Shown piece by piece: positions 1 to 28,942 of a stretch of 28,942 nucleotides of DNA. The first letter of the stretch is position 1. Every line of letters starts with the position of its first letter. Below the pieces are notes generated by a model. The model did no database searches. It had not been told where the DNA came from and saw only the letters and a list, made by a program, of their open reading frames with translations. This stretch comes from a virus. The DNA is taken from the IMG/VR virus record IMGVR_UViG_3300042879_005775, positions 1 to 28,942 of that record. One strand, given 5' to 3'. The translations under genes and the position numbers were made by a program.

Positions 1-319
1 TATCTATTTCAGACTTTCTCATGATAATTGGATTCCCCTGTGAGTCTTTTAATACTCCACTCATTCCATTGATAACCTTAACAAAGTGTAGCACTTTATC
101 AACTGATGCAGTTTCAACAAAAATATACCCAGGATACATAATCTGTTCTTTTTGTTTTATTTTACCTGATTTCAAGGTAGAGATAGTTTTCATTGGAATA
201 AGAACATTAACTTCTTCATTGAAATCCCTGACCATTTCTAATCTTAATTTATCAGAGACACTTCGTTCTCTGTTGCTTTGTACCTTGATAGTGTACCATT
301 TTTTTTCTAATGTTTCCAT
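1..319 (-). CDS. nusG: NusG-type transcription elongation factor (partial)
   Basis: The gene starts at the ATG whose complement is at 317-319 and runs off the left edge, so about 106 N-terminal residues are visible. They match the NusG N-terminal (NGN) domain: KWYTIKVQSNRE at residues 7-18, a VLIPMK strand, a GK..KKEQ-like loop, then the diagnostic YPGYIFVE and a V-x-H-x-V-x-x-I-x-G helix-strand segment. NusG NGN domains bind the clamp helices of RNA polymerase and favour processive elongation; a C-terminal KOW domain would lie outside the window. The stop of the preceding gene is 3 bases away, so it is the third gene of a minus-strand operon with RNase H. I infer that it alters host polymerase on phage DNA, either as a NusG substitute or as an RfaH-like antiterminator. 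Whether the KOW domain is present cannot be seen. Confidence 0.85.
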   Translation of the reverse strand, partial: METLEKKWYTIKVQSNRERSVSDKLRLEMVRDFNEEVNVLIPMKTISTLKSGKIKQKEQIMYPGYIFVETASVDKVLHFVKVINGMSGVLKDSQGNPIIMRKSEID

Positions 320-322
320 ATT

Positions 323-721
323 TTATTTACTGAGTTTTTTTAAATAATTAAGTTCTTCTATTAATTCTTGGTTGTGATGTTTAATCAAAAAATTTAGTTC
401 ATCTCTCTTTATATCAAAATGTTTCATTAAAAGTTCATAATCTTTGTCAATTACTGAATCATCTGATTTTTTCAGTTTTGGTTTGGACCAAAACCATTGA
501 GGGTAAGGTTTGTTTTTCATAAATTCAAACCATAAATCCATTGATAATTCCTTATCAGCCATCTTATCATTCAATAAAAATGATAGGTTTGGTTGTTTTT
601 TTGCAAATAGTCTATTAAAAATAAAAAAGAATTGGTCTTTTTGTTCTTTACTAACTTTAGACCAATCCTCCTTATTTTTGAATATTACGTTTGATATTGC
701 TAAAAGGTTATTTGTTATCAT
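323..721 (-). CDS. Small phage protein, weak resemblance to clamp-loader small subunit
   Basis: A 132-residue soluble protein lying between RNase H and NusG. Its ATG overlaps the RNase H stop by 4 bases, which points to translational coupling. Visible features are an aromatic centre (FFFIFNRLFAKK at about residues 31-42, then MDLWFEFMKNKPYPQWFWSK at about 61-80) and a helical, charged C-terminus rich in K and E. I do not recognise it with certainty. The order of an N-R/L segment, a basic tryptophan motif and a terminal helix ending in a lysine-rich tail is faintly like the short gp62 clamp-loader small subunits of cyanophages, and the neighbouring replication gene would suit that. This is only a hint. 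No catalytic motif, signal peptide or membrane segment is visible. Confidence 0.75.
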   Translation of the reverse strand: MITNNLLAISNVIFKNKEDWSKVSKEQKDQFFFIFNRLFAKKQPNLSFLLNDKMADKELSMDLWFEFMKNKPYPQWFWSKPKLKKSDDSVIDKDYELLMKHFDIKRDELNFLIKHHNQELIEELNYLKKLSK

Positions 722-1692
722 ACTTCATCATAAATCTTAGACATCTTTATTAAAATATCCTCTGGTAAGTTTTCAGTCTTGAGTACAATTAATTTCATAT
801 TGTTCTCAATATTTATTTTTATATCATAAATTGAAGTTTTGGATAGTTTTTTCTTTTCACAAATCAAATCTGCAATATTTTCAGTCAAATCTGGATCATC
901 CAAGCTTGGTTCACCAAAATGAGTGATGTACTCATCAAAAATTGATTTTGCACCTCTTTCAGCAATACCTCTTTTCTTACCATTTTTTATTATTGACCAA
1001 GCTGATGAAATATTATCTGAAGTATCACCTGATATCAGTTTAATCATCAAAGATTCCATTGAATCCACCTCAAAAGTTTCACATCTTTCTGTGAATGATG
1101 AAATAAGATTTATAAAATCACTGTTATCATTAAGATTGAAGATATCATTGTCAATAGTCCTCTTCAGGTTGGATAAAAATAGCTGATAATTTCTTGGAAG
1201 AAAAACCTTTTGTCTAGAATGCATTTCATTTGACATAAGATTAATCACTGGTGGCTCAGAGTTAAAGTTTAGTAGTTGCTTTATGTCATGATCATTTGTA
1301 ACAGTTATTGTGGATCTCCCCTTCAAATTTGATTTTTCAATAATAAAAGAAATCCAATCATCCCCCTCAATATTAGGAGCCTCTAAAACTTTAATTCCCC
1401 TTGTTTTTATTGATTGCTTGAATTCATTATAACAATTAAAAACAAATTCCCAATCAATATCATTGTCTTTTTTCCTATTTGACTTGTATTTAGTATTGAT
1501 TTTCTTCCTCCAAGATTTTTCCTTTGAGTCTGAGACAAGATAAATGTTTGCGAAGGGGTACCATTTTCTATAGTTATTAACAGCAGTTTCTAAACTTTTA
1601 TGTAATGCTCCAAATAAAAGATTATTCTTATGAAGTGTGAAAACCATTTTGCTGAGAATATAGTTCCCATCAATAAGTAAATCACATACCAT
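718..1692 (-). CDS. rnh: RNase H / 5'-3' flap exonuclease, T4 Rnh-like
   Basis: A 324-residue protein of the FEN/T4 RNase H family, which removes RNA primers and flaps from lagging-strand fragments. An upstream in-frame ATG at 1725 exists, but the start MVCDLLIDGNYIL at 1692 places the family's first metal-binding aspartate (LIDGN) where expected. Later motifs follow the T4 order: the arch-region basic segment SWRKKINTKYKSNRKK with a following DWEFVF (T4 has YWRRDFAYYYKKNRG and DWEGYF), then IEGDDWISF (acidic pair), TVTNDHDIKQLL, and LISGDTSDNIS, the helix-hairpin-helix entry with acidic residues. It is first in the minus-strand operon RNase H - small protein - NusG. No TAnnTTTG promoter was found on the minus strand upstream. 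T4 Rnh is 305 residues, so the length fits. Confidence 0.88.
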   Translation of the reverse strand: MVCDLLIDGNYILSKMVFTLHKNNLLFGALHKSLETAVNNYRKWYPFANIYLVSDSKEKSWRKKINTKYKSNRKKDNDIDWEFVFNCYNEFKQSIKTRGIKVLEAPNIEGDDWISFIIEKSNLKGRSTITVTNDHDIKQLLNFNSEPPVINLMSNEMHSRQKVFLPRNYQLFLSNLKRTIDNDIFNLNDNSDFINLISSFTERCETFEVDSMESLMIKLISGDTSDNISSAWSIIKNGKKRGIAERGAKSIFDEYITHFGEPSLDDPDLTENIADLICEKKKLSKTSIYDIKINIENNMKLIVLKTENLPEDILIKMSKIYDEV

Positions 1693-1707
1693 ATAAATAT
1701 AATTAAT

Positions 1708-1738
1708 TTTGTAGTTATACAACAAATGTTTATCTTTG
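1708..1738 (+). promoter_or_regulatory. Bacteroidota-type promoter for the 1758 operon
   Basis: TTTG at 1708-1711, a 19-base spacer and TATCTTTG at 1731-1738 match the Bacteroidota primary-sigma consensus (TTG/TTTG near -33, TAnnTTTG near -7). The gene start at 1758 lies 19 bases downstream. It sits in the divergent gap with RNase H. Three further copies of this arrangement occur at 6907, 9382 and 13038. Confidence 0.7.
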
Positions 1739-1757
1739 TTTTTCCATGAGGGATAGA

Positions 1758-2063
1758 ATGTGGAGGAGATATAAAAGAGATTGTTACCACCTTAAAAGAA
1801 TGAAAAGGTGGTCAAATTTTTATTGGTATAGATTCACCGACATAAACAGAATTAGAATAGAAAAACCTCTCTGGATTGATGGGATTGGTCTACAACACAT
1901 CTATATTTTGAGAGATACTAGGACAAGGAAACATGACACAGCTCACAAAACAAAATGGGGTAAAAAGGGTAAAAGAAACTTCGACTATAGCTCAGACCCA
2001 AATACAAGGGTCAAAGATAAAGTTAGATTTTTAAAGGAATTAAGGGAGTATGGATATCTTTGA
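1758..2063 (+). CDS. Small basic protein of unknown function
   Basis: A 101-residue protein that I do not recognise. It is strongly basic and aromatic: MWRRYKRDCYHLKRMKRW at the start, then several K/R-rich stretches (HKTKWGKKGKR at about 70-80). This suggests nucleic-acid or polymerase binding, but there is no identifiable fold. An in-frame ATG at 1746 would add four residues. The later ATG at 1758 is preferred because it is followed by the conserved-looking tryptophan-rich start and leaves room for a short leader after the promoter at 1708-1738. The 3' end overlaps the next gene by 14 bases, so the two are probably co-translated. Being first behind a host-type promoter, it is a likely early gene. 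Confidence 0.7.
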   Translation: MWRRYKRDCYHLKRMKRWSNFYWYRFTDINRIRIEKPLWIDGIGLQHIYILRDTRTRKHDTAHKTKWGKKGKRNFDYSSDPNTRVKDKVRFLKELREYGYL

Positions 2064-2586
2064 TTTTATTCCAGAAAAAAACCAAAATTGGGTTGTAAGT
2101 GATAATGTAATCTATTTCAGAAAACATGGTCTAATCCCTATTCTAAAAAAAATAGATGGTTGTTATTATATCTCATTAGACAGAAGAATAATGAGAAAGG
2201 TGTTGAAATTAACAAATCATCTTCTCAAATTAGAACAATCTTTTTTTTATTGTGATAGACTTACAATATGTGAGAAACATATACATTCAGAAGATATTGA
2301 ACAAATAGTAAGAAATTATATAATGTGTCTTGAAGATGAAATATTTTTCAAATTTGTTCAAAATTCAGAGTTTGATTACATTAACAACTTGACTCAATTT
2401 TTGAATCTATATGATTGTCATTCAACTTTTAAAATGATTTATGAGTCTTTAAAACATCCACACTTTATGAAAATGTGGGTAGATTGGTACTCAAGAACCT
2501 CGTATTATGTTGTAAAAAATGAAGAAATAAGAGATTTTTTTATGGGCCTTGAAAGACAAATAAAGTTAAATATCTTTTTTTCTTAA
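2050..2586 (+). CDS. Hypothetical phage protein, 178 residues
   Basis: An unrecognised 178-residue protein, second in the plus-strand unit starting at 1758 and overlapping it by 14 bases. The N-terminus MDIFDFIPEKNQNWVVSDN leads into a possible small beta region (VIYFRKHGLIPILKKIDGCYYISL), followed by mostly helical sequence with aromatic clusters (HPHFMKMWVDWYSRTSYY at about 146-163). It has several cysteines but no CxxC pair, and no signal peptide or catalytic motif. The end converges with the minus-strand gene at 2566-2787, with a 21-base tail-to-tail overlap. A likely early phage gene with no inferable function. Confidence 0.75.
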   Translation: MDIFDFIPEKNQNWVVSDNVIYFRKHGLIPILKKIDGCYYISLDRRIMRKVLKLTNHLLKLEQSFFYCDRLTICEKHIHSEDIEQIVRNYIMCLEDEIFFKFVQNSEFDYINNLTQFLNLYDCHSTFKMIYESLKHPHFMKMWVDWYSRTSYYVVKNEEIRDFFMGLERQIKLNIFFS

Positions 2587-2787
2587 TATTTTATTAATAT
2601 TTTTTTTTCTTTTTTGAATTATATAATTTTCTATGAAATGATAAATAATTTCATCTACCTTGATAAATTTTTCATCAGGATTTCTAACTTTGGTTATCAG
2701 TTTTTTCAAAAAAACTTCAAACTTGATTACAAATGATGGGTCATTGGATAATTTTTGATGTTTATCAGTCCAATCAAACTTTTTCAA
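2566..2787 (-). CDS. Small basic hypothetical protein after topoisomerase
   Basis: A 73-residue, lysine-rich, helical protein (MKKFDWTDKHQKL at the start, QKRKKNINKILRKKD at the end). Its ATG overlaps the gp39-like stop by 4 bases, the classic coupled-translation layout, so it belongs to the topoisomerase transcript. Function unknown; the basic tail could bind nucleic acid. It is short and its 3' end overlaps the opposite-strand gene, so confidence that it is real is moderate. Confidence 0.6.
   Translation of the reverse strand: MKKFDWTDKHQKLSNDPSFVIKFEVFLKKLITKVRNPDEKFIKVDEIIYHFIENYIIQKRKKNINKILRKKDI
2585..2608 (+). terminator. Weak AT-only terminator after the 2050 gene
   Basis: AATATT (2585-2590), loop TTATT, AATATT (2596-2601), then a T run to about 2608. 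The stem contains only A and T, so it is weak, but its position exactly at the stop of the plus-strand gene supports a terminator. Confidence 0.4.
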
Positions 2788-4619
2788 TTTAATAATTCAC
2801 TTTTTCTTAAATCAGAATCTTTCCCAAACCAAATGTTCAATGAGTTCTTAGAAAACTCATCTGATGTTATTTGAGTAAGTCTTGGGTTGTTTATTATCTC
2901 TTTGTATTCATCATCTACAAGAGCACCAAGACCCTTTTTATACTCAATCTCCCAATCTTTGAGTTGGTTTTTTTCACACCATAGTTTGAACTCATCTTGT
3001 GTGTAAAAATTCAATTTCTTCTTTGATTTATTATTCTTAACAACTACAATTGGAGTCTCAGCTTTAAACACCATTGGATTTTCAAACAACTCAGGCCAGT
3101 ATTTGAAAAGGAAATTCAGTAACAACCCAACTATTGATGAGCCATCATGATCAGCATCACAGTAAAGTAATATTCTACCATATCTCAATGTTCCAGGTAC
3201 AACTTTCTGACCCAACTTCAATCCCATCGCACCCATCAAATTCACAACTTCATTGTTACCAACTAACTTCTGGTTGGTGATCTCCATAGCATTTATGAAC
3301 TTACCTCTCAATGAGAAAGCTCCTTGTGTCTGCGGATCTCTATACTTTCTGAATGCTGAAGAAGCTGAATCACCCTCAAAGAGTGCTAGTGAGCACTTCC
3401 ACCTATCTTTACCTTTAGCATCAATAAGTTTCTCAACCTTAATCTTTGAAAGGTTTTTATTTAGTTCTCTTGCTAATTTATTTTCATCAGCAGATTTCTT
3501 TTGTTGAATCCAATCAAGAACTGAATTAACAATCTCTGATTTTAAGATCGACTTGATTAACTTTTCAGATACTTCAAATGTAAATCCAAAGTCTTTTACT
3601 TCTGTAATAAGTTTCTCCTTTGTCTGTGATGAAAAACCAGGATTAATAACTGTTGAACATAAGAATATCTGAATGTGATTTTTAAGTTCAGATGGTTTAA
3701 CATCTACTTTATGTTTCTTTTGAAAAAACTCTCTTAATTGAGATATAATTTGATTTAAAATATAATCAACATGATTACCACCATCATATGTTTCAGTTGT
3801 ATTTGCAAATGAAATTTGATGGAAACCATCTTGTGAATGGGCAACACCCAATGACCATGTTTTATCTTTATTTGATTCAAAGAAATAATCTTCTCTGTAA
3901 AACTTAATGTAGTCTTCAAAAGACTTTATATTAATTAATTCATCATTCAAATAAATTTTAAGTGATGGGTTACACCCAGCAATATCATAAACTCTTTTCT
4001 TAACCAAATCAGCATTTGCTTCATCTAATCCTTCCAAACCAAACTTCTCATAATCTGGTGTGAATGTGATACAAGTATGGTTGTTTTTATTTCTTTTGAT
4101 AGTTGGTTCAGTCTTGTCTCTCATATTATTTGAAAAGACTTGTAAGAAAGAATTCTTACCATCACAAGTAGATATAGTAAACTCCTTAGAAAAAATATTT
4201 GTAAGACTCGATCCTACACCATTAGTTCCTGCCCAAGTTCTTCCTTCAGAATCATCAAAGTTAGATCCTGCTTTTAGATTAGAGAAAATCATTTCAGGAA
4301 TCCATTGATTTTCTTCTCTATGTTTAACTACTGGTATACCACCATTATCCCAAACTTCAATCTTACCACCTCTTATGGTTACTTTAATAGTATCTAACTT
4401 GGAACCTTCTCTTTTGTGTTCATCAACAGAGTTAGTAATAATCTCATCAAATATCTTTAATAGACCTGGATTATAGGTTAGTTCTGTTGAGCACATCTTA
4501 CCATCAACTAAGATATACTTTTTAGATGTATGTGGTTTTATGGAACCAATATACATTGATGGTCTTTGTAAGACGTGGGTGATATCATCAAGTTTTCTGA
4601 ATTTCTTCTCTATTGACAT
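2784..4619 (-). CDS. 39: Type II DNA topoisomerase ATPase/TOPRIM subunit (gp39-gp60 type)
   Basis: A 611-residue subunit that combines the ATPase half and the TOPRIM domain of a phage type II topoisomerase. An open frame continues upstream, but the start MSIEKKFRKLDDITHVL at 4619 matches family N-termini (the following QRPSMYIGS is typical). GHKL ATPase motifs are DEIITNSVDEH (about 58-68), WDNGGIP (about 90-96) and TNGVGSS (about 132-138); TYDGGNHVD (about 277-285) marks the transducer. TOPRIM acids lie in EGDSA (415-419) and CDADHDGS (487-494). In T4 itself this subunit is split between genes 39 and 60; here it is one continuous frame, as in many relatives. It is transcribed away from the gp52-like gene across a 68-base gap. 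With gp52 it should relax DNA and support origin-dependent replication. Confidence 0.93.
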   Translation of the reverse strand: MSIEKKFRKLDDITHVLQRPSMYIGSIKPHTSKKYILVDGKMCSTELTYNPGLLKIFDEIITNSVDEHKREGSKLDTIKVTIRGGKIEVWDNGGIPVVKHREENQWIPEMIFSNLKAGSNFDDSEGRTWAGTNGVGSSLTNIFSKEFTISTCDGKNSFLQVFSNNMRDKTEPTIKRNKNNHTCITFTPDYEKFGLEGLDEANADLVKKRVYDIAGCNPSLKIYLNDELINIKSFEDYIKFYREDYFFESNKDKTWSLGVAHSQDGFHQISFANTTETYDGGNHVDYILNQIISQLREFFQKKHKVDVKPSELKNHIQIFLCSTVINPGFSSQTKEKLITEVKDFGFTFEVSEKLIKSILKSEIVNSVLDWIQQKKSADENKLARELNKNLSKIKVEKLIDAKGKDRWKCSLALFEGDSASSAFRKYRDPQTQGAFSLRGKFINAMEITNQKLVGNNEVVNLMGAMGLKLGQKVVPGTLRYGRILLYCDADHDGSSIVGLLLNFLFKYWPELFENPMVFKAETPIVVVKNNKSKKKLNFYTQDEFKLWCEKNQLKDWEIEYKKGLGALVDDEYKEIINNPRLTQITSDEFSKNSLNIWFGKDSDLRKSELLN

Positions 4620-4687
4620 ATTTTGGTAAAATTTCAGTTTATATATATCCCCTGATAACTTTTGTTTAATAACTCCATATATTGAAA

Positions 4688-6034
4688 ATGATGACAACCT
4701 CAAAAACTATATCAGAATTCCTCTCACAAGAGTATAAGGATTTCTCCTTATATACTATTGAAAATAGAGCAATCCCTTCTGTAATTGATGGTTTCAAACC
4801 AACACATAGGAAGATTATATTTATTTCTAATGAAATATGGAAAAGTGGAACTGAGAAACCACTAAAGGTATTTCAGCTAGCAGGAAAAGTCGCATCAGAT
4901 GCATTTTATCATCATGGAAACTCAAGTTTGGAGTCATCGATCATAACTATGGCTCAGAGTTTTAAAAACAATTTACCACTTCTTGAAGAGATTGGTCAGT
5001 TTGGATCACTTAGGTCACCAGAACCAGCAGCTGCTAGATATATTGGAACAAAACTAAATAATAACTTTGGTCTTCTATACAAAGACTTTGAATTGTTAAC
5101 AAATAAAGAAGAAGAAGGTGAATCTATTGAACCATATTACTTTCTACCAATTGTGCCTACTGTATTAATAAATGGTTCCTCTGGAATTGCAGTAGGGTTT
5201 TCATCAAATATTTTGAATAGAAACCCTCTACAAATAATTAATTCTTGTGAGGCATTATTAAAAGGTAAAAAAATAACTCAACTTTCACCTTACAATAAAT
5301 TCTTTCTTGGTGATTATATAAGAGATACAGAAAACCATAAGAAATGGTTTATCAGAGGTAAAGTTCAAGTATTGAATACATCCACAGTAAAGGTGAGTGA
5401 ATTACCACCTTCAATGACATTTGAAAAGTATGAAAATATTTTGGATACACTTGTTGAAAATAAAACAATCGTTTCTTATGAGGACAATTGTAAAGATACA
5501 ATTGATTATACCATAAAATTCACAAGAGAAAGTTTATCCCAATTAAATGAAGATAGGTTAATTAAAATCTTAAAACTTGAGGAGACTGAAACTGAGATTT
5601 TCACTACACTAGATGAAACTGGAAAACTTAAGATATTTGAAAAGGACTCTGATATCATAGAATATTTTGTTGATTTCAGATTAAGATATTATCACAAAAG
5701 GAAAGATTTTTTAATTGACAAATTAAAGTCTGAACTGAAAATACTGTCAAACAAAGGTAGATTTATAAAAGCAATCCTTGATGGAAAATTAGAAATTAAA
5801 AATGTACCAAAAATTGAAATAATAAAAGGTATTGAAAATATGGGTCTTGATAAGATGGATGATTCTTATGACTATCTACTAAGAATGCCAATTTGGTCAC
5901 TTACCAAAGAATTGTTTGATAAGTTGAAACAAGATTACACAACAAAAAAATCAGAATTGGAAACTTTGGAAAAAGTTGAACCAAAAGATATGTACCTAAA
6001 AGACTTATCTGACCTCAAGAAAAAGATTACATAA
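4688..6034 (+). CDS. 52: Type II DNA topoisomerase DNA-cleavage subunit (gp52 type)
   Basis: A 448-residue breakage-reunion subunit homologous to T4 gp52 (about 440 residues) and the GyrA/ParC core. The start is one of two adjacent ATGs (4688 or 4691). A winged-helix segment around AIPSVIDGFKPTHRKI (about 28-43) is the family's entry signature. The catalytic tyrosine is in PEPAAARYIG at residue 118, preceded by the expected arginine. GSSGIAVGF (about 163-171) is the conserved tower-entry motif. The C-terminal third is a charged helical coiled coil closing the dimer gate. Its DNA partner is the gp39-like subunit encoded head-to-head. The 3' end overlaps the convergent gene at 6027 by 8 bases, inside a bidirectional hairpin terminator. 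Confidence 0.93.
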   Translation: MMTTSKTISEFLSQEYKDFSLYTIENRAIPSVIDGFKPTHRKIIFISNEIWKSGTEKPLKVFQLAGKVASDAFYHHGNSSLESSIITMAQSFKNNLPLLEEIGQFGSLRSPEPAAARYIGTKLNNNFGLLYKDFELLTNKEEEGESIEPYYFLPIVPTVLINGSSGIAVGFSSNILNRNPLQIINSCEALLKGKKITQLSPYNKFFLGDYIRDTENHKKWFIRGKVQVLNTSTVKVSELPPSMTFEKYENILDTLVENKTIVSYEDNCKDTIDYTIKFTRESLSQLNEDRLIKILKLEETETEIFTTLDETGKLKIFEKDSDIIEYFVDFRLRYYHKRKDFLIDKLKSELKILSNKGRFIKAILDGKLEIKNVPKIEIIKGIENMGLDKMDDSYDYLLRMPIWSLTKELFDKLKQDYTTKKSELETLEKVEPKDMYLKDLSDLKKKIT

Positions 6035-6044
6035 TATCTTTTTC
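6019..6044. terminator. Bidirectional terminator spanning two stop codons
   Basis: GAAAAAGAT (6019-6027), 8-base loop, ATCTTTTTC (6036-6044): a perfect 9-bp inverted repeat with a T run on the 3' arm read from either strand. It contains the stop codons of both convergent genes (gp52-like on plus, coiled-coil protein on minus). Confidence 0.6.
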
Positions 6045-6848
6045 ATCTATCTTACTGATAAGTAATTCTATTTGATGTCTGTACCAAGATGACAATTGTT
6101 CATACTGTAATGAATTACCAAAGAACCCCCTAAAATGTTCTGGAACATCAGTGGGAAATTCATTACATAAATTTATTACGTCAGTTTTGTAAATCAAACT
6201 GTTATATTCAGATAGTTTTCCATTTAATTTGTCTTCCAATTTAGACAACTCATCTGACTTGATTTGTAACTGGTTTGATTGCATACCCAAATCACCTTCT
6301 TTTTTTTTCAAACTTTTTTCCTTGGAATCTAATTGAGAAAATTTAGCTATGTATTCAGCTTCTTTATTATTGGCTTCATCAATTTCCTGTTGAAGTTTAC
6401 TTTGTAAAATATCAACCTTTTTCAACCTTGATTCAATATCTGAATCTACTTTACTCTTTGGTTTATCTACAAGTACTTGTTTTTCTACAATAATTTCCTT
6501 TTCAACTGTTATTGGTTTTTCAACAATTACCTCTCTCTCAACAATTACCTCTTTGGTCTTTGTGCCCAACTCATCAATTAAATTTTCAATAAAAGGTAGA
6601 ATTTTTTTTGTTATGACAGCTGGTTGAGGTATCTTGTTAACTTTCAAATAGGATTGGAGCTCTTCTTTCCAATCAATGTGAGCAAAATAATCTGGGTTGT
6701 TTCTTATTACTTCAGCTGGAACTGTTACAATTTCTGATTTGTTTTTGAATTTGTAGTCTTCTAAAAGGGTTTTTGCTTTGAGAATTAATATTTTCTTATC
6801 ATCAGTCAATAATTGAAAATCTTTCAAAACCTTATGTTTAATCGCCAT
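6027..6848 (-). CDS. Coiled-coil phage protein of unknown function
   Basis: A 273-residue protein in three parts. The N-terminal domain (about 1-95) includes VPAEVIRNNPDYFAHIDWKEEL and KKILPFIENLID. A V-E-K repeat zone (about 98-130) contains EVIVEREVIVEKPITVEKEI and continues as EKQVLVDKP. A long charged coiled coil follows (about 135-215, many K, E, Q, S), ending in a short tryptophan-containing tail (SSWYRHQIELL). No catalytic motif or export signal is visible. The V/E/K repeats followed by a coiled coil suggest a fibrous spacer in a scaffold or assembly protein, but this is inference. It is alone on the minus strand between gp52 and the plus-strand promoter at 6907. TAATATATAG lies about 22 bases upstream of the start on its own strand. 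Confidence 0.8.
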   Translation of the reverse strand: MAIKHKVLKDFQLLTDDKKILILKAKTLLEDYKFKNKSEIVTVPAEVIRNNPDYFAHIDWKEELQSYLKVNKIPQPAVITKKILPFIENLIDELGTKTKEVIVEREVIVEKPITVEKEIIVEKQVLVDKPKSKVDSDIESRLKKVDILQSKLQQEIDEANNKEAEYIAKFSQLDSKEKSLKKKEGDLGMQSNQLQIKSDELSKLEDKLNGKLSEYNSLIYKTDVINLCNEFPTDVPEHFRGFFGNSLQYEQLSSWYRHQIELLISKIDEKDIM

Positions 6849-6906
6849 AGAATTGTTCTTATCTTTTGTCTATATATTAAAATTTCTAAAATTTCTAATA
6901 AAAATA

Positions 6907-6937
6907 TTTGTGATAAGTTTGAAATTTGTTACCTTTG
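6907..6937 (+). promoter_or_regulatory. Bacteroidota-type promoter for the 6953 gene
   Basis: TTTG at 6907-6910, exactly 19 bases, then TACCTTTG at 6930-6937; the ATG follows 15 bases later. The flanks TGATAAG upstream and TAAAA downstream are shared with the promoter at 13038, so the two promoters are related beyond the consensus. Confidence 0.75.
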
Positions 6938-6952
6938 TAAAAAATACTGATA

Positions 6953-8164
6953 ATGAAAACTAAGAAACCAAAGCAAAAAGTATCTGGTCAATTCAACACT
7001 GAAACCAAATTCATTGAATTTGTGGGGGGTAAAGGTCATGTGAATTTTATATCTAAAGAAGCTACAATTGAAGGCAAATACCTTTCTGGATTATCCTTCA
7101 ATGATTTAGTTTTTAAATTAAAAATTTATGATGATGGAACAGTTGATTTTGATGAAGTAAATACTACTAAAACCACATTTGAAGAAAGGAAGAGACTTCT
7201 AGAAATCATTGAAGACCAGTCACTCACAAGTTATAGAAATAGAACTGTTATAAATGAGTTAGAATTCACATCAGTTGAAAAAGTGAAAGAAAAAACTGTA
7301 CCATTATACTTAGCCGTTGAATACACAACACCTATTGAGAAACTTTCATCATTATTTGATGATAGACTCATTGTGCCCAATGAGATTTCTGATGATGCTA
7401 TGGACAATCTCAATGACCTTTTGAACTCCTGGTTTGAAGATGAAGAGTTTGCCAAAGAGATTGAAGAAATGGTGGGTGAGGAGGAGGATATAAAAGGATT
7501 TATTGATGATACAATCATGGAACATCATGATATTAATGATAGCACTTTGGAAGCTTTTACCAAAATGAAAGAAGATAAACTCAATGAGCTGAAGTCTAAA
7601 AGAACTAAGATTGAAGAAGAGATTATGAGGTACTCTTTTCAAATTTCTTCTATTGAAAAAAACCTTGAAGAATCTAAAAATGACTTGAAGATACTTGAAT
7701 CAAGGATTAATGATATCCAACCTAATGAGCTACCCAATGGGTATTATTTCAATGTTTCTGAAAGACAAAATGAAACTGTTATTTTAGAGCCAGAAATTGA
7801 ATCTCTCATAAAAGATAAAGTATCAAAAGTAAAAAACATCAATTTAGATGCTTTTATGAAATTATTTACTGATGGTGAATATCATTTGAGATTATCAAAG
7901 ATATCAGATGATTCTTATGAGGTTGTAAGTGATTTTTCAAAGTTACCTGATGATATCCTTGAAAATCTATCCAAAATAGATATAACAATTGATAAAGATA
8001 AAATGGTCTATATGGGTGATTTATCTTGGGGTGAAATTGTAAACAAAATGATTAAAATTGGGTTTCAACAAAATCCTGAGTTTGATAAGTTTTGTGGCTC
8101 AAACTCTTATTCATCAACACAAAAAACAAAAGAAGAAATTAAAACCACCAAAACTCAATTCTAA
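6953..8164 (+). CDS. Acidic hypothetical protein with central coiled coil
   Basis: A 403-residue protein that I do not recognise. The first 90 residues look like a beta-rich domain (FIEFVGGKGHVNF, LVFKLKIYDDGTVDFDEV). Residues about 130-190 are strongly acidic (DDRLIVPNEISDDAMDNL, then FEDEEFAKEIEEMVGEEE). A coiled coil runs from about 205 to 255 (LNELKSKRTKIEEEI...). The last 140 residues form a second acidic domain ending in a lysine/threonine-rich tail. It stands directly behind a host-type promoter and is followed after one base by the next gene, so they form one transcript ended by the terminator at 8631. The acidic, multi-domain form suggests a protein-binding role in early infection; no enzyme motif is visible. 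Confidence 0.82.
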   Translation: MKTKKPKQKVSGQFNTETKFIEFVGGKGHVNFISKEATIEGKYLSGLSFNDLVFKLKIYDDGTVDFDEVNTTKTTFEERKRLLEIIEDQSLTSYRNRTVINELEFTSVEKVKEKTVPLYLAVEYTTPIEKLSSLFDDRLIVPNEISDDAMDNLNDLLNSWFEDEEFAKEIEEMVGEEEDIKGFIDDTIMEHHDINDSTLEAFTKMKEDKLNELKSKRTKIEEEIMRYSFQISSIEKNLEESKNDLKILESRINDIQPNELPNGYYFNVSERQNETVILEPEIESLIKDKVSKVKNINLDAFMKLFTDGEYHLRLSKISDDSYEVVSDFSKLPDDILENLSKIDITIDKDKMVYMGDLSWGEIVNKMIKIGFQQNPEFDKFCGSNSYSSTQKTKEEIKTTKTQF

Positions 8165-8165
8165 A

Positions 8166-8648
8166 ATGTTTAAAGCTAAATATTACTTCCTAAGAAAATA
8201 CGTCAAAGCAAAGTGGTATATTAAATCTGTAAAAAACAGTTTAAATCATGATATTGAAATAAAAGATAATTTACCAATTCAACAAAAGTCCACCAAACTT
8301 TGGAAATTACTTTTGAAAGACTCTGATAGTGTAATTTCTTGTTCAATGGTCAACAAGATAAGGCAAATTGAAAAGGATAACTTACTTATTATTCTATCAC
8401 CAATCAATGAATTAGATTGTCAAATGACAATAATGGATGTTGATGAATTTAAAAGTTGTTTGTATGAGATAAGATTTGGACAGAAATCAGCTTTTACATT
8501 AATAGACCTTTTTGATGTTGAGAATGAAAGAAGGATGCTCATTGGACAGACTGAAAAGAGGGATTCAATCCACAATGATTTGGATAAACTTTTAAAACAA
8601 CAAGAAGGAACCCTCAGAAAACAAAAAAGAAATCAACCAACTGGTTGA
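8166..8648 (+). CDS. Hypothetical protein, 160 residues
   Basis: The frame is open from 8058, but the preceding gene ends at 8164 and an ATG follows at 8166 (MFKAKYYFLRKYVKAKWY), giving a 160-residue protein in a tight operon. The N-terminus is basic and aromatic. The middle contains LLIILSPINELDCQMTIMDV, a possible beta region, and the C-terminus is a lysine/glutamine-rich helix. No family is recognised. Its last codons and stop are part of the left and right arms of a strong terminator hairpin, so protein end and transcript end coincide. Confidence 0.75.
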   Translation: MFKAKYYFLRKYVKAKWYIKSVKNSLNHDIEIKDNLPIQQKSTKLWKLLLKDSDSVISCSMVNKIRQIEKDNLLIILSPINELDCQMTIMDVDEFKSCLYEIRFGQKSAFTLIDLFDVENERRMLIGQTEKRDSIHNDLDKLLKQQEGTLRKQKRNQPTG

Positions 8649-8656
8649 TTTTTTTT
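8631..8656 (+). terminator. Strong Rho-independent terminator overlapping a stop codon
   Basis: AATCAACC (8631-8638), loop AACT, GGTTGATT (8643-8650), then T's to 8656. An 8-bp perfect stem with a T tract. The TGA stop of the 8166 gene is inside the right arm at 8646-8648. Confidence 0.85.
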
Positions 8657-8708
8657 ATTAGTGGGTTTAATATATAAATATATAAAAGATAAAAATAAGA
8701 CTAATAAG

Positions 8709-9374
8709 ATGATTAATCCAGAGGTTAAGTCAAGAATTAATAAAATAGATCATGAATTGAAAGCATTTTTTGAGAATGTTTACATCAAAGAAAAGTATTA
8801 CAAGACTGGTTATTTTGAAATATCAGCAAATACTATTGGATTTATATTTGAGACTAAAGAATATAAAAGATTGGAAGCTAAGGTCATTATTAATCAACCA
8901 GAACTTTTACTAGATAATATTAAATGGTCATATTCCACAAACCCACTCGATGAAAACGCACTCTGGTTAGATAGAACATCTACCTTTGAAACTATTTCAC
9001 TTGATATAATCAATATAATCAAAGAAAAAAGGCTTAGTGAGGATTATATCTTCAATCTTGAAGCTATTGTTGATGTAATTAATGAAGATATGAATGATGA
9101 AGTTTCGGATAAGGAATTTGATACCCAAGATGCAATACTTACCATCCTTGATAAGTATAAAATAAATGTTATCATGAAGCAAATTCATGTTCACTCAATT
9201 AATGAAAATTTTTTAACTGATGCATCTGATAGATTGATAAAATATTACCACAATACAGATTTGAAGGTCTCTGATAAATTCAAAATAGAATCTGAAATGT
9301 TAGCACTTGAAAATGTTAACTGGTGCCTCTTCAAAGAAGAACACATTGAAATAAATTATACACCTTTTCTATAA
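8709..9374 (+). CDS. Hypothetical protein, 221 residues
   Basis: A GTG at 8661 would extend the frame, but the ATG at 8709 (MINPEVKSRINKIDHEL) is the better start: the extension is low-complexity K/N sequence encoded by an AT-rich leader that contains TAATATATAA at 8668-8677. The 221-residue product is acidic and mixed alpha/beta (GYFEISANTIGFIFETKEYK, LEAKVIINQPELLL, long helices from about 95 onwards). No motif is recognised. It lies between a strong terminator and the promoter of the VWA gene, so it must have its own promoter, possibly the AT-rich element. Function unknown. Confidence 0.78.
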   Translation: MINPEVKSRINKIDHELKAFFENVYIKEKYYKTGYFEISANTIGFIFETKEYKRLEAKVIINQPELLLDNIKWSYSTNPLDENALWLDRTSTFETISLDIINIIKEKRLSEDYIFNLEAIVDVINEDMNDEVSDKEFDTQDAILTILDKYKINVIMKQIHVHSINENFLTDASDRLIKYYHNTDLKVSDKFKIESEMLALENVNWCLFKEEHIEINYTPFL

Positions 9375-9381
9375 TTTTTTT

Positions 9382-9411
9382 TTTGTGAGTCAATTTTTTC
9401 GCTTATATTTG
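9382..9411 (+). promoter_or_regulatory. Bacteroidota-type promoter for the metallopeptidase/VWA gene
   Basis: TTTG at 9382-9385, 18 bases, TATATTTG at 9404-9411, with the ATG 23 bases further on. The immediately following inverted repeat TATTCT-N5-AGAATA (9412-9428) covers the expected transcription start and could be an operator or a leader hairpin. Confidence 0.65.
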
Positions 9412-9434
9412 TATTCTAAATCAGAATAGAATAT

Positions 9435-10838
9435 ATGCAAATAAAAAACATTCACGAAAAACTGATGGAGTCAATCCAAACTATGTTGATTGACACTAAA
9501 GTAAATCTTCCTTATTATGGAAATTTCAATCTTTTTGTTTCTTTCCACGAAAGAAAAGATATGCCAACTTGTGCTGTTAATATGACAGCTAAGGGTATGA
9601 ATTTCTATTACAATACAGAATTTCTACAAAATCTAACTCAAAAAGAAGTGAACTTCATCACACTACATGAAGATTTCCACTTACTTTGGAACCACCCAAA
9701 ACGTACAATCACTGGTCAATATGACCCAAAACTTGCCAATGTGGCTCAAGATATGATTATAAATCACATTATTTGGGAAGATATTCCACACTCTTTTGTT
9801 GAAATTCCCAAAGATAAGGATGGTAAGAATATGGCACTTTTTGTACCTAAAGAATACACTGGCAAACTTATATTTGAGGAAATCTATGAGTGGTTGCGTG
9901 ATGAAAAAGAAAAACGTGATAAACAACAAAAGAAGGATGGCCAATGCCAGACTTGTCAAGGTAGTGGTCAGAAACAAGATGGTCAAGGTGATAGTCAAGA
10001 CCAGAATGGTCAAGGAAATGAACCTTGCGATGATTGTGGTGGAAGTGGTAACCAACCAGGTAAAGATTCCTCTGGTAATGATTCTTATGGTCCTTATGGT
10101 AAAAACCCAAGAAATGAAAAAGACACTATTGACACTTGGTCACTAGACCAAATCCTTGATAATCTTGATAACAATCAAGGTCAATACTTAGACCACCACC
10201 TTGGTGATGAAATACCTGAGGAAATGCGTGAATCAGTAATCAAAGATGCTATGGAGAGACTTCAAGCTCGTGGATTACAAGGTGGTAATATTGAACAGAC
10301 TTTGGGTAAACTAAGGAAACAAAGAAAGGATTACCTAAAACACATCAAACGCACTGTGTCAAATGTAATGTTTGGAACCACAAAAACTAAAACCATTACA
10401 CGTCCAAATAGGAGAGGAATCACTGGTCTCAAGGGAAATAAGAAGATTAAAAATAAAATCAACTGTATCCTTGATACATCAGGCTCAATGGGTGGCACTT
10501 TTGAAAGAGTTCTTTCCTATATCTATAGAAATGATATTGAAGTCAACTTGATTGAAGCTGATACAGAAGTAAAGTGGATTGAAAATATCAAATCCAAAAA
10601 GAAACTTGAAACAATCAAGATTGCTGGTTTAGGTGGCACAATGCTAATGCCAGCTGTAAACTATGTAGAAAAACATTTTAATCAGTACAATACACTTATT
10701 ATTACTGATGGATATTGTGATAATCTTGACTTATCAAAACTTCAAGGAAATGTACTTTTGATTTCAATTGGTGTAAAAGTACCTATCAGCAAATCAAATG
10801 GTAAGGTAAAGCAAATTCAGGTTAGTGTGGAGGATTAA
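9435..10838 (+). CDS. DUF2201-like putative metallopeptidase with VWA domain and DnaJ-like Cys motifs
   Basis: A 467-residue protein. The N-terminal part carries a zincin-like HEDFH (HExxH) at 78-82 followed by H87, as in DUF2201-type VWA-associated metallopeptidases. The C-terminal part is a VWA-like domain with MIDAS motif DTSGSMGG (347-354), GGTMLMP (400-406) and TDG (424-426). Between them, residues about 155-225 are hydrophilic and G/Q/D-rich and contain two CxxCxGxG motifs (CQTCQGSG 171-178, CDDCGGSG 198-205) like those of the DnaJ zinc centre. The family usually pairs with a MoxR AAA+ ATPase; here one is encoded at 13091 behind a similar promoter. Arginine is often CGT, unlike neighbouring genes that use AGA/AGG. 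I infer a MoxR-driven remodelling or maturation factor; its substrate is unknown. Confidence 0.88.
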   Translation: MQIKNIHEKLMESIQTMLIDTKVNLPYYGNFNLFVSFHERKDMPTCAVNMTAKGMNFYYNTEFLQNLTQKEVNFITLHEDFHLLWNHPKRTITGQYDPKLANVAQDMIINHIIWEDIPHSFVEIPKDKDGKNMALFVPKEYTGKLIFEEIYEWLRDEKEKRDKQQKKDGQCQTCQGSGQKQDGQGDSQDQNGQGNEPCDDCGGSGNQPGKDSSGNDSYGPYGKNPRNEKDTIDTWSLDQILDNLDNNQGQYLDHHLGDEIPEEMRESVIKDAMERLQARGLQGGNIEQTLGKLRKQRKDYLKHIKRTVSNVMFGTTKTKTITRPNRRGITGLKGNKKIKNKINCILDTSGSMGGTFERVLSYIYRNDIEVNLIEADTEVKWIENIKSKKKLETIKIAGLGGTMLMPAVNYVEKHFNQYNTLIITDGYCDNLDLSKLQGNVLLISIGVKVPISKSNGKVKQIQVSVED

Positions 10839-10844
10839 AAATTT

Positions 10845-10870
10845 GGGGGTTACTGACCCCCATTTTTTTT
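10845..10870. terminator. Bidirectional terminator between convergent genes
   Basis: GGGGGT (10845-10850), loop TACTG, ACCCCC (10856-10861), then eight T's (10863-10870). On the minus strand the stem is followed by AAATTTTT. It separates the VWA gene from the convergent 10850 gene and overlaps the latter's stop codon. Confidence 0.85.
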
Positions 10871-11368
10871 GGTATCATAGGAAAGCTCATCAGAATCAAG
10901 GAAATTGAATTGATCTCTTTTTAATCCAAATTCAAACCTATTGAAAAATTCAATTAATTTTTGTATTGATTCTTCTTTGAATGAAAATTTATAGTCAGGA
11001 TCGAATTTAGAAGAAAAACCATTATAGTGGAAAACATCCACATTACTTTTTTTAACTTTGAATTCAAACATCATAGCATCACCATAGCTAAGTTCAACAT
11101 TAATTTCTAGTTGATTATCAACCTTCATTAAGTTTAGGTCAATGCATAAATAATCTGGTTCACCATCAGAAAGTACATCACCTGATTTTTCTGGTGTTGA
11201 TTGGTGGTAGGCTGTATAAATTTTGGGTAAATTAACAAGGTAATCTGTTAGATTCAAAGTAAATTCACCATTAGAAGTAACAATATTCAGATTTTGTGGT
11301 AATAACTTTTTTGACTCTTGACTGGTTACAGGAACTTTATAAGTTTCAAAGGTTTTAATATACTTCAT
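10850..11368 (-). CDS. Hypothetical protein with capsid-targeting-like N-terminus
   Basis: A 172-residue protein of unknown function. It starts MKYIKTFETYKVPV, a form that matches M-[KRI]-x-[ILFY]-x-x-[FY], shared with four other proteins here and similar to the T4 internal-protein targeting sequence MKTYQEFIAE. The body is mixed alpha/beta with acidic beta segments (DYLCIDLNLMKVDNQLEINV) and an aromatic C-terminal half (IEFFNRFEFGLKRDQFNFL). It lacks cysteines clustered for metal binding and any catalytic signature. It begins 1 base after the stop of the 11609 gene, so the two are one transcript. I infer a possible internal head protein; this rests only on the N-terminus. Confidence 0.78.
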   Translation of the reverse strand: MKYIKTFETYKVPVTSQESKKLLPQNLNIVTSNGEFTLNLTDYLVNLPKIYTAYHQSTPEKSGDVLSDGEPDYLCIDLNLMKVDNQLEINVELSYGDAMMFEFKVKKSNVDVFHYNGFSSKFDPDYKFSFKEESIQKLIEFFNRFEFGLKRDQFNFLDSDELSYDTKKNGGQ

Positions 11369-11369
11369 A

Positions 11370-11609
11370 CTAATCTATTATTACTCTGTTTATATTATTG
11401 ATATCAATATCATAATGTTTACCATCAATCTCTACTGTAACTGTTTTATCATCAATGGATACTGGAATCAGAGGATCATTTGGATTGTTATTTGGATAGT
11501 CTTTAATAATGGTTGCAAAAATTTTACCCCCATTGTTAATACAATCAATTATATTTTGTACTGTTACTTTGGAATTTTCAAATTCTTCATATAGTTTTAA
11601 CCATCTCAT
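11370..11609 (-). CDS. Small hypothetical protein with capsid-targeting-like N-terminus
   Basis: The frame is open further upstream, but the extension would be a hydrophobic A/T-coded stretch in the divergent gap; the ATG at 11609 gives MRWLKLYEEFENSKV and a 79-residue protein. The N-terminus fits the same M-[KRI]-x-[ILFY]-x-x-[FY] pattern as four other proteins in the window and contains LYE, a possible LxE prohead-protease site. The rest (IIDCINNGGKIFATIIKDYP and a V-x-I-D-x-x-x-V strand pattern) looks like a small alpha/beta or SH3-like fold. It is the first gene of a two-gene minus-strand unit, divergent from the 2H phosphoesterase at 11652. Function unknown. Confidence 0.7.
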   Translation of the reverse strand: MRWLKLYEEFENSKVTVQNIIDCINNGGKIFATIIKDYPNNNPNDPLIPVSIDDKTVTVEIDGKHYDIDINNINRVIID

Positions 11610-11627
11610 AATTGTTATATATTTAAT

Positions 11628-11646
11628 TATAAATAATAATATATAA
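11628..11646 (+). promoter_or_regulatory. AT-rich element with T4-late-like TATAAATA and TAATATATAA
   Basis: TATAAATA at 11628-11635 is identical to the T4 late -10 consensus, and TAATATATAA at 11637-11646 recurs before several other starts in the window. It lies in the divergent gap between 11609 (minus) and 11652 (plus). In such AT-rich DNA chance matches are likely, so the promoter role is tentative. Confidence 0.35.
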
Positions 11647-11651
11647 TTTCC

Positions 11652-12392
11652 ATGAAACATTTTTTAACTTATTTGAAGGATACACTTGGTTCCAACTATA
11701 TTGGAATTAAAATACAAGAAACTCAAGTGACCCCTTTTTTAAATCAACTTAAAGAAATTCTTGGTGATCAGTTTGATAAATTCAGAGATAATCAAGTAAA
11801 AAGAGATGGTGGTGGATTTCACATTACTGTTTTGAATGTTGGTGAATATAATCTTTTATCAAAAGAAAAGGGTATTGATAAATTCATTAATTCAATAGAC
11901 TCAATTATGAGAGTTGATATTGATGATGTCAAATTAATGGGATTGGGGAAAACTCAGAAAAATGAGAATTGTTCTTATTTTGTAGTTGTCAAGTCTGAGA
12001 TACTCAATGAAGTAAGAATAAAGTATGATTTAGAACCAAAAGACTTTCATATAACTTTGGGGTTTGACCCAAAAGATGTTCATGGAGTAAGAAAGAATGA
12101 ACTCTTAAAATTATCTGAACCTTTCATTCAGAAATTAAAGAAAGAGTACTTTAAAGAAGGTGAAACTTTTGAATTTGTTAAGGGTATTAAAAATTTTGAT
12201 TTGGATTTTTATAAACAAATTGAACCTATTAAAATAAATGATACCACAGCTACTTTTAGATGTGGTGACAGTGATTATATTACTATATCTTTAGTAGATA
12301 ATCAATTTTTAATCACATCCAAGTGGCAAGATGAACAGAGACTACCAATTTTGTCTGATGTATTAGTGAATAAAAAATTTAAAGAAATATAA
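11652..12392 (+). CDS. 2H phosphoesterase-superfamily protein, SAK-like
   Basis: A 246-residue protein with the two HxT motifs that define the 2H phosphoesterase fold: GGGFHITVLN with H57 and T59, and DFHITLGFD with H133 and T135, 76 residues apart. The family hydrolyses 2',3'-cyclic or 2',5'-linked nucleotide bonds, so RNA end repair or cyclic-nucleotide cleavage is likely. The GG-x-HITVLN...EY and HITLGF...DVHGV context resembles the Swiss-Army-Knife RNA-repair branch as I remember it. Residues about 190-246 form an extra C-terminal domain. The N-terminus MKHFLTYLKD fits the capsid-targeting-like pattern of four other proteins here, though without an obvious LxE or IxE cleavage site. It heads a plus-strand run with the acidic and IscA-like genes. 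Confidence 0.82.
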   Translation: MKHFLTYLKDTLGSNYIGIKIQETQVTPFLNQLKEILGDQFDKFRDNQVKRDGGGFHITVLNVGEYNLLSKEKGIDKFINSIDSIMRVDIDDVKLMGLGKTQKNENCSYFVVVKSEILNEVRIKYDLEPKDFHITLGFDPKDVHGVRKNELLKLSEPFIQKLKKEYFKEGETFEFVKGIKNFDLDFYKQIEPIKINDTTATFRCGDSDYITISLVDNQFLITSKWQDEQRLPILSDVLVNKKFKEI

Positions 12393-12393
12393 A

Positions 12394-12690
12394 ATGTTAA
12401 GTAAATATTACAGCTTAGATGAATGTTACAACAGAGATGTCGTATTGAACCATCTTGAAGATCTTGAGGATGAGGGTCTTATTGTTTATGAAATGGTTGA
12501 ACCAGATGTTATGAAATTAAAAGATGTTGGGTTGTCTGAAAAACAAACAAAAGAACTAATTAACTTTTTCAGTAATCATGATGTGATTGATTATCCAGAT
12601 TTTGAACCATATGATGAAGATGATTTTGGTGATGATGAGGATGAAGATTATTATGGTGGTGATGACCTTTATAGAGGAGATTTATTTTAA
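12394..12690 (+). CDS. Small protein with highly acidic C-terminal tail
   Basis: A 98-residue protein starting one base after the 2H gene and ending two bases before the IscA-like gene, so all three are one transcript. Residues 1-65 look like a small helical domain (LSKYYSLDECYNRDVVLNHL, later GLSEKQTKELINFFSNH). Residues about 66-96 are mostly D, E, Y and G. Such tails occur in DNA-mimic and in single-strand-binding proteins, where they contact basic partners. No family is recognised; a DNA-mimic or partner-binding role is only a possibility. Confidence 0.78.
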   Translation: MLSKYYSLDECYNRDVVLNHLEDLEDEGLIVYEMVEPDVMKLKDVGLSEKQTKELINFFSNHDVIDYPDFEPYDEDDFGDDEDEDYYGGDDLYRGDLF

Positions 12691-12692
12691 CT

Positions 12693-13022
12693 ATGATTAC
12701 ATTAACTGACAGAGCCAAAGAAAAAGCGTTGGTTTTTTTTCTTGAAAAATCACTCAACCCAAATGAAAACTTCATAAGAGTTGGAGTTAAAGGTGGTGGT
12801 TGTTCTGGACTTATGTATGAATTGAACTTTGATTCAATATTAAAAACTGGTGACAAGGAATTTGAAGATAAAGGGATAAAGATAGTGTGTGATAAAAAAA
12901 GTTTATTGTATTTAATTGGTACTGAACTTGATTATACAGATGGGTTGAATGGCAAAGGATTTGAGTTCAAAAATCCAAATGCTCAGAGGGTTTGTGGATG
13001 TGGTGAAAGTTTTTCTTTATAA
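12693..13022 (+). CDS. iscA: IscA/HesB-type iron-sulfur carrier
   Basis: A 109-residue A-type iron-sulfur carrier, the usual size for IscA/SufA/ErpA. It begins MITLTDRAKEKAL, has the core GVKGGGCSGLMYELNF with C37, and ends in RVCGCGESF with C101 and C103. These are the three invariant cysteines, spaced as in E. coli IscA (35, 99, 101). The family receives iron or Fe-S clusters and hands them to target enzymes. IscA/HesB-like genes are known from marine T4-like phages. Here it lies just before the MoxR gene; it might support a phage or host Fe-S enzyme during infection, but no Fe-S client is evident in the window. Confidence 0.93.
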   Translation: MITLTDRAKEKALVFFLEKSLNPNENFIRVGVKGGGCSGLMYELNFDSILKTGDKEFEDKGIKIVCDKKSLLYLIGTELDYTDGLNGKGFEFKNPNAQRVCGCGESFSL

Positions 13023-13037
13023 ATTTTAAAAAAAAAC

Positions 13038-13068
13038 TTGACAAGTGATAAGATTTGTATTACCTTTG
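13038..13068 (+). promoter_or_regulatory. Bacteroidota-type promoter for the MoxR-type ATPase
   Basis: CTTG with TTG at 13038-13040, a 20-base spacer, TACCTTTG at 13061-13068, and the ATG 22 bases on. TGATAAG before and TAAAA after the -7 element are shared with the promoter at 6907. It lies after the IscA-like stop, so the ATPase can be transcribed separately. Confidence 0.7.
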
Positions 13069-13090
13069 TAAAACAAAATCAATAAAGACT

Positions 13091-14269
13091 ATGACAAACT
13101 TTGTAAATACACAAACCCCATCAACTAAAGTTTCTCCTCTTTCTCAAGACTTGAGAGACAAACTATCGACCCTTTCAGCTCGTGAGAAGAAATATTTCAT
13201 GACCATGTGGCCAAAATCTGGTGTACTTTATATCACTTCCAAACCAGGTATTGCCAAGTCAGCAATTGCAAGGAGTATAGCTGAGAAGATGGGTTTCCGT
13301 TATATGGACATGCGACTATCAATGAATGATGAAAGTGATTTCAAATTCCCTTATCTCCGTGATGGTAACTTTGATGGAAAAGACATTAAAGTAAGTGGAA
13401 CAGCAGTTCCAGAGTGGGCTTATGAAGCTAACCAACAACCAACTATCATTCACTTTGAAGAGTTGAACAGAGCCCCTCAATTTGTTAGGAATGCAGCTCT
13501 CCAAATCCTCCTTGAACGCCAGATTGGTGATTTCAAATTCAACAACACTGTACTTATGATGTCCTCTGGTAATCTTGGTGATGAAGATGGAACTGATGTA
13601 GAAGAGTTTGACAACGCTTTGAACAATCGTTTGATTCACTTCTCACACACCTTGGGTGCTGATGAATGGGTAGATAATTTCGCTAAAGACAATATCCACA
13701 GTGTTATTCTTTCCTATATCAAAGCTTATCCTGAGAAGCTCTATCAGAACCCAACTGAGAATACTAAAGCTTATGCCACCCCTCGTTCTTGGACATTTTT
13801 GAGTGACTTTATCACACAGAACTTTGGTAAAGATGCATCACCAAGGGAATTCCTACCTTACCTACAAGAAGTTGCACATGGTTACATTGGTAACTCAGCT
13901 CAGAGGTTCCTACAATACTGTCAAGAAATGATTAACATCACCATTCAGGATATTATTGATAGGTATGACAAGGTTGAGAAGGAACTTGACAAGTACAACC
14001 GTGATAAGAACTCTGAACTTATTAACTCCCTTAAAGAACATGATATTAAGAAGATGTCTGATAAGCAACTGGCTAATGTTACAAAGTTTTTGAACCGTGT
14101 AGGTGAAGATGAACTGACAGCTTATCTCCTACATATCTTGGACAATGTACCAGATGTGTCAGACGCAAAAGTGAAGAAGTTTATGCAGAGTTTCCGTGAT
14201 GTTCTTATAAACATCAAAAGGATTAACAAACCTTCTGACAAATCTGAAACCAAAAAGTCCTCCAAATGA
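13091..14269 (+). CDS. MoxR-type AAA+ ATPase
   Basis: An open frame begins at 13055, but the ATG at 13091 (MTNFVNTQTPS) follows the promoter and gives 392 residues. The AAA+ core has a Walker A variant SKPGIAKS (50-57, alanine where glycine is usual before the lysine), Walker B TIIHFEE followed by LNRAP (118-128, the EELNRA form of the MoxR DEINRA motif), sensor-1 asparagine in SSGN (158-161) and NALNNR (175-180) as the arginine-finger region. The C-terminal half is helical. MoxR ATPases work with VWA-domain partners to remodel or activate other proteins; the metallopeptidase/VWA protein at 9435 is the obvious partner. Arginine is CGN in about half of cases, as in the VWA gene. The stop lies inside a terminator. 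Confidence 0.9.
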   Translation: MTNFVNTQTPSTKVSPLSQDLRDKLSTLSAREKKYFMTMWPKSGVLYITSKPGIAKSAIARSIAEKMGFRYMDMRLSMNDESDFKFPYLRDGNFDGKDIKVSGTAVPEWAYEANQQPTIIHFEELNRAPQFVRNAALQILLERQIGDFKFNNTVLMMSSGNLGDEDGTDVEEFDNALNNRLIHFSHTLGADEWVDNFAKDNIHSVILSYIKAYPEKLYQNPTENTKAYATPRSWTFLSDFITQNFGKDASPREFLPYLQEVAHGYIGNSAQRFLQYCQEMINITIQDIIDRYDKVEKELDKYNRDKNSELINSLKEHDIKKMSDKQLANVTKFLNRVGEDELTAYLLHILDNVPDVSDAKVKKFMQSFRDVLINIKRINKPSDKSETKKSSK

Positions 14270-14277
14270 GGACTTTT
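14253..14277 (+). terminator. Strong terminator overlapping the MoxR stop codon
   Basis: AAAAGTCCTC (14253-14262), loop CAAAT, GAGGACTTTT (14268-14277): a perfect 10-bp stem ending in a T run, with the TGA stop at 14267-14269 at the loop-stem junction. Confidence 0.85.
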
Positions 14278-14292
14278 ACCTCTTGAAGAATT

Positions 14293-14505
14293 ATGAAAAT
14301 TTATATAGTTATTATAAACAAATTTGGTGAATTCAAGTCAAGACCAATTGATGTGAATGAAGAAGAATATGAAAAGATAATTGAACTTTCAAGAGCTTTT
14401 TATATATCTGGTTATGAAATGGATACAATTAATGGTTTTGTAGTAATACCACCTGATGTTATCAAAGAATCAATATTATTAATAGAAATAGATGAAACAG
14501 CTTAG
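14293..14505 (+). CDS. Small hypothetical protein, 70 residues
   Basis: A 70-residue protein beginning MKIYIVIINKFGEFKSRPID, with a beta-strand start, an acidic helix (EEEYEKIIELSRAF) and a hydrophobic C-terminal strand (SILLIEIDETA). No family recognised. It overlaps the following YkuK-like gene by 14 bases, so they are likely co-translated. It is the first gene of the run 14293-17456, 15 bases after the MoxR terminator. No TAnnTTTG promoter is visible in that gap, so read-through or an unrecognised promoter must supply it. Confidence 0.68.
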   Translation: MKIYIVIINKFGEFKSRPIDVNEEEYEKIIELSRAFYISGYEMDTINGFVVIPPDVIKESILLIEIDETA

Positions 14506-15151
14506 AGAAAGATTCAAAAAATTTGGGGGTGAGTTTATACCTGATATTATAGAATATCTACGTGAATACATTCATAGAAATCCAAATGTGACAATAAGTG
14601 TTGGATGTGACTCTGTTCAAAGAAGAAGAAAAACACTTTATGCAGTAACAATAATGTTATACAATGAGGATTTCAGAAATGGTGCGCACTTGGTTTTCTT
14701 CAGACAAAACATACTTAAAATCAGAGATAACTTTGAAAGACTTCAAAAAGAAGTAGAGTTTATCCAAGAAGTTACAGACTTCTTGCAATCTGAATTGGAG
14801 ACTTTTTACACAAGAAAAGACCTCACACCAATTGAAAGAAAAAAGTATAAATTTCATCTGAATAAGTGCAATGGTGATTACAATCATCTACCACTGATGA
14901 ATGAGTATGAATTCACTAAGAATATAACTATGACAGACCATGAATTATCACAAGAATTTAAGTTAGTTGATATTCATATTGATTTCAACCCATTTGAAGG
15001 AAAGTCTGATTCAAGAGGATATTCTGTAAATAAATCTAACTTATCTTACAAAAGTTTTGTACCTTGGCTGAGAGGTTTGGGATACAGAGTTTGGGCAAAA
15101 CCAAAATCTTATGCAGCAAGTTCTGCTGCTGATTTATTACTTCAAGATTAA
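14492..15151 (+). CDS. YkuK/DUF458 RNase H-like protein
   Basis: A 219-residue member of the YkuK (DUF458) family, which has an RNase H-like fold. The N-terminus has FKKFGGEFIPDIIEYLREYI followed by ISVGCDSVQ, where the GxDSxQ aspartate (D40) is a predicted metal ligand. The C-terminal half carries KLVDIHIDFNPFEGKSDSR (157-175) and WAKPKSYAASSAADLLL (201-217), the most typical family signatures. A stretch of about 40 charged residues (about 100-150) looks like an insertion relative to bacterial YkuK (about 170 residues). The biochemical role of the family is unknown to me; a nucleic-acid-processing role is suggested by the fold and by the neighbouring nuclease gene. Confidence 0.85.
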   Translation: MKQLRERFKKFGGEFIPDIIEYLREYIHRNPNVTISVGCDSVQRRRKTLYAVTIMLYNEDFRNGAHLVFFRQNILKIRDNFERLQKEVEFIQEVTDFLQSELETFYTRKDLTPIERKKYKFHLNKCNGDYNHLPLMNEYEFTKNITMTDHELSQEFKLVDIHIDFNPFEGKSDSRGYSVNKSNLSYKSFVPWLRGLGYRVWAKPKSYAASSAADLLLQD

Positions 15152-15185
15152 TAAAAACTTTTAACATTTTTAAAATAGAAATTCA

Positions 15186-15773
15186 ATGAAACTTAAAGAA
15201 CTAAAAATTATTGGTCTTTCTTATAGTCAAACTCATTTGGGATCATATGTTCTTGTCCTATCAGAAAAAAGAGGAAAGAAAAAACTTCCTATCATTATCA
15301 ATCAGGATTGTGCTCAGCATATAGCCCTTAAACTTGAGGATGTTAAGGTTAAAAGACCACTTACGTTTGATTTATTCAAAACTATGACTGATAAGTTGGG
15401 CGCTGACCTTTATCAAATCCAAATTACAAATATCCTTGAAGGTGTATTTTATGTGAAGTTAATTTTCCACAATATGGTTGAGGAATTTGAACTTGATTCT
15501 TCTATTGGAGACGCTCTTTGTCTGGCGGTTTCCTATAAGTGCCCAATTATGTGTTCAAAAGAAGTTCTTGATGCTACTGGAATTCTTATGGATGATGATG
15601 GTGGCATGACTGAAGAACAGTATGAGGAAAACCATAAAAAACGTGATTATTCCTCAGTTATCAGTATTGAAAATCTTGAAAAGATGTTAAATAAAGCAAT
15701 TGAAAATGAAGAATATGAAATTGCTTCTCAGTTGAGAGACAGAATTACAGAACTAAAAGAAAAAGCAAAGTAA
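15186..15773 (+). CDS. Bifunctional nuclease-family protein with UVR motif
   Basis: A 195-residue protein with an N-terminal bifunctional nuclease (BFN, DUF151) domain: GSYVLVLSEKRGKKKLPIIIN (17-37), RPLTFDLF (57-64) and the SIGDALCLAVSYKCPI segment (about 106-121) are typical. The C-terminus (about 158-192: LEKMLNKAIENEEYEIASQL then RDRI) is a UVR motif as found in UvrB/UvrC. This fusion is common in Bacteroidota chromosomes, so the gene probably came from a host. BFN proteins are linked to RNase/DNase activity and stress responses in plants and mycobacteria; the role in a phage is unknown. The last base of the stop is the first base of the adenine methylase ATG. Confidence 0.88.
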   Translation: MKLKELKIIGLSYSQTHLGSYVLVLSEKRGKKKLPIIINQDCAQHIALKLEDVKVKRPLTFDLFKTMTDKLGADLYQIQITNILEGVFYVKLIFHNMVEEFELDSSIGDALCLAVSYKCPIMCSKEVLDATGILMDDDGGMTEEQYEENHKKRDYSSVISIENLEKMLNKAIENEEYEIASQLRDRITELKEKAK

Positions 15774-16591
15774 TGCCAGTAAGTTACATAGGGGGAAAAT
15801 CAAGAATTGGTAAATGGATAAGAAATTATATCCAAGAAGATATAGAAACATATGTTGAGTGTTTTGGTGGAATGTATTGGACATTCTTCTGTTTAGACTT
15901 ACCAAAGTATAAAAACTTAAAAACAGTTGTTTACAATGATTTTAACCCATTGAATGTTAATGTATTTAATTGTGTGAGAAACTATAAAGAGTTCTACGAA
16001 GTTATTAAAACATATGATTCTCAAAATAAAGAAATGTTCAATAAATTTCAAAAGGAATTATTTGATAGAGAATTTGTAGTAGATTTATCTAAACCAGATT
16101 ATCACACAGCTGCAAAATATCTTTACCTGTTAACACAAGTTTGGTCTGGTACAAATCCAGAGAGAGGTAAGTTTATTGATTTAAAGGGTAAATACACTTC
16201 TAAGTTTGATTCCTTCAAGAAGAAGCTACAGAGTCCAAAGTGGCAGTCTTATTTTGATAAAATAACAGTTACTGAGAATATGGACTTTAGTGATGTTATT
16301 GAAAAGTATGATAGTCCAACTACTTATTTCTATTGTGATCCACCTTATTATAAAACTGAGAATTATTATGCAAACCATGAGTTTGGATTACAGACACATG
16401 AAAGATTGGCTAATAGTTTGAAATCTATGCAGGGTAAGTTCTCATTGAGTTATTATTATTTTGATAATCTTTCAGAATGGTTTCCATATGATGAATATAA
16501 ATGGATTTATAAACAATTTGCTAAAGCAGCAATGGCTGTTGCTGGGAAGGAGCAGTCAAAAGCAACAGAGCTTTTAATAATGAATTATTGA
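15773..16591 (+). CDS. dam: N6-adenine DNA methyltransferase, Dam/D12 class
   Basis: A 272-residue D12-class methyltransferase. PVSYIGGKSRIGKWI (2-16) is the S-adenosylmethionine-binding motif I (FxGGK form), VECFGGMYW (28-36) resembles the following VEPFxGxG segment, VYNDFNPL (53-60) is the NDxN segment, and YCDPPYY (187-193) is catalytic motif IV. It should methylate adenine in a short DNA target, probably shielding phage DNA from host restriction or regulating replication. No cognate endonuclease gene is next to it, so it is an orphan methylase. It overlaps the BFN gene by one base and is followed after one base by the 16593 gene, placing it mid-operon. The target site cannot be read from the sequence. 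Confidence 0.92.
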   Translation: MPVSYIGGKSRIGKWIRNYIQEDIETYVECFGGMYWTFFCLDLPKYKNLKTVVYNDFNPLNVNVFNCVRNYKEFYEVIKTYDSQNKEMFNKFQKELFDREFVVDLSKPDYHTAAKYLYLLTQVWSGTNPERGKFIDLKGKYTSKFDSFKKKLQSPKWQSYFDKITVTENMDFSDVIEKYDSPTTYFYCDPPYYKTENYYANHEFGLQTHERLANSLKSMQGKFSLSYYYFDNLSEWFPYDEYKWIYKQFAKAAMAVAGKEQSKATELLIMNY

Positions 16592-16592
16592 T

Positions 16593-16979
16593 ATGTGGGT
16601 AGTTGTAGCAAAAAAAGGTTTGGATGTTCATAGGGATGAATTAATAGCAGACTTACTTGGGGAAGAAAAATCTGAAACACCAGAATATTATCTTGTCAAG
16701 ACAAGTTCTTCATATAGGTACAATATAGGTTCAAGTTTATCAATTGCAAAAATATACAAACAAAAATCTTCTGGAGAGAGAATGGTCAGAAGATTTAATA
16801 GTGCTTTGAAAGATGCTAATAGAAGTCCTTTTTATTGGATAAAAGAATACAGACTATCTGTGAGGAAGGTCACTTTTGAAGAGTGGGATAGAATGTGTAA
16901 TGAGGAACAAAATAAATTAGATAGAAATTATAACCATCAAAAGCAGAAAATAGAGCAAAAAAGAAGTTCTTTTAAATGA
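16593..16979 (+). CDS. Basic hypothetical protein, 128 residues
   Basis: A 128-residue protein one base after the methylase stop, overlapping the next gene by 4 bases. MWVVVAKKGLDVHRDELIADL starts a small alpha/beta region. Residues 45-95 contain many serines and basic residues (KIYKQKSSGERMVRRFNSAL), and the C-terminus is a K/Q/E-rich helix. No family is recognised. The tight spacing ties it to the methylase transcript. Confidence 0.75.
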   Translation: MWVVVAKKGLDVHRDELIADLLGEEKSETPEYYLVKTSSSYRYNIGSSLSIAKIYKQKSSGERMVRRFNSALKDANRSPFYWIKEYRLSVRKVTFEEWDRMCNEEQNKLDRNYNHQKQKIEQKRSSFK

Positions 16980-17251
16980 AGTCAAAAACTTGGGTTAAGG
17001 ACAGAGGTTTTCAGTTTCAAGTTGGTGATATAGTAAAGTGTGTTAGAAAAAAGAAGAACGGACATCCAAGAGCTTTATCTCTGAGTTCAAGTTATAAAGT
17101 TCTCAAAGTTGAAAATGAAGATTTGTTTGTAGAAGATAATGAAGAAATATTTGATGGTGGTAAAAGAATCACAAAAGTAAATAAAAACTACTTTGTCCCC
17201 CTTCAAAAGATGAGAGATGAGTTGATAAATGATATATTAAGTGATGATTAA
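16976..17251 (+). CDS. Small SH3/KOW-like basic protein
   Basis: A 91-residue protein with FQFQVGDIVKCVRKKKNGHP (13-32), then SYKVLKVENEDLFVEDNEE, the strand order of a small SH3-like barrel (VGDIV...Y.VL.V....). It ends in an acidic helix. The next gene has a related VGD-start barrel, so the two may be diverged copies. Overlaps on both sides (4 bases upstream, 8 downstream) show coupled translation. Function unknown; SH3-like barrels of this size often bind protein or RNA. Confidence 0.72.
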   Translation: MKSKTWVKDRGFQFQVGDIVKCVRKKKNGHPRALSLSSSYKVLKVENEDLFVEDNEEIFDGGKRITKVNKNYFVPLQKMRDELINDILSDD

Positions 17252-17456
17252 GGTAGGTGACTCAGTTATAAAAAATACAGGTGGGAATAAGATGAAGGTT
17301 ATTTCAATAACCAATGGAATTGCTGAATGTGTTTGGCTTACAGAATGCTTTAATCAAAATTATTTCAATGTGGGCGATTTGGTTCCAATTAGTGAATCAA
17401 AAAAGATGTTCAAGAATTATTACAGGGAAGAAAAGATAAATAAAATACTGAGCTAA
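17244..17456 (+). CDS. YodC/DUF2158-like small protein
   Basis: A GTG at 17241 is possible, but the ATG at 17244 (MIKVGDSVIKNTGGNKMKVI) is preferred and gives 70 residues. The pattern VGDxVxxxxGGxxMxV...G.aeCvW...F....L is that of the DUF2158/YodC family of small bacterial and phage proteins, which lack an assigned function. It is the last plus-strand gene before the convergent fibre cluster, with only two bases to the minus-strand gene end at 17459. No clear terminator is visible. Confidence 0.75.
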   Translation: MIKVGDSVIKNTGGNKMKVISITNGIAECVWLTECFNQNYFNVGDLVPISESKKMFKNYYREEKINKILS

Positions 17457-17458
17457 AA

Positions 17459-17617
17459 TCAACTCTGTAACTTTGCCAGAATAGCTCTGATGTCTTCTAT
17501 CTCTAAATCTATTCTGGATATTTCCGCAATATCACCAATGTTTACCAGAGTAATGCGCAAGTTATTCAAATAATTAATTTTATTATTCAATATCTCAATC
17601 AGACTTTCTAAATTCAT
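17459..17617 (-). CDS. Tiny coiled-coil protein downstream of the fibre gene
   Basis: A 52-residue open frame starting MNLESLIEILNNKINYLNNL and ending DIRAILAKLQS. It is leucine/isoleucine-rich with heptad-like spacing (L3, I7, I9/L10, I14, L17, L20), so a short coiled coil is likely. It lies 18 bases after the stop of the 875-residue gene on the same strand and fills nearly all of the space up to the convergent gene at 17456. Tiny coiled-coil proteins of similar shape follow structural genes in other tailed phages; I infer a fibre accessory role. It is easily missed because of its length. Confidence 0.65.
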   Translation of the reverse strand: MNLESLIEILNNKINYLNNLRITLVNIGDIAEISRIDLEIEDIRAILAKLQS

Positions 17618-17635
17618 ATTATATTATTATTTTTA

Positions 17636-20263
17636 TTACCAGAATATCAAACATCTGAAACATTCAAAATTTGATGCCCTATTGATCCACATATATTTCA
17701 AACCATCTTTAGTTGTAAAGATTTCCATTCTATTACCTACAATTGCAGTTGGAGCAGCGTATGGGTACATACTTCCACCATTTATTTTACCAGTCACGAC
17801 ATTCAAGGACATTATTCTCTGAGTAGCATCTTTATGAAAGAACAATAAATCTTGCCCATTATAAGCAGTATTTGTTCCTGTAGTGAGGGTTTCTGTTACT
17901 GGTGTCGTAAAAATCAAATTAAACCTATCAGTGGTAATATCAAAACGGTCAAATCCAGCTACACCACCACCTCTAACCATAAACATATATCTACCTCTAT
18001 AGTTAGCATCACTTGTACCAAAGGCCCAGTTGGTATTCAGACCCAAACCTTTAACTGTCTGTTCTAATATTGCATATCCAGTCTGTCCATTAATTGGTGT
18101 ACCACCCATAGTACTAACTGTTAATGTAGTACTGGTGTTACTTGATATTGTAACTTCTTGAACTACACCAGTAGTAGTCAATATCCTACAACGTTTACCA
18201 GCCCAAATATTGACTACCCAGCTCTTACCACTATCAACAACTGTTGTGGTTGAACCACCAGTGGCAAGTCCAAAGTCAGCAGCACCAATTGCAGTTGATG
18301 TGCAAATACTATACCTAGAAACTCCATTTGTTGGTGCAGTACCAGCAACAACCAAAGTTAGTGTGGTTGATGTATTACTTGCAATTCTAGCTACTTGACC
18401 ACCTACGCTACCAGTTGTTGCTGACACAGCACCTGTGTACATATATAACATAAATCCAGCCCATTGATTTGTAGTCCAGTTTTTAGTCACATCTTGTAAT
18501 ACTGTTGTGGATTGTGAAGATGGTATAGTATTTGTAACTGGTGTACCAGCCATTGTATATGTAAATGTAGTTGCTGAAGGAACAGTGGCTATTGTTACAT
18601 TTGTCACATTATAATTTGCATCTTGAGCACCTCTAACAGTAACTAAATTACCAACTTTAAATTGGTGGTTGTGCACAGTTGTAACAGTTGCAGTTGTAGT
18701 CACATTAGAAACAGATGTGACAGCGATGGGTTGATGACCAGCGACTGTAGCAGAAGCTGACCTAGCTATACCAAAATCTTGTTGTCTACCAAAAGATGTA
18801 ACCATTGAATCTGAATTGTGAATGCCTAAAGCTGCTATACCACCAAGTTGTATGTAATGTTTATCAGGGTCCCCTTGTATTGCATACACAGAAGTACTAT
18901 CTGGATTGGTAGTCCAAGATCCTACTATAGTGATTACTGTAGAGGTGTTACTTGCAATTGGTCTTATTTGTCCAGCGCCAGTACCATCTAATATCCTCAC
19001 AGCATAATTAGTCCATCTATTAGCAGACCAAGATTTTGTCGAATCAGTGATTGTGGTACTAGCACCCGCAGTTGCTATTCCAGCATCAAACCCAAGAATT
19101 AGATACCTACTTGTTGAGTCAGGAGCGGTACCTGATGATGCCCAAGTAAGAGTAGTAGTTGTATTACTCGTTATTTGTCTTATCTGACCAGCTCCAGTAC
19201 CAGAAAAAATGTAAACCCAATAATTTTCCCACTGGTTAGTTGTCCAAGCAGCCCTATCAACACCAAGACCAGAATCAATCAATGTTGTTGATGAACCACC
19301 TGTAGCTTTTCCTCTGAACCATATAGATGCAGATTCTGAGGTTCTTTCAATAGAAATATCAGTTCCTGAAGCTGAGAAAACTTGTTGGTTACAAGGTAAG
19401 ACATACCAAGTATCAGTTAGAACATCATAAGCTTGTAATGTAATAAATGGAGTGGTACTAGGGTTATTTGAAACAACATAAATCAGTCCTGATTGTATAC
19501 GGTATACTGAAGTAGAGTCAGGCACAGTAGTCCAGTTTGAATCAACTGTTATGACTTGGGACTCAATTGCGTAATTAGCTTGAGAACCAGCAGTGGCGTT
19601 GATCGCTGGTGAAAAAACTACTGGACTGTTAAATGGTTTATTCATTTGTAATGTATCACCAAGAACTATTACAGTCGCTGAGTTTGAAAGTATACGCCTA
19701 ACTTGTGAAACACCTGTATTACCTGTTATTCTTAGTGTGTAACCAGCCCACTGGTTAACTGCCCAAGCTTTAGTTGAATCAGTTATTGATATTGTGCCAA
19801 TTGTATTAGAAATTGCAGTGACTATGCCTGAGTCAGCTATTACTGGTTCTGCTGCAGCTGTTATTATTCTTCTTTGACCAGCACCAGTTCCAGACACAAT
19901 AACGACATCATATCCAACTAAAGATTGTTGGGTCACCGCTGCTACAGTTATTGTATTAGAAGATGTTGCTATTACTTTATCCTCAATACCAAGACTACTA
20001 TTGTATTTCATTGAAGTAAATGTACTACCCAAAGTTGGTGAAGATAACTGTTGATACATATCAGTCCAAGTATCATAACGGAAAAATTGTGTAATTGATA
20101 TGTAGTAATAAATATATCTACCGTGCTCTTCTTGGTAAAAGTTACCATTATCAGCAGCACAAGTAGATGATAAAGCTGTACTGACTGCAGGTGCAAAACG
20201 GGTCCATTCCCAGGTTGGTAAATCAACTTGTCTAGTCAGAGTATTAGAGGTTAAAGCTGGCAT
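17636..20263 (-). CDS. Repeat-rich virion surface or tail fibre protein
   Basis: An 875-residue, T/S/G/V-rich, beta-structured protein. The N-terminus has RQVDLPTWEWTRFAP and an FFRYDTWTDMYQQL stretch reminiscent of Kelch-type propeller blades. The centre holds about six diverged copies of a 60-70-residue unit: DSTKxWxxNQWAGYxxRI, GTGAGQxRxIxSNTxTxxTV, then PDSTSxYxI. The C-terminal 100 residues return to propeller-like sequence ending in GLKYMWINRASNFECFRCLI. No signal peptide or enzymatic motif is seen. I infer a propeller-like scaffold interrupted by repeat modules and exposed on the virion, probably a fibre or adhesin. It follows the 193-residue and collagen-like genes on the same strand, in what looks like a fibre operon. 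Confidence 0.8.
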   Translation of the reverse strand: MPALTSNTLTRQVDLPTWEWTRFAPAVSTALSSTCAADNGNFYQEEHGRYIYYYISITQFFRYDTWTDMYQQLSSPTLGSTFTSMKYNSSLGIEDKVIATSSNTITVAAVTQQSLVGYDVVIVSGTGAGQRRIITAAAEPVIADSGIVTAISNTIGTISITDSTKAWAVNQWAGYTLRITGNTGVSQVRRILSNSATVIVLGDTLQMNKPFNSPVVFSPAINATAGSQANYAIESQVITVDSNWTTVPDSTSVYRIQSGLIYVVSNNPSTTPFITLQAYDVLTDTWYVLPCNQQVFSASGTDISIERTSESASIWFRGKATGGSSTTLIDSGLGVDRAAWTTNQWENYWVYIFSGTGAGQIRQITSNTTTTLTWASSGTAPDSTSRYLILGFDAGIATAGASTTITDSTKSWSANRWTNYAVRILDGTGAGQIRPIASNTSTVITIVGSWTTNPDSTSVYAIQGDPDKHYIQLGGIAALGIHNSDSMVTSFGRQQDFGIARSASATVAGHQPIAVTSVSNVTTTATVTTVHNHQFKVGNLVTVRGAQDANYNVTNVTIATVPSATTFTYTMAGTPVTNTIPSSQSTTVLQDVTKNWTTNQWAGFMLYMYTGAVSATTGSVGGQVARIASNTSTTLTLVVAGTAPTNGVSRYSICTSTAIGAADFGLATGGSTTTVVDSGKSWVVNIWAGKRCRILTTTGVVQEVTISSNTSTTLTVSTMGGTPINGQTGYAILEQTVKGLGLNTNWAFGTSDANYRGRYMFMVRGGGVAGFDRFDITTDRFNLIFTTPVTETLTTGTNTAYNGQDLLFFHKDATQRIMSLNVVTGKINGGSMYPYAAPTAIVGNRMEIFTTKDGLKYMWINRASNFECFRCLIFW

Positions 20264-20282
20264 TTAAAACATATTCTAATTT

Positions 20283-20864
20283 TTATTGTATTGTCAGTCT
20301 AGATCTTATGGAATTTGCATAAGTTTGTTTAGCAATATTTATATATTGTTCACGATCCATACCAGCATTTGATGCGATGTTAGTCACACTGGTTACTGTA
20401 TTGACAGTAGTTACTGTAGTTACTGTAGTTACTGTACCAACTGAAGTCAATGTAGATAGTGTTAAGGATCCAGCGATTGAGTCAATTGCAACCCGTTGTC
20501 TCTGTGCGGAATCAACAACTTGTAGTGATTCTGTTATTTTGGTGAGTCTCTGTAACTGCGCCAGAAGATCATTATTTCTACTTGAATCAACTATTGATGG
20601 GTAATCATCAGTAGATTCATACAGAAATTGTAAGATATCAGTTGCACTGTGTCCAGAAGTATCATACTCTAAAGTTATTATATCGTTTGATATAGATGTA
20701 TATCCTCTTCCAGATAGACCAGGAGCATATATGATTTCTTCTCTTGTAATATTCAATATTACAATTAGAAATTTTATATCAAAGTTTTTAATACCAGTCC
20801 TAACAGTTCCAACACCACCACCACCAGGGGTAAAGGTATAACTTGGGCTAATGTACTTTTTCAT
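20283..20864 (-). CDS. Structural protein of the fibre cluster
   Basis: A 193-residue protein between the two large fibre genes (27 and 19 bases from its neighbours). It begins MKKYISPSYTFTPGGGGVG, followed by a beta/alpha domain (FDIKFLIVILNITREEIIYA), a helical region (LLAQLQRLTKITESLQVVD), a TVTTVTTVTTVNTV repeat at about 143-156, and a basic C-terminal helix (AKQTYANSIRSRLTIQ). The mix of a helical bundle and threonine/valine repeats suggests a trimeric fibre connector or baseplate attachment protein; this is inference from context. TAATATATAA lies 3 bases upstream of the ATG on its strand. Confidence 0.75.
   Translation of the reverse strand: MKKYISPSYTFTPGGGGVGTVRTGIKNFDIKFLIVILNITREEIIYAPGLSGRGYTSISNDIITLEYDTSGHSATDILQFLYESTDDYPSIVDSSRNNDLLAQLQRLTKITESLQVVDSAQRQRVAIDSIAGSLTLSTLTSVGTVTTVTTVTTVNTVTSVTNIASNAGMDREQYINIAKQTYANSIRSRLTIQ
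20407..20436. repeat. 9-bp tandem repeat inside the 193-residue gene
   Basis: Three head-to-tail copies of GTAGTTACT (20407-20433) plus three further bases. It encodes the TVTTVTTV tract on the minus strand. Nine bases keep the frame, so copy-number change would alter length without a frameshift. Confidence 0.85.
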
Positions 20865-20891
20865 ATTTTATATATTAATTTTTTTATTCAT

Positions 20892-23645
20892 TCAACCAAA
20901 AATCAATGAATATGCAATTATTTGGTCAACTGAAATGGATGGTCCAGTTGGGCCTTGGATACCTTGGGGTCCTGAGACACCTTGATTTCCAGTCTGACCT
21001 TGAGGACCCGTAAATCCTTGAATACCAGTAACACCTTGTGGCCCAGATTCACCCTGAGGACCAGTCTGACCTTGATTTCCAGTCTGTCCTTGAGGACCAG
21101 TTGGTCCTTGAATACCAGTAACACCTTGTGGCCCAGATTCACCCTGAGGACCAGTCTGACCCTGAGGACCAGTAAATCCTTGAATACCAGTAACACCTTG
21201 AATTCCTCCTATACCAGTTGGACCTTGTGGACCACCAGCTGGGCCAGGTGTTCCAATTGGACCTTGTGGCCCAGCACCACCACCATATATTATGGTACCT
21301 GTGGTGTAAGTAGCAAATATCAATTCAAATGATTGAGTTGATGAATGTACAAGTGAATCTGGTACAAATATGTTACCAATTTCATCTATAATTTGCACAA
21401 ATGGATATTGACCACTACTGTGTGTAATTACAATAGTGTCTATTGAAGAAAAGGTTATTGATATGGTTGGATTTACACTTGGACCTTGTGGTCCAGTCTC
21501 ACCTTGAAAACCCTGTGGACCAGTTTCTCCCTGTGGACCAGTTTCTCCCTGTGGACCAACTACACCAACTGGTGTTGTAACTAAGATTATTTCATCACCA
21601 TCTGGAAAATTAGTATATCCAGTGCCAGTTGCAGTTATAAGACTTACTGGTATTTCAATATAGTCATTTGGTATTGTGTTTATGGGCCCAGAAACTAACC
21701 ATTGTTGATAGGAAGTAGAATCATCCCTATCTTGAATTGTCAACTTATCTCCAGTGGTTATTAAAGCAAGGAACATATCTATGGCATCACCTAATTCATC
21801 TATGTGACTAACATTTATTTGAGTTGAATCAATTTGAGTTAGATTATTCCATATTATGTAAGATGGTAGTGGATCACCAGATGTAGAACTTGTTTTTCCT
21901 ATATAGTTAAAAAAAGTTGATGATTGTCCCTTTGTTCCTTGTGGACCAGTTACACCTTGATAACCTTGTGGACCTGTTTCTCCTTGAAAACCTTGAGGAC
22001 CAGTAAATCCTTGTATACCAGTGTGTCCTTGGGGTCCTTGAAGTCCTTGGAAACCTTGAGGACCAGTAAATCCTTGTATACCAGTGTGTCCTTGGGGTCC
22101 TTGAAGTCCTTGGAAACCTTGAGGACCTGTATCACCTTGGACACCAGTATGTCCTTGGGGACCCTGGAAACCTTGAGGACCAGTTTCTCCTTGAGGACCA
22201 GTTTCTCCTTGAGGACCAGTTTCTCCTTGAAGGCCAGTGATACCTTGTGGACCAGCTAATCCAGAAGAAAAAATGAATAATGATAAATGTTGACCACTAC
22301 TGAAATTAGTTGTACCTATACCACTTGAAGTTACAAATAAAACTGGTACAATACTATATGAGTTTGTAATTAAAGTGATTTGGTCATTTACAGTAAATTT
22401 TTGATAATTTTCCGAATTAACTTGGTCTTGTACAATTAAGGTGTCTAAGGGTTTTATTTGTGACAAAAAGACATCTACATCTGTATTGGTAGCATCTAAA
22501 TGTGAAATGTTAATTTGAGTAGCTCCAATCTGAGTGGAATTATTCCAAAGTAAAAATGAAGGACCAGGGTTACCACTTAATGATTGGGTTGCATAATACC
22601 CAAAATAGTGGGATGATTGGCCAGCAGTTCCTTGTAAACCTTGATATCCTTGGGGACCAGTGAAACCCTGCCAACCCTGATTCCCTTGAGGACCAGTCTC
22701 ACCTTGATATCCTTGAGGACCAGTCTCACCTTGATATCCTTGAGGACCAGTCTCACCTTGTAGACCAGTAGTACCAATAATTGTTAGTTGTAACCAAGCG
22801 CCAGTCACTTGGTCTGGTGGTAATGCCCCAGTGGATTGAAAAGAATAATTGACATATAAAATACCCAAATAATCTACATAATCATTTGGATAATAATTAT
22901 TACCAGAACTCCATGGACCAACGTAAATTAATGATGATCCAGTAGCTCCTTGGAAACCTTGTGGACCAGTATCTCCCTGTGCACCAGTGTTGCCCTGTGG
23001 ACCAGTAACACTACCAGCTGGACCTTGTGGACCAGTAAAACCTTGATTTCCCTGAGGACCAGTTTCTCCTTGAAAGCCAGTAATACCTTGAAATCCCGTT
23101 ATTCCTTGGAATCCTGTATTACCTTGAAATCCAGTTTTACCACCTCCACCAACACCAGTGATTATCGTACCAGTTGTAGTTGTTTTGAACACAACTGTGT
23201 AATCATTCAAACTGTTATGTGTTATTGATTGTGGTATAATTTGTTGAAAACTATCATCTATTATTTGAACAACTGGATAAAATCCAAAGTTATGGGTAAT
23301 AGTATAAGAGGTCGTTGGTCCAAATGAATCATTAAGTACAGAAACTACACCACCTGGTCCTTGTATACCTTGATAACCTTGTGGTCCTGATATACCTTGA
23401 AGTCCAGTATTTCCCTGAGGACCAGTATCGCCTTGAAGTCCAGTAGTGCCAATTGTACCAGCTAATCCATCTAACCCTTGTGGACCAGTAAAACCTTGGA
23501 AACCTTGTGGTCCCCTTGAAACAGAGCCAACAATAGTGAATAATTCATTACCAATACCATCATAATAAACAGAGTCTCTGACTTGTACTAAGTATTGAAA
23601 AGAACTACTAACAGTGACTCCAAAAAAGGAATAGGTATTTGACAT
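20892..23645 (-). CDS. Collagen-like tail fibre with interspersed globular domains
   Basis: A 917-residue fibre. Many runs of Gly-x-y triplets, mostly GPQG-x-QG/TG, form glutamine-rich collagen-like triple helices at about 45-98, 172-236, 294-345, 472-578, 699-723 and 795-900. Between them are globular modules. One type, TSYTITHNFGFYPVVQIIDD (about 111-130), recurs as IDTIVITHSSGQYPFVQIID (about 735-754). A second, FLLWNNSTQIGATQINISHL, recurs as YIIWNNLTQIDSTQINVSHI. A single module, PWSSGNNYYPNDYVDYLGIL continuing to WLQL, resembles carbohydrate-binding family 5/12. The N-terminus (FFGVTVSSSFQYLVQ) is probably the virion attachment end. I infer a trimeric receptor-binding fibre that contacts cell-surface glycans. 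It is the first gene of the minus-strand fibre cluster. Confidence 0.9.
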   Translation of the reverse strand: MSNTYSFFGVTVSSSFQYLVQVRDSVYYDGIGNELFTIVGSVSRGPQGFQGFTGPQGLDGLAGTIGTTGLQGDTGPQGNTGLQGISGPQGYQGIQGPGGVVSVLNDSFGPTTSYTITHNFGFYPVVQIIDDSFQQIIPQSITHNSLNDYTVVFKTTTTGTIITGVGGGGKTGFQGNTGFQGITGFQGITGFQGETGPQGNQGFTGPQGPAGSVTGPQGNTGAQGDTGPQGFQGATGSSLIYVGPWSSGNNYYPNDYVDYLGILYVNYSFQSTGALPPDQVTGAWLQLTIIGTTGLQGETGPQGYQGETGPQGYQGETGPQGNQGWQGFTGPQGYQGLQGTAGQSSHYFGYYATQSLSGNPGPSFLLWNNSTQIGATQINISHLDATNTDVDVFLSQIKPLDTLIVQDQVNSENYQKFTVNDQITLITNSYSIVPVLFVTSSGIGTTNFSSGQHLSLFIFSSGLAGPQGITGLQGETGPQGETGPQGETGPQGFQGPQGHTGVQGDTGPQGFQGLQGPQGHTGIQGFTGPQGFQGLQGPQGHTGIQGFTGPQGFQGETGPQGYQGVTGPQGTKGQSSTFFNYIGKTSSTSGDPLPSYIIWNNLTQIDSTQINVSHIDELGDAIDMFLALITTGDKLTIQDRDDSTSYQQWLVSGPINTIPNDYIEIPVSLITATGTGYTNFPDGDEIILVTTPVGVVGPQGETGPQGETGPQGFQGETGPQGPSVNPTISITFSSIDTIVITHSSGQYPFVQIIDEIGNIFVPDSLVHSSTQSFELIFATYTTGTIIYGGGAGPQGPIGTPGPAGGPQGPTGIGGIQGVTGIQGFTGPQGQTGPQGESGPQGVTGIQGPTGPQGQTGNQGQTGPQGESGPQGVTGIQGFTGPQGQTGNQGVSGPQGIQGPTGPSISVDQIIAYSLIFG
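22011..22136. repeat. 63-bp tandem repeat in the collagen-like gene
   Basis: The 63 bases starting at 22011 are repeated from 22074 with almost no change until about 22126, and the similarity reaches some 28 bases further left with one mismatch. It encodes two identical 21-residue collagen units. Near identity at DNA level implies recent duplication. Confidence 0.85.
22684..22760. repeat. 27-bp tandem repeat in the collagen-like gene
   Basis: Three copies of a 27-base unit starting CCTTGAGGACCAGTCTCACC at 22684, 22711 and 22738, the last incomplete. It encodes nine-residue collagen units (GETGPQGYQ). Identical copies imply recent slippage or unequal recombination; the unit keeps the frame. 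Confidence 0.9.
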
Positions 23646-23686
23646 TTACATTTTGTAACTTTCTATGGCATTTGTGTATAACTCAA

Positions 23687-23703
23687 CTAATAATATATAT
23701 TAG
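23687..23703. promoter_or_regulatory. Palindromic AT element in the fibre/111-residue divergent gap
   Basis: CTAATA-ATATA-TATTAG is a 17-base palindrome ending immediately before the ATG at 23704. Both strands carry TAATATATA, so it could serve as a two-way late promoter: 42 bases from the collagen-like gene on minus and adjacent to the 111-residue gene on plus. No TAnnTTTG promoter is present in this gap. Confidence 0.35.
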
Positions 23704-24039
23704 ATGTCTACTAAAGTTTTTCTTGAATGGGAAAATGTAAATACTACTTGGGACCAATTGAATCAAGTCTGGGAAGATGTACATATACTAATTGAGGTTG
23801 GTGGTGTAATTAGAAAAGGAGGTGGACTTGGTTCATATGTTAAGGGAAATCCATGGGATCGAACAAGGCGTGAATTAGGTGAGGAAAAAACCAATAAGTT
23901 TATTAGAATTGTTTGTAGAGTCAATGGGCTTGAGTATGAAGATATTATTGACCCAAATCCAAAAATTAGAGTTACTGCAGAACATATAGAGAAAACTTTT
24001 GCTGAGTCAATAAAAGTTGGTGTAAAAATAGATTTTTAA
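23704..24039 (+). CDS. Hypothetical (probably structural) protein, 111 residues
   Basis: A 111-residue protein with a tryptophan-rich start (VFLEWENVNTTWDQLNQVWE), a glycine-rich middle (GGVIRKGGGLGSYVKGNPWD) and a basic/acidic C-terminus with IRIVCRVNGLEYEDIIDP and a final beta strand (GVKIDF). No family is recognised. It opens the plus-strand unit 23704-25547 divergent from the fibre cluster. The position suggests a virion gene; the fold cannot be stated. The ATG directly follows a palindromic AT element. Confidence 0.75.
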   Translation: MSTKVFLEWENVNTTWDQLNQVWEDVHILIEVGGVIRKGGGLGSYVKGNPWDRTRRELGEEKTNKFIRIVCRVNGLEYEDIIDPNPKIRVTAEHIEKTFAESIKVGVKIDF

Positions 24040-24055
24040 AATAATATATAACGTT

Positions 24056-24748
24056 ATGGAAAACAAAGATATAGTAAATTTTTCAAAATTTTTTGAAGAA
24101 AATCTTACTTCAAAGTTATCAGAATTCAAAAAAGAAGACTTTGGTGATTTCTTTTTGAATGAAGATACAGTGGAAAAAGAAGATTATTCCCTTGATACAA
24201 CTAAAGAAATTGAGAAGAAGGAAAAGGAAGTAAAACCAGAACCTTCTTTTGACCCGCCAGTGAACCCAGAAAGTTTCATAATTGATGAGGACGAACCAGA
24301 AGAATTGGATGTTGAAGATTCTTTGGGTTCATATGATAATAAAAACAACTTCACAAAAGTTAAGGAAAATGTAGATAATTACTATTCTGTCTATAAAGAT
24401 AAATCAGAGAACTTTTCATGTGATGTTAGTGTTGAAGGTGCAAAGCTTAATGAAACAGTAGCGAGATTAATTTTAGAATCTGATGATTGGACAATTATGT
24501 TTGAGGGTGAAATTGATAGAAATGGAAAATGCACTATTCCCTTGAAGAAATTAAATATTTTTGAAGAAGGCCAAGTTGGTAAAATAAAATTAGAAGTAAT
24601 AGCAGAAAATACAGTTTTCACACCTTGGGAAGATGATTTCAAAGTTAGAATGAGTAAAAAGGTAACAGTACAAGTACCAAATAGTAAAAAACAAGAAGTC
24701 CCACAACCAATAAAAGAATCAAGGGTTTCTGTTAAAGTTAGAAGATAA
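24056..24748 (+). CDS. Hypothetical virion-region protein with acidic N-terminus
   Basis: A 230-residue protein of unknown function. Residues 1-95 are charged and probably disordered or helical (FSKFFEENLTSKLSEFKKED, EKKEKEVKPEPSFDPPVNPE, IIDEDEPEELDVEDSL). Residues about 110-205 form a beta-rich domain (FSCDVSVEGAKLNETVARLI, WTIMFEGEID, CTIPLKKLNIFEEGQVGKIK) with the look of an immunoglobulin-like fold. The last 25 residues are basic (KKQEVPQPIKESRVSVKVRR). TAATATATAA lies 4 bases before the ATG. The stop overlaps the next ATG. A decoration or assembly role is a guess from context. Confidence 0.78.
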   Translation: MENKDIVNFSKFFEENLTSKLSEFKKEDFGDFFLNEDTVEKEDYSLDTTKEIEKKEKEVKPEPSFDPPVNPESFIIDEDEPEELDVEDSLGSYDNKNNFTKVKENVDNYYSVYKDKSENFSCDVSVEGAKLNETVARLILESDDWTIMFEGEIDRNGKCTIPLKKLNIFEEGQVGKIKLEVIAENTVFTPWEDDFKVRMSKKVTVQVPNSKKQEVPQPIKESRVSVKVRR

Positions 24749-24993
24749 TGAAATATTTATTAGAATTTGACCAATTGAATGAGAACCTACCTCGTCAATC
24801 AACTGTAAATCAACTGAAAAGACTTAGGAAAATTACCAAAGGTACAGATATTGGTGATAGGATTTCAGATATGAACAAACAAGGCGCTAACATTCAATAT
24901 ATTTCAAATCCAATAGACACAGGTATAGAATCAATAGAACATTATTGGAAACATAATGATCCAGTTCAACCAGTGCGAACTAAGTCCAAGTAA
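24748..24993 (+). CDS. Small protein with capsid-targeting-like N-terminus
   Basis: An 81-residue protein. MKYLLEFDQLNENLPRQSTV fits the M-[KRI]-x-[ILFY]-x-x-[FY] pattern shared by five proteins here and offers LLE and LNE as possible prohead-protease sites (T4 gp21 cuts after L/I-x-E). The remainder is basic and helical (QLKRLRKITKGTDIGDRISD), ending in a polar tail. Its start and stop each overlap a neighbouring gene by one base, joining it with the 230-residue gene and the Acb1-like gene. A basic, small, tagged protein would suit an internal head protein; this is inference. Confidence 0.72.
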   Translation: MKYLLEFDQLNENLPRQSTVNQLKRLRKITKGTDIGDRISDMNKQGANIQYISNPIDTGIESIEHYWKHNDPVQPVRTKSK

Positions 24994-25547
24994 TGATACG
25001 ATTGAAAAGATATTCAGAGTTCATGCAAATTTTAGAGGATAAATCTGGAACTATGTATGAATATGGATGTCTGATGTTATATGTTACTTTTCCAAATTGG
25101 GATAAGTTCACTAGTGGTATTGATAAAAATCTTTTGTTTGAACCAGATAATGAGAGATATGGTGTTGAAACTGAACCACACATTACTATTCTTTATGGTA
25201 TTCACAAAGAAGTAGATGATGAACAAGTTATTGCAATGTTCTCTGACATTAAGAAATCTGATTTCCATATAGAAGCAAATGGAATGGATTGTTTCTATAA
25301 TAAAGATTATGATGTTCTTAAAATGAATATCAAATCTGAGAAACTGAATGAATTGAACAAGTTAGCCTCAACATTACCACACACTTCAACTTATCCAGAC
25401 TATAAGCCACATATTACTGTTGCATATCTAACTAAAGGTGATGGAAATAACTATGTGGATTTAAACTTTAAAATGAAAATCAATACCATTGATAAAATAG
25501 TTTATTCAAAACCAAATGGTGAAAAGATTAACATCCCTCTTGTCTGA
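24993..25547 (+). CDS. 2H phosphoesterase, Acb1-like
   Basis: A 184-residue 2H phosphoesterase. The HxT motifs are EPHITILYGIH (H63, T65) and KPHITVAYLTKGDG (H140, T142). HITILYG followed by HITVAY with 75-80 residues between is the pattern I associate with the T4 gp57B/Acb1 family, which degrades the cyclic oligonucleotide signals of CBASS immunity; RNA 2',3'-cyclic phosphate hydrolysis is the alternative. The N-terminal 24 residues precede the fold (CLMLYVTFPNW starts the first strand) and begin MIRLKRYSEFMQILEDKS, which fits the capsid-targeting-like pattern and ends in ILE, a possible protease site. If cleaved there the enzyme would be delivered with the DNA. It is last in the 23704-25547 unit, followed by a terminator. 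Confidence 0.85.
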   Translation: MIRLKRYSEFMQILEDKSGTMYEYGCLMLYVTFPNWDKFTSGIDKNLLFEPDNERYGVETEPHITILYGIHKEVDDEQVIAMFSDIKKSDFHIEANGMDCFYNKDYDVLKMNIKSEKLNELNKLASTLPHTSTYPDYKPHITVAYLTKGDGNNYVDLNFKMKINTIDKIVYSKPNGEKINIPLV

Positions 25548-25587
25548 TTTACTGGATTCACTCACTAAAAGTAGGATTAATAGTAGG

Positions 25588-25608
25588 AAAGTTTGGTAAA
25601 CTTTTTTT
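25588..25608 (+). terminator. Terminator between the Acb1-like gene and gp32
   Basis: AAAGTTT (25588-25594), loop GGT, AAACTTT (25598-25604), then T's to 25608. The stem has low GC but is perfect and followed by a T run, 40 bases after the stop of the 2H gene. Confidence 0.6.
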
Positions 25609-25630
25609 ATCCCATTTGATATAATTTGTA

Positions 25631-25649
25631 ACCTCACAAGGTGTGAGGT
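25631..25649 (+). promoter_or_regulatory. Leader hairpin upstream of gp32, possible autoregulatory element
   Basis: ACCTCACA (25631-25638), loop AGG, TGTGAGGT (25642-25649): a perfect 8-bp stem, followed by 24 unstructured A-rich bases up to the ATG at 25674. T4 gene 32 is translationally repressed by its own product, which nucleates at a leader pseudoknot and spreads over an unstructured AU-rich start region; this leader has a comparable layout. TATAATTTG at 25620-25628, just upstream, may be a variant promoter -7 element (one base longer than TAnnTTTG). Confidence 0.55.
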
Positions 25650-25673
25650 ATAAAAACAAAATAAAAAGCAATT

Positions 25674-26630
25674 ATGGAATTAGATGATTTATTTGGAGGC
25701 AATTTAGACAGTAAGATGGATTTCCTCAATGACAAGAAGGCAGTAAATTCAGATGGAATTTACAGAGTAGATTTAACCAAAGTTAAAGACAAAAAGAAGG
25801 GATATAGGTCTGTAATCAGATTTCTACCCAACTTAACAAAAGAAGGTAAAGTTGGTCAATCAGCAATTGAGAAAATCACACATTATGTGGATATCAAAAG
25901 TGCAAAGGAATTATCAGGTTGGTTTGATTCACCAAAGAATTTCAATGAGAAATGTCCACTAACAGACCTTTATTACACAATGCAGAATTCAAAAAATGCA
26001 ATCTTAGTTGAAAGGTCTAAGGCTCTTAAATACTCAAAAAAATATTATTCATATGTTTTGGTTATTGAAGATGAACAACAACCTGAATTAGTTGGAAAAA
26101 TTATGATTTTCCAATATGGCAAGACCATCAAGGATAAAATTCAAGCTGAAAGGAATGGTGAAATTACTGGTATTCCTTGTAATGTTTTTGACTTGGCAGC
26201 TGGTAAAGACTTTGTGATGTTGGTTAAGGAAATTTCTACTGGTGATGAAAACTATCCAGATTATAAAAACTCTATGTTTAAACCTGAGATGAGCTCTTTG
26301 CCACTTTTCAATGAAGAAAAATCACAATTCAAAAATGTTCCAGTTGCTGATGGAAAAGTTGACTCAAGAGCTCAGCAAATGGTAAAAGACTTTTTGATGA
26401 AAAGAGACCATGAACTTGAAGAATTCTCACCAAAGAAATTGAGTGATGAACAACAAGGAAAGATTAATGAAATCACAGCTTATCTAACTGGAAAAGCTTC
26501 AGCATCATTCAACTCAAGTAAAGAGTCAAAACCAAGTAGTGATGATTTTGAGTTTGATAGTGTAGTAAGTTCTGGTGATACTTCTTCTTCTTCCTCAGAT
26601 GAAGATGATTTCTTCTCAGACTTCGCTTAA
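25674..26630 (+). CDS. 32: Single-strand DNA-binding protein, gp32-like
   Basis: A 318-residue homologue of T4 gp32 (301 residues). The N-terminus (MELDDLFGGNLDSK) precedes the OB-fold core: YRSVIRFLPNL (44-54), ITHYVD (68-73), NEKCPLTDLYYTM (91-103), YYSYVLVIEDEQQPELVGKI (124-143), MIFQYGKTIKDKI (144-156), and IPCNVFDLAAGKDFVMLV (167-184). The last 30 residues are acidic and serine-rich (DDFEFDSVV...SSDEDDFFSDFA), the tail that recruits replication partners. The T4 zinc site (His, then three Cys) is not preserved: H70, C94 and C169 are the only candidates. It is encoded alone between two terminators, with a leader hairpin, which suits a strongly expressed, self-regulated protein that coats single-stranded DNA in replication, repair and recombination. 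Confidence 0.92.
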   Translation: MELDDLFGGNLDSKMDFLNDKKAVNSDGIYRVDLTKVKDKKKGYRSVIRFLPNLTKEGKVGQSAIEKITHYVDIKSAKELSGWFDSPKNFNEKCPLTDLYYTMQNSKNAILVERSKALKYSKKYYSYVLVIEDEQQPELVGKIMIFQYGKTIKDKIQAERNGEITGIPCNVFDLAAGKDFVMLVKEISTGDENYPDYKNSMFKPEMSSLPLFNEEKSQFKNVPVADGKVDSRAQQMVKDFLMKRDHELEEFSPKKLSDEQQGKINEITAYLTGKASASFNSSKESKPSSDDFEFDSVVSSGDTSSSSSDEDDFFSDFA

Positions 26631-26637
26631 AATTTAA

Positions 26638-26664
26638 AGGGGGGTTTTTAGACCCCCCTATTTT
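26638..26664 (+). terminator. GC-rich terminator after gp32
   Basis: AGGGGGG (26638-26644), 8-base loop TTTTTAGA, CCCCCCT (26653-26659), then ATTTT to 26664. A strong stem placed 7 bases after the gp32 stop. Confidence 0.85.
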
Positions 26665-26677
26665 AATTATAAATTTT

Positions 26678-27550
26678 ATGGAACAGTACAAGCACAAAAA
26701 ATTCACGGATTTAACAACAGGTAGAATAGTTGAAGTAATAGATCAATTTGAAGATATTGTTATTTTGGATAACAAATCAAAAATAAAATTGAATAGACTA
26801 CTTGACAACAATCTATATGATGAATTCATAGACCCAAGAAATTTTTTCAGAAATGATGGTTTAGTAAATGCTTTTGCTGAAAAGATTCGACAATTGCCTA
26901 CAGAAAACATAAGAAATGAACAAGAAAAATTTGATCCAAAAAACCCACCCGTATTGAAAAATTATGGTGACCCTATGCGACCACTTTTTGATGAACCAGC
27001 TGTTATGCCCTATGATCCAGAAGAAGAAAAAAGAGAATTAATAGCCAAAGCGAAATCAATGTATGGAGGCACTAGTGATTCTACCAATAAACAATTTGAA
27101 AGTTTGAGGAATATTATTGAAGACACTGATGACCAAAGTGATATAATATCAAGACCATTTCAAGAAGAAAATATTAGAACTACAAATCAATCTTTTGAAA
27201 CAAAACCAATTATTAATGACACGATAATGAATAATCAAGTTGACCCAATAATACAAATGTTCAGAAATGCTAAAAGGAATACTGATTTCAGGATTTCTTT
27301 TAATATTGATAACAAAATACCAAGGCTTGATTTTATTGAAATGATGGAAGATTCCTATAATACATCAATAATTGACTTCTTAGCTGAAGAATTTACCAAT
27401 GAATTACTTTTGAAACCAGAAACTATCAAGAATAAAATAAAAGACCAATTGAACAGTATGGTTTACAAGACTGTTCAAAAAAGAGAAACAGCGTTAGAAA
27501 CCACACCAAAACCAACTCCTAAAAAAAGAATTATTAAACAAAATGATTGA
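26678..27550 (+). CDS. Hypothetical phage protein, 290 residues
   Basis: An unrecognised 290-residue protein. Residues 1-60 form a small beta domain (KHKKFTDLTTGRIVEVIDQF, IVILDNKSKIKLNRLL) resembling a short SH3-like barrel. Residues about 80-190 are polar and proline-rich, probably disordered (FDPKNPPVLKNYGDPM). Residues about 200-265 are helical (RISFNIDNKIPRLDFIEMME, IIDFLAEEFTNELLL), and the basic tail is PKPTPKKRIIKQ. The gene overlaps the next by 8 bases. Position before a probable structural gene suggests a virion or assembly protein; this is inference only. Confidence 0.78.
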   Translation: MEQYKHKKFTDLTTGRIVEVIDQFEDIVILDNKSKIKLNRLLDNNLYDEFIDPRNFFRNDGLVNAFAEKIRQLPTENIRNEQEKFDPKNPPVLKNYGDPMRPLFDEPAVMPYDPEEEKRELIAKAKSMYGGTSDSTNKQFESLRNIIEDTDDQSDIISRPFQEENIRTTNQSFETKPIINDTIMNNQVDPIIQMFRNAKRNTDFRISFNIDNKIPRLDFIEMMEDSYNTSIIDFLAEEFTNELLLKPETIKNKIKDQLNSMVYKTVQKRETALETTPKPTPKKRIIKQND

Positions 27551-27935
27551 TCCTTATTTTATTGAAAGTGCTAAAAGAATTAGAAAAAACTTTCTCAAAA
27601 CAGATTCCGATCTTACTAATTATCACATTGAAATAAAAAATTTGTTGAAGTTTTTGGATGAGAAAGTTAAAGCTCTGAAACATATAGAAGATAATGAATT
27701 TAGAAATAAACCAACCAAGGAAGAAGTTGAAAGGGTTGTTAAGTTAATTATGGATGAAATACATTCAATTGAAAAAGAACAAAGAAACTTATCAAAAAGA
27801 GTAAATCTATTAAATGATGATATTCTTCTAATTCAGAAAGAGGAAGAAACACTTTATAAAAAAATAAAGGAAAGATATCCAAATTATACAGATGAGCAAA
27901 TCAGAGAGGAAATTCAAGATAATTTGGAAGAATAA
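27543..27935 (+). CDS. Small coiled-coil protein
   Basis: A 130-residue, almost entirely helical protein (E, K, I and L-rich), with heptad-like runs from about 20 to 115 (LLKFLDEKVKALKHIEDNEF, KLIMDEIHSIEKEQRNLSKR). It overlaps the 290-residue gene by 8 bases, so the two are probably produced together and may interact. No family is recognised. A long hairpin begins 6 bases after the stop. Confidence 0.76.
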   Translation: MIDPYFIESAKRIRKNFLKTDSDLTNYHIEIKNLLKFLDEKVKALKHIEDNEFRNKPTKEEVERVVKLIMDEIHSIEKEQRNLSKRVNLLNDDILLIQKEEETLYKKIKERYPNYTDEQIREEIQDNLEE

Positions 27936-27940
27936 ACCCT

Positions 27941-27977
27941 AAAGACTTTCATTTTTAATATATAAATGAAAATCTTT
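27941..27977 (+). promoter_or_regulatory. Long imperfect hairpin in the leader of the last gene
   Basis: AAAGA-c-TTTCATTT (27941-27954), 9-base loop, AAATGAAA-a-TCTTT (27964-27977): 13 base pairs with one internal mismatch. The loop and right arm include TAATATATAA (27956-27965). No T run follows, so a terminator is less likely than an mRNA processing or start-control structure; the GTG start lies 8 bases downstream. Confidence 0.5.
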
Positions 27978-27984
27978 CAAGTAA

Positions 27985-28942
27985 GTGAGGGTATCAAAAT
28001 TTGTAAAGCTCAGTACCAATATACTTTTAGAATATATATATGATGATAACAATAATATTGGTTATCCTTATAAGGTATTAATAAACAATCAGAATAATCA
28101 GAATAACTTATCATTCATTGATGGAAGTTCAACTTCATCACCAAAGACAAGTAATACCACAACAAATCAATTATTCAGAATTGATATTGTCAATAATACA
28201 TATGGTAAAATTGATACCAAAAATTACTCATTTTTACAACTGAAGGACTACCCAGAGGGGTTCCCAATTAGACATGACACACTCAAAGTTCATTTACCAG
28301 TAAATTACACTTTTGAGGAATACATTGGTTTTTATATAAGGGTATTTACACTAGACTATAATAATAAAAAAACTTATGAATTATCAAATTTTTATTTTGA
28401 TATCACAGATGTAGACCAATCATCACTACTTGACCTATCCAACCCATCACTTTTATTTCAAGAAAAACTTTGGACAAAATATATCAAAGTTGATATACCT
28501 TCAGTTGATTACATTTCAAATCAGAGAACATCCACTGGCGCTAAGATTAATACTATAAATTTTAATCTAACTAATGGTTTTGGACTCAGTGTGACATCTC
28601 CAATATTTATTGATTTCCATTTTATCAAAAGTAAGAAAGCAATAAAAAACGTAACAACTTATAATTTAGCATCAAAATATACAACAAGTCTTCCACAAAA
28701 ACCAGATTTTGAAAAATTGGGGTTAAAAATTGAACATTCGAAAAGAGGAGATTATTTTGAGATATTTGGTATTTACAACGGAAATATTAATGAATTCAAC
28801 AATTTTGTATTAGATAGTATCTTTTATGGTAAAAAGTATGTTGTTGAATACAACATTACCTTATTTGAACAAAACATCAGAGGTAAATCATTCAAGATTC
28901 TAATTGAGGATAATTTCAATGAAAAGGTTGAATACAGACCTA
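27985..28942 (+). CDS. Large probable structural protein (partial)
   Basis: An open frame running off the right edge, with 319 codons visible. The only plausible start is the GTG at 27985: a TAA in frame stands immediately upstream, and no methionine codon occurs in the visible frame. The product begins (M)RVSKFVKLSTNILLEYIYDD, then an asparagine/serine-rich loop, then a beta-rich body (FRIDIVNNTYGKIDTKNYSF, TLKVHLPVNYTFEEYIGFYI, VDIPSVDYISNQR, YFEIFGIYNGNINEFNNFV) without catalytic motifs. The beta-rich, aromatic, N-rich composition and the downstream position fit a baseplate, tail or fibre-attachment protein. Function is not otherwise recognisable. Confidence 0.78.
   Translation, partial: MRVSKFVKLSTNILLEYIYDDNNNIGYPYKVLINNQNNQNNLSFIDGSSTSSPKTSNTTTNQLFRIDIVNNTYGKIDTKNYSFLQLKDYPEGFPIRHDTLKVHLPVNYTFEEYIGFYIRVFTLDYNNKKTYELSNFYFDITDVDQSSLLDLSNPSLLFQEKLWTKYIKVDIPSVDYISNQRTSTGAKINTINFNLTNGFGLSVTSPIFIDFHFIKSKKAIKNVTTYNLASKYTTSLPQKPDFEKLGLKIEHSKRGDYFEIFGIYNGNINEFNNFVLDSIFYGKKYVVEYNITLFEQNIRGKSFKILIEDNFNEKVEYRP

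Follow-up and report, generated by a model that had tools for sequence, protein, structure and literature searches.

Proteins with differing bodies in a 28.9-kb viral record and in eight of its relatives share a short N-terminal peptide, and we consider it likely that this peptide is a T4-type capsid-targeting sequence (CTS), here used on a much larger scale, on dozens of genes per phage. The record, taken whole as our window, is kin to huge phages and carries 36 called genes; a megablast search with 18,001 bases of it against 50,697 phage records gave no match. The peptide, or tag (consensus M-K-[YH]-[LI]-K-x-[FY]-x-x-F, often with [LI]-x-E before S, N or A), was called in 239 of the 1,744 genes of the profile set, i.e., the window and the eight relatives (PSSM, 3% shuffle-based FDR), including 4 of the 36 in the window. 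A score of at least 10 was reached by 196 of the 239, and the tagged share of single records ranged from 7.5 to 19.3% by profile and was about 11% at a stricter score.

Tagged proteins in the window

A sequence-only reading of this DNA had named five ORFs, starting at 10850, 11370, 11652, 24748, and 24993, as unrelated proteins with a T4-capsid-targeting-like start. All five lie where it placed them and match M-[KRI]-x-[ILFY]-x-x-[FY] to the letter, and LYE, LNE, and ILE do follow just downstream in three. When scored with a PSSM trained on the relatives, with the window left out, against 6,234 internal-Met 11-mers as background, four stood as tagged (Table 1), each score being reached by 1 of the 6,234, whereas 11652 scored −1.8, which 54 of the 6,234 internal Mets reach; this is near chance, and 11652 is therefore not supported as a member and was dropped. 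The loose pattern itself has four first-ATG matches among the 36 genes, or five with the internal ATG of 11370, against a mean of 0.40 and a maximum of 3 in 200 shuffles, so the window alone is only moderately surprising. A fifth tagged protein of the window is probably 24056, unnamed in the earlier reading, which leads a run of three overlapping genes and whose N-terminus, MENKDIVNFSKFFEEN, would hold the tag in a shifted form; its full-profile score is very low (−15.5).

The description of the bodies as unrelated needs qualifying, as 11652 (PF22547) and 24993 (PF23474) each belong to the 2H phosphoesterases, and in a relative, G002, the neighbors 11370 and 10850 form a single fused protein, the 10850 homologue being an untagged domain behind a tagged 11370-like domain. 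In G003 the 10850 homologue is without the tag and the tag core of the 11370 homologue is displaced two residues downstream, while 11370 homologues are tagged in G001, G002, G005, and G007. A longer ORF, extending to 11660, encloses 11370, whose start is an ATG 17 codons inside it. In 24748 the conserved body starts at most one residue from the predicted cut, and its homologues in L006 and L007 have LNE-N-LPRQST in common, with VFE-S-LPRQST behind a different tag in that of LR756501.

Table 1. Tagged, candidate, and dropped proteins in the window (a slash marks the predicted cut)
Feature	Position	Strand	N-terminus	Evidence
Tagged protein, 172 aa	10850..11368	-	MKYIKTFETY (tag 11339-11368)	PSSM 15.6
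Tagged protein, 79 aa	11370..11609	-	MRWLKLYEEF (tag 11580-11609)	PSSM 21.5
2H-SAK phosphoesterase, 246 aa (dropped as tagged)	11652..12392	+	MKHFLTYLKD	PF22547 E=1.2e-21
Protein of 230 aa, probable shifted tag	24056..24748	+	core NFSKFFEE	fits [FY]xxF[ILMVF]xE
Tagged protein, 81 aa	24748..24993	+	MKYLLEFDQLNE/N	PSSM 11.1
Tagged Acb1/2H phosphoesterase, 184 aa	24993..25547	+	MIRLKRYSEFMQILE/D	PSSM 10.6; Pfam Acb1

Frequency of the tag and the protease-like site

A frequency equal to random, which would have spoken against a tag, was not what we found, as the pattern lay far above random when set against shuffled, reversed, and bacterial controls. The strict pattern matched 48 times in 8 related records among the 11 searched, was absent from the remaining 3, and gave 0 matches in reversed controls; as a DNA pattern it matched 19 times in a 464-kb relative (reversed control 0) and 0 times in eleven Bacteroidota genomes (about 43 Mb; control 2). 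Farther afield, a looser pattern gave 0 matches in Lak-B5, PTm1, MA9V-2, RM378, MaF61, T4, and KVP40 and was not above control in PAU and a 735-kb record, and a de novo N-terminal motif search in PTm1 and RM378 found nothing above the null. The tag is amphipathic relative to shuffles (moment z=11 at 100 degrees and z=28 at 120 degrees), partly by construction of the profile. Some of the 239 tagged proteins have the look of a signal peptide.

The prohead-protease-like site claimed downstream of the tag is often present and enriched: [LI]xE[SNAG] occurs in residues 5-24 of 84/239 tagged proteins, against 126/1,464 untagged proteins of at least 60 aa and a mean of 14 (maximum 25) in shuffled tagged proteins, while 98 of the 239 have no [LI]xE in these residues. 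One relative (G002) encodes a gp23-like major capsid protein (MCP) with SINE/NAY (E at residue 44), a gp20-like portal, and a head maturation protease found by PHROGs whose Pfam S77 score is below the cut-off. Pfam S77 had 0 hits in the nine records and also 0 in control genomes, and its silence in the records thus shows no absence; in the window itself neither an MCP nor S77 was found, the S77 search being the one that is silent in controls.

Resemblance to internal head proteins of T4, RB69, and PAU

T4 loads a handful of proteins into its head by such a sequence. With core columns 5-10 of the profile, learned without T4, the T4 internal proteins IPI-IPIII (ipI, ipII, and ipIII) rank 2-4 of 255, in a sliding register (the profile moved three residues) that was chosen after the sequences had been seen; with that register then run unchanged, three RB69 internal head proteins rank 1, 4, and 15 of 255, a further one being unranked as the ORF finder missed it. 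Only 1 of 250 column permutations did as well. The likeness to T4 capsid targeting thus stands in the slid core register and fails both at the ATG register, where the T4 tags rank 17, 19, 54, and 75 of 255, none at the top, and for the packaged T4 Alt, whose core ranks only 74 among the T4 proteins. According to PMC9026906, residues 4 and 7 of the T4 CTS target and residues 8 and 10 govern processing. Features that the T4 CTS has in common with our tag are an N-terminal position, a length of about 10 residues, K2, aromatic or hydrophobic anchors three apart, an L/I-x-E exit site (putative in our tag), and unrelated bodies. The common jumbo tag differs in adding three residues before the core (MKYLK-), and the large genomes studied here have tens of carriers, enzymes of several kinds among them, where T4 has a handful.

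In the cultured phage PAU, four of the five genes annotated by its depositors as "internal capsid protein", an annotation whose basis we did not find stated, belong to the 19 CDS, out of 295, that carry a tag (p=6e-5); the "internal capsid vertex" proteins gp1 and gp10 are without a tag, and their inclusion gives 4/7 (p=4e-4). The PAU tag, MKT[LI]xxL[YF]E[AS], resembles the jumbo tag in its MK start, paired hydrophobics, and L-x-E, and sits on annotated internal capsid proteins and beside the head genes, but it has L for F at the second anchor and only a moderate jumbo-profile score; on the core register the ranks of the PAU tags run from 1 to 96 of 290, with a median of 27. The ejection-protein propeptides of SPN3US, likened to the T4 CTS in PMC5694885, are also N-terminal and removed from head proteins by the prohead protease, but most exceed 100 residues and only that of gp45 is of T4 length (20).

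Alternative explanations

Chance or AT-rich composition would explain the occasional match, given that the loose pattern alone yields 0.4 matches per 36 shuffled genes, but reversed-pattern, shuffled, internal-Met, and bacterial-genome controls fail to reproduce the tag; we reject this origin as refuted at the genome scale, and it is the least credible of those weighed here. Recent gene duplication, with the N-terminus inherited along with the whole protein, is scarcely more credible: there are a few paralogue groups (e.g., one of 6 in G002 and one of 7 shared by G005 and G007), but the 238 tagged bodies of the window and eight relatives form 146 families, of which 107 have a single member, and the 67 of G005 form 64, counts on which whole-protein homology is rejected and the shared tag preferred, as the earlier reading had proposed. 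A DNA-level cassette of promoter and start region, copied before genes by recombination with the peptide as a by-product, also seems very improbable. In its favor, 79/239 tagged genes have AATATATA in the 20 nt upstream, against 124/1,505 untagged ones (odds ratio 5.5), but that element precedes untagged genes too, TATATA is found in G002 20-33 nt ahead of the genes for capsid, protease, and portal, and codon use differs little between tags and bodies, meaning that the DNA changes under a constant peptide. The peptide itself is what is conserved. At 30-45% body identity, N-terminal identity is 0.55 in 29 tagged ortholog pairs against 0.38 in 263 untagged pairs, a partly circular comparison because tagged pairs were picked by their tags.

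A real targeting peptide with another destination in the infected cell, such as the membrane, the replisome, or a phage compartment, is a stronger competitor that we nevertheless regard as unlikely. An amphipathic tag could act in this way, the cargo includes enzymes able to work during infection, packaging of the tagged proteins is a step that we infer, and T4 Alt and the two PAU vertex proteins reach the head without the tag. Against this, the internal head proteins of T4 and RB69, when scored by the core, rank highest or close to it in their respective genomes, a similar tag is carried by four PAU internal capsid proteins, and protease-like sites follow the tag.

A tagged Acb1-like phosphoesterase

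Enzymes of several kinds are among the carriers, and the window offers one in 24993, which matches Pfam Acb1 (PF23474) at E=6.5e-9 and 36.1 bits (cut-off 27), with both HxT motifs (H63-x-T65 and H140-x-T142) invariant in 7/7 aligned sequences. In its AF2 model (mean pLDDT 84.2, with residues 1-20 below 50), the predicted fold begins past the tag, which is left outside, and PDB matches to the model are 2H cGAMP phosphodiesterases and Acb1 (7t27, TMt 0.62), with poxvirus cGAMP PDE, Usb1, and LigT matching as well. A 2H fold, predicted for 24993, and both HxT motifs are common to it and the anti-CBASS phosphodiesterase Acb1 (PF23474; PDB 7t26/7t27); 24993 differs in itself bearing the tag, and its substrate is putative. 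The phage phiKZ, also a jumbo phage, is said to inject the anti-defence protein Tad1 (anti-CBASS/anti-Thoeris), which is another protein in another phage group and for which the available text of PMC13282480 mentions no tag. Our literature search found no paper uniting Acb1, CBASS, virion, and packaged. In T4, gene 57B (annotated RNA ligase), which we take to be Acb1, adjoins ipI.

Other cargo candidates fell away: a gamma-glutamyl cyclotransferase was dropped, since its best candidate tag scored 4.9 and its N-terminus resembles the domain's own start, and lysozyme and Hc1 matches were traced to no tagged member.

Proposed mechanism and significance

For the capsid-targeting explanation, we infer late expression and docking of the tagged proteins and their packaging, cleavage, and injection. 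Each tagged protein would be made late in infection, often from its own promoter, and the tag, as a short amphipathic helix hydrophobic at positions 4, 7, and 10, would dock on the prohead core; the phage prohead protease would then cut after [LI]-x-E at or just past the tag, leaving the body free inside the head to be ejected together with the DNA. We lean towards the further view that the largest known phages have a general loading system, built on one modular peptide address and a single protease, that brings dozens of different proteins per genome into the head, an anti-CBASS phosphodiesterase being one enzyme among several, such that a counter-defence and host-takeover arsenal may arrive along with the DNA, ahead of phage gene expression. 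A literature search, to which subscription papers and preprints were mostly inaccessible, found no huge-phage or genome-wide capsid-targeting tag in print.

Most giant-phage genes are without assigned function, and since related viruses tag roughly a tenth of their genes, many of these genes may encode cargo delivered with the DNA. What serves a handful of proteins in T4 has here the appearance of a genome-wide delivery system. Should the tag prove to be a capsid address, the first dozen residues of a protein would predict which genes encode virion cargo and would show which proteins act first and where to seek injected anti-defence proteins.

Tag frequency and tagged proteins

The N-terminal peptide M-K-[YH]-[LI]-K-x-[FY]-x-x-F carried by proteins of the window and its relatives is a real, portable tag resembling the head-targeting sequences of T4, with packaging and injection putative. 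Tags of this kind are already known from T4, though the literature searches turned up no account of one used so widely or in phages of this group. The sequence-only reading had proposed T4-like capsid targeting for five window proteins starting with M-[KRI]-x-[ILFY]-x-x-[FY], and the frequency of that pattern bears out a non-random excess: it stood at the first ATG of 56 of 523 called genes in G002 (a 464-kb relative), 59 of 390 in G005, and 36 of 240 in G007 (two further relatives), versus shuffled means of 6.0, 4.3, and 2.6. Across nine records, comprising the window and eight of its relatives, an iterated profile tagged 239 of 1,744 genes (7.5%–19.3% per record), including a few with signal-peptide-like N-termini, and 196 of the 239 (11% of genes) scored at least 10. 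Four of the five named proteins (starts 10850, 11370, 24748, and 24993) were strong members of the tagged set, and the fifth (11652) was not supported by its score. The protein at 24056, which forms a run of overlapping genes with 24748 and 24993, fits only a shifted core; counting shifted cores, 5/36 window genes and 74/523 in G002 are tagged.

A strict DNA pattern encoding M[KR]x[ILFM][KR]x[FY][DE]x[FY] matched 48 times over the eight related records (19 in G002, 16 in G005) versus 0 for the reversed pattern, and had no match in three further records whose relatives of the Acb1 protein are all distant or in eleven Bacteroidota genomes (reversed pattern, 2). Over 13 known records, a looser pattern gave (controls in brackets) 42 (2) matches in LR745206, 33 (0) in LR756504, 26 (2) in LR756500, 2 (3) in the 735-kb LR756501, 2 (1) in pT24, and 1 (2) in PAU. 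Lak-B5, PTm1 (2), MA9V-2, RM378, MaF61, T4 (1), and KVP40 gave no match.

Of the tagged proteins, 238 had a body long enough to use, and these bodies sorted into 146 families, 107 of them singletons (single linkage, E≤1e-3). Aligned in sets of 73 and 72 (145/146), the family representatives had little in common beyond the consensus MKxLKxFxxF. Since codon use within the tag is close to that of the bodies, it is, judging from these sequences, the peptide itself that is conserved and not a DNA repeat. One natural experiment shows the behavior expected of a portable N-terminal address, albeit as a single case: 11370 and 10850 are neighbors in the window and in the related record G001, each with its own tag; their counterparts in G002 are a single protein tagged at the N-terminus only; and in G003, another relative, the 10850 homolog is untagged and in the 11370 homolog the tag core is shifted downstream by two residues.

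Relatives and possible host

The window makes up an entire IMG/VR record of 28,942 bases. Inspection of ORFs revealed T4-like replication genes in it, and the protein at 24993 led to relatives that include contigs of 464,605 and 281,114 bases. Compared with the major capsid proteins encoded in two huge-phage records (635 and 642 kb), that of G002 shows 68% and 66% identity; the figure is 47% for a 735-kb record and 23–28% for cultured Tenacibaculum and Chryseobacterium phages and PAU. The closest cellular relatives found for an IscA-like iron–sulfur protein are from Bacteroidota (≤71% identity), and we therefore guess at a Bacteroidota host.

Coordinates of features in the window, related loci (L handles), and reference phages
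Feature	Location	Strand	Remarks
IscA-like iron–sulfur protein	window 12693-13022	+	
Collagen-like protein, 917 aa	window 20892-23645	-	long GPQG repeats by inspection; probably a fibre
Predicted 2H phosphodiesterase	window 24993-25547		
Asp/Glu racemase-like tagged protein	L082:1465-2238 (G007)		PSSM 19.8
Guanylate cyclase domain protein	L086:5090-5761 (G007)		weaker tag, PSSM 9.8
Portal protein with C-terminal 2H phosphoesterase domain	L016:3935-5863		PF04860, E=5.5e-24
Portal protein with C-terminal 2H phosphoesterase domain	L017:4774-6699		PF04860, E=1.2e-32
456-aa protein, C-terminal Acb1 domain	L019:8969-10339		E=1.6e-20; long N-terminal region of unrecognised type
2H domain fused to RNase_T-type exonuclease domain	L013:10004-11710		tag-like start
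T4 gp61.1, hypothetical	NC_000866 18966-19130		CTS-like N-terminus; not annotated internal
T4 57B, adjoining ipI	NC_000866 73952-74410		rank 7 of 255 on jumbo core, possibly chance
RB69 hypothetical protein	RB69 63449-63778		CTS-like N-terminus; not annotated internal
RB69 hypothetical protein	RB69 63847-64119		CTS-like N-terminus; not annotated internal

Correspondence with known head-targeting sequences

According to PMC9026906, the 10 N-terminal residues of T4 IPIII are enough for packaging; in the capsid-targeting sequence (CTS), residues 4 and 7 serve targeting and residues 8 and 10 processing. Aligned from the ATG, T4 tags ranked 17, 19, 54, and 75 of 255 on the profile of the window's relatives (jumbo profile). 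The jumbo core K-x-[FY]-x-x-F corresponds to K-T-[YF]-x-x-F of T4, and when columns 5–10, learned from jumbo records only, were slid over residues 2–6, a register picked after the sequences had been seen, gp61.1, ipI, ipII, and ipIII took ranks 1 to 4 of 255. Applied unchanged to RB69, this register placed internal head proteins at ranks 1, 4, and 15 of 255 (a fourth annotated one was uncalled by the ORF finder) and, at ranks 2 and 3, a pair of hypothetical proteins whose N-termini read MKTYKEFIAE and MKTYQEFIAA. On T4 and RB69 jointly, the real core was equalled by one of 250 column permutations. By eye, two other motifs appear even closer to the T4 form than the jumbo tag: a 22-member motif in the first 200 kb of LR756501 (e.g., MIKKYIQFINEA, MIKTFDEFINES) and a 35-member motif in ten 20-kb stretches of LR756500 (e.g., MKYIKEYEEFILEA).

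PAU is the nearest cultured phage in which the tag comparison worked. A de novo search there gave an N-terminal motif that greatly exceeded the null, with 19 proteins starting M-K-[TSG]-[LI]-x-x-[LM]-[YFL]-E/F, like MKTISKLYEA, several followed by KLNE; since these rank 1 to 96 of 290 on the jumbo core (median 27), the likeness between the two tags is moderate. The depositors labeled five genes "internal capsid protein" (gp70, 142, 154, 199, and 270), and all except gp70 carry the tag, which 19 of 295 CDS have (p=6e-5); gp152, noted as "scaffolding", carries it as well. A label given from the tag would cover all 19 tagged proteins, so this one probably rests on experiment, a basis we infer from its distribution. 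Two "internal capsid vertex proteins" (gp1, gp10) are untagged, and including both gives 4/7 (p=4e-4); these two, together with the rank of 74 of 255 on the jumbo core for T4 Alt, which is also packaged, slightly reduce our confidence in the T4-type reading.

Cleavage-like sites were also enriched: [LI]-x-E-[SNAG] at residues 5–24, a count that partly falls inside the tag itself, occurred in 84/239 tagged versus 126/1,464 untagged proteins (≥60 aa) and a mean of 14 (maximum 25) of 239 in shuffled tagged sequences, while residues 11–30 gave a smaller excess (38/239 versus a shuffled mean of 17.5, maximum 28). Major capsid proteins of G002 and its relative G004 carry SINE↓NAY (E at residue 44), and PHROGs assigns the gene directly upstream of the G002 capsid gene to a head maturation protease, with a Pfam S77 score under the cut-off. 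Mature PAU capsid protein comprises 520 of 585 residues (PMC5646251, Table 1), which puts the cut a single residue away from L-M-E↓N.

Putative cargo

Pfam searches (E≤0.01) over 145 family representatives recognised no domain in most tag carriers; Acb1, NUDIX, NFACT-R, glutamine amidotransferase, and Asp/Glu racemase passed the cut-offs. A strongly tagged protein had an ART-PolyVal (ADP-ribosyltransferase family) match below threshold (19.6 versus 31.2 bits), and two small tagged proteins, basic by inspection, a sub-threshold DUF5872 match. The 24993 protein exceeded the Acb1 cut-off, kept both HxT motifs (7/7 aligned), and had an AlphaFold model (mean pLDDT 84.2; residues 1–20 below 50) with penguinpox cGAMP phosphodiesterase and Acb1 as best PDB matches (TM about 0.5–0.6), Usb1 and LigT close behind. 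Together these identify a predicted 2H phosphodiesterase, probably Acb1-like. Among 14 of the relatives' 16 Acb1 loci read (all except L011 and L021), the enzyme lay at the protein N-terminus in eight, all with tag-like starts (e.g., MKIKNYIQFIKES), L013 and L015 having identical N-termini; the L020 locus has a T4-form look, and the other five have the domain inside a larger protein. The portal–2H fusions could offer another way for an enzyme of this kind into the virion.

Upstream element and timing

The element AATATATA lay within 20 nt of the start of 79/239 tagged versus 124/1,505 untagged genes, and in G002 the capsid, protease, and portal genes have TATATA 20–33 nt ahead of them. These elements would be compatible with co-expression of tagged and head genes; a copied promoter-plus-tag cassette as their source fits as well. 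AATATATA precedes many genes of the nine records and falls into two distance classes, its end usually lying 3–8 or 18–26 nt before the ATG. If it is a -10 element, genes of the near class would have almost leaderless mRNAs.

Follow-up and report, generated by a model that had tools for sequence, protein, structure and literature searches.

A 2H phosphoesterase of huge phages with a leader resembling the T4 capsid targeting sequence as a probable virion cargo

Delivery peptides and 2H domains in phages

In phage T4, the internal proteins IPI, IPII and IPIII carry a capsid targeting sequence (CTS), a short N-terminal peptide with an aromatic residue and a phenylalanine three positions apart and, next to them, a hydrophobic-x-Glu cut site (Mullaney and Black; PMC9026906). 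Residues 4 and 7 of the IPIII sequence, MKTYQEFIAE, act in targeting and residues 8 and 10 in processing, and the prohead protease, gp21, cuts after L/I-x-E (PMC9026906). DarB of phage P1 is an enzyme that its N-terminal residues direct into the head, from which it is injected, as is proposed below for the 2H protein; P1, however, belongs to a different phage group, and no consensus has been reported among the N-termini of its Dar proteins (PMC9024508).

The 2H fold is known from Acb1 (T4 gp57B), which is untagged and linearises the cyclic di- and trinucleotides of CBASS. Its catalytic tetrad is H44, T46, H113 and T115, with W74 and F107 as stacking residues and W147 as the lid (PMC9117128). 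Iyer et al. (2017; PMC5512222) predicted that virions deliver certain 2H domains. Such domains in polyvalent, portal and MuF proteins are tied to virion components and belong to the same superfamily as the protein described here, several of them to the same lineage; they are linked by fusion, whereas this protein bears a cleavable-looking leader.

The 2H gene, its product and its relatives

The window, i.e., the whole stretch of DNA analysed (28,942 nucleotides), is an entire 28.9-kb virus record. Its relatives are huge phages, namely LR756502 (642 kb), LR745206 (635 kb) and IMG/VR contigs of up to 476 kb, and the source of the gene is a giant virus of bacteria; no cellular relatives of the protein were found in a scan of genome contigs. 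The ORF is intact (Table 1) and starts with an ATG that shares its first base with the stop codon of the preceding gene (TAATG). The 81-aa product of that gene begins MKYLLEFDQLNENL, its orthologues begin MKHLYTFDQLNENL, MKHLVYFNQLNENL and MKHLLRFEELSEGA, and it is possibly a tagged partner despite a low motif score of 4.3. In the huge-phage relatives, too, a gp32-like gene lies on the 3' side of 2H, as neighbourhood comparison shows.

Table 1. Features of the window discussed in the text.
Feature	Position	Strand	Evidence
2H phosphoesterase gene, 184 aa	24993..25547	+	ORF, Pfam, AlphaFold, PDB fold matches
N-terminal capsid-targeting-like tag MIRLKRYSEFMQILE, residues 1-15	24993..25037	+	disordered in the model, conserved in orthologues, best tag score of the window
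First catalytic HxT motif, HIT 63-65	25179..25187	+	H63 and T65 invariant in orthologues; equivalent to Acb1 H44/T46 (PMC9117128)
Second catalytic HxT motif, HIT 140-142, with YPDYKP just before	25410..25418	+	equivalent to Acb1 H113/T115
81-aa ORF, one-base overlap with the 2H gene	24748..24993	+	neighbourhood comparison, motif score
gp32-like ssDNA-binding protein, untagged	25674..26630	+	PF08804, 61.9 bits
Tagged ORF if an internal ATG is taken as start (MRWLKLYEEFENS)	11370..11609	-	LR756502 orthologue starts MKWIKLFEDF
Further tagged ORF, MKYIKTFETYK	10850..11368	-	tag motif

The translated ORF carries the motifs HITILYG (residues 63-69) and HITVAY (140-145), together with the I-L-E at residues 13-15 that ends the N-terminal peptide, all as read by the earlier note. 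The product matches the Pfam models PF23474 (Acb1, 36.1 bits, cut-off 27), PF13563 (2_5_RNA_ligase2, 30.9 bits) and PF02834 (LigT, 23.8 bits), so the 2H assignment is more than chance. Residues P62, H63, T65, Y137, P139, H140 and T142 are invariant in orthologues of 37-69% identity. In an AlphaFold model built from 14 sequences (mean pLDDT 85), the 2H fold begins at about residue 24, residues 1-20 have values below 50, and Foldseek matches the model to PDB 2H structures. The 2H superfamily is defined by a fold of two lobes that carries a pair of HxT/S motifs, and the ORF, Pfam, orthologue and model evidence agree on a 2H phosphoesterase.

Elsewhere in the window, a second, untagged 2H protein (11652-12392, +) matches PF22547 (2H-SAK) with 77.7 bits; its orthologue in LR756502 (596755-597489) lies near a tagged CCA-adding enzyme. 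Two large proteins on the minus strand (17636-23645), one with long GPQG collagen-like repeats, are probably fibres.

The N-terminal leader

Most huge-phage orthologues keep the N-terminal peptide K-x-[YF]-x-x-F-[IMV]-x-E, which is missing from the orthologues of Maribacter phage Molly_1 and LR756508. Because this leader is disordered ahead of the fold, and because leaderless relatives (Molly_1, portal fusions) start where the 2H fold starts, it is an added peptide. Its aromatic residue and phenylalanine are spaced as in the T4 CTS (Y7 and F10, against Y4 and F7 in T4), and they are followed by an L/I-x-E site, I13-L14-E15, with a predicted cut after E15 (I-L-E^D). The I-L-E ends five residues past F10, compared with three in T4, a spacing two residues longer, and the spacing to the Glu varies among huge-phage leaders. 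Strict L/I-x-E occurs in 23 of the 35 N-termini compared, whereas the remainder carry V, M or F in this position or are more closely spaced. With a matrix score of 9.8, the leader ranks first among the ORFs of the window.

The leader across huge-phage genomes

Similar N-termini occur on about 8% of the ORFs in two huge-phage relatives. The tag was originally found with a pattern chosen by the analyst, and ORF starts in unannotated genomes were assigned mechanically; in its stricter form, the motif stands at 76 of 939 ORF starts in LR756502 compared with 8 of 3150 internal Met positions (Fisher 1.6e-40), and in a 464-kb relative at 39 of 519 compared with 5 of 2171 (Fisher 1.7e-23). Shuffled N-termini give mean counts of 3.4 and 2.4, respectively. 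The tag is borne by 77 (LR756502) and 34 (464-kb relative) unrelated protein bodies or families and therefore does not mark one gene family. Nor is it a general feature of the proteome, since tagged and untagged proteins differ in Pfam content: 109 tagged proteins, collected with a looser pattern that admits more background, match 20 families, including PPK2, CCA-adding enzyme, Rnl1-type RNA ligase, Dam and other methyltransferases, NUDIX, RNase T and DHH and none of HSP70, ThyA, RecA or tRNA synthetase, whereas 105 length-matched untagged controls match 75 families, HSP70, thymidylate synthase, RecA and tRNA synthetases among them.

An independent test was made with a 9-residue matrix built from 111 huge-phage leaders, T4 sequences being excluded, and run on 257 T4 ORFs. 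The four highest-ranking T4 proteins are gp61.1, IPI, IPIII and IPII; the chance that all three known internal proteins would rank among these four is 1.4e-6. This result supports the interpretation of the 2H leader as a T4-type capsid-targeting-like tag. T4 is known to use its CTS on three small internal proteins, whereas in the huge phages the tag occurs on dozens of unrelated proteins, including enzymes; the larger result is a T4-like leader on dozens of huge-phage genes. No description of a genome-wide leader in huge phages was found in the open-access literature, subscription papers lying outside the search.

Several tagged proteins deserve mention in their own right. T4 gp61.1 (L180:18966-19130, -) starts MKTFKEFIKED, scores above the known internal proteins and is a candidate for an unrecognised capsid-targeted protein. 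In LR756502, a tagged polyphosphate kinase 2 (L033:679-1842, 259 bits) and a tagged 758-aa DHH protein (L030:11811-14084) are candidate virion cargo. The first 80 kb of the same genome (1-80 kb, L026-L029) contain a long run of small tagged ORFs with MKHLKxYKIFES, many of which share a DILLELxDDGF-like stretch and may form an expanded cargo family.

Probable attachment to the virion

The 29-kb window is a fragment with no gp23, S77, Rnl1 or CCA gene of its own, so the links to capsid, protease, ligase and CCA enzyme rest on its relatives. Both LR756502 and LR745206 have gp23 capsid genes above the cut-off and S77 protease matches below it. A gp23 gene occurs in 13 of 31 contigs with a tag-like 2H protein and in none of 17 with a fused one, many of these contigs being fragments (p 0.0016; 0.008 with near-duplicates removed). 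An I-N-E^N site at about residue 45 is common to gp23 of LR756502 and gp23 of the 464-kb relative, and the protease ORFs of both phages start MKP(V/I)LIVE^N; these sites may follow the cleavage rule proposed for the leader.

In phages without a T4-type capsid, the 2H relatives instead form fusions with portal, MuF or giant polyvalent proteins. The lineage sits C-terminally on portal proteins (L012, PF04860 114 bits), on Mu-type portal and MuF proteins (L146, L149) and on giant polyvalent proteins (L009, L131, L145). In two further contigs (G036, G039), the 2H gene lies within the structural module, among genes with MIKLxDILxE leaders. Given the tag, portal, MuF and polyvalent routes, different phages apparently attach 2H domains to the virion by different means. 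The earlier note had suggested that the enzyme is packaged with the genome, and this suggestion gains support from the ranking of the T4 internal proteins and from the virion fusions of the relatives; the 2H protein is probably a virion cargo.

Two observations concern neighbouring cases. The other leader style, MIKLxDILxE or MIKFSNLLRE, is present on many genes of the head-tail interval in T4-like contigs (L189-L191 of G036, L194 of G039). In L017:3501-5408, a strong Acb1 domain (124 bits) is C-terminal on a PF06381 portal (305 bits) and is likely a virion-borne true Acb1; L018:4252-6159 is an ORF of the same length.

RNA ends or cyclic oligonucleotides as substrate

The link of the 2H domain to RNA ligase or CCA enzyme holds in relatives only, through fusions and co-tagging. 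Fusions of the domain with an RNase T-like exonuclease occur in LR745206, L008 and others, and in L122:5674-7737 it shares one polypeptide with a CCA-adding enzyme. L194 (G039) has a tagged CCA enzyme two genes downstream of 2H, and CCA enzymes are also tagged in LR756502 (W01), LR745206 (W02), G001, G005, G008 and G027, that of G009 being untagged. Rnl1 orthologues are tagged in five of seven genomes, while the other two start directly at the enzyme; no RNA ligase association was reported by Iyer et al. (2017; PMC5512222), whereas here the Rnl1-type ligase is co-tagged in relatives. Near 2H, L121 has an Rnl1-type ligase, with an AAA protein between the two genes, and L117 has a PNKP-like HAD gene (HAD_PNKP-like) close upstream. 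The RNase T-like exonuclease is tagged in related phages. PF09414 RNA ligases were considered as packaged partners and rejected, being untagged in the same phages.

The closest rival to a role in repair is that put forward by the earlier note, namely that the injected protein acts as Acb1 does and linearises CBASS cyclic di- and trinucleotides before effector activation. Against the repair reading, the best Pfam model is Acb1 and no RNA enzyme. All 15 relatives scanned match PF23474 at E<=0.01. The Acb1 tetrad is present (H63/T65, H140/T142), with a YPDYxPHIT-like second motif in both proteins. The profile comparison with T4-type Acb1 that the earlier note called for gives 96% probability (E 1.2e-9) over 77 columns and sets F101 on W74 and Y134 on F107, aromatic but different residues; it ends before the C-terminal lid and leaves Y12 and E141 outside the alignment. 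Acb1 structures come first, weakly, in a PDB sequence search (7t26, E 0.03; 9q2g, E 0.27), and the portal of L017 suggests that virion-linked Acb1 exists. In most genomes no second true Acb1 was found and the 2H protein is the sole match to the Acb1 model, so a second Acb1 was dropped as an argument against this role.

On the other side, no Trp, Tyr or Phe follows residue 171, and the lid aromatic (Acb1 W147) is therefore missing; E177 is a possible equivalent of the adenine-contacting E141 by eye only, and identity outside the motifs is low. The PF23474 scores of the relatives are marginal, as are the 36.1 bits of the 2H protein itself, against 202 bits for T4 Acb1, and most relatives score better with the generic 2H model PF13563. 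Filing the protein as Acb1 was rejected on account of the missing lid aromatic and the better fit of PF13563 to most relatives. Choosing a substrate by fold was likewise rejected, as Foldseek ranks CPDase, Acb1, pox cGAMP PDE, BCSR5 PDE and Usb1 nearly equal and does not separate Acb1 from RNA cyclic phosphodiesterases. The likeness to Acb1 thus holds for the Pfam cut-off, the tetrad and two aromatics, but not for the lid, and the relatives favour a generic 2H enzyme. An anti-CBASS role is a possibility rather than an established function, and as an account of the packaged enzyme it seems a serious minority option; cyclic-oligonucleotide cleavage as the activity is given a tentative standing, somewhat short of even. 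On the strength of the fusions and co-tagging together with the Acb1 mismatches, repair of RNA or tRNA 3' ends is the favoured role, judged about evenly balanced, with Acb1-like signal cleavage as a close rival.

Proposed role and alternatives

The ORF, fold, catalytic residues and tag, as well as the tag on other enzymes of relatives, can be seen in the sequences themselves. From these we infer a packaged RNA/tRNA-repair cargo enzyme, an explanation which, taken as a whole, may be about as probable as all others together. The first 15 residues, like the T4 CTS, would bring the protein into the prohead core, where the prohead protease would remove the leader after Glu15, and the free 2H domain would then be injected with the phage DNA. 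His63, Thr65, His140 and Thr142 would attack a 2',3'-cyclic phosphate or a 3'-5' bond beside a 2'-OH, the substrate being most likely damaged RNA, chiefly tRNA 3' ends. Once the 2H enzyme had opened the end, the RNase T-like exonuclease and CCA-adding enzyme would rebuild acceptor ends and the Rnl1-type ligase would seal breaks. Since relatives tag those other enzymes too, the repair kit would be ready before phage gene expression.

Alternatively, the leader could be another kind of tag (a membrane-binding amphipathic helix, a signal for import into a phage compartment or a degron) and the 2H protein an ordinary cytoplasmic enzyme of infection. That some orthologues (Molly_1, LR756508) are untagged, as are two Rnl1 orthologues, would agree with this, but the blind ranking of the T4 internal proteins, the L/I-x-E ends, the association with gp23-type heads, the 2H gene inside the structural module of G036 and G039 and the alternative virion fusions make it unlikely. 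More doubtful still is an RNase or another 2H activity that would be delivered with the virion and directed at host RNA or at 2'-5' or ADP-ribose-derived nucleotides. Such a role has been proposed for polyvalent-protein 2H domains (Iyer et al., 2017; PMC5512222) and is consistent with the portal, MuF and polyvalent fusions of the lineage, a NUDIX fusion in L130, and Usb1 and viral 2',5'-phosphodiesterases among the fold matches, but it leaves unexplained why the CCA enzyme, the Rnl1 ligase and the exonuclease bear the tag too, and an RNase cargo would counteract the repair kit.

Implications for huge phages

The ties of the lineage to virions by tag, portal, MuF or polyvalent protein imply that early delivery matters for the job of the 2H enzyme; early, genome-linked delivery would serve repair and cyclic-oligonucleotide cleavage alike. 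Pre-made repair or counter-signalling enzymes would meet the defences of the first minutes before phage genes are expressed. It is tentatively proposed, at slightly less than even confidence, that T4-headed huge phages load about a hundred proteins by one T4-like leader, including a tRNA-repair kit (2H phosphoesterase, Rnl1-type ligase, CCA-adding enzyme and RNase T-like exonuclease) that would counter tRNA-cleaving abortive-infection defences at once. Should the leader indeed be a capsid signal, sequence alone would suffice to predict which proteins uncultured huge phages inject, and a list of candidate injected enzymes of these phages is now open to proteomics.
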